Positions 1-64,000 of a stretch of 64,000 nt of DNA are shown piece by piece. Origin of the DNA: Liolophura sinensis (Eukaryota; Mollusca; Polyplacophora; Chitonida; Chitonidae). Positions within the stretch are counted from its first letter, which is position 1. Every line of letters begins with the position of its first letter. The stretch covers positions 3,786,501 to 3,850,500 of the forward strand of contig NC_088295.1 of NCBI RefSeq assembly GCF_032854445.1, in the 5' to 3' direction. Under the pieces are notes generated by a model. The model did not search any database, was not told the DNA's origin, and saw nothing but the letters and a program-made list of their open reading frames with translations. Both the position numbers and the translations under genes were made by a program.

Positions 1-616
1 TCAGAGTCCTGTTTAACAAAGGGAAAACAATGAGGATTTCAAGCAATCAGTCACATATGTTAGCCCACTTTATTTGAAAGCTGTTCATATTTGACGAAGT
101 CGTAAAGGTCCATGACTGACATGTTTCATGGATTTTTTGGAGGGGAAGGGAGATAATTGGAAACAATTCTTGTGGCACACAAAACATCCATTGCTGCTTT
201 CACAGACTGAAGTTCCATCTAGGAACCTGCTACACAAGGATGGTTAAAGTATCAAGTGCTGGAAATATATAACACGCTCTCTAGATGAACCCATGAGTCT
301 AACTGGGATCAATACCACGTTTTCATTATCATAATATATGAATATACTAGATAACGCGCAAGCGCATTGACAGTACAAGACAAATGAAGTCATGTGACCT
401 TTTCCCACCAGGCGTACAAGGGGTCCCCCAAAGTTGCGAACAACCAGCGGGTTAGCTTTACAGCATGCAAGGAGAGGAGACGCTATGGTTTAAAATTATT
501 ATAAATGGATCGGAAAAATCATTCGAACCAAAGGGAATATTTTCCCACTCCGTCACGTTTGAGATTTGAATCCCTAAAACTGCTGAACACATAAAGATCA
601 GGTTAAAACAGGAACC
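1..616. other. Upstream flank of the polycystin gene
   Basis: No coding exon is convincing here. Around 50-130 a degraded interspersed repeat shares a stretch close to gactgacatgtttcatgga with bases 18860-18890 in intron 18, so both are probably copies of one old element. No clear TATA box or other promoter element was recognised. The 5' UTR of gene 1 must end at 616, but the transcription start cannot be placed from sequence alone. Confidence 0.4.
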
Positions 617-677
617 ATGGTTGCAGCGACACTCTCTACACTGACTATAGCTGTTCTCCTGTTTGTCAGGTATCAAG
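617..677 (+). CDS. Polycystin exon 1: start codon and signal peptide
   Basis: The ATG sits in a good context (aaccATGG). It opens a 20-codon exon that encodes a short polar start and then a hydrophobic run (STLTIAVLLFV), as expected for a signal peptide. The exon ends in phase 1 at a strong donor (caag|gtaagt). It joins the acceptor at 3227/3228 to give ...RYQ-G-LINCLTVN, in frame with the long PKD exon. The Met upstream of 3228 (codon at 3194) lies before the acceptor and is less likely to be the start. Confidence 0.75.
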
Positions 678-3600
678 GTAAGTGTACTGTAACACCCACA
701 ACGGGATTTGAACACGCTACCCTGCGTACTGGGTTATTCAATGGCCATAATTATCGATCGATCAAAAGCATCAATCAGCAGGTACGACGATCAACGTGTA
801 GATTTATTTATTTATTTGATTGGTGTTTTACGCCGTACTCAAGAATATGTCATTTATACGACGGCAGCCAGCATTATGGTGGGTGGAAACCGGGCACAGC
901 CCGGGGGAAACCCACGACCATCCGCAGGTTGCTGCCAGACCTTCCCACTTATGGCCGGAGGGGAAGCCATTATGAGCTGGACTTGGATTCACAGCGACCG
1001 CATTGGTGAGAGGCTCCTGGGTCATTACGCCGCGCTAGCGCGCTAACGGACTGAGCAACGTGTAGAATGACGTGGTAAAAAGCACTAGTAAACTTAATTT
1101 AGACACTTTGAACATGAATTGTTTTAAAATTACTTGATTTTTATGGTCAAAAAGTTTAGAATTTAAACTTATTTATTTATTTGATTGGCGTTTTACGTCG
1201 TACTCAAGAATATTTCACTTATAGAACGGCGCCTAGATTCATGGTGGAAGAGAGCAGGGTAGAGTACGGGGAAAATTCACGAGCATCCGCAGGTTGCTGC
1301 CAGATCTTGCCATATATAAACATATATAAACATATGTAATGGTTGATAATTATTTGGTTTAATATCGGGGATAAGACAAAACTTAGTGGGACATGGCAGA
1401 TTACGTGTGATCAGGTACAAGATGGCCTGCGTATGTGAATTACAGAGAATATATACATGTATATATGGCCAGTGCATGTGATTTATAGAGTATGCCCTGT
1501 AGATGTGATTTATAGAGTACATATATATGGCCTGTAGATGTGATTTATAGAGTACATATATATGGACTGTAATGACTTATAGAGTACATATATGGCCTGT
1601 GGGTGTGACTTATAAAGTACATATATATGGCCTCTGTATGTGACTTATATGTGATGATTTGATTTATTTGATCCATCTTTATCGTCTTTCAGTTGAAGAG
1701 ATCAATTTTGTCATATTATGAATGATTATATGGTTTAACCGACCCTCAACAATATTTGACATTGGCCAGGCAAACATACACAACCCTTGCGTTGTAATTT
1801 TTGTAATGTTTATTGCTATTAAAAATGCATATGCAACGCTCTTTGTAATATTTTTATTATGAAAACAAATTCAGAAGTATATGTATTAGACATCCTCAGT
1901 GAGTTTAAGCTTTCGATCTGCGGTTGGTTTTAACTTAAAGCCAAAATAATCCCTTTTTTACACTATTAAGATATTTGCCTCCTGGATGATCAGTGCCCTC
2001 TATCATTCCAATCTTACCCCCTCTGGATGATCAGTGCCCTCTGTTATTCAAATCTTATGCCTCCTGGATGATCAGTGTTTCTATCATTCAAATCTTATCT
2101 TCTCTGGATGATCAGTGCCCCCTATCATTCAAATCTTATAACCCCTGGATAATCAGTGCCCTCTATCATTCAAATCTTATGCCCCTTGGATGATCAGTGC
2201 CCTCTATCATTCAAATCTTATCCCCCTGGATGATCAGTGCCCTCTATCATTCAAATCTTATGCCTCCTGGATGATCAGTGCCCTCTATCATTCAAATCTT
2301 ATCCCCCCTCTGGGTGATCAGTGCCCTCTATCATTCAAATCTTATCCCCCTGGATGGTCAGTGCCCTCTATCATTCAAATCTTACCCCTTCTGGATGATC
2401 AGTGTCCTCTATCATTCATCTTCGCGTAGCCTTGCGACCTTAATCAAAGCAGTGACATATTTCTGATCAAGACCAATATCAAGGTTGATACAAAAAACCA
2501 TTTTTATAGTGTCACTATAACAAAAGCTTTTAAAATGTGTATATCACGTGATATTCATTTTGTCCAAAATGAGACCTCTTAAACAGTAAACAGTTTCCCG
2601 TAGATATGAGATTTACTGGGTCAGCTTCATCAGACTACATTCTATTCATGACAAATGTCTTGAAATTTCATTCACGTGACATTTGATCAAAAAGTTCGAT
2701 CTGTAACCAACTTTTACCATGTTTAATCAATTTCTACCACGTTTCCATTTTTTGCGCATCTGATCCGTTTCTAGCTGTTTTAACAATCAGTTGTGAGGTT
2801 CAGGAGATAATGTTTAACCCTTTTCATGGCAAGTGGCATATGTATGCCTTACATGCGTCATACTTAGCAATTTTTCACTCATATGGGTCATTGAGTGTGT
2901 GTACATATTAAATGGTGGCAAGAGTAAGTTGAAAGCTTGGAAGCGTGAAAAAATTTCCAACGTGTCAAATGTTGTCTCAAACCCAAATAGCTAGGACCCC
3001 GAAACATTTGACAAGCTGTACGTTTACCACATTGGGAAGAGAACAAATAGCTGTGAATGCTTCCAATGAAGTGAAACCCATTGTTTGCGACTGTCTGTAC
3101 ACACTAAGATATAACTTTATTAGTGCTAAGAAACTTAGAACGGCCATTTAATTATTTTCCAGAAATTGTTTTTCAGATATTGTTTTTCAGATATTGTTTT
3201 TCGGATACTGCATCACGTTATTTTCAGGTTTAATCAACTGTTTGACGGTGAATTTAGAAGCCAATCCTGCTTTTACCATAGCCCACTTGGAAAACGATTT
3301 GAGTGTCATTGTGGACCCGAAGGAAAGCACCCTGTGTGTTATGTACACGGGTGATGGGAACTGCTCTTATATCCTGACGCCGATCGACTTTCAGGTACAA
3401 ATGTCCTCCACGCGATTTGGCGGCTCTGTTGGGTATGGCTTCTCCAAAAAAGGTGTTTACAACAGCACTGTCGTTTGTGAGAACAGTGGTGAGGTAGTAA
3501 GAGCATGGGATATTATACAAGTCATTGATGAAATAAACGGGCTTCAGCTGATCCCGGTTCACGAAGTTCCCATATTTGTCGAAGTTCACCAACGGAAATT

Positions 3601-6600
3601 CCCAGATATCTTTATAAATTTCACGTTCACTTTAGGAGAGAGGATTTCTGGTTCATACGAGGTGGACACAGCTCCTATGAACTCAAGTAAATTCATTATT
3701 GATGAGGAGGCTAAAACTGGCTATTTACAACTTATTCCCGATGGCGTCAATGATTTCAAGTTTCATTCAGTATCTATGTCTTTTATGAATGGTGCGAGCT
3801 GGGGAGATCTGAGTGCAAATTTTTCTTATGAGCAGGCAATAGAAGAACTGACCTTAGACATCAACTCTACCGAGGTGCTGATAAACAGTACGATGGTCAT
3901 TACAGCTTCATCAGTATGGGGTACGCGTGTAAGCTATCACTGGACCGTTAACGGCTTACGTGCAGGCTCAGGTAATAAACTCACTCGTACGTTTACCACA
4001 TTGGGAAGAGAACAAATAGCTGTGAATGCTTCCAATGAAGTGGGGTTTGCGGTGTCCACTAAAGCACTTCAGGTGGTGAATCCTGTGCTTGGCTTTCAGG
4101 CGTCTTTCCTTCCAGGAAGTATGGTGGATATCGTACTGCAGGCGCCCCCTGGCGAGTACTTCCCCATGGGCAGTTTGGGGGTTGAGCTGTCCTCTGAATA
4201 CGCCAGTCAGCCAGTCATTAACTTAACAGCCGAGCCTCTTCTTAACGTCACACTCACAAGCCGTTTGTCAGGCCCTGGCGATATTGTGCGGCTTCGTCTT
4301 TTTTCTGAAGTGTCAGAACAGATTTTATCGATCAAAAAACCGTCTGGGTTGAAATTTATAGGATTGTCTCTCTCTACTAATCCTGTGGAAGAGGGCGTAG
4401 AATTCCAAACTGTGCTACAACATAGTGCAGGCTTGAATTTCAGCTACGTGATCGAATTTGGTGATGGAAAATCCGTGTCGGAATGGACATCTTCATCGAG
4501 CACGGGCGACGTTATCGTAACACATAAGTACACATGGCCCGGGGAATACCAACTACAGCTAAACATGAGCAAAGACAACGACCAAGAATTCCGTGAAAAA
4601 GCTGTTTGTGTGAAATCTAAAATTCCAGACTTTGTCTTTTCATCCGAGAAAAACCTCCCATTATCGAAAGCATTGGCTACTTTCTCAGTACTTTCGTTTG
4701 TATCAGAGCAGCCCCTTACAAAGATTTCCTGTTCGTTAGACTACGGCGATGGAGCAGAAGTTGACAACTTTACTTGGGCGGATGTCACGTCTGGAAATGT
4801 CCAGCATCGTTATAACCAATCAGGAAGTTTCCAAATTACGATTGTATGTTCAAATGGTGTGAACAAAAAGATAAAATTCTGGACTTTGGAAGTGTTCAGC
4901 TTTTCCTATGAGGATTTTGTGATATCTTACGATACGCCTGCTGCCATGAACTCCTCATCAAATCCAGTGAAGGTCACATTTACTGTTCAGCTCTTCAATC
5001 AGGAGCTGCCCCCTACAGGTGTGACGTTTACGTGGGACTTTGGAGATCAAACACCTGCAGAAATAGATTCACTCACTTCCTGGATAAAGACTCACAATTA
5101 CACATCAAGGGGAGTCTTCATCATCAGCGTTAACATTAGCCTTGCAGATGGCAGTTGGGGAATTCGGCATCTTCCGATAAAAATTGGCATTGTGACAGTC
5201 AGCACAACGCGTTCTTTAGGAGTGGTGGGCAGAGACGAGTTCACGGTACAAGTGTCCGCAGACGTGAATGGAGACACCAACTATCGTGTGGACTTTGGCA
5301 ATGGTCAAGTCAGTCATGAGTTTGTTAGATTTGTTTCTTCTGCTGCTTACGTGTACACAGCCACTACGATATATCATTCTCAAGGCTCTTTCTTCCCTGA
5401 AGTAATGGTCTGGAATGTCAACTTCACAGAGCACCATGTATTGACCGCTGGTTTCACCGCTGAATTGGCCTTGGAAGATCTGGTCATGAGCATGGAGCCT
5501 TCCAGTATAGAACAGTCGTCCTCAAGTACACTTATTATAAATCTGAGTCACGACAAGGAACGGCCATCTAACGTGTCGTGCACTGTAAACTTTGGAGACG
5601 ACAGTGAACTGGTTGTGTTTCAACCAGATCTGGTGCAGCGGTTTAGACTAAGCCATGTATTTGAGACATTAGGACGACTTGCTGTCGATGTAAACTGTGC
5701 CAATGCGGTATCTAATCAAACAGAAACTCTGTACGTGAATGTATTTACCAAATGCTACGGTTTTGTCCGTCCATTCTCCACTGTGGAGAGTCCTGTGATG
5801 AAACTGGTTTCTCAACAACTAACGCTGACTGCTAACCCTGACATTCAGTGTACCAATATGACGGCCGAGTTCTACTGGTCACTTGACGCGCTGATTAACG
5901 GTTCGGACATACCGCTGGACGTAGCACAACCAAACAGCACCGTCCTCGTGTTCCGCAGGCGCTCCATGAAACCAGGCACGTACAGAGTAACATTTTACAC
6001 CAACTTTCGGGCAGTGCCCACCAGCTACAGCTCCGACTCCGTCATAGTGATATATGATGAAAGTCCTCTCGTGGCCCGTATAAAAGGTGGAACCTTAAAG
6101 ACCACGAGTGCATACCGGCCTACCATACTAGATGCGCTCACGTTTTCAAGAGACCCAGACACGGAGCCATTGTCAGGGGAACCGCCGCTCTCATTTCAAT
6201 GGACTTACACTATTCTGAACAATAGACTGGACGCGCATAGGATACTTAATGGATCTTCAGGGTCTACTCTCGGGTTATGCTCGACCTGCCTGGACGTCAC
6301 TGTGCAGCCCCAGGGTGTGGTTGTCCTCACCCCTGGCTGTCTCGCCGTCGATCACTGGCATGTCTTTACCGTGAATGTTAGCAAATTCCGGAGGAGCGCC
6401 CAGTATACCCAAATAATCCACGTTGTCAACGATATCCCGCCCCAGGTGGACATCAGGTACACACTGCTAATAACGTATGCTAAAGGGGAAGACTGCTTAC
6501 CTATACATCGTTAAAAGTAAGAAAAGGTTGGTTTTCTTCACTTGCAATAATTTTTTCTTACAAATTTCAAGTACGTAGATAAAAGATAAAGAATTCAGCT

Positions 6601-9600
6601 TTGCTATGCCAATTTCTTAATCATTTTTTTTTAATACTGGTATGATAACTGATTTTAACAATCAAATGTTTTGTAATTTTACAGATGTAAAGTAAATTGT
6701 TTCAAGAAGGTCAACGCAGAATTTTCTTTTAGCCTGGAGACTGAGTGTTTAGACTGTCGTCCAGACGAGCTGATTGAAGCGACCTACAACTGGTTACTTT
6801 ACAAGCAGACAGATGAGGGCTTCTTGCCAGTTCCGGAATTTCCTCAGCTTACCAGTACAGGTAATTGTCTATGTCACGTTTTGCGTGTTGTCTAAATTCT
6901 TTCTTTTGCTATCCAAATGTTTTCCTGTGCTATCCACCTGCTTTCCTGTTCTGTCCAAATGCTTTCCTGTGCTATCCACCTGCTTTCCTGCGCTATCCAA
7001 ATGCTTTCCTGTGCTGTCCACATGCTTTCCTGTGCTATCCAAATGCTTTCCTGTGCTGTCCACATGCTTTCCTATGCTGTCTAAATGCTTTCTATGCAAA
7101 TGTTTTCGTGTGCTATCCAAATAATTTTGTGTGCTGTCAAAAGAATTATTTATACGATCATTAAGTGGTGTTGTTTTCACATGATATTCAGGTACCGAGA
7201 TTTCCACGATGGCGATCCGCCCAAACAGTCTTCTCCCGGGTAACGTTTATTCGCTAGAGCTACAGATTGCCAATCTGGCAGGCCGCAGTCCAGGATTGGT
7301 CACCCTCAACTTTGTGGTCAATTACCCGCCATACAACGGGACCTGTGGAATCACTCCTGATACAGGTTAGTGATGGTCTGGAAAAGTATTTCCAAACAAG
7401 ATACATTTTTGTATTACTTTATACACTGTCTTTGTTCTTGAATGGTTTATGTTGAACTTGTGTTGTAAATTGGTCTCGTGATTACTGACCTTTACCATCC
7501 ATTATGGTTGACGATTGATGTAAACATGTCTGTTTCGGCGCCTGGGCCGAGATTTATTAACACTCCTTTATGGTTAACATATTTTTCCACGGACAGTTTT
7601 AGTGTGTATCATTCATTCATGCATGAATCGGTTGTAAGATACGAGCTGACTAAATGTATCCTACAGGTTATGCAGCGCTTGACAGTTTTCATTTGGAGTG
7701 CCACCACTGGCTGGACGAGGGAACAAACACTAGCCGATCAGACCAGGACATGGGCGATCATCTGTGGTACGAGTTCCTTCTCCTGGTGGACACCAAGTCT
7801 AGTCTGCTGTATGCCGGGGGTAAGCATATCCGGAAACATTAGTGAATCGTAACAAAAATTGGAAGATGCATGTAACTGCATTGTTCATCGCTTAAACATT
7901 AAAAGTTACATGGAATCGCATGAATAATAGCATTTTGAACTGATGAAAAACATCGTGCAACTTGAAAAAAAAAAGTAGAACTTAACAGCATCTTTATTCT
8001 CTGAATAGTTTTGAAAGCTTTCAAGTTTGATAGCTTATAGCTTTATTACACACTGTATATCCAAAATACTGGATATTTTAAAATCTTTTAAGCGTAATGT
8101 GTTTTATCTGCATTTGTGAAGAGAGCCGGAGGGCGCCCCCTGTGGAGCTGACACCTGGACGAGAAGAGGACGGCTACCACGTGACCATCCTAGCCAACAT
8201 TTACGACGCAAATAATGGGATGGCACAATTCAACATTACCGCGCGGGTTGGTACATTCCTTTTTTGTTTGTTTTCGTTTGATATTTGACCAGTTTTACGC
8301 ACAGCACATCGATATCGTTCTTCATATAAACTATTTTGTTCCTTTTGCTCCGAAAGTCTGAACACACGTAACACTGTACAGTTTTCTGTTTGGACTAGCT
8401 GAGGTTCTATATACTGAATCCCTAAATGAATCCCACACCAAATCCCACACTGAATCCCACACTGAATCCCACACCAATTCCCACAATGAATCCTACTCTA
8501 AATCCCACACTAAATCCCACACTAAATCCCACTCTAAATCCCACACTAAATCCTACACTAAATCCCACTCTAAATCCCACACTAAATTCCACACTAAATC
8601 CTACACTAAATCCCACACTAAATCCCACACTGAATCCCACACTTAATCCCACTCTAAATCCCACACCGAATCCCACACTAAATCCCACACTAAATCCCAC
8701 AATGAATCCCACACTAAACTTCACACTGAATCCCTAAATGAATCCCACGCTGAATCCCACAGTAAATCCCACACTAAATCCCACAATGAATCCCACACTA
8801 AACCCCACAATGATTCCCGCAATGAATCCCACAATGAATCTCACACTAAATCCCACTCTAAATCCCACATTGAATCCCACACTAAATCCCACATTAAATC
8901 CCACAATGAATCCCACACTAAATCCCACACTGAATCCCACACTTAATCCCACTCTAAATCCCATGCCGAATCCCACACTAAATCCCACACTAAATCCCAC
9001 ATTAAATCCCACAATGAATCCCACACTAAATCCCACACTGAATCCCACACTTAATCCCACACTAAATCCCAGGCCGAATCCCACACTAAATCCCACACTA
9101 AATCCCACACTAAATCCCACAATGAATCCCACACTTAATCCCACACTAAATCCCACACTAAATCCCACATTAAACCCCACAATGAATCCCACAATGAATC
9201 CCACAATGAATCCCACATTAAATCCCACAATGAATCCCACACTAAATCCCACTCTAAATCCCACACTAAATCCCACTCTAAATCCCACACTAAATCCCAC
9301 ACTAAATCCCACACTAAATCCCACAATGAATCCCACACTAAATCCTACACTAAATCCCACTCTAAATCCCACACTAAATCCCACATTAAATCCCACAATG
9401 AATCCCACACTAAATCCCACACTGAATCCCACACTTAATCCCACTCTAAATCCCATGCCGAATCCCACACTAAATCCCACACTAAATCCCACACTAAATC
9501 CCACAATGAATCCCACACTTAATCCCACACTAAATCCCACACTAAATCCCACATTAAACCCCACAATGAATCCCGCAATGAATCCCACACTAAATCCCAC

Positions 9601-12600
9601 AATGAATCCCACACTAAATCCCACTCTAAATCCCACACTAAATCCCACTCTAAATCCCACACTAAATCCCACAATGAATCCCACACTAAATCCCACAATG
9701 AATCCCACACTTAATCCCACACTAAATCCCACTCTAAATCCCACACTAAATCCCACATTAAATCCCACAATGAATCCCACACTTAATCTCAGGCTGAATT
9801 CCACCCAAAATCCCACACTGAATCACCCTGAATCCAACAGACTGCGATTTGTGATGAAACATTATAAACGCTAGAGTATCTAAAAAACGGGTCTCGCTTT
9901 TGAAGAAAAGATTTTGGTTAGTGACGTCTTGAATCTAACTCAGTTTGGTTCTTTTGCGGCCTAAGTCAGGAAGCACATTTGGTACCGTGACACGGGCGGA
10001 GGTTTCATTCGACCTATAGCCATTTTTTTCTTTTTCGCTTTTGACAAAGGCGTAAAAGCACCAATCATGGGCAAAAAGAAAAGTATGTTTAAACTAAACT
10101 TTTTCAAAGGTGCTGCCACCACTAAAGCGTTACTCGGCCATTACCAATAAGACGGACGTGGACACGGTCATTGGAAAGTTGGACAATCGACTAGAGCGGG
10201 CTGTTATCACCGGGGATATAGCCACTGTGGCGAGGGTGACCCAGGCTTCTGCGTCCGTTTTGAACGTCCTGGTGGGTGACAAACGTTTGACCTTCACAAC
10301 ACAATACTGCTGGCACAAACTCACTTGTATCTTACTTTACTTCAGGTCTTTGCCGAAGGTCTTTCTAGATACTTGCCATTTTGCCATTCAAGGAATAATT
10401 TCTGTCATCTGAGGAATAATAAACCTTTAATGTAATACAGACGGAGAAGCTCCCCACGTATTGTTCTACGAACTGGTTGTTTTTAAGGATCTTCCTGGAG
10501 AGAACTCGACATTGACAAATGACCCAGACCCATGGTTAAGTTCCAAACCTGCTGATCTCCCAAAAGGAAACGAAAGTGCCAAGGCATGGGGAACTTTATG
10601 GGCCGATCTAGAGTCTCCAACAGACACCCACATGAAAGCCTCATTACAATCTGTAAGTTTCCGCTAAACCATGCAAAAAAGGAGAACTCAAAATAAATCT
10701 TTGCTCGTTTGCCCGGGAAACAAATAAATTTCAAGGGTACAAATAAACTATATTATTTCCAAACAATTTGATCAAGTTAGCCATGTGATATCTATGTATA
10801 CATTCGTAGGCAACATGGAGATTTGCCGACTCGCTTTCCTCGACCTTGGACACTATTAATGTGACGTCAACAGAAATTGTGCATCACGTGACAGGCAGTT
10901 TGTCAGTCGTCATGAAAAACCCTTCCCGAATTCCAGACGACGCTTTGGTAAGTTGGCATGATTGTATCCGAGATAATTAAGAAATAGAACGTAGTTTGTC
11001 ATGCTCAAATCACCAAGAACTCGAGAGAGCTGCGGCGCCTCGTCCTCAAACTCCGGTCTGCTGTGCATTATCTTGGTGATATGAGTATGATAAACTACGT
11101 TTTATTTCTATTCCATTAATTTCCATCACTTGCTTGTAATACCAAAAAATCCCTCGCTTTTGGAGGGGTTACAAGAGGACGTTGAAAAAACGCTGAATCA
11201 TGGAGATCATTTTTGTACATGCCTCCAAAAGGTGGGAGATCCATAACAGCCGATTCTTAGACAATAAATGTCAATTACTCCTTCAACTCTTAACCATTGT
11301 ACAGACATCACCGTGTATATAATGTCTTGTCCTTGAACGGCTCTGATAGTCTTAAATCCTTCAAATTCAATTAGTAATCTATTATTCTGCTCTATGGGGT
11401 GTTTTTCCAGAATAAAGCTGGGGAAACTCTGAAAAAGCTGGGAAATTCACTGGAAAACGTTGTCCATGAGGATATGAGCGATACTCACGTGGGCACAGTT
11501 CTGGACGGTGAGTCAGAGCATGGAGGGCAGGCATCCTGCAAACACACATACAGATAGGCAATAGGTCAATCTGAATCCCATGATCCCATGATGGTTCTGT
11601 GTCAAAGGCTTCAAGGTTTAGTCTGATGTCAAAAGTGTGGTTATTTATCAAGATATCAGAAGATATCTTCTGATATCTTGATATCTTCAGAAGTTTGAAG
11701 ATAAACACGACGTAATTTCCTTAAGACATAGTGCTAAGGGTGTGTTATATGCTAGTATTTATAAAGCATTTACATGAACATTTAGAATAAACCTCTAGCT
11801 TAGGTAAATTCACAAGAGGTCACATTTCACAGATTATCACACTGTCGTCGCTGGTCTGGTTTTATTCTCTACCCTAAAAGTCTTTTATTATATTGTTGGA
11901 TTCAAACAGCAATGCTGAACTCAGTGGCGGGTGTTATGAAAGCCGCAAGTCCGGGGGAAAACATACCCAGCGACATCATTTCCGTTAGCGAAGCTCTGAG
12001 AGAGATCGAAAAAAGCCGAAGCTACACGGACAAAGAGAAGGACTCAGACACAAAGCTCCGTCTGGAGGGAAGTGATCTTCGTGACGAAGAAAGGGCATTT
12101 CTGTATGTCCGCAAATCTGCACAACGGAGATACGAATATAACAAAAGACACAGTGTGGTAAGAGTTGTTTCTATATAGGATGAAGTCACAATTGAAGTCG
12201 GAAAGACGTTTGAAGGATTCAAGGTATGGTCTAGGTGAATGAGTGATATCAATGTTCAAATCGTGTTCCGTGCTGGCAGCGGGTCACACAGCAATATTCT
12301 CTTCCAATTTTCGTCCATTGCAGATAAATTTACGACCGTTGCACTGACCGCCATTGTATAGGTGAAATATTCTTGAGTGTGGCTTTAAACAACGTGCACA
12401 TCTTAGGATAAAACATGCACGTTATGTCATAGTAATAACATAGCAATTCTTACCAGCACAAGCCTCTGGCTAGTCCTCTTGATAGGAGATTTTTGTCAAC
12501 GATCGTTCTCTTTCCCATGGCTCTTGTAGGCTAGAGCTGTGACCAAGCAGTTGACACACTCCGTTGACCGTGTGTTACATGCTGCGTCCACGTTTCTCGT

Positions 12601-15600
12601 GCTGGGTCAGCAACCCGTGATGTTACAGAACGATGACATCTCTGCAAGTGTCGCCCGAGACACTTTGTATAGATTCCTGAATCGTACTCACCAGACAGGA
12701 GACATCCGCCTGTACACCCACCCCTCACTCGACTCTTCATCTGTGGGCGAATCGGTTGAAGTGATTTTGAAGGTGAATTTTTTTACTTCTTTTACATTGT
12801 CTCCCACACATGCGTGTCAGCAGTTTCCTACATTTGCCACTCATCTTAGTTCAATGTTTCCTTTCGTGTCTGTCCACAGTTTCCTACTCATGTTTGTCCA
12901 CAGTTTCCTACTCATGTGTGCCCACCGTCCCATACTCATGATTCTCCCTCAAGTTTCTGCAATTTCTCACTCAAGTTTCTGCAATTTCTCACTCACGTTT
13001 GTACAGTTTCTCACTCACGTTTGTACAGTTTCTCACGTTTGTACACAGTTTCTCACTTACAGACTTTACGCTTCCCTTCTTCAGCGATGATCATTTTACA
13101 TTCATGCTGTTTAGTTCTGTAAAAGAAAATAAAATACCATATCACATGTATATATGCAACGATAAATTATTCCACGTGAAATTTAAAAAGAATGCATTCC
13201 TATTTTTGTGATGTTGTGTATCGCAGTTCATAGTAAACAAATTGACGCACACTGAGAAAATAGAAAGCGCAGCCATGTTATCACTTTTAACCAGTCAAGG
13301 CCTCTTATTACTGCTGTTTCCGCTTACGTCACCCGAGCCCTGTTTAGCTATTCAACCATTTGTGTGTTGCTACGAGAGGCGCGACATTGTGTTTCCGATG
13401 GCTGTAACATGGCGCACCCTACGGCCTCGTGTGAACCGCTTATTAACTTTTGATTTATGTTTGCCAAGAATGTCAGAAAGAAAATGTCTTTTGCAGTTTG
13501 GGTCTATTTTCATCCTTCTTCCTTAACAACTCTTTTTATATTATTTCTTGATTAGATGCATTTTATAATATAACAGAAAAACATATCATAAATTGTTCTA
13601 CAGACCAGCGTGTACACCAAAAATCAGTTTCTCATGGGGGATAGAAAGGAAGGTAACAATGTCGCTGCTGTCCAGATGGGCTTTGTTTTTGAGGAGCTTC
13701 CCGACGATGACCGAGCGGTTCCTAACATTAGCTTGAAGCATGAGCTCGCTGTTCCCGTCCCAGAACAAGTCACCTTCAGGACCACAGTACCTGAATACAT
13801 TCCCCTGGATAGAGACAAGCTGCTCTACCATCGACTCGAACTGTCCTCCATCCGTTACAGCGCCATCATATACTTGAGGCCTTCTATAGCCAACACAGGG
13901 TACGAGGCCTTCTTCCGTTCCGGGAACTTCCCAACGGCTAAGACATATGATTACAGGACGGAGTCAGAACCTGTGGGACCGGGAAACGGTACTTTCAGAG
14001 CTGTGTGCCCAGGGAACACTCTACCGCTCCCAGGGACTATATATGTAGGACTTAAACCGAGACCTTTAGGTATTTCCATTCGCTGTTTTACCCTTAAGTT
14101 GGAAAGGAACTATAATTTGTACTACCACACTTGTTACTTAGTTTAGCATTACCTATAACTCCAACTCCTTGTTTAACAATAGCCACAGATTTAACTCCTT
14201 GTATATAGCCGTAGTTCACTTAATCAGTTTAACATTAGCCACAACATTAACACCTTGTATATAGCCGTAGTTCACTTAATGAGTTTAATACAACCCACAA
14301 CTTTAATACCTTGTATATAGCCGTAGTTCACTTAATGAGTTTAATACAACCCACAACTTTAATACCTTGTATATAGCCGTAGTTCACTTAATGAGTTTAA
14401 TACAACCCACAACTTTAATACCTTGTATATAGCCGTAGTTCACTTAATGAGTTTAACAATAGCCACAACTTTAACACCTTGTATATAGCCGTAGTTCACT
14501 TAATGAGTTTAATACAACCCACAACATTAACATCTTGTTTATAGCCGTAGTTCACTTAATGAGTTTAATACAACCCACAACTTTAACACCTTGTATATAG
14601 CCGTAGTTCACTTAATGAGTTTAACATTATTTATAATTTTCACTTCAGGTGCAGCGATAATTCAATTGCTCATTTTATCAAAGGTCACAACTATTAGGAT
14701 ATCATTTTATAACCGATTTATCGACAGTTCATTTATTTCACAGATCTTACTATTTCACAGATCTTACTATTTCACAGATCTTACTATTTCACAGATCTTA
14801 CTATTTCACAGATCTTACTATTTCACAGATCTTACTATTTCACAGATCTTAAGCACGCGAGGAGGCCGAATATGCCCGAAAGCCTGGAAGTGTATGAACC
14901 CATGTCTATGGATAGCGCGAATTTCAGTAAAATTATGGAGGCAAATTTCGACGTAGGTGTTGTGACGTTGGAGTGTAGCGCATGGGAGGAGGGTGCAGAT
15001 GAGTGGGACAGCGAGCTATGTGAGGTAGGCTGGAGAGGATGTCATCCTATTTACAGTGAACGATACAGAAATTTACACTCACACAAGCATTAACATCTCG
15101 TTCTCTCAAAAACTTCTCTCTTTCAATGTCCAGATTATCTTTCCAAGAGTTACATCCAAGGTTATTAAAATGTACATGTACAATAACAAGTAACGAAAAA
15201 CAGACCTTCAGAAGTGTTACATTTCTGATATATGTATGTATACTTGGGGCTTTACGTCGTACGTAACAGTTCTTCCGTCATATGACGAAGAGGAGTCATT
15301 AGGTATGTGTACATGTAATGTGTCTTCTTGTGTCAGGGCGAGTCCATGCAACCAAAGTGCTGCCGCCAGGGAAGTATCATACCGAAGACACCAGACATGA
15401 ACCCCCCCCCCCCCCCCGCCCTGTCACATTATACCGACACCGAACCAACCAGTCCTGCTCTAACCTCTAAGTGCTACACGACAATCGGTGCAGGAGAACG
15501 TACCATTTTTTAAAGTCTTTGATATGACTCAACCCGGGATTGACCAGAGGTCTCCCGACTTTGATTTATTTATTTATTTGATTGGTGTTTTACGCCGTAC

Positions 15601-18600
15601 TCAAAAATATTTCACTTATACGACGGACGCCAGCACTATGGTGGAAGGAAACTGGGCTCAACCCGGCAGAAACCCACGACCATCCGCGAGTTGCTGCAAG
15701 ACCTCCCCACGTAAGGCCGGAGAGGAAGCTAGTATGAGCTGGACTTGAACTCAAAGCGACCGCATTAGTATGAGGCTTGTGGGTCATTACGCTGCGCTAG
15801 CGCCCTATCCAACAGAGCCACGGAGCATCCCACCCCCACCCCCCCCGACTTTGAGGCGAACGATCTAAGCATTAGGCCTCGAAGGGTTGATTTTTTTCAT
15901 AAGAATAACAAGTAACGAAATATCGCCTTATTGTAATGTTATTTTTTCGTCTTGTCCAGTTTAGCGAGAAGTCCAGCTTAGAAGAAACAGTGTGTTCGTG
16001 CGATCATCCTGTGTTGTCGATGCTGAATGCGGCTCAGAATTTCGTCGTCCCAGTGAACACTATAGACTTCTCCACCATATTTGCCAAGATTGACCTTCGC
16101 AACAACGCATCTGTATTCGCCTGCGTTCTGACACTGCTCAGCTTGTATGTCATACTGGCCTTTTGGGCTCGACGAAAAGATCAGGGCGATGTGCTGAAGG
16201 TGTGTTCATTGTCATATGTTCATGACGATTTTTCATGACCGTGTAGTAATGCAGTTGGTGCCTGTGAATGCCCTCTCAGTATTTAAACACAACCTGATTT
16301 CTAGAGGAATTGTTTAAATAAGATAACAAATAGCTAATATCGCTGTAGTATGGAGGGAAATCCACACCTGATATTTTTTCGAGTGCTTTGGTGAGGGCAT
16401 CTACAGTTGTTTTGAATTTGTTTCTTTACGAAAACTACTGTGGACAAAACTAATTTATTTGGCTGATAAGTGTTTAAATGCGTTGTCAAACTGTTTCCTA
16501 TTGGAATCTGCTTCCCCAGGTATAATGCACAAAACTTGTACGTTTTGTGAAGACGGGCATCTTAACCTTGCTTTTTTCAATATAAAAAGAAGGTCAGTAA
16601 CACTATAAAGATTAAATTATGTATACGTTCGCTGTGTTTTCAGTGGGGAATTACGTCTCTGGCGGACAACCACTCGAAGGACCGTTATCTCTACATCATA
16701 ACAGTGTACACCGGCATGCGTCTTGGTGCTGGTACCAGGTCACGCGTAGGCTTTGCCGTCGTGGGCGACGACTCCGACACCGGCTTACGACTTCTCAATG
16801 ATGGTATACGGAAGGTAACTTTCCAACCAATACAACCTTGTGCACAATTTTGTTAACAGACAACAAATGCTCAACCTGTGATATCGAATGATTTTCATGA
16901 CATGTCTTTACATCAGCACTTTGCTCCTGTAGGTCTTATTTCTTTCCCTATCCTTGTGCCATAACAGGAAATCTCCAGCCGCAGTGTCATGCACTTCCTG
17001 TTGGCCGTCCCCAGATCATTGGGAAATCTCCAGTATATGAGGATCTGGCACGATAACTCCGGGCAGGGAAGTATGGCCTCCTGGTTTTTGCATAAAGTCG
17101 TCATCGAGGATATCCAAACTGACAGACGGTTAGGTTTAAACTCTCTTGCTGTAATGTAAGACAAAACCAACCCATCACATGTTCCTAGCTAAACGTCCGT
17201 ATTAACCGGTCTGAATCGTTACGTTCACTAACTTGAAACTCGATCCTGTCGCCCGCGCTGTGCGCAAAGTGTAAAGATATGCGCTCTATAAAAAGGGGTG
17301 TTCCGTGATCTAAAAATAATAAGGATTCGTATCACCTCATTATGCCGGAATAATAAATACCATAATGTCGTAGTTGGCACAAAATATGACCAAACATATC
17401 CACTCGAACAGCATCCAAACTTCTCAAACTGCCATTTTCGAATATTTTTGTTGACTTGCTGTTGCAGCACCAGGTACATTTGTGTTAATTGTGACTTGTG
17501 GCCTTTGATATTCACGAATAACTAAGTGGTATAAAGTTAGTACACTCTGAAAGCCAGAGTGAATGGAAAAGCACACATCTCCATTTCTGATATCTAAGCT
17601 AAGAAGAATGAAGCAGATTTCAGATCTACGGTAAAACACAATAAGGCACAATGACTTCTCTAAAGTACAACAAACATTGCTGAACAGAATTTTCTGGTTG
17701 TAAGTATGATACTAAAGAGTGCCACATTGTTATATTAATGAGACCATGCTCTCAGCTTTAAATGGATGCTCCATGCCCATTAGGTTTGAGAGTGAAGCAC
17801 TGTCGGAATTATCCATTTAGTATACATACATATAAATGGTAAAACCAGATCTGAAGTATTGAGTGTAAACTGTGGGTTGTGAAAAGACCAATAGATCTTG
17901 TACTTTCAGACATAACTTTTTTATTAGACTGCACTCGGGAAGAAATCTTGATAAATCAGTATGGTGAATATGTTATTTCAGATATATTTTTAACTGTGGC
18001 CGTTGGCTTGCAGTAGAGAAGGACGATGGAATGATAGAGCGACTACTTCCGGTCACTGCTAAACAAGACCTGGTGACGTTCAAGGGGCTGTTCTACAACA
18101 ACACGCGAAAGAATTTCACGGACAACCATCTGTGGTTCTCAGTGATCCTGCGGCCCCAGCGGAGCCAGTTCACCCGTCTCCAGCGCCTCTCCTGCTGCCT
18201 CAGTCTGCTTTTCCTAGCCATGTTAAGCAATGCCATGTTTTACCATACAGGGGAGAACGTCGTCAACCCCACGGTTGTCAACATGGGCATCTTCCGCTTT
18301 TCTCTCCAGCAGCTGTACATCTCCGTTATCTGCCTCCTCATCGTCACGCCCGTCAACATCCTCATCGTCTGGATGTTCAAGAAGTCCAAGGCTCATTGGC
18401 ATAAGCTAGATACATCTCAGGACCACGGTTGTGGCTGTTGCGCTATCCCACTTTTATTCCGGACTTCCGAAGAGCAAAAGAAGCTACAGAGAGCCCTGGT
18501 CACACGTGGCTTCCACAGTGAGAAAGAAAGACGACTACCCCATTTCTGTGTGTATATAGCCTGGGTGGTTATATTCCTTTGTGTGACCATATCCGCCTTC

Positions 18601-21600
18601 TTCCTGTTCCTGTACAGCCAGCAATGGGGGAAAGCCAAAACCGAGGAGTGGCTCACATCATTCCTACTATCGTTTATAGAAAGCCTCTTCGTTATAGACC
18701 CTCTAAAGGTATGAGAAACTGCGTTATCTGAAACTGAATATCAGCAGTGCACAGTCAAGATTTTTTCTGAATATTTGGGGAGGAACCATGATGAAAGAAT
18801 TCACTTGTTATTGTTTATTTATTTATTTATTCCGTTTGGCTTTAATCCCATATTTAAGATTTCGACAGCTGACATGTTTTATGGATGAAGAAAGGTCAAA
18901 CATCGATCCTGAATCGGCTGGCTGTTATTAGTATACAAATGCGCTACGAAAATTGTGTTCTGTGAAAACGAGTTGTTCTTAATCGGGATCAATCTATGTT
19001 TGCACAGGTGCTTGTTGTTGCTGCTCTCTTTGCTATTTTCATTCGGAAGCCGGAAGAAAGTGCAAGTGAAGGATTTGACAAAGCGGAAATTAAAACTAGC
19101 CAGCCGGTTATGGGACTTACAGAAGGTAGGTTACTATTTAACCCTTCAGACAAATATTTCGTCCACTAATAATTGTTACTACATAATATACAATCACGAT
19201 CTAGTAGCCAGCTTTGATTACAGTTTGAGTTGGTTTGGTTACAGATGGAGAGCGGAAATCCATGGAGCCCTTGAGCGGAGAAGATCTGAAAAACGCGCAG
19301 GCGGCTAGACACAAGGAAACCAAAGCCTTCGGCGTCTTGCGAGAAATCATACTCTACATCATTTTCCTGTTTATAGTGTACACGATTGGGTACAGCAATC
19401 GGGACAACCGCGGCTTTAACTTCCATCAAAACATGCTACACACCATGATGACCCCTAAACAGACCATTGGTTTGACACAGGCGAGTCATGTCCTCATCCA
19501 AGCAAATCAACGTCCTCATAAATGTATGCCCTTTTCATACAGGTAAATCATCATCCTCGAAAAGGTATGTCCTCATCCATGTTAGTCATCGTCCTCATAA
19601 AGGTAAGTCATCATTCCCAACAGATATGTCCTCATCCAGGTAAGTCATCATCCTCGTTAAGGTATGCCCTCATCCAGGTAAGTCAAGTCATCATCCTCAA
19701 AAAGGCATGTCTTCATCCCGCTGTCATCATTCTCCCAAAGGTATGTCCTCATCCATGTAAGTCATCATCCTTATAATGGTATGTCCTCATCCAGGCAAGT
19801 CAACATCCTCATAAATGTATGCCTTCTCATTCTGCGGTGGGGGGGGGGGGGGGGGGGTATGGGCTTCGTGGCTCAGTTGGTTAGCGCGCTAGCGCAGTGT
19901 AGTGACCCATGAGCCTCTCACCAATGCGGTCTCTTTGAGTTCAAGTCCAGCTCAAGTTGGCTTCGTCTTCGGCCTTAAGTGGGAAGGTCTGGCAGCAACC
20001 TGCGGATGGTCGTGGGTTTTCCCCGGGCTCTGCCCGGTTTCCTCCCACCATAATGCTGGCCGCCGTCGTATAAGTGAAATATTTTTGGGTACGGCGTGAA
20101 ACACCAATCAAATAAATAAATAAATAAATTCTCATCCAGGTAAATCATCACCCTCATAATGGTATGTCCTTCTCATCCAAGTAAGTCATCATCCTTAAAA
20201 AGGCTTGTCCTCATCCAAGCAAACCAACGTCCTCATAAATGTATGCCTCTTCATCCAGGTAAGTCATCATCCTCAAAAAGGCATGTCCTCATCCAGGTAA
20301 GTTATCATCCTTAACAGATATGTCCTCATCCAGGTAAGTCATCATCCTTATAATGGTATGTCCTCATCCAGACAAGTTAACATCGTCATAAATGTATGCC
20401 TTCTCATCCAGGTAAGTCATCATTCTCAAAATGGCCTGTCCTCATCTAGGTAAGTCATCATCCTCATAACGGTATGTCCTCATCCAGGTAAGTCATCATT
20501 CTCAAAAAGGCATGTACTCATTCAGGTAAGTCATCATCCTCAACAGGTATATCCTCATCAAGGCAAGTTAACATCCTCATAAATGTGTGCCTTCATTGAG
20601 GTAGATCATCAGCCTCAACAGGTATACCCTCATTAAGGAATGTCATTATCCTCTCAAAGGTATATTATTCTCATCCAGATAAGTCAACCTCAACTAGTAT
20701 GTCCTCATCCAAGTACGTCATCATCCTCGTAAAGGTATGCCCTCATCCAGGTAAGTCATCATTCTCAAAAAGGTATGTCCTCATCCAGGTATGTCATCAT
20801 CCTCGTGAAGGTATGCCCTCATCCAGGTAAGTCTTCATCCTCAGCAGACATGTCCTCATCTAGGTAAGTGATCATCCTCATAAAGGTATGTCCTGCTCAT
20901 CCGGGTAAGTCATCATCCTCAACAGGCATATCTTCATCTAGGTAAGTCATACTCCTAATAAAGACATGTCATTCTCATCTCGGCAAGTCATCCACCTACA
21001 AACGGCATATCATCGTCATCCTACTCAATGCGTAATGGATTTGTTCTCATCCAAAACCCCGTTCAGACGGGCAAAGTTAAGCTGGTTTAAATCCGAAAGT
21101 GACTTGGAGCCAGTTTGACGTCGCTCGTGTGAACGCAAAGCGGGAGCATTTAATCCGGTTTAATTTTTTTCCACTGTGGCGACGTGGCTTCAAGCCATTT
21201 TCAGGACTTGGGCCAGTTTATCTGCGTCGTGTGAACGGTAACTGGATTGAATGCCTCGGATATGTCAGGATGACGTTGCAATTATTTGATTTTATTTATT
21301 TTATTGATGTTTTACGCCGTATTCAAGAATATTTCGCTTTACGACGGCGGCCAGCATTATGGTGGGAGGAAACCGGGCAATGCTCGGGGGAAACCCACGT
21401 CCATCCGCAGGTTGACGTTGCAATTACTAAATTGGCTCAAACGTGGCCGTGTGAAAGGACAAATGCCTGAAGTGGCTCAAAACCGGTTTGACCACATGGT
21501 TGTGTGAACGTACCCATTTTTACAACTGGTTACGATTTAAACGGTTTAAATTTTGGTCGCATGAACGTGGTATAAGTATATTCTGAGATACGAGATAAAG

Positions 21601-24237
21601 ATGTTTATCCTCCTGTAAAAATCTCAAATGTCAGGAATAAATTAAAGACTCTTGAGAAGAAATTGACCTTTTTGTTACCGCTTTCCAGGTCCACACCACA
21701 GAGACCTTTTTCCAGTGGCTGAATAAGACAGTCTTCCCAGCTTTATTTCAAGAAAACTATTACCAAGGCTCAAGGCGTCGTTGGTGGGAGAGGTATTATA
21801 TCCGAGACTGGCAGAATTACAGGGTGGGGCCACCCAGAATGCGCCAGGTTAGAAGTCCATCCAGTGAGTACAACGACAAGTTTTCTACACCCTGTGTGAA
21901 CAGCTTATGTAGTTTTCAGGTCATGCCTCGTAACGAAATGACGCTGTTGCCACTCAAAATTACTAGCTCTACGCTGAAACCATCCCATTGTATTAACGTG
22001 TACTATAAATAAGGCAGCACAGGCTTACCTGTATTCAAATGTCAACAACACTTATGAATAATAATCTTACAAAATGTCCATAAATTGTAACACCCACTTG
22101 ATTTCTGTTGCAGTTGAAATGTGTTTTAAGAAGATAATGGGAGAAACACCCTGTAATGACAGATACCATTTGTACCATCAGGAGGCCAAAGACTTCTGTT
22201 TAGGTTGGAAAGAACCGCCTTGCCCGGAAGAAGAATCCGTTTATCAGTTTACATCAAATGCTTGGAAATTCACTTCGTACACGGATGCTTTAAGCATGCC
22301 GTTGTTTGGCTACTACAACACCTACAGTGGAGGGGGCTACATTGCTGAGCTAGACGTCAACTTGGATGTGTCACAGAAGATCTTAGAGGAGCTGTTCTCT
22401 GAGCTGTGGGTGGACAGACAAACCCGCGCGGTAATCATTGAGTACACTGTGTTTAATGCCAACACCAACCTGTTTTGTTATGTTAACCTCATGGCGGAGT
22501 TTCCGGAAACCGGAGGTGTACTAACATACTACATCATCAGGCCGATCCGGATATACCAGCACACGGGAGCACTAGGCGCTTACATCTTCTTCAATGAAAT
22601 GATATTTGTTGTTGTCGTTTTCATAGCAGCGATCAAGGTCATGTGGAAGCTTCGGAGATTAGGATTTAGGTACTTTAGCGATTTCTGGCACATCAATGAG
22701 TTCTTCTGCCTGCTGACTTGCCTAGCCGCCATTGCAATTTATGTGGTTCGTGAGGTGATATCACGTCTGACCATGGCTAAGTTTCGGGAAAACCCTAAGC
22801 GTTATGTCAGCTTTTACAACATCACCATTTGGGACGAAGTCCTCGTCAACCTCGTAGGGCTTCTCAGCTTTATATGCACAGTGCGCATGATCAGAATCCT
22901 TGGTTACAGCAAGCGCTCTTCTGATCTCATGCAAGTGTTGATGAACGCAGGAAAGGACTTGTATTATTTCAGTATAATGTTTTTCTTGCTTTTCGCCCCT
23001 TTCGCCATTGTAGCCTTTGTGATCTTTGGGCCTGTTATTGAAGATTACCGCGATATGTTGGTAACCACGGCAACTTTAATCACGTGCATGATTGGACGAT
23101 CACCTTTCACGGAGATGAGGTTAATGGAGCCATTTTTCGCTCAGGTCTACTTTGCTTCATTCATCTTTTTTGAGGTATTTATTCTGTTGACCATGTTTCT
23201 GGCCATTTTGAACGAGAGTATCACTGCCGTGAGAGCTGAAGAAGAAGTGGACTACACACAACATGACATGCTAGACCTTTTGATAGAAAAGTTCAAAGGT
23301 GCCATAGGCTTGTTTCTTCCTAAGCGCCTAAAGCAGGTGGTGCAGGGTGGGTAGTGCTCGGAGTGAATTTGGTTTCACTGATTTTCCTGGTATTCGTACT
23401 TTTTTTTGGTAAACCTTTTATTCATTCATTCTCAAGTGATACTGTTTCAGCCGGGTGAGACCCACAGGAAATACATGTAGCCTACAATTGGATTAAATAA
23501 AAATTCGCCCGAAATCATAAAAATACAGCAAATATTAGTGATCTGTAAACCTTCTTCCTTTTAACATTAAGTACAGTTTTTTTTTCAAAACATGCTTTCA
23601 TAATATTTCTACAAATATACGGTGAAAACACCCTTGCCTCAGGTGCTATATTTTACTAATTCATATGCCGTGTTTATGCAAGACCGTGACCCTTTGTTTT
23701 CAAGGTCGTTCATGATACTCTTGCGAAAAATGAATAAATCTGGAGATTTTATGTCATTTTCCTCTCCACAGACTTGAGCAAAGAAGAACCTGCAAAAGAA
23801 CTTGCAAAAGAACCTGAAAAAGAAACATCATCGCCAAAGACTAAGAATCCAGACACAAAATTGGAAAGCGACTCCAGAAGGGATATACTTAAAACTGCTG
23901 CCGAAGTTTTATTCATGAAGAAGGTGCTAGAATCTAAACAGAAATCAAAACGAAAGGTATTGTATAAAAGGGCCGGTGCTTTGTATCGTCAAACGATTAT
24001 TCATTTGAAGGTATAAAAAGGAAACCCACAAAGAGGTTTAATCCTCTCGATATATCATTTCATTGCGTTTTACGATATACCATCTGATTATTCCAAACTG
24101 AGCAAATTACTAATTGGAGAGGATCGGCATATATATTTGTATGAAAGGCAAAAGACAAAAAAATTGGTCGATATACATTGTTTCTTTTTTTTTAGAGCAA
24201 GAAACACGAAGATCCGAACGGCTCAAGGCAAAGCTGA
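617..24237 (+). CDS. Polycystin-1-type receptor/channel with PKD repeats, REJ, GPS, PLAT and 11 TM segments
   Basis: This is a large plasma- or ciliary-membrane protein of the polycystin-1 family, about 2984 aa. Exons: 617-677, 3228-6456, 6685-6860, 7192-7365, 7667-7819, 8122-8246, 10110-10275, 10441-10652, 10810-10947, 11411-11507, 11910-12157, 12530-12772, 13604-14069, 14846-15024, 15960-16199, 16644-16814, 16968-17128, 17982-18708, 19008-19125, 19245-19480, 21689-21863, 22114-23346, 23772-23956, 24196-24237. All junctions keep phase and the coding total is 8955 nt. Order: signal peptide, PKD repeats (about 250-860), REJ/GAIN (about 860-1890), GPS (1868-1905), TM1 (1940-1959), PLAT (about 1982-2095), TM2-6, polycystin extracellular domain, TM7-11, charged tail. 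LRR, WSC and C-type lectin domains of vertebrate PKD1 were not seen. By family knowledge such proteins pair with PKD2-type subunits, and REJ-bearing members act on sperm. The exact subfamily (PKD1, PKD1L or REJ type) needs a tree. One intron, after exon 20, appears to use a GC donor. Confidence 0.92.
803..1055 (-). mobile_element. tRNA-derived SINE, family 1, complete with target duplications
   Basis: The element lies in minus orientation. Its A/T tail (tttatttatttatt) is at 803 and its tRNA-like head (box A region near 1030-1055) at the right. The 3' core gattggtgttttacgccgta is shared by all family-1 copies. It is bounded by an exact 11-bp target duplication, caacgtgtaga, at 792-802 and 1056-1066, so this is a relatively clean insertion. 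Confidence 0.85.
1167..1310 (-). mobile_element. SINE family 1, 5'-truncated copy
   Basis: The 3' core (tgattggcgttttacgtcgt) and the segment ending gcatccgcaggttgctgcca are recognisable, but the tRNA-related head is missing. It lies about 100 bp from the complete copy and in the same orientation. Confidence 0.75.
1318..1660. repeat. AT-rich tandem tract, ~35-bp unit
   Basis: Units containing gatttatagagtacatata and atatggcctgta recur with a spacing near 35 bp. Copies are uneven, about six of good quality. Confidence 0.7.
1976..2420. repeat. 41-bp minisatellite, about 11 units
   Basis: Each unit contains ggatgatcagtgccctctat followed by cattcaaatcttat. Units vary by one to three bases and small indels. 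It lies in intron 1 of the polycystin gene. The three reading frames across it are open only because of the repeat. Confidence 0.9.
3018..3073 (+). pseudogene. 56-bp exact copy of a polycystin exon 2 segment inside intron 1
   Basis: Bases 3018-3073 are identical to 3987-4042 (start gtacgtttaccacattggg, end gcttccaatgaagtg). The source encodes the last strand of the first PKD repeat (TFTTLGREQIAVNASNEV). Flanking bases are unrelated, so this is a short exon fragment duplicated about 0.97 kb upstream rather than a functional exon. Frame and splice signals do not support its inclusion. Confidence 0.85.
3228..6456 (+). CDS. Polycystin exon 2: PKD-repeat ectodomain in one giant exon
   Basis: A single 3229-nt exon encodes about residues 21-1097. 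Several PKD (Ig-like) repeats are visible from their W-x-FG-D-G type motif and the later H-x-Y/F...G-x-y/f strand: YHWTVNG near residue 256, EFGDGK near 431, DYGDGAE near 524, WDFGDQTP near 623, DFGNGQ near 708 and NFGDDSE near 808. Many N-x-S/T sequons fit an extracellular glycoprotein. The end of the exon begins the REJ-type region. It splices in phase 2 (atcag|gtacac) to exon 3, giving VDIRCKVNC. Confidence 0.9.
6685..12772 (+). CDS. Polycystin exons 3-12: REJ / GAIN region
   Basis: Ten exons (see the gene entry for coordinates) encode residues about 1097-1674. The REJ hallmark NYPPYNGTCGITP occurs near residue 1200 at the end of exon 4, matching the conserved N-x-PP-NG-C-x-I-x-P signature of REJ modules. 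The rest is alpha-helix-rich sequence (for example exons 7, 9 and 11), typical of the GAIN-like region before a GPS. Exon 7 must end at 10275 (gtgg|gtgaca) rather than at the earlier GT to keep frame with exon 8. Introns hold the 12-bp array (8418-9830), a small MITE-like hairpin (10979-11117) and a perfect palindrome (11646-11683). Confidence 0.85.
6893..7120. repeat. Tandem repeat, ~20-bp unit, polycystin intron 3
   Basis: Units such as atgctttcctgtgctatcca recur about ten times with spacing of 18-21 bp. Confidence 0.85.
8418..9830. repeat. 1.4-kb array of a 12-bp unit (aatcccacacta)
   Basis: About 117 units of the 12-mer aatcccacacta and near variants (aatgaatccc, aatcccactcta) fill polycystin intron 6. 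Unit length is a multiple of three, which makes long open frames on both strands (Asn-Pro-Thr-Leu on plus, Val-Gly-Phe-Ser on minus). Higher-order blocks recur: a run with ccatgccgaatcccac appears near 8960 and again near 9450. Confidence 0.93.
10979..11117. mobile_element. Small MITE-like hairpin element
   Basis: Two ~39-bp arms form an imperfect inverted repeat. The left arm contains gaacgtagtttgtcatgctc and ends caccaaga; the right arm begins tcttggtg and contains gataaactacgttttatttc. Arms agree at roughly 34 of 39 positions around a ~55-bp loop. It lies in polycystin intron 9. Confidence 0.65.
11646..11683. repeat. Perfect 38-bp palindrome
   Basis: The 19-base half tatcaagatatcagaagat is followed directly by its exact reverse complement. 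There is no loop. It lies in polycystin intron 10 between exons at 11507 and 11910. Confidence 0.95.
12790..13060. repeat. Irregular tandem repeat, ~20-28-bp unit, polycystin intron 12
   Basis: Units containing acagtttctcactcacgttt recur about ten times. On the gene strand they resemble a pyrimidine tract ending in AG, but they lie more than 500 bp from the next exon and do not contain its acceptor. Confidence 0.75.
13604..16199 (+). CDS. Polycystin exons 13-15: GAIN end, GPS motif and first TM helix
   Basis: Exons 13604-14069, 14846-15024 and 15960-16199 encode residues about 1675-1969. The GPS is split between exons 14 and 15. The C-x2-W...W pattern (CSAWEEGADEWDSELCE) comes from exon 14 and TVCSCDHP from exon 15 (Cys 1901 and 1903, His 1905). 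The canonical cleavage tripeptide H-L-T/S reads H-P-V here, so autoproteolysis is doubtful. TM1 is residues 1940-1959, followed by the basic stop ARRKD. The exon 14 acceptor is the last of seven tandem copies. The intron between exons 14 and 15 is filled by two nested SINEs. Confidence 0.87.
14150..14640. repeat. ~58-bp minisatellite, about 8 units, polycystin intron 13
   Basis: Units contain ccttgtatatagccgtagtt and cacttaatgagtttaa. Internal copies are nearly identical, which suggests recent expansion. Confidence 0.9.
14741..14857 (+). repeat. Seven tandem copies of the exon 14 acceptor (17-bp unit)
   Basis: The 17-mer ttactatttcacagatc is repeated so that cagatctt starts at 14741, 14758, 14775, 14792, 14809, 14826 and 14843. 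The last AG (14845) is the acceptor that keeps frame with exon 13. The array therefore contains seven near-identical 3' splice sites, each with its own pyrimidine stretch and a branch-like ttactat. Confidence 0.9.
15240..15880 (-). mobile_element. SINE family 3 interrupted by a family 1 SINE
   Basis: The family-3 body runs from the 3' core (tttacgtcgtacgtaacag) at about 15247 to its box-B region (cccgggattgaccagagg) at 15533-15551. Its tRNA-like head resumes after the inserted SINE (gactttgaggcgaacgatct, 15847-15866). A poly-C run is inside. A similar body fragment lies at the end of the window (63818-63960). Confidence 0.75.
15565..15843 (-). mobile_element. SINE family 1 nested in a family 3 SINE
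   Basis: A complete minus-oriented copy with tail at 15565 and head ending at about 15826, bounded by exact 11-bp duplications cccgactttga at 15554-15564 and 15844-15854. It lies in polycystin intron 14. Confidence 0.88.
16644..17128 (+). CDS. Polycystin exons 16-17: PLAT/LH2 domain
   Basis: Exons 16644-16814 and 16968-17128 encode residues about 1970-2079. The PLAT beta-sandwich signature is clear: YLYIITVYTGMRLGAGT, then VGFAVVGDDSDTGLRLL, then LQYMRIWHDNSGQGSMASWF and a HKVVIEDIQ strand. The domain closes in exon 18 with FNCGRWL. In this family the PLAT lies in the first cytoplasmic loop and binds lipid or protein partners. The junction after exon 17 is phase 2 (agacg|gttagg), a slightly weak donor chosen because it alone keeps frame with exon 18. 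Confidence 0.9.
17129..17981 (+). other. Intron 17 of the polycystin gene
   Basis: This is an 853-bp intron between the PLAT exon and the TM2-5 exon. No tandem array, SINE head or coding exon was recognised. It looks like ordinary AT-rich intronic DNA. Confidence 0.6.
17982..19480 (+). CDS. Polycystin exons 18-20: TM2 to TM6
   Basis: Exons 17982-18708, 19008-19125 and 19245-19480 encode residues about 2080-2440. Hydrophobic helices are seen at about 2148-2167 (CCLSLLFLAML), 2191-2211 (YISVICLLIVTPVNILIVW), 2268-2291 (YIAWVVIFLCVTISAFF), 2317-2336 (VLVVAALFAIFIR) and 2393-2412 (LREIILYIIFLFIVYTIGYS). Together they fit TM2-TM6 of a polycystin-1. The last helix opens the channel-like half, and the following segment (MMTPKQTIGLTQ) begins the extracellular polycystin domain. 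Exon 20 must end at 19480 for frame, which places a GC dinucleotide at the donor (acacag|gcgagt). Confidence 0.88.
19481..19486 (+). promoter_or_regulatory. Non-canonical GC 5' splice site of polycystin intron 20
   Basis: The donor reads CAG|GCGAGT. It is the only position that joins exon 20 (phase 0) to exon 21 (phase 0, VHTTETFFQWLNK) in frame. GC-AG introns are a known minor class. It sits at the edge of the 19490-21010 array, whose units carry the stronger CAG|GTAAGT. Confidence 0.65.
19487..21010 (+). repeat. 1.5-kb array carrying consensus donor CAG|GTAAGT, seeded at the exon 20 splice site
   Basis: Units of about 38-40 bp contain cctcatccaggtaagtcatc and catcctcaaaaaggtatg. The array begins at the exon 20 boundary, where the aligned bases are CAG|GCGAGTCATG. 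A dozen or more units retain an exact AGGTAAGT on the gene strand; others carry GCAAGT or GTATGT. A family 1 SINE splits the array at about 19860-20130. Confidence 0.9.
19860..20130 (+). mobile_element. SINE family 1, full-length, plus orientation
   Basis: The head shows tRNA promoter boxes (gtggctcagttggttagc for box A, gagttcaagtcc for box B). The body ends ggtgtt-type core as acggcgtgaaacaccaatca, followed by an aaataaataaataa tail. A poly-G run precedes it. It inserted inside the donor-bearing array. Confidence 0.88.
21057..21575. mobile_element. Possible non-autonomous DNA element with weak terminal inverted repeats
   Basis: The left end (cccgttcagacgggcaaagt) and the reverse complement of the right end (ccacgttcatgcgaccaaaa) share a cgttca core and partial similarity. 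Related phrases (gtgtgaacg, ggtttaaat) recur through the element. It carries an inserted SINE fragment. The assignment is tentative. Confidence 0.4.
21285..21412 (-). mobile_element. SINE family 1, 5'-truncated, with 14-bp target duplication
   Basis: The copy has the 3' core and ends at gcaggt. It is flanked by exact duplications tgacgttgcaatta at 21271-21284 and 21413-21426, so the truncation occurred at insertion. Confidence 0.85.
21689..23346 (+). CDS. Polycystin exons 21-22: polycystin (TOP) domain and six-helix channel
   Basis: Exons 21689-21863 and 22114-23346 encode residues about 2441-2909. The first carries the conserved start of the extracellular polycystin domain (FQWLNKTVFPALF, RDWQNY, GPPRMRQVR). 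The second carries paired cysteines, YNTYSGGGYI, FTVFN-like strands, and then TM7 (about 2654-2676), TM8 (2692-2711), TM9 (2741-2762, ending VRMIRIL), TM10 (2783-2805), a pore helix (VTTATLITCMIGRSPFTEM) and TM11 (2843-2865, ILLTMFLAILNES). In PKD2-type channels the filter is LGD; here the aligned residues are IGR, with Arg at about 2827. The exon must end at 23346 (cagg|gtgggt) to keep frame; reading through would stop at 23354. Confidence 0.92.
23772..24237 (+). CDS. Polycystin exons 23-24: charged cytoplasmic tail and stop
   Basis: Exons 23772-23956 and 24196-24237 encode the last ~75 residues. The tail is rich in Lys, Glu and Pro (DLSKEEPAKELAKEPEKE) and ends HEDPNGSRQS before TGA at 24235-24237. 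No clear coiled coil like that of vertebrate PKD1 is evident, though the Lys/Glu pattern is helix-prone. Both junctions are in phase with exon 22. Exon 24 follows a strong polypyrimidine tract (ctttttttttag). Confidence 0.75.
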
Positions 24238-24745
24238 ACAGTCTCATTTATGCAGTGACTTATGGTAGCCCAGAGAGTTAGGCCAGAAGCGACAACCTTA
24301 ACTGTCCAAGGTTTTGTACATTGGCTTATGGTAACTCAGGCAGACATTCCTGACTGAAGTGACATCTCACCAAAATTATCCAGAACTTGTGCAACGCTTC
24401 ATGCAGAAGTAAAATCTGATATTCTCACCAAAATCGCGCGGACAATCGTCTTGCTCAAATCGCCCAAAGCTCATACAATGACGTGGTACCTCAAGCAGAC
24501 AGTCAAGATACCATTCATTTATCCCGACAGACTGCATGGTGGTAAACAAATCTTACCCTCGCCGATGGAGATCGTAGACCACTCCTTGTCAACAACACAG
24601 CCTTTCTCAGCACAAGGTTTGCTCAGTCATCGCTACAGACGCTCTGATTAACCAGCGGTCTTCTACCGAGTGCGAACTCACATCAGTTACACACTCATTA
24701 CTCACCGTACATATATCCATGCTGCCATTTTTATAGATCATCCCC

Positions 24746-24751
24746 AATAAA
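24746..24751 (+). promoter_or_regulatory. Candidate polyadenylation signal of the polycystin gene
   Basis: AATAAA lies about 510 bases after the stop codon of gene 1 and is the first canonical hexamer downstream of it. It would give a 3' UTR of roughly 530 bases. Cleavage position cannot be confirmed from sequence. Confidence 0.45.
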
Positions 24752-27718
24752 CATCACACACACCAATACTCTGATGTCATTGGCCTTTCTCAATCTCCAA
24801 ACTCGGTATTGGCCGAACTAAAGATGTTTGTCATACTACTCGGTAGATGTCGCTAGCGTGACCTAACGATCACTCAGTTCACCAATCTACATTGTACATA
24901 TGTACATATGCACCATACTTCTTTCATCGAATTTTCTCGTCACGGTTATAAAGCAATAACGTATGAATATAATTCAGAGCGTTTTGAGCTTGACTTAACT
25001 CACAGCGACTACATTGGCGGTAGGCTTCTGGGTCATTGCGCTGCCATGGCGTATTCACCGCCTCGGCCACGGAGGCCCTCCTCAACCAGTTTGAGTTTAA
25101 GTAAAAAACAGAAATAAAGAAAATGACAATCCTCTAAGTAATCCGGGCATGATTAATTGCATAACGTGCCCAACTTCCAGGTGTGGTGAATCTCTTCTTC
25201 GGGATAGGTGGCTATGCTATACGCTGCCAATCATCAATACATTCTTGGGTTCAAACACGTCAGGTCATGTGTCAGACTTCAACATGGGAAATCTTGGTGC
25301 TAGTCCAAATATTGGTCGTCCCGGTGTTGGATTACCGTGGCTGCGTGGGGTGTCGCACCACAAGATAGGCCAAGTACTGTTAGGCTTCGGTGTCACGTCC
25401 GCTTTCTCCAGCCTGGAGTTCAGCATAAGAGGATAGGTTGCGGTTCAGCATATTAAGGGGATAAGCCAAGTACTGGCTGGCCCAGGTGCGATACCTAAGC
25501 GGCTTCAGCTTGGCGCTCAGCATTGGGAATCGGCCAAGCACTGGCCCAGACCGGTGTCGTTTCGGGTGTCTTTATCTATGAGATGGGCCAAGTACTCACT
25601 CGTCCAGTTGTATGGTCAGGTTTCTTCTGCTTGGCTTTTCATTAGGGCAGCGCTATAACCATGTCGAGGCCTACATTAAATCGGACGTACCAAGAGCTGG
25701 ATTCGAACACACGACTTTTTTGTCAAGTGACTCATAAACAATCGCAGCAAGCCAGCACTTGAGACATCTGAGCCCGTGAAGCCCCATGAACGTTTGGAGT
25801 AATCACAAGTGTTTTTACATCCTGAAAAATGAGGCGAGACAAATCACTATCCAAAATATACCCATCAAAACTATAAAAGACCTACGAAAAGTGAGGGAAT
25901 TTGCAGACCAAGCTTACAAAGTACACATAAATAATACTGAGGAAGGTCGCCAACTGCAGAAACTTAGAATCTGTTGTCAACATATAGCATGTCGTGCCCC
26001 TATCTCTCTTTTCGCTTATGTATTTAATGCGTGTTTTACTCCGTATTCAAGAATATTTCACTTACATAACACAAGCCAGCCGTATGGTAGGAGGGCACCT
26101 GGCATGTAGAGGCCGGGAGAAACCCACGCCCCTGAGAGGTCACGCACCTTAAATGTCCCGTTAACACTTGGTTCAGTAACAACCGCGTTGAACACAAACG
26201 TCTTCTGGTTCATTTTGTAAGACCAGTTTATTATAAGCCTTAAGCTTTAAACTTTTGATGTGCAAGTCATTCAGACATTGTACAATGTAAAACAAATCAA
26301 TTTCTGGCTTCAAGGATGTTAGCTCAACGCACTACGAGTGCCGGACTATAAAACCAAACTGAACAAATCGGCAGACGTTTTGTTACAAATAAAATGACTA
26401 AAATGGCATCTCGCACTTGAATGTAACGAATGTAACAGTAACGAATGTTAATAAAATAAAAAAGGCTAATCAACTAATGATTAAAACAAGCACCTGCCGA
26501 TCTTACTTCCGCATTACTGACTTTACACGGCAGTATATCAAAATCAATATACATGTCTATGACAGTAACAACATGCAGAATTGCTAACAGAAAACAAACA
26601 AGATGAGGAAAACAACATCAACAGCCAAAGCTACAATACCTCATATTTACATAAAACTTTCTTCTTTGCGTCCCTAATTCAACTGACAGTGCTGTCCAAT
26701 GGAATTAGGATAAAAGCAAGGTACATGTGATAAAAAAGATTTCCAGCCCGCCTCTGCGTACTAAAACTGATGCCATTCGCTGGAATACTAACGCATAACC
26801 GTTTTCACATTACATGTATTACCCAATAAAATATAAATAAAAATACTATGCCGTTCACGCAACAACAAAGATTAAAAGAACAGCCTGATTAAAAGTGGAT
26901 GATCATGTGCCTATGTATCTGAATCAATTATTGGACTATTCCATGAAAAGTAGGCACTGGACTTAATGTTAAAAAATCTTAATAGAAATCAATCCCAACA
27001 TTTCCTTATTGACCTCAAGCCACTGTGTAGATTGGTTGAAAACTGTTTTAGATATTTTGCTTCCATGGACGAGTGTGAGAACCAGGCAATCCAAGATGGC
27101 CGACAGCGGCCATACTGGATAACGCAGAGTGACGAAAATTAATTCCAACGGCATTCTCATCAACCCTGAGGAACTTGACTGGTAGTTTACATGACGAAGA
27201 TCAGGTGAGAGACAGGCGGATGGTAAGCGGACAACAATTTTGTGGAAGGTTAACACAAGAGTGATGCTTCAGACAGGCCCTGCAGAAGTGTCACAAAACC
27301 TGTCTTTGCTCCATTAGAATCACTATAAACCTTTTACCCATGGACTACTGATAAGCCCTGACACTCCGTCAGTGATGTAACCAGCTTAGATAGATTTATC
27401 TAGTAAACCACACTGTAAAAGCATTTTAATGTCTTCAGGCATGCAAATGTACAAAAGATACACTGAACAGATTTTAGCTTGCATCAATACATGTACCTTT
27501 TCTGAAAAACAATTTCCTACAAGCAAAATTTTTTAAAACAAAAAGGCTGTAAAAACTAATACAGCAATTACCAACCAGTTCTGTGAGAATGATGAAAAAG
27601 AAATGTTTTGTAAAATTATTGTATAAAATCAGCACTATACGGCTGATTCTAATGCAGTTTTGACATGATATATGAAAAATAGAGCAGCATACCATGTGAC
27701 AAACCAAATTTAAAATGG
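24752..27718. other. Convergent intergenic region
   Basis: This stretch separates the 3' ends of the two genes and includes the 3' UTRs. A SINE head fragment lies at about 24983-25085 (minus orientation, ending in a box-A-like tggccgaggcgg reading on the minus strand) and a degraded SINE body at about 26022-26125. Bases 25180-25640 contain phrases such as ggccaagtact that recur loosely and may be an old interspersed repeat. A minus-strand AATAAA lies at 26227-26232 and could serve the STK31 homologue. No additional gene was recognised. Confidence 0.5.
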
Positions 27719-28844
27719 TTAAAAGCCGAGATTCTTGGTGTTGTGCTGAGTTGATATGTTCAGCAGGTTTTGCATCAAAGTGGTGTTATCAAGGGCCAAG
27801 GCAGGGGTCGACAAACCACTGGAGTCTTTGGCATCCCCAGAACCGTCCAGGGGAGGTAACTGTGTTGCCATAGAAGTGAGTGTGTCCATCGTGTTCTGAT
27901 CCACAGTGAAGTCGCCTGATGAATTAGGGTGCTCCAGTAGCAGATTGTCCGTTCCTACCCCAGGTAGCTGAACGCAGGCTGGATTTCCAGGACCATTAAA
28001 GGTTAACAGGCTGAGGTTTTCGGCTAATGCCCCAGATGTTGCCATTATGGAATCTACTGAAACATTGCTAATGGGGTCTTGCACCCCGGAAGTGGGATCT
28101 CCAGTTGCAGTAGACAAAGGTTCCACAGAGGTGCTCTTGTTGAGCTGGGCTGTTGATGTGGGTATGGTTTTGTCTACTATGGCTGGTAGAGTGTGAGGCT
28201 TGTTCATAGTATTGAACTCCGAAGACGTGTTCATAGAGTTACACTCCAAAGGCGTGTTCATAGAGTTACACTCCAAAGGCGTGTTCATAGAGCCACACTC
28301 CGAAGGCGTGTTCATAGAGCTACACTCCAAAAGCGTGTTCATAGAGCTACACTCCAAAGGCGTGTCCATAAAGCTACACTCCGAAGGCGTGTTCAAAGAG
28401 CTACACTCCAAAGGCGTGTTCATAGAGCTACACTCCGAAGGCGTGTCCATAAAGCTACACTCTGAAGGCGTGTCCATAAAGCTACACTCCGAAGGCGTGT
28501 TCACACAGCTACACTCTTGCACCACCACAGACAGTAGCTCACACACAACCTCAGGGCTTTGTAAAGGTGACGCAATAGTCTTTTCTGTCTCTTGAGCAAC
28601 TGAGATAAGCAGTGCCTCTGCTGAGGTCTCTAATGTCACAGATTTTACTTCTGCAGCCCCTCCTGGGGGTGGGCAGACATCTTGCTCCGGTATGATGTCC
28701 TCAGGCTGGAGGGCTGAATCAGAGTCAAGGGGCAGAATATGACCAGACTGAAGATCACCGGTCTGCTCCTCTATGGCGGGGGCCTTTCTAATGTGGTCAA
28801 CCTTAGAGGTCACACTAAAATCATCTGACTTCTCAACAATATCA
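27719..28844 (-). CDS. STK31 homologue exon 28: repetitive Ser/Thr-rich tail
   Basis: The last exon encodes residues about 1047-1421 and ends with TAA at 27721-27719. It begins SDIVEKSDDFSV in phase with exon 27, after a good acceptor (ctttatgtttcag). Apart from the 9-residue repeats at about residues 1155-1260 (units like SECSFMDTP), the sequence is low-complexity, acidic and Ser/Thr-rich, with a run of predicted-disorder character (SAQLNKSTSVEPLSTATG). No known domain was recognised. The tail is much longer than that of vertebrate STK31. Confidence 0.8.
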
Positions 28845-31800
28845 CTGAAACATAAAGAGAAATTCTTGGTAGGAAGCAAAGTAATCAGTATTTCAGCATT
28901 ATTTTCACCTGTTACCATTGTTGTTCAATGCCACTCGACGAATTTTTCACACATTCAGTAGTATGGAAGTTAGTGGTGCGGGTGGAGGAAACCAGTGTGC
29001 CCAAGGTAATCCACAGACCTTGGGCATATCACTGGTAAACTTTCACACCTGTTGTATACACATGTCCACACCTTACTGTCAGATGACAAGTGGTATTCAA
29101 CAAATGTTAGTCTGTCCTACATGTGTCCCCTACAGCTTATCGTCACGGAGGCCACACTAACAGTGACACATGGAGAACCTACACATTCTCTGCCCAAGGC
29201 TATGCTCAGACACAAGTTGAAAACTACAAGCAAAAAACATAAAACATATACTTTTGCACCCGTCATTTCTGTGCTAGCAAAACGTATCCCAGCTTCTCAT
29301 GATTCAAATGCACAGGTCATTTCAGCATTTCTGTCACTATGGACTACCAGTACCAGAGAAATATGGCAGAGATTATTTGGCTTGGGGGCAATCTATCAAA
29401 GCATAAGACAGCTGAAATTGAGGTCTCTAGTACAAACTGGGCTGTGTTCTTGTAACAATTTAAGTCCTTCTTTGGGTTCACTCAGTGTTTGTATTTCCAT
29501 TTGATTTTCTTGAAAAATTCACTGTTGAGGCTTGACATTTCAAAGTGGTGACTCAAAGAATATCTATCAATGACCCTCCCCCCCCCCCCACCCCCCACCA
29601 AAAGGTCAAAGCCAATGCATTGGTGACCACTTATTTTCCCCTGTAGTTTAGTAACAATTTGTCATATCCAGATATAACTACACAAGCCAAGTTGGGATAA
29701 GCCAGGTATTATGGATGGCATGTCAGCAGTGTGAGTACCCTCCCCCTCCATCTTACCTGCATCTGTCCCCAAGGGACTGTGTCTCCACATGAAGGAGGTC
29801 AGGGATGGTGTTGCTGAAGTATTCGGCATGCAACACCTCCCGGGCTATCACACGGCTGGAAGGCTGCCCCAAGAGTAGGTTGTGGATGACGTGACGCACA
29901 TCCTGACTCTGCCACACATATGAATACTTGCAGTTCCAACTATGCTGTTTTACATCACAATCCTTTCACTGACCCTCTTATACAAATTAATCAAGAAGGT
30001 CTTGTCAAAATGTAAATGGCCTTTAAAACTAAAAGATTATCCAGTACTTGTTGGTATAGTGCTAAGATTGGTGAAACACATCCAGGAAAACAGTACCAGA
30101 TAAAACACTTTCTTTCAGATGAAGCTTCACTTCAAAGTTGACCAACTATTTTACTCATATAAAAAAACTAGCATATATTTTACAAAGTGAAATCAATGTA
30201 CTGCTGTATTTTGCTTTCTGATACCAAAATTCAGTCTACTAGAAACTCACAACCTGGATACTCACAATAAGCAAGTCTGTGATGACAGGTATGCCGGCTT
30301 CATTTGTGCTCAGTTTAGCGTGAGGCATATGAATCTAGGGACAAAGAGAACAAGCTACAAGAATCTAGCGTAAACAGATCAAGCTACATGAATCTAGGGA
30401 ACAGAGATCAAGCTACAAGAACCTTGGGAGCAGAGATCAAGCTACAAGAATCTAGGGTAAAGAGATCAAGCTACAGGAATCTAGGGTAAAGAGATCAAGT
30501 TACAGGAATCTAGGGAAAAGAGATCAAGTTACATGAATCTAGGGAGCAGAGATCAAGCTACAAGAATCTAGGGTAAAGAGATCAAGCTACAGGAATCTAG
30601 GGAAAAGAGATCAAGCTACATGAATCTAGGGAGCAGAGATCAAGCTACAAGAATCTAGGGAACAGAGATCAAGCTACAGGAATCTAGGGTAAAGAGATCA
30701 AGCTACAGGAATCTAAGGAAAAGAGATCAAGCTACATAAATCTAGGGTAAAGAGATCAAGCTACAAGAATCTACGGAGCAGAGATCAAGCTACATGAATC
30801 TAGGGAGCAGAGATCAAGCTACATGAATCTAGGGAAAATAGATCAAGCTACATGAATCTAGGGAGCAGAGATCAAGCTACATGAATCTAGGGAACAGAGA
30901 TCAGCTACATGAATCTAGGGAACAGAGATCAAGCTACATGAATCTAGGGAGCAGAGATCAAGTTACATGAATCTAGGGAAAAGAGATCAAACCACAGGAA
31001 TCTAGATAACAGATATCAAGGTACCAGAATCTAGAAAAACTAAACTACATGAATCTGACATTAAGGTAGATAAATCTAAGGAACACATATTGAGGTACAC
31101 GAACACGTCCAAGTGAATTAGTGCTTTGGGATTAGCGTCGTACTTAACAATTTTTCAGTCATATGATGACGAAGGAATCCTTAGAGTGGATGTAATCTAC
31201 CTTCTTGTTGCAGGACGGATTTCCACCGCTCTTTAATCTAGTGCTGCTTCACTGAAACGCCTTACCGAAGGCAAGTAAGCTGCCCCACCCAAGCCATTAT
31301 ACTGGTCAACCAGTCATTGGACTCTCCCCTTCATGCTGAATGCCAAGACAGGAAGTTACAACTTCATCTTTTAAGGTCTTAGGTGTGACTCGACCCAGGA
31401 TTGACACTCTATGTACCGCTCCCCAAGCGGACACTCTACCAACTGTGCTATCAGGGCCAGTCTCTAGGGAACAGAGATCTACATGTAGGTACACCACTTT
31501 AGGTAATCGAAACGAAGGTACGGGAGTCTAGCGAAAACAAATTGAGGTATGTGAATCTAGGGAACAGAGATAAAGGCACATGAATCATGGGAACACTTTG
31601 AGATACATGTACGTTTATCAACGGAACACAGTTCGAGATAGATCAATCTAGGAAACAGAGTTCGAGGTATTAAAGTTGATCTAGGGAACAGAAGTCAAAC
31701 AAGTATTAAATGAACTGAATGGTAGAAAATGACAGAGAGAGCATGGATCCACCCCACCCATATCATGTCAGTTTATCCCTTAGCTTGCAAAACAGTAGCT

Positions 31801-34800
31801 TATACAACATGATCCTCAGTGATGACAGCTTTATGTACAATATAACCCTCAGTGACAACAGCTTTATATATACAACATGACTCTCACGGAGAGCTTTACA
31901 TACAACATGACTCTTACTGATGACAGCTTTATATATACAACATGACTCTTACTGATGACAGCTTTATATACAACATGACTCACTGATGACAGCTTTATAT
32001 ACAGCATGACCCACAGTGACGACAGTTTATATATACAACATGACTCTCATTGACAGCTTTTCATACAACACGACTCCCACTGATGACAGCTTTACATACA
32101 ACATGACTCTCTCTGATGACAACTTTATATACAACATGACTCACTGATGACAGCTTTATATACAGCATGACATACAGCGACGACAGCTTTATATACACAA
32201 TGTGACTCATGGACAGCTTTACATACAACATGACTCACTGATGATAGCTTTTCATACATGACTCTCTCTGATGACAACTTTATATACAACATGACTCTTA
32301 CTGATGGCAGCTTTATATACAACATGACTCACTGATGACAGCTTTATATACAGCATGACTCTCAATGATGACAACTTTATATACAGCATGACTCTCACTG
32401 ATGACAGTTTTATATACAGCATGACTCACTGATGACAGTTTTATATACAGCATGACTCATTGATGACAGCTTTATATACAGCATGACTCACTGATGACAG
32501 CTTTACCTACAGCATGAATCTCAGTGATGACAGCTTTATATACAACATGACTCTCATTGAAGACAGCTTTATATACAACATGACTCTCATTGATGACAGC
32601 TTTATATACAACACGACTCCCACTGACGACAGCTTCATACACAGCATGACCCCCAGTGACGACAGCTTCACACACATCATGACCCCCAGTGACAACAGCT
32701 TCATACACAGCATGACCCCCAGTGACGACAGCTTTATGCACAGTGACCCCCAGTGACAACAGCTTCATACACAGCATGACCCCCAGTGACGACAGCTTTA
32801 TGCACAGTGACCCCCAGTGACAACAGCTTCATACACAGCATGACCCCCAGTGACGACAGCTTTATGCACAGTGACCCCCAGTGACAACAGCTTCATACAC
32901 AGCATGACCCCCAGTGACAACAGCTTCATACACAGCATGCCCCCCAGTGACGACAGCTTATACAACACGATTTTGAATGACGCCTGCTTACCCACAGACA
33001 CAGGAGACCCAGGTGGAAGAGATCAGAGCTGGGGGTAGGGGGTTGACTGGGGTCCTCTTCAGGGGCCTTGAAGTGTAACCCAGCATTTGTGATGAACCAA
33101 GACCGAGAGGGATCAGCCTGCAAGCAAAAGTAAGGTTATCAAATGTGTTTAGAACCGTTCTGAGAGATAGCTTTCTGTATTTACCACAGCTGTTAGATGC
33201 TCCAATCTATACTAAGGCCAGGGTCTGACATCTGATAGCATGGATCATCCCCTGGTTGTGTATGACATAGGTACACTCACCCAAGGTCTGACATCTGACA
33301 GCACCGATCATCCCTTGGTTGTGTATGCTGTAGGTACACTCATCCTGGGTTTATATACGTCTGACAGCACCGATCATCCCCTGGTTGTGTATGCCGTAGA
33401 TACACTCATCCAGGGTTTATATACGTCTGACAGTACGGATCATCCCCTGGTTGTGAATGCCGTAGGTACACTCACCCAGGGTTTATATACGTCTGACAGT
33501 ACGGATCATCCCCTGGTTGTGTATGACATAGGTACATTCACCCAGGGTCTGACATCTGACAGCACCGATCATCCCTTGGTTGTGTATGCCGTAGGTACAC
33601 TCATCCAGGGTTTATATACGTCTGACAGCACCGATCATCCCCTGGTTGTGTATGCCGTAGATACACTCATCCAGGGTTTATATACGTCTGACAGTACGGA
33701 TCATCCCCTGGTTGTGTATGCCGTAGGTACACTCATCCAGGGTTTATGGATCATCCGCTGGTTGTTTACGCCAGATCATCTGGATATTCTGTATCAGATT
33801 TATGATTGTGTACTTACTGCTGGCCATCAGATCATCTAGATATTCTGTATCAGTTTTGTGATTGTGTACTTACTGCTGGCCATCAGATCATCTGGATATC
33901 CTGTATCAGCTTTGTAATTGTGTACTTAGTGCTGGCCATCAGATCATCCGGATATTCTGTATCAGTTTTGTGATTGTGTACTTACTGCTGGCCATCAGAT
34001 CATCTGGATATTCTGTATCAGCTTTGTAATTGTGTACTTACTGCTGGCCATCAGATCATCAAGATATTCTGTATCAGCTTTGTAATTGTGTACTTACTGC
34101 TGGCCATCAGATCATCTAGATATTCTGTATCAGTTTTGTGATTGTGTACTTACTGCTGGCCATCAGATCATCTGGATATTCTGTATCAGCTTTGTAATTG
34201 TGTACTTACTGCTGGCCATCAGATCATCTGGATATTCTGTATCAGTTTTGTGATTGTGTACTTACTGCTGGCCATCAGATCATCTGGATATTCTGTATCA
34301 GTTTTATGATTGTGTACTTACTGCTGGCCATCAGATCATCTGGATATTCTGTATCAGCTTTGTAATTGTGTACTTACTGCTGGCCATCAGATCATCTGGA
34401 TATTCTGTATCAGTTTTATGATTGTGTACTTACTGCTGGCCATCAGATCATCTGGATATTCTGTATCAGTTTTATGATTGTGTACTTACTGCTGGCCATC
34501 AGATCATCTGGATATTCTGTATCAGCTTTATGATTGTGTACTTACTGCTGGCCATCAGATCATCTGGATATTCTGTATCAGTTTTATGATTGTGTACTTA
34601 CTGCCGGCCATCAGATCATCTGGATATTCTGTATCAGTTTTGTAATTGTGCACTTACTGCTGGCCATCAGATCATCTGCATATTCTGTATCAGCTTTATG
34701 ATTGTGTACTTAGTGCTGGCCATCAGATCATCTGGATATTCTGTATCAGTTTTGTGATTGTGTACTTACTGCTGGCCATCAGATCATCTGGATATTCTGT

Positions 34801-37800
34801 ATCAGTTTTATGATTGTGTACTTACTGCTGGCCATCAGATCATCTGGATATTCTGTATCAGCTTTGTAATTGTGTACTTACTGCTGGCCATCAGATCATC
34901 TGCATATTCTGTATCAGTTTTATGATTGTGTACTTACCACTGGCCATCAGATCATCTAGATATTCTGTATCAGTTTTGTGATTGTGTACTTACTGCTGGC
35001 CATCAGATCATCTGCATATTCTGTATCAGTTTTATGATTGTGTACTTACCACTGGCCATCAGATCATCTAGATATTCTGTATCAGTTTTGTGATTGTGTA
35101 CTTACTGCTGGCCATCAGATCATCTAGATATTCTGTATCAGTTTTATGATTGTGTACTTACTGCTGGCCATCAGATCATCTAGATATTCTGTATCAGTTT
35201 TGTGATTGTGTACTTACTGCTGGCCATCAGATCATCTGCATATTCTGTATCAGTTTTGTGATTGTGTACTTACTGCTGGCCATCAGATCATCCGGATATT
35301 CTGTATCAGCTTTGTAATTGTGTACTTAGTGCTGGCCATCAGATAATCTGGATATTCTGTATCAGTTTTGTGATTGTGTACTTACTGCTAGCCATCAGAT
35401 CATCTGGATATTCTGTATCAGCTTTGTGATTGTGTACTTAGTGCTGGCCATCAGATAATCTGGATATTCTGTATCAGTTTTGTGATTGTGTACTTACTGC
35501 TGGCCATCAGATCATCTGCATATTCTGTATCAGCTTTATGATTGTGTACTTACTGCTGGCCATCAGATCATCCGGATATTCTGTATCAGCTTTGTAATTG
35601 TGTACTTAGTGCTGGCCATCAGATCATCTGGATATTCTGTATCAGTTTTATGATTGTGTACTTACTGCTGGCCATCAGATCATCTGGATATTCTGTATCA
35701 GTTTTGTGATTGTGTACTTACTGCTGGCCATCAGATCATCTGGATATTCTGTATCAGTTTCATGATTGTGTACTTACTGCTGGCCATCAGATCATCTAGA
35801 TATTCTGTATCAGTTTTGTGATTGTGTACTTACTGCTGGCCATCAGATCATCCGGATATTCTGTATCAGCTTTGTAATTGTGTACTTAGTGCTGGCCATC
35901 AGATCATCTGGATATTCTGTATCAGCTTTGTGATTGTGTACTTACTGCTGGCCATCAGATCATCTGGATATTCTGTATCAGCTTTGTAATTGTGTACTTA
36001 CTGCTGGCCATCAGATCATCTAGATATTCTGTATCAGTTTTGTGATTGTGTACTTACTGCTGGCCATCAGATCATCTGGATATTCTGTATCAGTTTTGTA
36101 ATTGTGTACTTACTGCTGGCCATCAGATCATCTGGACATTCTGTATCAGTTTTGTGATTGTGTACTTAGTGCTGGCCATCAGATCATCTGGATATTCTGT
36201 ATCAGTTTTGTGATTGTGTACTTAGTGCTGGCCATCAGATCATCTAGATATTCTATATCAGTTTTGTGATTGTGTACTTACTGCTGGCCATCAGATCATC
36301 TAGATATTCTGTATCAGTTTTGTGATTGTGTACTTACTGCTGGCCATCAGATCATCTGGATATTCTGTATCAGTATTGTAATTGTGTACTTAGTGCTGGC
36401 CATCAGATCATCTGGATATTCTGTATCAGTTTTATGATTGTGTACTTACTGCTGGCCATCAGATCATCTGGATATTCTGTATCAGTTTTATGATTGTGTA
36501 CTTACTGCTGGCCATCAGATCATCTAGATATTCTGTATCAGTTTTATGATTGTGTACTTACTGCTGGCCATCAGATCATCTAGATATTCTGTATCAGTTT
36601 TATGATTATGTACTTACTGCTGGCCATCAGATCATCTGGATATTCTGTATCAGTTTTATGATTGTGTACTTACCACTGGCCATCAGATCATCTAGATATT
36701 CTGTATCAGTTTTATGATTGTGTACTTACCACTGGCCATCAGATCATCTAGATATTCTGTATCAGTTTTGTGATTGTGTACTTACTGCTGGCCGTGAGAA
36801 ATCCAGCACCGCAAGTTGTGCGACTTTACCCTCTGTTATCAGGACAGTCTGAGGAGACAGAGCGCCGTGCGTTATCCCTGCCTCGTGAAGGGCACAAAGA
36901 CCTTCTGTCACACAGCGCAGGATCTTCTGTATCAGCTGAGGAAGACAGATAGACAGCAAGTAATTAGCACACATAACTCAACATTTTCTGGGGTAAAAAT
37001 AGGAACCTTTTGTTTCATGGGCCCTGTGCAGAATACACAGTGAAAACACGATAATAGCAATGACACTTGAAGATGGTACACAGAAGCCTCTCACCAATGT
37101 GGTCGCTGAGAGTTCAAGTCCAGCTCATGCTCTCAGCAACCTGCAGATGGTTGTGGGTTTCCCCCGGGCTCTGCTCGGTTTCCTTCTACCATAATGCTGG
37201 TCGCCGTCGCATAAGTGAAATATTGTTGAGTACAGCATAAAACACCAATCAACTAGATAAATAAATCTATAAATCAGAGAAGGTTACAATCAAACAATGA
37301 TGTACACAGAAAATAACTTAGGCACAATGGTTGTAAGGCAAAAAGTGACAGCTTACCCATGGTTTTAAATCCTCGCGTTCCACAAAATCCAATAACGGAA
37401 GCCCAGAGGCCTGAGTCTGGACATAAACTTGCTTTTGATTCTGTATAGAACAAAATGTATTAGACAAGGAACTAAGGTTATACCTAGGTAACATGGCTGT
37501 TCCATAAATTTGAGCAATAAAACACTTTTCTTAACTCACTTTTCTCTTTCTTGATTACAGCCTGTACCAAGTTATAATTTGGAATTTTGTATTTGATGAA
37601 GTACTTGTCTATGAAACAGCCAACGCATTCACGCAGCCCGAGACTGACCTGGCTTCTAAAGGGACTACCCATATGAAACAGCCAGAGCATCCACGCAGCC
37701 CGAGACTGACCTGGCTTCTAGAGGGACTATCCATATGAAACAGCCAGAGCATCCACGCAGCCCGAGACTGACCTGGCTTCTAAAGGGACTACCCATATGA

Positions 37801-40800
37801 AACAGCCAGAGCATCCACGCAGCCCGAGACTGACCTGGCTTCTACAGGGACTATCCATATGAAACAGCCAACGCATTCACGCAGCCCGAGACTGACCTGG
37901 CTTCTACAGGGACTATCCATATGAAACAGCCAACGCATCCACGCAGCCCGAGACTGACCTGGCTTCTAGAGGGACTATCCATATGAAACAGCCAACGCAT
38001 TCACGCAGCCCGAGACTGACCTGGCTTCTAGAGGGACTATCCATATGAAACAGCAAAAGCATCGATGCAGCCCGAGACTGACCTTTCCTTTCAATGGACT
38101 ATCAATATGAAACAGCCAGAGCATCCACACAGCACGAGACTGACCTGGCTTCTAAAGGGATTATTCATATAGATTTCATTGGTCAGCTCAACAGATAGGT
38201 TCAACTACAGTGAGCATGCACTATAACAGAATCAGAAAATATCTCTTGTACGTACCTTTGAGAGGAGCACTGCCTCTACAGGGCACAGGTAGGGGCTGGA
38301 GACACGACTGTAGCGCAACGCCCTCTGTAGGAACTCATCCTTACTGGAGTGAATTCTGTCATCCACCACATACTCCTGCAAAATGGCATATGTAATCGAA
38401 TACAGTCTGAGATAACAAGACGACATTTGTTCTGCACCTCAACAGGATGACATTTGTTCTGCACCTCAACAGGATGACATTTGTTCTGCACCTCAACAGG
38501 ATGACATGTGTTCTCCACCTCATCAGGATGACATTTGTTCTCCACCTTGTCTTTCTATCATTATAATTTATGATAATTACAAAAGACAGGACTAACTAAT
38601 CTGCAAGGCGGCTTGACACTTTCTCTGTACTGTACTGTAATACTAAAATGGTCCACTGACTCTGAATGGCTTTGAATTAGGTTTGGCAGCAAACTTCTAG
38701 GCAGAATAAGATTTAGCCGTGTTCACATTTTGATTCCAACCGTAACAAACAGCCTGAGCTTTCTGTGTACAGGTACTTCCTGCAATGGACATACTGACCC
38801 TAATGACCGCTCGTCTGTCCCCAAACATGACATCGTAGACACCCTGCTGGTCAGCAGCTGGCTCCAGTGTGTAGTGGTCAATATCCCGACTGAGCTTCAA
38901 CATCCCTCCATACGTCTGAAACAACGGTAAGTTCAAATTAAGACATGTCTTACCTTCAGGTCATTTATTTTCAATTATATAAAAACGTGCAAACATATTT
39001 GCTGAGAATATGAATGCGAATTGCTTGAAAGCTTTTTCAAAAACTTTCTTGGATAAATCTTCTGATGCACTGTAGCAATGCAGTCACCTTTTCCATGTGA
39101 GAGAAAACCAAGATACTCGTCAACTGATACTACAAAACCCCTGATCCAGGGTCCAATAGTAGTTTTGTGAACTAGCTTTACAGTCCCACTATATTAAATT
39201 ATTTCACTGACCTTTAACACCGGTAACAAGAATTTTTTACTAAGCTGTCATTGAGTGTTAAGGGTGAAGGAAACGGACATGCTGGTGGAAATCTAGTAGT
39301 CTTCAAACAATGATAGACAGCATAAACTGCCACACGAGAATCGCCAACATTCTTTATCAAAGGGTGAGTTTCAGTAAAACAAGTTAAATCATCCACTGAG
39401 AGCTTGGAAACACGAGCGGACTTACCTGACACATGTCCAGGTTCAAATCAGCATTAGTTAACTTCAGTTCCGGGAAATGATCCTCCGCCAATGCAGAGTA
39501 CTTCATCTGCAAAAGCACATATAAATACCAACAAAAAGAAATATACTTTCTGAACAAAACCAATGTTGAAACTTTTGCGTAAGGCCATTTTATTTTTGAC
39601 TAGATAGGCTAAATTGAAACTGTGTTCAGTATACCGAGAAGAGCAGTTAATCTGCTCACCATCAATTCCTCCTCCACAAGCAGAGCTGTTTGAAGGTCAC
39701 CCCGAATAGCCACCAGCTCTGTCTCAATTCTGTTCTTTTCATCATCAGAGCCACTGTCATTCTGCCAAAATCATAACACAACATTACACAACACGTTGGA
39801 ATCTTATAGCCTGAGAGCCAGAGAAAACACGACAGCAAGTTTGAAACTTGTTTGAATGTATTGTACACAAAAACAGTTCTCTGAAACTTGTTTGAAGTGG
39901 CAATGGGACAAAAATAATACTTTGAAACTTGCTTAAGATATTAGTTTTTCATTAATACAAGGACTCTATCACTGTCAACATGATATTCTTTGTATGCTTT
40001 TGCCCATAATGTGAAGGGCAACAACAGCACTGAAGCTTACAAAACTGTGATATGTGCATACTTCCACAAGGTGAGGAAGCTGTGTTTAGGGTAACATCAC
40101 CACCCTACAGACAGATAAACACGCCAGAAATGTTAACAATAACTTACTTCCTCAATGTCTTCTTTGTCAGCTAACAGATGGCGCAGTTTAGACTTGATAG
40201 AGCGCAGGTTCTTCCTCACACCCCGAATGTCTTGCAGATCTGGTTTTTCATTCAACCACTCTTCAATTGCAGCTTTCTGGCGCGTGAACTCTGTGGCCAG
40301 ACTTTTAACACTTTCTATAATCTTCCACTCTTCTTCAAACACTCGCTTTATCTCATGAATAATGGATGCCATCTGACAAGCTTCACTGCTGTGTTGCTAC
40401 AAATATAATAATACAGTCAACATAGCTAACTTCAAGTCATTATCAGTCTTATGTTATTATTATCAAGTCACATCCACTATCTCCCACAAGAAAGTATTAA
40501 TGGAAAACTTAATGAGAAAAATTTAATAAGACTTTGATTTGCTAGCCAAAGTCATGAATTTGGTAATTTATGGGAATGAACACACATGAAGGGCATCAAC
40601 AATAATTTACCCCTTCATGTACATGAGAATTACTTTGTGAGATACCACTGGTCACAAAGTCCTTCATTTTGTAAGTCACAAATATTCACACAAAGCATCA
40701 ATGATGAAACATCCCCCTTGTGTCATTTGCTTCACATGTATGTAAAATCCGAGCTCTACACATGCAGTCGTTATCTTCACATTGCTTTCACTGTTATTGG

Positions 40801-43800
40801 AGTGAGTCAGTCATATGACGACAAAGGATTCCTTAGGGTGTATGTAATGTGCCTCCTTGTAGCAGGACAGATTTCCACCGCTCTTTTATCTAGTGCTGCT
40901 TCACTGAGACAACTTACCAAAGGTAAGTAAGCCGCCCTGCCCGGGCCATTATACTGATACGGATCAACCAGTCGTTGTACTATCCCCTTCATGCAGAACG
41001 CCAAGCGAGGAAGTTACAACTTCCTCCTGTAAAGTCTTAGGTGTGACTCAACCCAGGATTGATCCCGGATCTACCGCTCCCGAAGCGGACGCTCTACCAC
41101 CTGTGCTATCAGGGCCGGTCACAGTTATTGGAAGCTGACCATCAATGTATGACATTAGCTGCATCAGTACTTTGTACAGATGACGTAAAAAGTGCATATC
41201 AAATATCAAGGAATAAATTTAAATGTATATAAGATACACAAAGAGACTGACACAAGCATTTGGATAAGCTCACCACATCTGTGACTGTCAACTCCTTCTG
41301 CAATGCTGCGATATAATTCTTAAACATGCCATCCAGATCAAAGTTCACAGAACCTGACTGCCCCACGTCTTCCAAGGAGATCAGCTGACAAAAAGTTAAT
41401 TTGAAAACAAAGCTTTATGGTGTCACAAAAAAAAAAATCACTTCATTATATAATAAAAGTAAAAAAATTTCCTTTTCCACAATATTTACAGAACAGGTGA
41501 TATCCCTCAACCTGACTTCAGTGAAGGTTTATGCAGTTATAAACTGAGATGTTAATTATCTTCTGATACAAACCTGAAAATGTGGCACAAGTAGTCCTGC
41601 AAACAGCTTTTAATATAGCTTTTGTTTTACATACATGTATCTCTGTTACACCAGAACAATCTGAATATAAGGGAGACAACTCACCTGTTGTAGGTGATAG
41701 AGGGTGGTGGTCAAAGTTTGCTTCACAGCATCTGTCTGTTCGCGAATGTCCCTGAATCCTGCCAACACTTTCACCTGCAATAAAGGTAACAAACTTTAGC
41801 TCAAAAGACTTACATTTCTTCACAAGTTAAGTCTGGTAGCAACGCTACCAGAAAGCTTGCCAGTAAAAGATACAGGAATGAAAACTTCAGCTCAATATAT
41901 AAAGTACAGAAGCAGTGAAATTTACAAATTTACAATAAATATGCACACAGAACATTCAAATTGTGCTATTGTGCTTGACATACATGTAAAACCTCAGCTC
42001 AATACAAACAGTACTTTTTAAGACACTTTTTTGTGTTGGAATGGATTCTATCTAGATTCCTAAATAATAATATTAAAACACTGAATACGGCAACAAATTC
42101 TTATGATGAAACTTTACCAATATTATAATTCATAAATATAGATGTAATTTAGATAACGTTAAAGCGATTTGTTAACAAAGATGAAATAATCTGAAAAGAT
42201 TAATATGGTACTTGGCAGATCCATCTTACCCTCCAATCATTGTACATGTTCTTGGCCTCTTCCAGGCTGGGTTTGTTATTTATGATGAAGTGCATAAAGC
42301 CACTGTATGACTCCGCAATAGACTGCAGACCAGACTGAAAGCAGATACAACCAACAGGCTAGTACAGTGCTCCTAATCACAGTGTCAGCAAGAGTTAAGA
42401 CAAGCCTTGATATCCCTAGTATTTCTATTTCTGCAAGCCCTCTGAAATTTACAAAAAAAAAAAATGTCCACCCAAATTTACAGGATGGGAGCACAGGTAC
42501 ACTTTTTTGGGGATGCACCGGCTAAGACGTGGGTGGTATCTAAGCACTTGTAATTTCAAACGCTGATTATCACAGAGAAGGCAGGTCAGGATAATGGTCT
42601 GAGATAAACCCATTGTTAGAGTTTTAACACTTTCATAACATGGCCACACTTAATACATTAATACGACTGCACACCTTGTCAGACAAATTGCTGGAGGTAT
42701 CTCAACATTTCATGCTTCTGCAGAATTTTCACATGCGCAAGACGCTTTATGTTGCTTTTCCAACAGTGTGTGAGCTGAAAATCATCATACACTTATAGGG
42801 CAGGGAGACTTGATGATGACCTGTTGTTGTGTGACAAACTCCATGTACTGGATCATGTTTCCAATGCTGAACACTTTGAGCTAGCCGAGTTCCCACTTAG
42901 TGATGTCATATCTCCCCAGGCAACTACCGAAGAGGATCAACCACATATGGGTGCAAACTGAATGATTTGGGGATTTACACATTGGGCAAGTTTATGTCTT
43001 ATCAAATGACAGATAAATAAGGCATACCAGCGAGCAGCAAGAAAGCATCTTCTTCAAAACATTTTAATGTACAAAATGTAAATAATGGATACTGAGGAGG
43101 AAACCATTCCAATCGTATATTGAGCAGTGTGAGGATATACCTATGGAAGGCCAGCTGCTCATTGTAACTCGGTAAACTACAGCTATGTTTTTTTACCTTG
43201 ACCTTTGTCATTCGGCCATCCAATGGCATTTTGGAAGACTCTTCTATAAACTGCTGAAAGCTGGCGTGAAGGTCACGTCTTCTTTTGTCTCTCAGCTCAA
43301 TCAAATCTGTCAGCCCTTCCTGAAAATCACCCACAACACTCCAGTACAGTAGCATGAAATGAAAAAGCATTATTTACCCCTAAGTGTACAATGTCACTGG
43401 TCCAATGACTGAGTCTCTGTTTTTCAGTTTTCTTAATTTTTAGTTGATGCAAGTGTTTTCATTGCTTGAAATTTTATAGAACAAATATACTGAAAATTGG
43501 CCACTGTGGGCTTTAAACCTGCAGCCTAAAGAGTGAGGCACCTCAAGGAAGTCCTAATTTCATTCCCGGAATATAACCTGTACCTGTATATAAACAGGTA
43601 ATGCAATTCTAAATACAGCAATATTGTTGCCAAGGTAACTTTCAACATGACATCCTCACTGATGAGGATGTATGATGGAGAAATACTTCCGAGTATAATA
43701 TACAAAAGAGTGCTTAAGCAGGTGCCTTTTAACCTGTGGGATGCAGAAAACAGGGAGCCCGGGTAATTGTCATTTGGCAGCATTTCATCAGCCAAGGTTA

Positions 43801-46800
43801 AATGACTTAGCAGAAGTAGAAGTGCAAACTTAATATTAATATGTCCATCATAACACACCAGAGATTTACTGGCCCTGATGGCCTGCTGACAACTGGTGTA
43901 CGCCTCCAAGGTCTCATTCACACTGTGTAGGCTGCTGATGGATTCCAGAGTCACATGGTCAGTTGCCATGGCAATGCTCAAGGATGTGGAAATACAGTCA
44001 TTCACACTGTCATTGCTTGGAAACTGTTTCCTGCCAACAAAAATCAACCATTGCTGTATCTATCTTATTCATGCTATACAATATAGCAATGGTTAAATAA
44101 TAAAACCAAAATTCCTTCACATATATATTTATTTCTACAATAAAGACTGGTCACATAAAGTAAAAAACAATGCAGGTAGTTTCCTCTGATACATTTCCAC
44201 CAACAACTTTTAATTCATTGCTGGCCAAAACACTGGCCAAAATCTCCCCATAAACCTTTATTTCCAATATGTATATAACAGCCATAGATGTAAAAAGATA
44301 AAAACAATACCAGTAATAAAAAGACTTTCAGATGATGTTATCATGTAACAGGTGTGCCTAGCATGTCAGCCACACTTACCTTAACTGGGTGACTTTCTGT
44401 ACTAAGGTCGTAATGTTGGTTAGCTGGAAAGGATACAAAACAATACAAATTGAGAGGAACAATGGTTACAACCTGGTGTTAATGTAGCTCTGCCTGAAAT
44501 GTTAATAATGGTAATAAATTTACCTAGAGCCTAAACAACCTCAAAACATTGTCTTCAAGCAATAGCTGGAATTTATATCACAGTACATGTACAAGAAGGT
44601 TAAGAAATAAAATACATACCTTCTGCTCAAGAGTGTTTTCAGCTGTTTTTGTGGTTGTAGCTGCCTGTTCAGCTTGTAGACACTATAAAGACAAACAGAG
44701 TTCAGTGAGAGCACTAGTTACATGATTACTCAGGGACAGGATACGGAAATATCTGGTCTCGGTAATCCTCAGATAACGCCTCATCCAATATGAAGGTTAC
44801 TAACACCATATACTTCCGTGTCATATCACTGACCAACCATGTAACAAATTTATCCTGCAAAAGTGCAGAAGACCCATATGTAGACGAATCACTTCCCCCG
44901 CATGTCTACAACATGATCGTTGTTGTCCAATGAAAAACAGAGTATTTTGTCTGAAGTTTATTTTATTTTGTCCTCAAATAAAAATGAATACTTCTAAATC
45001 TGACAAAAACATACCAGTCCCCAGACTACAACATTTGTGTTGTCCTTACATACACTGTTAACAAGGTTCCTAGAAAGTTCCTCAGGGGCCCTAACATATT
45101 CAGAGAAACAGAGTAAGGCATAATGAAACTTCACTTGGTTCAGATGAACAGATTACAGGCATAATGAAAGTTCACTTGGTTCAAAGGAACAGACTACAGG
45201 CATAATGAACGTTCACTGGATTCAGAGTAACAAATTACGGGCATAATTATACTTTAGTGGGTTCTGACTCACCTTGAGCTTTCCTTTAAGTGTAGCCAGT
45301 TCAAATGACAACATATCCTTCTCGGCTTTCTCTCTCTCCAGCCACATTTTGTAGTCTGCCAGTTCATTACGAGATGTTCTGTTCCTCTCGCTGTATGTCA
45401 GTTGTGAACTACAAAATAAAACCAACCCTCCTTTTGTGGTAAATACACACACACACATAACTACATGTAGGGACCCCACAACTGAATGTCTGATATCCAA
45501 TATAGAGACTGTATGGCCAGATGTACAGTCAGGCAAATACACGTGGGTCATCAAGGATAACTTCATCTCATTATAAATAGCCGTCTCTACACAATAACTT
45601 CTCATACTTTTAATGAAGCCAAATTTTTGGCAGTAATATACTACGTTCATTAAAGTATTCTCCAGAAATATTCCTTTTTATAATGACAATATGGTAATTT
45701 AGTAGTAATAATGAAACAAAAATAAACTGAGGCATAAGAAGGGTGTACTTGTTGAGAGTGACTCTGTGTGGTGACCCATTGATGGCCCCTTGACCACGGG
45801 GTGTGCTGGCTTTTGTGGGCAGCATGGTGCGACGTGCAAAACCCCGCTGCATGACCATCTCACTGAGGCTACAATCATCCACATAAAGGTCACCAAACGA
45901 CCCTGTGTTGTCACGTAGCGGGGTGGTGAGCCTGGCCTTCAACACACGACCTTCGGTCTTCTCCTGGACAAACTGTAGGCCCTTCAGACAGAACAGAACG
46001 CCTGTATCAGTACACATCAAAACACAAACCCAGACATCACGGTGCACAAACCCAAACATCAATGTGCACAAACCCACACATCACTTCACACAAACCCACA
46101 CATCACTTCGCACAAACCCAAACATAACTTCGCACAAACCCAGACATCAATGCACACACCCAGACATTCATACACAGACCCAATCATACACCACCCAGTC
46201 ATCAATACACAAACCAGTCATCAATACACCAACCCAGACACGCATACACAAACTCAGATGTCCATACACAAACCCAGACATGCATACACAAACCACTCAT
46301 CAATACATCAACCCAGATGTCCAAACACAACCCAGTCATCAATACACAAACCAGTCATCAACACACCAACCCAGACGTCCACATACAAACCCAGACGTCC
46401 ACACACAAAACCCAGACATCCACACACAAACCCAGACATACATACACAACCTAGACATCAACACACAAACCAGTCATCAATACACCAATCCAGATGTCCA
46501 CACACAACGCCAGACGTCCACACAAATGTAGACATCCATACACAAGCCCAAACATCACTACACAAACCCAAACATCCATACACAAATGTAGACATACATA
46601 CAAAAGTCCAGACATACACACACAAACCAGTCATTAATACACAAACCCATTACGTTTTTTTTTTCATTTTACCAAATTAGACCACATGACCAACCCAATA
46701 CTCATGGTGCCCTCGCTTGCATGACCAGAATATTGTTGTTTTTCACAAATTTTGTGCAGGAAGCTAAGAGCCAGATGTTCTGGAAGTCCATGACAACAAA

Positions 46801-49800
46801 CCGAGCCCAAATTCACAGTTGCTGTTACATTCCCCAGAACATCGATATTTTGCCCTAAAGCCTTTCTTCACCCGAATCAATGACCCAACGTAAAAGGTAA
46901 GATGTCAAAAATATTACCCGAGAAGATTCAGACTGCTTTTGTATAAGGTTGCCTCTGACAGCTAAAAACATGGAGCTTAGAATACTGGTGTGGCAGAATA
47001 CAATAACTTCCTTGATGTGTCAAACATATGCAGCTTTCTGACAAAGACATTCAGCTTAGCTGAAACTGCTCAACACTGAAAGAATTCTACATTCTGTCCA
47101 TTCTCTTCTTTTAGTTTTACTCTGTCTTAAGCCAACATGTCAGTAATGTCTGTAGCTATCATTTCTGGGTCACCACTTGCTTACATAAATATTTTTTCAG
47201 AACCATTGTGTGTATAAACATGTAAGTAGCACTTAAACATTTCTGTTCAATATTCACCAACCATGTTGCTTAAGAGCAAAGTTTTGAAACTATTTTTGGC
47301 ACTGTACAATTAGTCTGTTTGGAATCCCGTGAAATGATTCTGAGAGGATATTCTGACAATACCCACATACATGCACCAATCCCAAAATGTATACACTCAT
47401 AAAAACAATATCATTATGTTTACATGTCACTAATTTAACACACTGCAAAGACGCCAAGAACTTTTTCCCTGTATGTTTATATCTTCCCCCATGTTATAAA
47501 TTTTTTTTTACTTTTTATCTTCCACACTGATTGCTACACCCCTCCAGACCTCACCGCTAAGAAAGGGTCGGGACTCACAGTCTGACTATCAATATCGTTC
47601 TTTACAGCTAGGCCATGAAGGACGATCTTTTTGGCGAAGGGTTTGACATTGGCCAGGGACTGTGGGATCTCCACCAAGTCATCCAAGGCCTTCTCCTCCA
47701 GATTACCAAAGTCCACGTACAGAACCTTCACCTAAAACAAACCAGAGCGTCAATACAAATGTTCCTAGTTACACATGTATACATTTTCCTGGACTGTTAC
47801 ACCAAAGAGAACAAGACAGACGCTATTGATTTTCCACATTCATCTGCAGGTTGCTGGCAAATTATGGTGAGTTAATTCCAAACACCAAGGTTTTCGAGGT
47901 CCCAAACCCTGATTTCTGCAAAATTACACGAGCTGAATTCAAGCAGCCAAGCTCAAGGTGAAGTCATTCTCTGCTGCAATGTAATAGTTTTTTACAATTC
48001 TCAGCAATACAAACACTGAAAACAAAAAAACAATACAAGATTATTGTCTCACATTATTATCATGAAGTTTCCTAAATGCATGTTTTAGAAAGGAAGCCTC
48101 AAATCCCAAAACACAACACTTGCAACATCTATTAAAGCACTGTGCGCAGCATGGTTTCATGTATCCCTCACCTTTCCCTTGATGGAGTGAAGTTGTCTGA
48201 CAGAGCATCTATACCAACAGCCATCCTGTGAATACTGAGTCGCGTAATGCTGCCAACAGAAACATAACATAAACAAAGTCATTGACACTGTCGCAGGTGT
48301 TACATCTGTACACACACATGAATCTGATAGTTATTAAATCTATTTTACTCAGCCTTCAGAATCTTCAGCCATGAATATGAACAATGGCACTGGAAAACTG
48401 GGGCAGCAGTCCACACAGGACAGAGGTACAGTTACTGGCTAACCAAAACTAAGATTCTCTTACACATGGCATTGGCCTTGTGGGGTCACAGTAGCATTGC
48501 TATCGAGTGGTCAGCACGCATGTGATCTTCAAAGAGACAAAAATAGTCCCTCTGATTACCCTATAAATAGGGCCTCTACCCCAGTGTCCACATTTTTTTA
48601 GCTATTATGCCATCAGCAGCGCGTTTTCACAAATGTCGAACAAGTGTGCGCATGGGCTTGAAGAAGGGTGTACTGCGACGTGAGGTCAGAGTGACGAGGT
48701 CACAGAATCTGACCTGCGACAAATGTTTGGCTCAGATGCCGAGTCTGGGTTGCCACACTTTGAAAGTTGGCAGGACAGAGTCCCGTCATGGCTGTGTCTA
48801 GGGATCTGGACAGGGTGGTTCCAGAGAAGGACAAATCTGCGACAAAGGTAAAAAAAAACAATGAGGTTTCTATCCAGAGGATCGCACGTAAAAACTCGGC
48901 ATTTCTCAGCTTTTAAATAAGCTTGATGCCTTCATGCAGTCTCAATCGACTGCCCTGCCCACCGAATACAATAGTGTACAGCCAGCTAAGGATTACATGT
49001 CCAACACTGGTCCCTTAGACCTAAATTCGCTCGACGATACCGAGCAGGCTGATGACGAGTATTACAGACTTTATGCAAAAAGCATGTACTCGTCCTACTG
49101 ACGTAGACGAAATTCAGAAGAGGTTTGAGGTGCCTCATAATTGTGAGGAGCTTTTACCACCAAGAGATTTGGAGTTCATTGCACCCTAGGGTGAGAGGGC
49201 ATGACCTGGTTCTGCGTAAAGTTCAGACTTTGATGGGGGCTGTGGCAGGTCTGTTTTGGCCGAATAAGCGTAGGCATTTGGCCTCTGATGCACTGGCCTT
49301 ATGGGCTAATGTGTTCTTCAATGTATCTGTTTCTAGGTGCATGGCTGTTGAACCATCCTGAGCTAAAAGGTACATGTTTGTTTGGGGATAATGCCCGCTG
49401 ACCAGCCAAGGACTAAGCACCTTTCCAGTGAGGAAGTACTGGTCAGTATTGATATACATGCCTTCAATTTGGTTTGAGCAGCTAACATAGAACATATAGT
49501 AAAACAGATAAACCAGTTTATGGCTATTAACTCTTTCTGGCCAATAGGTGTGGGTATTGTATCGATGATTCTTTAATTACGAATGCTAGTAGTAGTGTGT
49601 GTACTTCTCAAAATGGTTTAGTTTTGAGTACGTTCTGTAAGATGGGTCTTGTGCCAAACTTGGAAAAATCTGTTTTGACACCCACACAAGAAATTACTTA
49701 TTTGGGCTTTGTAATTAATTCCTCCAATTTAACAATTGGTCATGGGTGCTTTGTTCAGTAGCTGTGTTAAAAGCCTCCATATGTACAATACGTGAGGTGG

Positions 49801-52800
49801 CTAGTTTTATTGGCTTCACTACATTACAGATATCTTGACCATGATAAGATTGCAGCGTTTCACCCAAAACAGTCATATGACAGTGTTATGATTTTGTCTG
49901 ACAAAAGTCATGAAGGCATAAAATGGTGGATTAATAATGTTCGATGTATGAATTCAGCTGGGTTTAAGTTGCCTCCTGTGGATTTGTGCTTCAGACCGAT
50001 GTCTCCAATTTAGGTTGGGGTGGTGTGCCAGACTATCGTACTGCTAATGGCAGGTGGTCGAGTGAGGAGTCTAAATTGCACATAAATCAGTTGGAGTTTT
50101 TAGCTGTGTATTTCGCACTACTGGCCCTTATGGTGAAATCTGACAGCATGACAGTAGTTAGTTACATCAATAATGTTGGAGATCGAAAGTTTAAGTTACT
50201 TGAGCTCGCAGATAGAATATTTACGTGGACTGACAATCAGCCGTGTTTTTTGAGCGTTAGATTCTTGACTGGCAGATCAACCTTAGCACCAGACTGACTT
50301 TCACGAGATTTTAGTGATTCAACTTAACGGATGCTGGATCGGTCCATGTTTACACATATCGAGAAAAGGTTTTTTGAACCTGATATAGATTTGTTTGCCT
50401 TGAGACTGAATAATCAAATTGATTGTTATGCATCCTGCGTACCGGATCCTTACGCTCATTTAGTGGATACATAGTAGGGCAAGTTTAAATCCTTTCTGTT
50501 TCCCTCCTTTCAGGATCTTGGGCAGAGTCTTGGCCAAGTTGAATCATGACAGTGTGCAGAAAGCGATTCTTGTCATTCCCTACTGGAAGAATCAGAATTG
50601 GTTCTCTCAGATCACAGGCATGTTGACAAAGTTGCTTGTTTGTTTGCCTCGGCGTCCAAATCTGGTCACCCTACCCGGGACAGATCAATGTCATCCAATG
50701 GGGAGGAAGCTTCAGGTAGTGCTCTGTCAAGTATCTGGACGAGCCTCAGAGCATCAGGATCTTCTGCATACGGTGCCAACATTTTTGTCATGGTGATCAT
50801 CTACCTGCCTTCAGTATGAAGTCGTCTGGCGTTCTAGTGTTCTGCGGTGTTACAAGCGAAGTGGGAATCCCCTCAGCCGTCCCATAGAGACGTGATAAAC
50901 GATTTAGCAGGACTTCAGCACTTAAGTTCTTAACACTCACAGATCCATTTTATCGCAGACATTTAAGAGTATGGATTATGATTTTCCTGACATTTTAGTT
51001 CAGAGGTTCATGAAAGGTTGTTTTGAGGCTTGGCCGCCTCATCCTAGATACAGCTGTACTAGGGTGTTAGACTATTTAAAGTCTTGTACACCATCAGGAG
51101 AGTCATCCTTGAAGTGTCTTACTTTTAACCTTACCTCTTTGCTAACTCGTTACTGCACTGAGGGTGCAAACACTGAAAGCCCTGAGGGTTTCTAATATTA
51201 TTTGTTCAAACAGTGGAAATCAGGTGGTGCTTATAATTGATTAGTTGTTGAAGACTAGTAGGAGGAACAGGCCTCCAATACCTACTGAGTTGGTTTCCTA
51301 CATGGGCAAAAGTTTATGTGCTGTTAGAACTTTGTTGATGTACCTGAAGAAAACTACGAATAGTCAGAAAAGCGATCAGTTATTAGTTTCTTATCAAACT
51401 CGTTCAGGCCGGGATCATCTCGAGATGGCTGACAGAAGTGTTATTGTTGTCAGGGAAAGATACAGCGGTGTTTAAAGGACATTCAAATGGTTCAGCTGCA
51501 AAGTGGGCAGCTTCTCGTAGGAGAGTGTCTGTAAAGGATATCCTGGATGTAGCTGACTGGTTATGTGCTGCCACATTTCACAATTTCTACCGTAAGCCTT
51601 TACAGGCACCCAAGGGGCATTCTTTTATGCACAGTGTGTTATTTTTTTTTGGAGTCTCCAGTGTGGTTGGAGATAATAAATAATGAGAATCTGCTCGTAT
51701 TTGTGCCTGTTGTTCATTCTTTAAACATGCTACTGTCACCCCGAAAGGCCAAGGCCGTGCGTAAAAGAAATCCACCCCCCCCCCCCCAATCATACCAGTA
51801 CCTCCGATGTGCCGGATGAGAGGGATTGAGTATGGAGAATGAATGGTGTTTACTCTGGGAAGTGAATTCCCCTTTGGATTTCTAACAGGCACTTGTGTTT
51901 TAAAAAACTGTGGACACAGGGGTGGAGGCCCTATTTATAGGATAATCAGAAGGACTATTTTTGTCTCTTTGAAGATAACATACACGCTGACCGCTCCATA
52001 GCAATGCTACTCTGACCCCTCACGGCCGAAAGGACATGTTATGCTAACAGACTCCCATTCAGCTGGCGCATCAGAGATGCTGGCATGAGAGTGGGGAATC
52101 ATCTGCATACATATTAATATTTCCCTAAAGCTATAGGATATTTTTGAAATCACCATTTTCCACCAGGAGGATGGCATACGTTTTCTGTCTCAGACACATG
52201 TATCCTAAGGTTAGCCTACAGACCAGAGGATACCACTTTGTATAGCTATGCCACAGGCAAAATGCTCCAGAGGATCGAAATTTTTTATCACCAGCAAGTC
52301 AAAGGTACCATATTCACGAGAACTGACACATAAACGCTATTTATGGGAACACAGGACAAATTTTTCTATACAATTCACTACTGTAAATGAGATGCTACTC
52401 CCCTTTACCTTTCTCCCTGGAGCAGTGTTGATAATAACGCACTTACCTTACCAGAAACAGGGGTGCTTTTCACCTTGGATGCTGCAGGGCAGGTCTGTTC
52501 TAGCTTTTTGGTCATGTTGCGCAACCCCTCAGCAGATTGTTCAGTAATGGTCTGAACCCACAAGGAGATCACACTCTCCACATGCGTCACAACAACTTGC
52601 TCCTAACAAACAAAACGGTATAGTCAGACAAAACGTCACAACATCTGAATCCAAGTAGCAAAGGTACTGACAAGTCAGAACTACAGCAACTACTGGATCC
52701 ACACGCAGCAGACTGAACCAAGTATTGTCAAATAACGAAAACTAAACATAAATAAATTAAAAATAACCGAACAGAAAGTGGAATACCGCTTTAGTCCTCT

Positions 52801-55800
52801 CCGTCCCATTTCCCTGTTCCCTCACCATCAATTTCTCAATGTCTTCTCCATCCCATTTCCCTGTTCCCTCACCATCCATCTCTCAATGTCCTCTCCATCC
52901 CATTTCCCTGTTCCCTCACCATCAATCTCTCAATGTCCTCTCCATCCCATTTCCCTGTTCCCTCACCATCAATCTCTCAATGTCCTCTCCATCCCATTTC
53001 CCTGTTCCCTCACCATCAATTTCTCAATGTCCTCTCCATCCCATTTCCCTGTTCCCTCACCATCAATCTCTCAATGTCTTCTCCATCCCATTTCCCTGTT
53101 CCCTCACCATCCATCTCTAAATGTCCTCTCCATCCCATTTCCCTGTTCCCTCACCATCAATCTCTCAATGTCCTCTCCATCCCATTTCCCTGTTCCCTCA
53201 CCATCCATCTCTCAATGTCCTCTCCATCCCATTTCCCTGTTCCCTCACCATCAATCTCTCAATGTCCTCTCTATCCCATTTCCCTACATTCGAGATCAAG
53301 CACCTTTCTACATGATCCTATGGTACTGAGACTAAGCTTGTGTATAGATGGGCGCCATAAGCACAGTAATTTTTGATAGAGGAGTATCAGATACTTAAGT
53401 ATTTTCAGATTCCTTGAGTCTAAATCTGTATCAGTGTTATAAAATCAAGCAACTACCTTCATCTGAAATAATCTAAAACATCCAAAATAAAAATGGACTA
53501 TTTACTCATGTATTAGCTAATGAATATTAAGTTATTCAACATGGCGGCGCCCACAAAAGACGGCGTGAAAAGAGAGTTTGAAGAAGTAATCATGCATGCC
53601 AAGGCCAGCAGTGACGTTTTTGTAGAGTTAAAGATAAAGCCGATCACCGCTCTTTGTGCGGCATGTGAGTATAGAGATGTCATTGCAGTCATCTCTATCA
53701 TTATTTGATTGGTGTTTTACGCCATACTCAAGAATATTTCACTTATACGACGGCGGCCAGCGTTATGGTGGGTGGAAACAGGGCAGAGCCCGACCATCCG
53801 CAGGTTGCTGTCAGACCTTCCCACTTACGGCCGGAGAGGAAGCCAGCATGAGCTGGACTCGAACTCACAGCGACCGCATAGGTGAGAGGCTCCTGAGTCA
53901 TTACACTGCGCTAGCGCAATAACCAACTGAGCCACGGAGGCCCCGTCATTGCACTCTAAACGACTGGGTATGGTAAAAGTCTTGTATATCAGCTTATGCC
54001 CCAAGTGGGTCATCCATCGCAGAGAACACAGTGAAGAATTCACGATAAGCATTGTTGAATCCCCTGTGAATTCTACTATGCAAAATCAAGTGGAAAGTGT
54101 GTAAACATATTTAAACTGAGGTGGTTCAGCTTGAGCACTGACGGAGATGATAATGATACCCACGAGGCCTGTAAATAGTGCACTGCTCAACAGTTCAGTA
54201 CTTTCGTCATGACATGCTGTTGTTCACAGGAGAAAGTAGTCATCTCAGACCAGGTGACGTAATGCACAAGCCTGGCTTCCCACGTCACTACTGTCTAAAG
54301 TATGGCGCCCAAGTCTATTAGAGATGTAATCTCAAGGGTACATCTCTATTTTAGAATGACTTTCCCTAACCCTCTCCATTCCCTTGCCCTGCATCATCCC
54401 TATCCCCTGGCCCTCTCCATTCCGTTACCCTGCCCCCTTTCCATCCCTATCTCTTAACTCTATACCCTGGCCATGTTTCCTCAATCCCTATCCCTTAAGC
54501 CTCTCCATTCCCTTGCCCTCCCTCTCCATCCCTATCCCTTAACCCTCTCCAGAGCCTTGCTCCCGCCTCAACATTCCCTTTCCCTGCACCCTCTCCATTC
54601 CTATCCCTTAACCCTCTCCATTCCTATCCCTTAACCCTCTCCATTCCCTAGCCCTGCACCCTCTCTATCCATATCCCCTAATCATCTACATTCCCTTGCC
54701 CTGCACCCTCTCCATTCCTATCCCTTTATCCTCTCCATTCCCTAGCCCTGCACCCTCTCTATCCCTATCCCCTAATCATCTACATTCCCTTGCCCTGCAC
54801 CCTCTCTATCCCTATCCCCTAATCATCTACATTCCCTAGCCCTGCACCCTCTCTATCACTATCCCCTAATCATCTACATTCCCTTGCCCTGCACCCTCTC
54901 TAGCCCTATCCCCTAATCATCTACATTCCCTTTCCCTCCACCCTCTCCATTCCTATCCCTTAACCCTCTCCATTCCCTAGCCCTGCACCCTCTCTATCCC
55001 TATCCCCCTAATCATCTACATTCCCTTTCCCTCCACCCTCTCCATTCCTATCCCCTAATCATCTGCATTCCCTTGCCCTGCACCCGGCTCCATCCCTATC
55101 TTTTAACCCTCTCCATGCCCTTGCCCTGCACCCGCTCCATCCCTATCCCCTAACCCTCTCCATTCCCTTGCCCTGCTCCATTTCTCTCATTCCTTGTTGA
55201 GCCTCACCTCTTTGTTGACATCGCCCAGCTGTGACAGGTCAGAGTCTGAGCCCTGGGACCTCTTGTCGGACAGATCTGACTGAGGCACTGAAAATGTCAA
55301 ATATTCAGAGATAAAGACTTCCTCTACTTGATATTCAGAGTCCTGTGTGTGCATGGTCTAAAATACTATGGTGTACAATGTTACAAAACAAGCTAAAAAC
55401 ATTACTCAATAGAGAACAGTATGACAAACCAATAATGATTATTGATATGTGATCATAAACACTGAAACAAATCATTATCAATATAGTTTACAGTATTATA
55501 AATACTTGAAATTTCTAAGTAGTGGATGGTTGTGGATTTCCCCCAGGCTCTGCCCAATTTCCTCCCGCCATAATGCTGATAGTGCTTTATGAGTGGAATA
55601 TTCTTGAGTATGGCGTACACCACTAATCAAATAAACAAATAAATCAGAAGAGGGCCGGTTACCAATATCGGGTGAGTTGTAACCCTCCTTGGAGCTGCGA
55701 CCAAATGAATGCTTTCTGATGCCTTCCACATCTCCAGCATCACTGGCTCCTCCCCTGTTTAGAACAATAATGTATGGACTTTATATCAATTTGGAATGAT

Positions 55801-58800
55801 CATACATACTTCTTCAAGAGTGATCACATATCAGTTACCTGGAATGATCAGACACACTTCTTCAAGAGTGATCACATATCAGTTACCTGGAATGATCAGA
55901 CACACTTCCTCGAGCGTGATCACATATCAGTTACCTGGAATGATCAGACACACTTCCTCGAGCGTGATCACATATCAGTTACCTGGAATGATCAGACACA
56001 CTTCCTCGAGCGTGATCACATATCAGTTACCTGGAATGATCAGACACACTTCCTCGAGCGTGATCACATATCAGTTACCTGGAATGATCAGACACACTTC
56101 CTCCAGCGTGATCACATATCAGTTACCTGGAATGATCAGACACACTTCCTCCAGCGTGATCACATATCAGTTACCTGGAATGATCAGACACACTTCCTCG
56201 AGCATGATCACATATCAGTTACTTGGAATGATCAGACACACTTCCTCGAGCATGATCACAAATCAGTTACTTGGAATGATCAGACATACCTCCTCGAGCA
56301 TGATCAGATATCAGTTACTTGGAATGATCAGACACACTTCCTCGAGCATGATCACATATCAGTTACTTGGAATGATCAGACACACTTCCTCGAGCATGAT
56401 CACATATCAGTTACTTGGAATGATCAGACACACTTCCTCGAGCATGATCACATATCAGTTACCTGAATGATCAGACACACTTCCTCGAGCATGATCACAT
56501 ATCAGTTACCTTGGAATGATCAGACACACTTCCTCGAGCGTGATCACATATCAGTTATCTGGAATGATCAGACACACTTCCTCGAGCATGATCACATATC
56601 AGTTACTTGGAATGATCAGACACACTTCCTCGAGCATGATCAAATATCAGTTACCTGGAATGATCAGACACCCTTCCTCTAGCGTGATCACATATCAGTT
56701 ACTTGGAATGATCATACATACTTCCTCGAGCATGATCACATATCAGTTACCTGGAATGATCAGACACACTCTCCTCGAGCATGATCACATATCAGTTACC
56801 TGGAATGATCAGACACACTTCCTCGAGCATGATCACATATCAGTTACCTGGAATGATCAGACACACTTCCTCGAGCATGATCACATATCAGTTACTTGGA
56901 ATGATCAGACACACTTCCTCCAGCGTGATCACATATCAGTTACCTGGAATGATCAGACACACTTCCTCGAGCGTGATCACATATCAGTTACCTGGAATGA
57001 TCAGACACACTTCCTCCAGCGTGATCACATATCAGTTACCTGGAATGATCAGACACACTTCCTCCAGCGTGATCACATATCAGTTACCTGGAATGATCAG
57101 ACACACTTCCTCGAGCATGATCACATATCAGTTACTTGGAATGATCATACATACCTCCTCGAGCGTGATCACATATCAGTTACTTGGAATGATCATACAT
57201 ACCTCCTCGAGCGTGATCACATATCAGTTACTTGGAACGATCAGGCACACTTCCTCGAGCGTGATCACATATCAGTTACCTGGAATGATCAGACACACTT
57301 CCTCGAGCGTGATCACATATCAGTTACCTGGAATGATCAGACACACTTCCTCGAGCATGATCACATATCAGTTACTTGGAATGATCATACATACCTCCTC
57401 GAGCATGATCACATATCAGTTACTTGGAACGATCAGGCATACTTCCTAGAGCATGATCACATATCAGTTACTTGGAATGATCATACATACCTCCTCGAGC
57501 ATGATCACATATCAGTTACTTGGAACGATCAGACACACTTCCTCGAGCATGATCACATATCAGTTACTTGGAATGATCATACATACCTCCTCGAGCATGA
57601 TCACATATCAGTTACCTGGAATGATCAGACACACTTCCTCGAGCGTGATCACATATCAGTTACCTGGAATGATCAGACACACTTCCTCGAGCATGATCAC
57701 ATATCAGTTACTTGGAATGATCATACATACCTCCTCGAGCATGATCACATATCAGTTACTTGGAACGATCAGGCATACTTCCTAGAGCATGATCTCACAT
57801 ATCAGTTACTGGATCAGAGATGAAGGAATAACAAACAATCAGAGTACTGACTTCCTTTAACAGCTTCCGTTAACAAGAAAACTGAGTAGATATGTTTACT
57901 TACTTCTTTGATCTGCGAACAAGTACTTTTTTCCCACGTATTTCCAGACCTTGATTCCCTCTGCAGGCATCATCAGCATCAGACTCTAAGTAATACCGCA
58001 CATACCTATAACAGATCAACAGTCAATACACCGTTAGGAGTTATGATTGTGAATATGTGATACCCGTATCTTGTCAAATGGCATGACGTACAATTCAACT
58101 ACTCAACTTATGAACAGTGACGCTGTTATACACATTGTTATACACATTGTTATACACATTGTTAAACACATACAATAAGTTCGACAGAGTGAGCGTCGTA
58201 CTTAACAATTTTTTCAGTCATATAAAGACGAAGGCATCCTTAGGGTGCATGTACGTGTACTGTGCCTCCTTGATGCAGGACGGATTTCCACCGCTCTTTT
58301 ATCTAGTGCTGCTTCACGGAGACGCCTTACCGTAGGCAAGTAAGGTGCACTGCCCGAGCCATTATACTGATACAGATAAACCAGTTGTTGCACTATCCCC
58401 TTCATGCTGAATGTCAAGTGAAAAAGTTACAGCTTCCTCTTTTAAGGTCTTCGGTGCGACTTGGCCCAAGATTGACCCTGGATCTACCACTCCCGAAGCG
58501 GACGCACTACCACCTGTGCTGTCGGGGCCGGTGAGTTCAATGGTGGGCATCTAGCTACCAGTTACCTACAGATTTGTACTTCCAGAAAGAAATTTCCAGG
58601 TACACCTACTTGGACTAAAGTTTTTCCTTTACTTTGTGTAATTCTCTCTACTGGCTACTTCTGAAGGGTTGACTCGTATTCAAGAATATAACGAAAGCCC
58701 TTATGTCCAGGCTATCAACCAATTTGCAGGAAGCTAAAAGCAACCATCGTGAATATTCATCCCAGACAAAATACCTTTACCTGTTATAATACTTTTACTT

Positions 58801-61800
58801 TTATGTCTTTTAGACACCAAACACTCTCCCACATAGACCACAAAACACTTCCCCCCCAGCTAGACCCCTAAACACTCTCCCACAGCTAGATCCCCAAACA
58901 AACACTTCCCACACAGTCAGATCCCAAACACTCTCCCACAGCTACATCCCCAATCACTCCCCACACAGTCAGACCCCAAACACTCTCCCACAGCTAGATC
59001 CCCAAACAAACACTCCCCACACAGTTAGATCCCAAACACTCTCCCACAGCTAGATCCCCAAACACTCCCCACACAGTCAGACCCCAAACACTCTCCCACA
59101 GCTAGATCCCCAAACACTCCCCACACAGTCAGACCCCAAACACTCCCCACACAGTCAGACCCCAAAAACTCTCCCACAGCTAGATCCCCAAACACTCCCC
59201 ACACAGTCAGACCCCAAACACTCTCCCACAGCTAGATCCCCAAACACTCACCTACAGCTAGACCACCAGACACTCCACACACCTACACCATCAAACACTC
59301 CTCCACCCACACAGCTAGACCCCCAAACACACCAACACAGTTGGAGCACCAATCACTTCCCCCACAGCTACACTGTTAAACACTTCCCCACAGCTACACT
59401 GCCAAACACCACTCCCCACACAGCTAGACCCCCAAACACTCCACCACAGCTACACTGCCAGACACTTCCCCACAGCTACACCACCAAACACTCCCCACAG
59501 TTACACCACCAAATACTCCCCACACAGCTAGACCCTCAAACACTCCCCCACAGCTATAACACCAAATACTCCCCACACAGCTAGACCCCCAAATACTCCC
59601 CACACAGCTAGATCCCCAAACACTTCCAAAAATCAGCTAGATCCCCAAATACTCCCACACAGCTAGATCCCCAAACACTTCCCCACAGCACACCGCCAAA
59701 TACTTCCCCCACATCTAGACCCCCAAACACGCCTCCACAGTTACACCACCAAATACTCCCCACACAGCTACACCACCAAACACTCCCCACACAGCTAGAC
59801 CCCCAAACACTTCCCCCACAGCTAGACCACCAAATCCTCCCCACACAGCTAGACCTCCAAACACTTCCCCACACAGCTAGACCCCCAAACACTTCCGAAC
59901 AGCTAGACCCCCAAACACTTCCCTCAGCTATCCAAGGAACAGAAAGATATAACAATCCACAAGTCATATTAACATAAAGTGTCACTATTGTTTTATTCTT
60001 ACAAATTTGGAAAACCTTACAAACACTATCTGTGAGTGATGTTTACCTCAGCAGGTCTTTTTTTTTCTTTTTACAGGTCTTCATTGTTTTGTTCCTAAAT
60101 TTTCACAACTATCACTATTAATATCTCAGCAGTGAAGTTCAAGAGATTTGCAAGCAGCCACATCCAGTGTGGATAATTACTCACGCTAATTTGCCAGCAC
60201 CATGCTTGTTGTTGAAGACACTGAGGGACTGAATCTCCCCATATGAATTGAAACGCTTGGTTAGTAATTTCTGGAAAAGAAAAAAAGTAAAGAAAAATAC
60301 ATTCATCTCCGACAATACAGTAAATGTCATATTCGGACATGGCAGCCTCATAAAATATGACTACCCAGAATGCAACTCGCCTCTGAGCATTCAAACTGCG
60401 CAAACACTAAAACTTAGTTTCAGGTGTTCAGAAGTATTAGCTAAAGCAGACAGACCTACATATGTAGGTCAATCAATCAGACAAAGTATTAGCAACGTGT
60501 CCTGTGCAAGCCTTTACTTCTCCTTTTGCCAACTTGACCAAACTCATCAGAAATGTTTTAGCCTGGTTAACTATCATCTAGTTACAACAAAATTCACAAC
60601 TTAAGATCAGAAACTCAAAACAAAGCAGTGGGTCAATCAACTTAAATTTTGTAGGAAGGCTACCAATGATCTCACCTGTAGGAGATGCAAGCACAAAATT
60701 TCAGGTCAAAGTGCCAAAGTCAATTTTTGGCAATTTCAGACACACACACATATATGTCTGAAGGCTTTTCTTAGGTTATTTCCCTTGAATTGAACTTATG
60801 CAAGCTTTGTTGTTATGATGTAGATGTCAGGGTCCCAACACAATATCGAATATAACAGAAAATGCCTCTGAATCACACTATTCTTATAACATGGTAGGAT
60901 GGTATTGCTTCTCTAATGTGGCAAACAATAAGTGACAACAATTTCGCAAAACTGCAATTACATTCGCAAACTGTGACAAAGGCAACTGGCAGCGCTAGCA
61001 CAACTGTTCCTTACCACATGCATCGGCAAATGGCAAGGTAGCCCTAATTATCTTTCTAGAACTTGCAGCAGATATTGTAATAAATCATTCAGAGCAGATA
61101 CTGTGATAAATCGTTCAGAGCAGATACTGTGATAAATCATTCAGAGCAGATATTGTGATAAATCATTCAGAGCAGATATTGTGATAAATCATTTAGAGCA
61201 GATATTGTGATAAATCATTCAGAGCAGATACTGTGATAAATCATTCAGAGCAGATACTGTGATAAATCATTCAGAGCAGATATTGTGATAAATCATTCAG
61301 AGCAGATATTGTGATAAATCATTCAGAGCAGATACTGTGACAAATCATTCAGAGCAGATACTGTGATAAATCATTAGAGCAGATATTGTGATAAATCATT
61401 TAGAGCAGACATTGTGATAAATCATTCAGAACAGACATTGTGATAAATCATTCAGAGCAGATACTGTGATAAATCACTTAGAGCAGACATTGTGATAAAT
61501 CATTCAGAGCAGATATTGTGATAAATCATTTAGAGTTTCAGTGTATATGACACACGTGATGTGAGCAGTACATGCCCACAAAATGGTAGGTTGGAGAAGA
61601 TGTGTTGAGGATTTCGTTCGTCAAAATACTGTTCGAAGTGAGCTCAGCAGGCAAAAAAAACTAACTGTGGTCAAGTAGAGAACGATTACAACTGCTTGGA
61701 TGAAGGGGAAACGAGAAGATAGGGTGGGTAAATTTGCCCTAACAGTGTTATTTCGAAACTCTTAATGATTTTAAATGCAGTGACTTCTGACAAGAATTGC

Positions 61801-63006
61801 AGATGCTGTCAGGTGTGTTAAAAATTGCAGATGCCGTCAGACGGGCCACAATATCTGCAGCAAGTTCTAGTCTGAAAATTCAGGCTAATGGCGAGGTGTC
61901 TGTGTGCTAGCCCGTGTACTGATAGTAGGGCCGTTGTTGGTTGGGAAACTTCTTGCTGGCAGCTTGGCCTGTCATGCGTTGGTTGTCATAAGCACAAAGC
62001 TACTGCCTGTGTTAGTCACTTAAGTTATACTAGTTCTATCCCCCTATAAAAGCCCTAACTTACAGGGCACTCCTCAAGGTGCTGTCCTCAACATACATGT
62101 ACTGTTGTTGCCTGTAGCATGATGTGATAGTCTCCCATTCCTGTCCATTTCTGTGAGTGAGATATGTCAGTTTAGTAATAAGCTTCACCTTGCAAACATG
62201 CACTGGGCCAAAACTTCTCCGTGCACATGGCAAACATGTTGTGACTGTTCACTCGGCAATACTCGGAGACAGCTGACCGTGCCATCAACTTTTTCCACGC
62301 AGGCCTCCGTATGGGGTAATGCCTTAAGTAGGACAGTTCGGAGTGATGCCGTGCGTTTATAGAGAAACATGGCGCATGAATGATAGATGATGGTCGCAGG
62401 TCATGCACACTGAGAAGTTTTGGTCCAGTGCACGTTTGCAAGGTGTGGCGTATCACCAAACTGACATATGTTGGGCGTAGACATGGACAGGGATTACGGA
62501 CAACCACATTATTCAGCTGACAGATTAATCTTCAGAATGTTGAGGACAGTGCACTGTGAACCGAGGGGTTCAGCATGATAATACCACGTTAGAGCTGGCT
62601 CTACTTGACAAATTCTATTTTCTCATGTAATGCCTCGGACGATCCAGTGGTAGAGTTGAAAACTTTAGGGTGCTGTTTCAGTCACGTGGTAGAGTATCTG
62701 AAGCATCTGAAAAAAATGATCAGTGACAGAACAGCAACAATATAAACCTTATAACCCCCTCACTTGACGATTATAGCTTAACATGTGTTTAAATTTCACG
62801 AAATCGTGCCAAAGCTTTTGACATATTAAGAGGTAATCTGTGCCCTCCTCCCCCCCCCCCCCCCCCACAACGCCAACAGCACCAACCAGTTCTCCAACAT
62901 TGTCTGTTTTCGATTTCACTCAGTTTCTTACCTCATTTGTATCTGGTGGCAAATTCCCAACAAAGACATCGTGAGTCACGGTGACACTCTTTGCACCCCT
63001 AAACAT
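27719..63006 (-). CDS. STK31: STK31/TDRD8 homologue: RRM, Tudor and degenerate kinase domain protein
   Basis: This is a germline-type Tudor protein of about 1421 aa. Exons in transcript order: 63006-62932, 60270-60185, 58005-57904, 55754-55663, 55287-55208, 52602-52447, 48249-48172, 47731-47579, 45972-45749, 45408-45273, 44682-44620, 44423-44380, 44030-43859, 43319-43197, 42334-42230, 41774-41685, 41384-41274, 40396-40148, 39761-39660, 39506-39426, 38915-38799, 38375-38256, 37440-37357, 36935-36786, 33117-32992, 30334-30266, 29908-29757, 28844-27719. All phases agree and the total is 4266 nt. Order: RRM (about 13-85), extended Tudor (about 198-330), helical/coiled-coil middle (about 350-775), kinase-like domain (about 775-1035), repetitive tail. 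The Tudor-coil-kinase order and local similarity (THVESVISLWVQTI, LCALHEAGITHG) match vertebrate STK31, a spermatogenesis protein of Tudor/piRNA granules. The N-terminal RRM is not part of the vertebrate protein as I know it. Kinase catalytic residues are missing. Confidence 0.9.
28199..28525 (-). repeat. Coding 27-bp minisatellite in the STK31 homologue
   Basis: About twelve 27-bp units encode nine-residue repeats of the form (S/L)EC(S/N)(S/F)MNTP. The unit length is a multiple of three, so copy number change preserves frame. Units differ mainly at F/S, D/N and S/L positions. The plus strand is also open across it, which explains spurious reading frames there. Confidence 0.9.
28845..29756 (-). 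other. Intron 27 of the STK31 homologue
   Basis: A 912-bp intron with a poly-C tract at about 29579-29598. No tandem array, SINE or extra exon was recognised. Confidence 0.6.
29757..38915 (-). CDS. STK31 homologue exons 21-27: degenerate protein kinase domain
   Basis: Exons 38915-38799, 38375-38256, 37440-37357, 36935-36786, 33117-32992, 30334-30266 and 29908-29757 encode residues about 775-1046. Kinase landmarks are recognisable but altered. The beta-3 VAIK-like position reads AVIR (Arg 813 for Lys), the catalytic loop reads HGALSPQT (Ala 906 for Asp, Thr 911 for Asn) and DFG reads DFS (926-928). The APE motif is kept (KAPEED), as are SSDLFHLGLLCLW (subdomain IX) and a C-lobe end (SRVIAREVLHAEYF). 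This fits the STK31 kinase fold, which is also degenerate in mammals, so it is probably a pseudokinase. Two splice sites in this block are the seeds of large tandem arrays. Confidence 0.88.
30325..31025 (-). repeat. 29-bp array of the exon 26 acceptor, about 24 units
   Basis: On the gene strand each unit reads like gatctctgttccctag|attcatgta, i.e. pyrimidine tract, AG and the first bases of exon 26. The authentic boundary at 30334/30335 (ctctttgtccctag|ATTCATATG) is the first unit. Degraded copies continue at about 31455-31690, beyond an inserted SINE. Confidence 0.92.
31126..31460 (-). mobile_element. SINE family 2
   Basis: Minus-oriented copy. The 3' core gcgtcgtacttaacaatttt is at the left, and the tRNA-like head with agcacagttggtagagtg-type box A (minus strand) at the right end. 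It splits the 29-bp array of STK31 intron 25. Confidence 0.82.
31800..32975. repeat. ~33-bp minisatellite, about 35 units, STK31 intron 25
   Basis: Units contain catgactctcactgatgaca and gctttatatacaa. The right half is more GC-rich (catgacccccagtgacgaca). The array ends about 20 bp from the exon 25 donor. On the gene strand units read catca|gtgagagt, a donor-like motif. Confidence 0.9.
33240..33760. repeat. ~65-bp minisatellite, about 8 units, STK31 intron 24
   Basis: Units contain cggatcatcccctggttgtg and tatgccgtaggtacactca. Some units are shortened. The array joins directly to the 56-bp array that follows. Confidence 0.9.
33762..36793 (-). repeat. 3-kb array of the exon 24 donor, 56-bp unit, about 54 copies
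   Basis: Each unit on the gene strand contains ggccagca|gtaagtacacaa, identical to the authentic exon 24 donor, whose last eight exon bases (TGCTGGCC on plus) lie in the terminal unit. Each unit also carries ctgatacagaatatcc, which matches 15 of 16 bases at the start of exon 24 (CTGATACAGAAGATCC). About four fifths of the units keep GTAAGT; the rest have CTAAGT. Confidence 0.94.
37078..37266 (+). mobile_element. SINE family 1, partial head
   Basis: Begins gaagcctctcaccaatgtgg just downstream of box A, keeps box B (gagttcaagtccagctc) and ends in aaataaatctataaat. It lies in STK31 intron 23. Confidence 0.82.
37580..38165. repeat. 62-bp minisatellite, about 9 units, STK31 intron 22
   Basis: Units contain gactgacctggcttctaaag and catatgaaacagccagagca. 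On the gene strand each has gccag|gtcagtct, a donor-like motif. It does not include the neighbouring splice sites. Confidence 0.9.
38426..38548. repeat. 27-bp minisatellite, about 4.5 units, STK31 intron 21
   Basis: Units contain gacatttgttctgcacctca. It lies about 50 bp upstream of exon 22 on the gene strand. Confidence 0.85.
39426..45408 (-). CDS. STK31 homologue exons 10-20: helical/coiled-coil middle
   Basis: Eleven short exons (coordinates in the gene entry) encode residues about 349-774. Charged helical sequence dominates: MWLEREKAEKDMLSFELATL in exon 10, EGLTDLIELRDKRRRDL in exon 14, EEEWKIIESVKSLATEF and LRSIKSKLRHLLADKED in exon 18, RIETELVAIRGDL in exon 19. Vertebrate STK31 has a coiled coil and long helical spacer in the same place. 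Exon sizes 63, 44, 172, 123, 105, 90, 111, 249, 102 and 81 follow exon 10 (136) with matching phases. No catalytic motif was seen. Its job is inferred to be oligomerisation or scaffolding. Confidence 0.82.
40802..41119 (-). mobile_element. SINE family 2 with target duplication
   Basis: Minus-oriented. It runs from the 3' core (cagtcatatgacgac) to the head ending gctatcagggccgg. Flanks cactgttattgga (40789-40801) and cacagttattgga (41120-41132) match 12 of 13 bases. It lies in STK31 intron 17. Confidence 0.85.
42335..43196 (-). other. Intron 14 of the STK31 homologue
   Basis: An 862-bp intron with no array, mobile element or extra exon that I can recognise. Confidence 0.55.
45085..45272 (-). 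repeat. Short ~41-bp array whose last unit holds the exon 10 donor
   Basis: Four units start ggcataatgaa and continue acttcacttggttcagatga or similar. The last, diverged unit (ggcataattatactttagtg) runs into gggttctgactcac, the plus-strand view of the exon 10 donor (gtgagtcagaac). Other units have gttcNtctgaac at that place and are not donors. Confidence 0.6.
45749..48249 (-). CDS. STK31 homologue exons 7-9: extended Tudor domain
   Basis: Exons 48249-48172, 47731-47579 and 45972-45749 encode residues about 198-348. The Tudor core reads YSQDGCWYRCSV, then VKVLYVDFGNLEEKALDDL, then VEIP. It carries the W-Y pair, the Y-V-D-F-G-N motif and the acidic and Asn positions of a methyl-arginine cage. 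The second half (FVQEKTEGRVLKARLTTP, GDLYVDDCSLSEMVMQRGFA) resembles the SN-like part of an extended Tudor domain and the matching part of STK31. By family knowledge this domain binds dimethyl-arginine PIWI proteins. Exon 9 starts at 45972 (cctacag|TTTGTC), because the earlier AG would bring an in-frame stop. Confidence 0.9.
46020..46655. repeat. Short-unit array (acacaaacccagacatc), STK31 intron 8
   Basis: About 35-40 irregular units of roughly 16-18 bp. The two long plus-strand frames rich in Thr, His, Asn and Pro come from it. Confidence 0.85.
46656..47578 (-). other. Rest of intron 8 of the STK31 homologue
   Basis: A 923-bp AT-rich stretch between the short-unit array and exon 8. No feature was recognised. 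Confidence 0.5.
48463..52040 (+). mobile_element. DIRS-type tyrosine-recombinase retrotransposon, degraded
   Basis: About 3.6 kb inserted in STK31 intron 6, opposite to the gene. Terminal inverted repeats of at least ~120 bp (48482-48602 and 51902-52020) share agagacaaaaatagtcc and ctataaatagggcct. In order on plus: a gag-like Cys-rich piece near 48700; RT remnants (TYLGFVINSS near 49700, REVASFIGF near 49790); an RNase H segment (LQTDVSNLGWGGV, HINQLEFLAVYFAL) at 49986-50297; a DIRS-like block (AILVIPYWKNQNWFSQI) near 50550; and a tyrosine-recombinase end (SVKDILDVADWLCAATFHNF) near 51520-51600. Frames are broken by several stops and shifts, and full-length DIRS elements are usually longer, so this copy looks dead and internally deleted. 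Confidence 0.82.
52447..55754 (-). CDS. STK31 homologue exons 4-6: linker and pre-Tudor helix
   Basis: Exons 55754-55663, 55287-55208 and 52602-52447 encode residues about 88-197. The first two are polar, Gly/Ser/Asp-rich linker (KHSFGRSSKEGYNSPD, SDLSDKRSQGSDSD). The third (THVESVISLWVQTITEQS...LEQTCP) matches the alpha-helical lead-in that precedes the Tudor core in vertebrate STK31. Exon 6 could end at 52452 or 52447. The latter (gtaag|gtaagt) is required because exon 7 begins in phase 0. Confidence 0.85.
52795..53290. repeat. 47-bp minisatellite, about 10.5 units, STK31 intron 5
   Basis: Units contain ccatcccatttccctgttcc and ctcaccatcaatctctcaat. Copies are nearly identical. On the gene strand each has gatg|gtgagg. 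Confidence 0.92.
53541..53661 (+). other. Unassigned exon-like ORF, MAAPTKDGVKREFEE...
   Basis: A start in strong context (aacATGGCGGCGCCC) opens about 40 codons of ordinary, non-repetitive protein-like sequence (MAAPTKDGVKREFEEVIMHA), reaching a donor-like gcat|gtgagt at 53661. If unspliced and without the SINE that follows, the frame would end after about 50 codons. It lies inside STK31 intron 5 on the other strand. I do not recognise the product. It could be the first exon of a nested gene, a gene fragment, or chance. Confidence 0.35.
53704..53945 (-). mobile_element. SINE family 1
   Basis: Minus-oriented nearly full copy from tttgattggtgttttacgcc to the head ending aactgagccacggaggcccc. 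The 9-mer gtcattgca occurs on both sides (53678-53686 and 53946-53954), a probable target duplication with extra bases at the tail side. Confidence 0.85.
54360..55190. repeat. Irregular C/T-rich array, STK31 intron 4-5 region
   Basis: Units contain cattcccttgccctgcaccc and ctctccattcctatccctta, with spacing of about 24-60 bp. It stops about 15-20 bp from the exon 5 donor at 55207 but does not contain it. Confidence 0.85.
55521..55645 (+). mobile_element. SINE family 1, 3' fragment
   Basis: Body fragment from gtggatggttgtggatttcc to caaataaacaaataaat, diverged. It lies directly next to exon 4 of the STK31 homologue. Confidence 0.75.
55790..57815. repeat. 48-bp minisatellite, about 42 units, STK31 intron 3
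   Basis: Units contain gatcacatatcagttacctg and gaatgatcagacacacttcc plus tcgagcgt/tcgagcat. The unit is a multiple of three, so long frames run through it. On the gene strand most units have ttccag|gtaactgat, donor-like; those with ttgg in place of ctgg have ccaagtaac. Confidence 0.95.
57904..63006 (-). CDS. STK31 homologue exons 1-3: N-terminal RRM
   Basis: Exons 63006-62932, 60270-60185 and 58005-57904 encode residues 1-87. RNP2 is textbook (VFVGNL). Then come the helix 1 region (LLTKRFNSYGEI), strand 2 (IQSLSVFNN), an RNP1-position segment (GKLAYVRYY), helix 2 (ESDADDAC) and the closing strand (LEIRGKKVLVRRS). The fold is complete at about 75 residues. RNP1 lacks its first aromatic (Leu in its place) but keeps the Tyr-x-x-Tyr positions, so RNA binding may be altered. 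Start codon: first ATG, preceded by an in-frame region without similarity. Junction phases 0, 2 and 2 all agree. Confidence 0.87.
58186..58533 (-). mobile_element. SINE family 2
   Basis: Minus-oriented copy from gcgtcgtacttaacaatttt to the head ending tgctgtcggggccgg. It lies in STK31 intron 2. Confidence 0.82.
58840..59935. repeat. 1.1-kb irregular C/A-rich array, ~26-bp unit
   Basis: Units contain ccccacacagctagaccccc and aaacactcc. About 40 copies of uneven quality lie in STK31 intron 2. Confidence 0.9.
61075..61540. repeat. 27-bp minisatellite, about 17 units, STK31 intron 1
   Basis: Units read cagatattgtgataaatcat plus tcagag with few variants. They are nearly identical, suggesting recent expansion. 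Confidence 0.93.
62083..62555. mobile_element. Foldback element with ~150-bp imperfect inverted arms
   Basis: The left arm (about 62083-62227) contains atatgtcagtttagtaataa, caccttgcaaacatgcactg and ccaaaacttctc. The reverse complement of the right arm (about 62404-62555) contains atatgtcagtttggtgatac, caccttgcaaacgtgcactg and ccaaaacttctc. Outer ends share ctgtcctcaacat. About 175 bp separate the arms. No transposase was seen. It lies in STK31 intron 1. Confidence 0.75.
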
Positions 63007-63817
63007 TTTCAATTAACACCTTTTCTTAACACCGTATTTATGGAGATATATACATCTACTTGTATCTGGTTTCGCGCGGTCTGTCCATCGACCTTCACGT
63101 GGTGTGGTTATTTTCAGCGCTGCGCCCTCTAAAGCTGCCACTACTGCAATGAGGGGATAACTCTGACATACCTTAGACATACATTGCTGTGTTTGGTATA
63201 AGTTTCGTCTTGGGAAAATGCACTTTAAATAAATTATGGTCTGGATCACCATAAATTTTGAAAATATTTTTAGGGCTAATTTTGAATAAGTACATTTTTA
63301 TTCTGCATAACCACAAAAATACATTGTTTAAAATTTCTGTATCGAGTAGAGTATAGGCCTATTTACATACTGGGATTAAGATAGACTATCTTAATTCCAG
63401 GTACATGTAGGCTTACATTTCACACGACAGATACGTGTAGGCCTACATGTGCACACGACAGATACACGTAGGCCTACATGTGCACACGACAGACACATGT
63501 AGGCCTACATATGCACACGACAGAAGAAAGTGCTGTAATCATTTACATAGATAAATGGGCTAGATCTACAAACGCTACTGTACCTGTTACAAGTACCTGA
63601 CAAGGTCTACGATATTGAGATGCCATCGAATTACGAACAGAAGAGAGCTGTTAATGTCAGTAACTATGCACCTGGCATTATTATAATGTAGGACTATACT
63701 AAAAATGTTATCAGGGATAAAGTTGCCTGATGTAGATGCTTTTGACTGCTATTAAGACAAGTGTATATACGACATGAAACTATACTCCAAATATTTATAC
63801 ATGTAGGCCTATATATA
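63007..63817. other. Upstream flank of the STK31 homologue
   Basis: Contains the 5' UTR and presumably the promoter of gene 2 on the minus strand. No TATA box was recognised. A 31-bp tandem tract (gtaggcctacatgtgcacac, about 3.5 units) occupies about 63405-63525. Confidence 0.45.
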
Positions 63818-64000
63818 TATACTTGGGATATTACGTCGTACTTAACAAGTTTTCAGTCATATGACGACGAGGAGTGGTTTGGTGTATGTACATATACTAT
63901 GTCATCTTGTGGCAAGACAAGTTCATGCGGCAACTGTAGTATCATGCGGCAACTGTAGTATCATGCGGCAACTGTAGTATCATGCGGCAACTGTAGTATC
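63818..64000. repeat. SINE family 3 fragment followed by a 19-bp tandem repeat at the window end
   Basis: Bases 63818-63920 match the 3' part of the family 3 SINE (attacgtcgtacttaacaag, cagtcatatgacgacgagga). From about 63922 the 19-mer tcatgcggcaactgtagta is repeated four times and runs off the window. Confidence 0.75.

Follow-up and report, generated by a model that had tools for sequence, protein, structure and literature searches.

Minisatellites that span a real exon-intron boundary occurred in the genes of a chiton more often than uniform seeding would predict. In a sample of dynein genes, 10 of the 36 tandem arrays with at least three copies straddled a splice site, compared with 3.2–4.2 expected (P = 0.0008–0.006). 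We consider it probable that these are mirage-type arrays that came to straddle a boundary by chance, and that their later growth or retention, rather than targeted seeding, accounts for the excess.

The analysis started from a window of 64,000 nucleotides, the whole stretch of DNA that was analysed, which carries a polycystin-1-like gene (gene 1) and a kinase gene (gene 2). The host chiton, Liolophura sinensis, was published as L. japonica. A lancelet as the source was considered and rejected: the genome has a gene with eight molluscan haemocyanin domains, and a search for the GFP family had no match, although such a negative does not show absence. The first-pass annotation of the window had described four arrays whose first or last unit contains the real exon-intron boundary, and TRF calls together with the sequence confirmed all four. 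These arrays, their exons and two further arrays in the same introns are listed below by coordinates and strand.

14734–14851, + strand: array (a), 17 bp x 6.9, 100% matches (TRF)
14846–15024, + strand: exon of the polycystin-1-like gene with its acceptor inside array (a), phase 1
19245–19480, + strand: exon upstream of array (b), phase 0, GC donor at 19481–19482, joint to 21689 aligned with PKD2L1
19481–21020, + strand: array (b), 38-bp unit, diverged, about 30 units by TRF rows (TRF and sequence)
36786–36935, - strand: kinase exon HGALSPQTVLITEG...LDFSRPA with its donor in array (c) (twitchin kinase alignment, exon predictor)
36793–33772, - strand: array (c), 56 bp x 54 (TRF and sequence)
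33231–33747, strand not given: 66-bp array sharing the intron with (c), off any splice site (TRF)
31801–32959, strand not given: 33-bp array sharing the intron with (d), non-straddling, about 30 bp from donor 32992 (TRF)
31034–30329, - strand: array (d), 29 bp x 24 (TRF and sequence)
30266–30334, - strand: 69-nt exon IHMPHAKLSTNEAGIPVITDLLI, phase 0 at either end, with its acceptor in array (d) (frame and kinase-domain spacing)

The kind of support for the exons differs among the four boundaries: protein homology for the joints of (b) and (c), phase for (a), and frame and spacing for (d). Array (a) holds about seven units, and the acceptor TTTCACAG/ATCTTA (a slash marks the boundary) lies within the last of them, with its AG at 14844–14845 and six exon bases inside the array. 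Three candidate donors of the upstream exon agree in phase with its exon, and among them 14069/14070 was taken, with the upstream exon ending at 14069; the exon predictor chose 13988 as the donor at this place. Array (c) reads GGCCAGCA/GTAAGT in its first unit at 36786/36785, with the GT at 36785–36784 and eight exon bases in the array, and its joint aligns with twitchin kinase with an offset of one residue. The last unit of array (d) reads CCCTAG/ATTCAT at 30335/30334 (AG at 30336–30335; six exon bases in the array), and the AG is intact in all 24 scored units (48/48 positions). The twitchin kinase alignment skips the segment of the exon at (d), and the exon predictor missed this exon. A Pfam search found the kinase domain of gene 2 only once the gene was spliced, with no match on read-through frames.

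Array (b) is the loosest case among the four. The exon before it terminates at 19480 as CAG/GCGAGTCAT, a GC donor, and the PKD2L1 alignment of the spliced joint to 21689 is gapless at the junction. The TRF call opens at the eighth intron base, and the boundary was matched to the units by eye (CAG/GTAAGTCAT); only three exon bases are shared with the units, and a wrap-around alignment of the array did not place the junction. TRF reported the array in rows at 19488–19614 (3.3 copies), 19591–19821 (6.0) and 20131–20950 (21.5), and an insertion at about 19838–20130 breaks it. Twelve sites, the real one included, match CAGG[TC][AG]AG[TC], and 10 are perfect CAGGTAAGT, that is, CAG/GTAAGT. In all, (a) to (d) have about 7, 30, 54 and 24 units. 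Array (c) has 45 GTAAGT motifs including the real one, and hence about 45 rather than about 54 intact donor copies.

Two further arrays were weighed as cases and set aside. The array at 37610–38170 (62 bp) would have been a fifth case on the strength of a predicted exon at 37648–37540 with its acceptor inside, and was rejected since the reading frame of the kinase passes straight from 38256 to 37440, in phase 0 (PVEAVLLSK/NQKQVYVQTQ). The array at 3151–3207 (ATTGTTTTTCAGAT x 4) stops about 20 bp short of the acceptor at 3228 and was left uncounted. Scanning the window for Rfam families and for tRNAs gave 0 matches each.

Next, the four coincidences were compared with chance. The gene models of the window comprised 82 splice sites, and 15 of its arrays had at least three copies; the four straddling arrays (two donors and two acceptors, with units of 17–56 bp) compare with 1.75 expected under uniform seeding (P = 0.087 for at least four; P = 0.25 for at least three). 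The window alone does not prove that the four arrays are non-random, as they had appeared on first reading; support for that impression came from the dynein sample. This sample comprised 29 dynein regions (290 kb) of the same genome, whose bounds were set from Pfam coordinates before the arrays were seen, and was assembled in two sets. The second set covered other regions of dynein genes, nine of its 10 places being in genes that the first set already included, and also took in a small contig; it omitted several dynein genes, both compact ones and others, and myosin genes lie outside the sample. Predicted exons were dropped if they were neither Pfam-anchored nor above a coding score of 10 bits, and an extra filter for exons within arrays dropped none (716 sites before and after). 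Arrays with a unit below 10 bp were excluded from the counts.

The dynein counts confirmed an excess over chance elsewhere in the genome. For all 29 regions, P was 0.0008 when 40 exon bases were tolerated and 0.006 with no limit, and the seed null gave 3.46 expected straddling arrays for the 10 observed. If seeds were uniform and straddling arrays simply tolerated, any excess would be due to chance or to incomplete exon models. Taken by itself, the window would fit this explanation, as would the first dynein set (4/22 against 1.88 expected, P = 0.11, not significant) and a strict count that allows for 50% more splice sites. The strict count dropped L012, where the decoy consensus lacks AG, L024, with decayed decoys, and L003, where the donor call probably overshot by one unit; it left 7 of 36 straddling arrays (P = 0.035), and P rose to 0.085 or 0.16 when 25% or 50% more splice sites than those found were allowed for. 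We nevertheless hold chance to be an unlikely explanation in view of the full sample, of the second set alone (6/14; P = 0.001 with 40 exon bases tolerated or 0.006 with no limit), and of the arrays with at least 10 copies described below. Nearness to exons as the sole cause was rejected by the distance counts: at 0–20, 21–50, 51–100, 101–200 and more than 200 bp from a splice site, 3, 5, 4, 3 and 11 arrays were observed, while 2.3, 3.3, 5.2, 8.0 and 13.8 were expected.

The straddling dynein arrays involved seven donors and three acceptors, had units of 28–125 bp, and lay 81–99% on the intron side, with an exonic part of 6 to 69 bases as called. None of the 36 arrays was exonic or covered a confident exon. 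The exon flank is part of the unit consensus in L023 (CCGCATGAATACAG/GTATGG), L026 (GTCGTCTCACACAG/GGTGGG) and L027 (TCATCTCCCCTGAT/GTAAGT), and the joints of L013, L015 and L026 were gapless at the junction when aligned to paralogs. Two borderline arrays were assigned as follows: the L012 array at 3737–4362, which stops 1 bp before an acceptor, was scored as intronic, and the L015 array at 2210–2336, which lies across a confirmed donor with 2.2 copies, was entered only in the class of fewer than three copies.

The higher the copy number, the larger was the fraction of arrays on a splice site. With three exonic ones set aside, only 1 of 25 duplications with fewer than three copies straddled a splice site (2.2 expected), compared with 3/19 of those with 3–10 copies and 7/17 of those with at least 10 (1.6 expected, P = 0.0005); this trend is post hoc and rests on 11 straddling arrays. 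It bears on the earlier suggestion that slippage or template switching is primed at the AG/GT bases. On such a view, duplications begin preferentially at splice sites, where AG/GT or polypyrimidine bases, or else DNA damage coupled to splicing, would prime the event. The overall excess of straddling arrays would fit, as would one case, L017, in which an AAGTC in the exon, about 28 bases before the junction, recurs as an AAGTC overlapping the donor, a microhomology that could have set the unit. However, duplications with fewer than three copies, which come nearest to newly formed seeds, showed no enrichment, and the exonic part of 6–69 bases varies too much for a breakpoint fixed at the splice site. 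Since the excess lies in arrays of at least 10 copies and is missing below three, seeding at splice sites is unsupported, and we judge it quite unlikely; growth or retention of straddling arrays fits better.

Unit identity did not differ between straddling and intronic arrays (P = 1.0 overall; 0.22 for at least 10 copies), which gives no support to the idea that straddling arrays are older and protected from loss. One speculative reading, to which we assign a low probability, is that inclusion of a splice site itself drives growth: recognition of splice sites during transcription would be tied to expansion, not seeding, with stalled polymerase, R-loops or snRNP binding as examples of a link, and splice sites would be foci of tandem-repeat expansion in animal genomes.

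Herein, we describe how such arrays may have formed under growth or retention. A local tandem duplication with a unit of 17–125 bp would straddle an exon-intron boundary by chance and bring the splice site and 3 to about 40 bases of the exon into the intron; the array units indeed hold copies of coding sequence. Some arrays would then be enlarged to tens of copies by unequal exchange or replication slippage. Arrays with a splice site reach higher copy numbers than those lying wholly within an intron. The arrays would be tolerated as long as the exon-proximal copy, presumably the one used, still yields a normal mRNA. Published cases suggest that the other copies are ignored because position and exon definition, and not just strength, govern the choice. 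In some arrays the scores of decoys equal or exceed that of the real site.

The fields of decoy sites that had been predicted for these introns are present: at least one decoy outscored the real site in 6 of 14 arrays, and none did in the other eight. Many, but not all, units retained the AG/GT signals, and there was no consistent inactivation or constraint of decoys. Selection for splice-site redundancy, also raised in the first-pass annotation, would favour arrays whose extra splice sites cushion mutations or make splicing more accurate. In array (b), 35 of 53 donor-like sites outscore the real GC donor, as redundancy might predict, and the decoy AG was intact at 136/136 positions of four acceptor arrays, the units of which share ancestry. 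Yet the decoy GT was intact in 237 of 262 cases, a little less often than other positions of the unit (94%), the consensus of one L012 array has its decoy AG replaced, and downstream copies in the human factor VII gene (F7) fail to rescue a mutated first donor. We therefore find redundancy very improbable. The conservation test scored 11 of 16 arrays (win_b, L012_1652, L012_3737, L015_2210 and L024 were omitted) and included L003 despite its probably misplaced donor.

Contrary to the initial impression that such arrays lack a standard name, they have been described in lancelets as "mirages", and the same anatomy is found in intron 7 of human F7. Mirages are minisatellite-like repeats across 5' or 3' exon-intron boundaries, reported gene by gene in Adh3, troponin C, the globins BflGb6 and BflGb9, and PGBD5, with units of 10–160 bp, many but not all of which carry AG/GT signals. 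Regular splicing was reported to be undisturbed and array length to be unstable; the two BflGb6 haplotypes have six and three units. We are confident that the chiton arrays are mirage-type minisatellites. Their unit spans the boundary and includes exon sequence in (a), (c), (d) and the dynein arrays, although (b) has just three exon bases; both types of boundary are hit, the units in the window and the dynein sample fall inside the lancelet range, and the splice signals are likewise kept in many units. Unlike the lancelet cases, they come from a mollusc, reach 54 units, and make up 10 of the 36 arrays of a sample chosen blind to arrays. The mollusc case, the comparison of a multi-gene count with a null and the dependence on copy number are new here.

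Human F7 intron 7 has 37-bp repeats, with the natural donor in the first of many near-identical units. Normally only the donor of the most upstream repeat is used; mutation of this donor causes exon skipping and use of downstream cryptic donors, and no functional protein is made. The natural donor likewise appears to lie in the most upstream repeat in (b) and (c), judging by homology, and in L013 and L015, judging by paralogs. In contrast to the chiton arrays, F7 is a single, experimentally studied vertebrate locus with donors only. Should the whole genome show the same excess, about one in four minisatellites within the genes of this chiton would lie on a splice site, and its spliceosome would select the exon-proximal copy among many look-alikes. 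The arrays would then be natural multi-copy tests of position, exon definition and strength in splice-site choice, and would bring lancelet mirages and human factor VII under a broader bias in growth or retention.

Splice signals are also copied by tandem duplication in intron gain through AGGT duplication (Rogers 1989), with cases in potato RdRp, ATP2A1 and fission yeast. Were the arrays themselves new introns, each would stem from duplication of an AGGT-containing exon piece, and units often do have CAG/GT preceded by exon sequence, which that model requires. We give this origin almost no credence: the introns of (c) and (d) have their other splice site beyond the array, and the chiton introns pre-existed, with no new intron in L023, the single case tested. 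The exon segment copied in L023 encodes NRMNT, which also ends the predicted exon of its paralog L022, at the same residue; exon sequence and intron thus predate the L023 array. The next acceptor in L023 (TTCTTTTCAG/GTCTGG) also falls outside the array, and together with the shared exon end it indicates an intron older than the array.

Four tandem arrays in the window, which covers positions 3,786,501-3,850,500 of its contig, span an exon-intron boundary, two in each of two genes, as the first-pass annotation had described. All four were recovered by TRF, and reading of the sequence placed a splice site in the exon-proximal unit of each.

Window arrays that span splice sites (TRF and sequence reading)
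14845/14846, + strand: array (a), gene 1 acceptor, 17 bp x 7
19480/19481, + strand: array (b), gene 1 donor, 38-bp diverged unit, about 30 units
36786/36785, - strand: array (c), gene 2 donor, 56 bp x 54
30335/30334, - strand: array (d), gene 2 acceptor, 29 bp x 24

Gene 1 (+ strand) is polycystin-1-like, with PKD and REJ domains, a polycystin domain and a channel. Gene 2 (- strand) encodes a Tudor and a kinase-like domain and is presumably akin to STK31. The boundaries in (a), (b) and (c) were placed by a gene predictor trained on dynein exons anchored by Pfam. Gene 2 exon 26, whose acceptor lies in (d), was not called by this predictor; the reading frame positions it as a 69-nt exon with phase 0 at either end. 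The spliced protein aligned without a gap at the junction over (b) (to PKD2L1) and with a one-residue offset at the joint over (c) (to twitchin kinase); the kinase alignment skips the segment containing (d). Array (b) is the loosest of the four: TRF starts it at the 8th intron base, the exon part shared by its unit is CAG only, and its authentic donor is CAG|GC.

The null model gave a seed of unit length a random position in the gene as it was before the array grew; this null is appropriate because only the seed needs to straddle a splice site. For the two window genes, with 82 splice sites in our own models and 15 arrays of at least three copies, 1.75 straddling arrays were expected (P(>=4) = 0.087; P(>=3) = 0.25). 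Tandem arrays occupy 16.7 kb of the 64-kb window and 11.8 kb of 180 kb in dynein regions L001-L018, so the window is array-rich. The four window arrays alone are no proof of the non-random coincidence that had been proposed, and a sample of dynein heavy chain genes from the same genome (609,464,459 bases, 632 contigs) was therefore taken. The assembly was first published under the name Liolophura japonica (PMC11068029), later corrected to L. sinensis (PMC12441733). Eight consecutive molluscan haemocyanin domains are present in the genome, in agreement with a molluscan source.

The sample comprised 29 regions of 10 kb set by Pfam coordinates with arrays unseen: 18 regions first, and 11 added once the first set was analysed. 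Exons predicted with Pfam anchors gave 716 splice sites, 456 of them anchored and the others with a coding score above 10 bits, and arrays were counted if they had a unit of at least 10 bp and at least three copies. A comparison with random placement, akin to the genome-wide check that the first-pass annotation had called for but confined to these regions and to predicted sites, gave an excess: 10 of 36 arrays straddled a splice site (3 acceptors, 7 donors), against 2.0, 3.2 or 4.2 expected with an exon overlap of up to 20 bases, up to 40 bases or without limit (P = 2e-5, 8e-4 and 0.006, respectively). With 40 exon bases, 4/22 arrays straddled in the first set (1.88 expected, P = 0.11) and 6/14 in the second (1.31 expected, P = 0.001). 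Explicit seed placement gave 3.46 expected straddlers (P = 0.002), and 5.6 arrays expected 0-50 bp from a splice site where 8 were found. Assuming 25% or 50% more sites than were found, P was 0.0035 or 0.011. A strict count of seven straddlers, leaving out those in L003, L012 and L024, gave P = 0.035, or 0.085 and 0.16 with the same additional sites.

Alignment to paralogs was ungapped at the junction in L013 and L026, and likewise in L015 (2.2 copies). In L017, in L023 and after the L025 donor, the predictor put the following exon in the wrong place; the exon that stops at the L025 donor has TDTQ at its end, resembling NDTQ of L029. The correct next exon of L023 begins TTTTCAG|GTCTGG, giving the joint ANRMNT/GLEKL, the same as in its paralog L022. 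That of L017 begins TTTTCTAG|GTTTGTGTTTGAGGG; the upstream half of the joint matches paralogs, and the downstream half, FVFEGRDI, presumably fits dyneins. The 31-bp unit of L017 (8185-8809) corresponds roughly to the final 28 bases of the exon followed by GTA. An AAGTC in this exon matches an AAGTC overlapping the donor, which suggests microhomology at the origin of the duplication. Partial alignments make the boundaries at the L025 acceptor and in L012 and L027 plausible. The L003 donor probably lies a unit farther upstream than predicted, at CTCAAA|GTAAGTCTGCC, still within the array. In L024, the splice-site copies in other units (decoys) have decayed. The units of L012 (3061; array 1652-3097) repeat the bases with which the exon starts, but where the real copy has TTTCAG the decoy consensus reads CTTGAT, so the acceptor AG is absent from the unit consensus; the decoy field may have been silenced and homogenised, or the acceptor may have been gained only in the last copy.

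After a duplication across a boundary, the exon-proximal copy would still adjoin the exon as before. The mRNA would be unaltered provided that this copy is used, and intron-side copies would be removed by splicing. Reading frame, homology and published cases indicate that the exon-proximal copy is probably the one used. The intron side holds 81-99% of the array in 10/10 dynein straddlers, arrays in this sample reach kilobases, and only 3/64 lie entirely within confident exons, all with fewer than three copies; the window, in contrast, holds an in-frame array of 11 copies in an open frame (28216-28516).

The proposal that arrays are seeded at splice sites was not borne out by copy number. With the three exonic arrays set aside, 1/25 arrays of fewer than three copies straddled (2.2 expected), 3/19 of 3-10 copies (1.6 expected) and 7/17 of at least 10 copies (1.6 expected, P = 0.0005). 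The straddling share differed between the lowest and highest classes (Fisher P = 0.004), as did copy number between straddling and intronic arrays (P = 0.006), in a split of small numbers examined after the main result. The trend speaks against seeding at splice sites and favours the growth or retention of arrays with such a site inside them. Greater age of straddlers is unsupported, since unit identity did not differ between straddling and intronic arrays.

Decoys were scored with a splice model, taking every site of an array, whatever its position, with a score above 3. In (b), 35 of 53 decoys outside an insertion exceeded the authentic donor (7.1; best decoy 12.8). All 44 decoys in (c) (authentic donor 5.2), all six in (a) and 5/25 in (d) scored above the authentic site or within 1 bit of it. 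The notion of decoy fields is supported: 6/14 arrays have at least one decoy that scores above the real site, and the other 8 have none. In 11 arrays scored for conservation with the real copy excluded, AG was intact at 136/136 acceptor decoys (rest of unit 97%) and GT at 237/262 donor decoys (94%), counts that are not independent because units share ancestry. We see neither consistent constraint nor consistent inactivation, and selection for redundancy, also suggested earlier, is not supported.

The arrays had been thought to lack a standard name; lancelet minisatellites of the same kind, spanning exon-intron boundaries, are called mirages in globin genes (PMC3087553) and in Adh, troponin C and PGBD5 (PMC3902484). 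Mirages reportedly leave splicing undisturbed, and those of Adh3 and BflGb6 vary in length (PMC3087553). Intron gain through AGGT duplication is a related phenomenon (PMC4974935), whose defining features are absent from L023, the single case examined. Human tandem repeats at exon-intron boundaries are described as a possible source of new introns (PMC2812944), and the accessible text on earthworm metallothionein genes reports intronic minisatellites but none at splice sites (PMC12783039). We found no report of such minisatellites in molluscs in a search largely outside the subscription literature.

Several further features lie in the window. The insertion in (b) (about 19838-20130) begins with a poly-G run and GGCTTCGTGGCTCAGTTGGTTAGCGC and has AAATAAAT repeats at its end; we take it to resemble a SINE, and ARAGORN called no tRNA in the 64 kb. 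An acceptor-like unit of 14 bp, ATTGTTTTTCAGAT, is present in four copies at 3151-3207, the last ending some 20 bp short of the acceptor that opens the large PKD/REJ exon (open frame 3152-6514). An in-frame 27-bp minisatellite (28216-28516, - strand; 11 copies, ECSSMNTPS-like repeats) lies within an open frame of 401 codons that is located downstream of the kinase exons. Three RRM exons are predicted on the - strand within 57904-62998 (62998-62932, 60270-60195 and 58005-57904), and their joined peptide matches PF00076. Downstream of them on the same strand, where 47555-52602 is the second segment of interest, lie the Tudor and kinase exons, and the three kinds of exon together may encode a single RRM-Tudor-kinase protein, a combination that is unusual to our knowledge.
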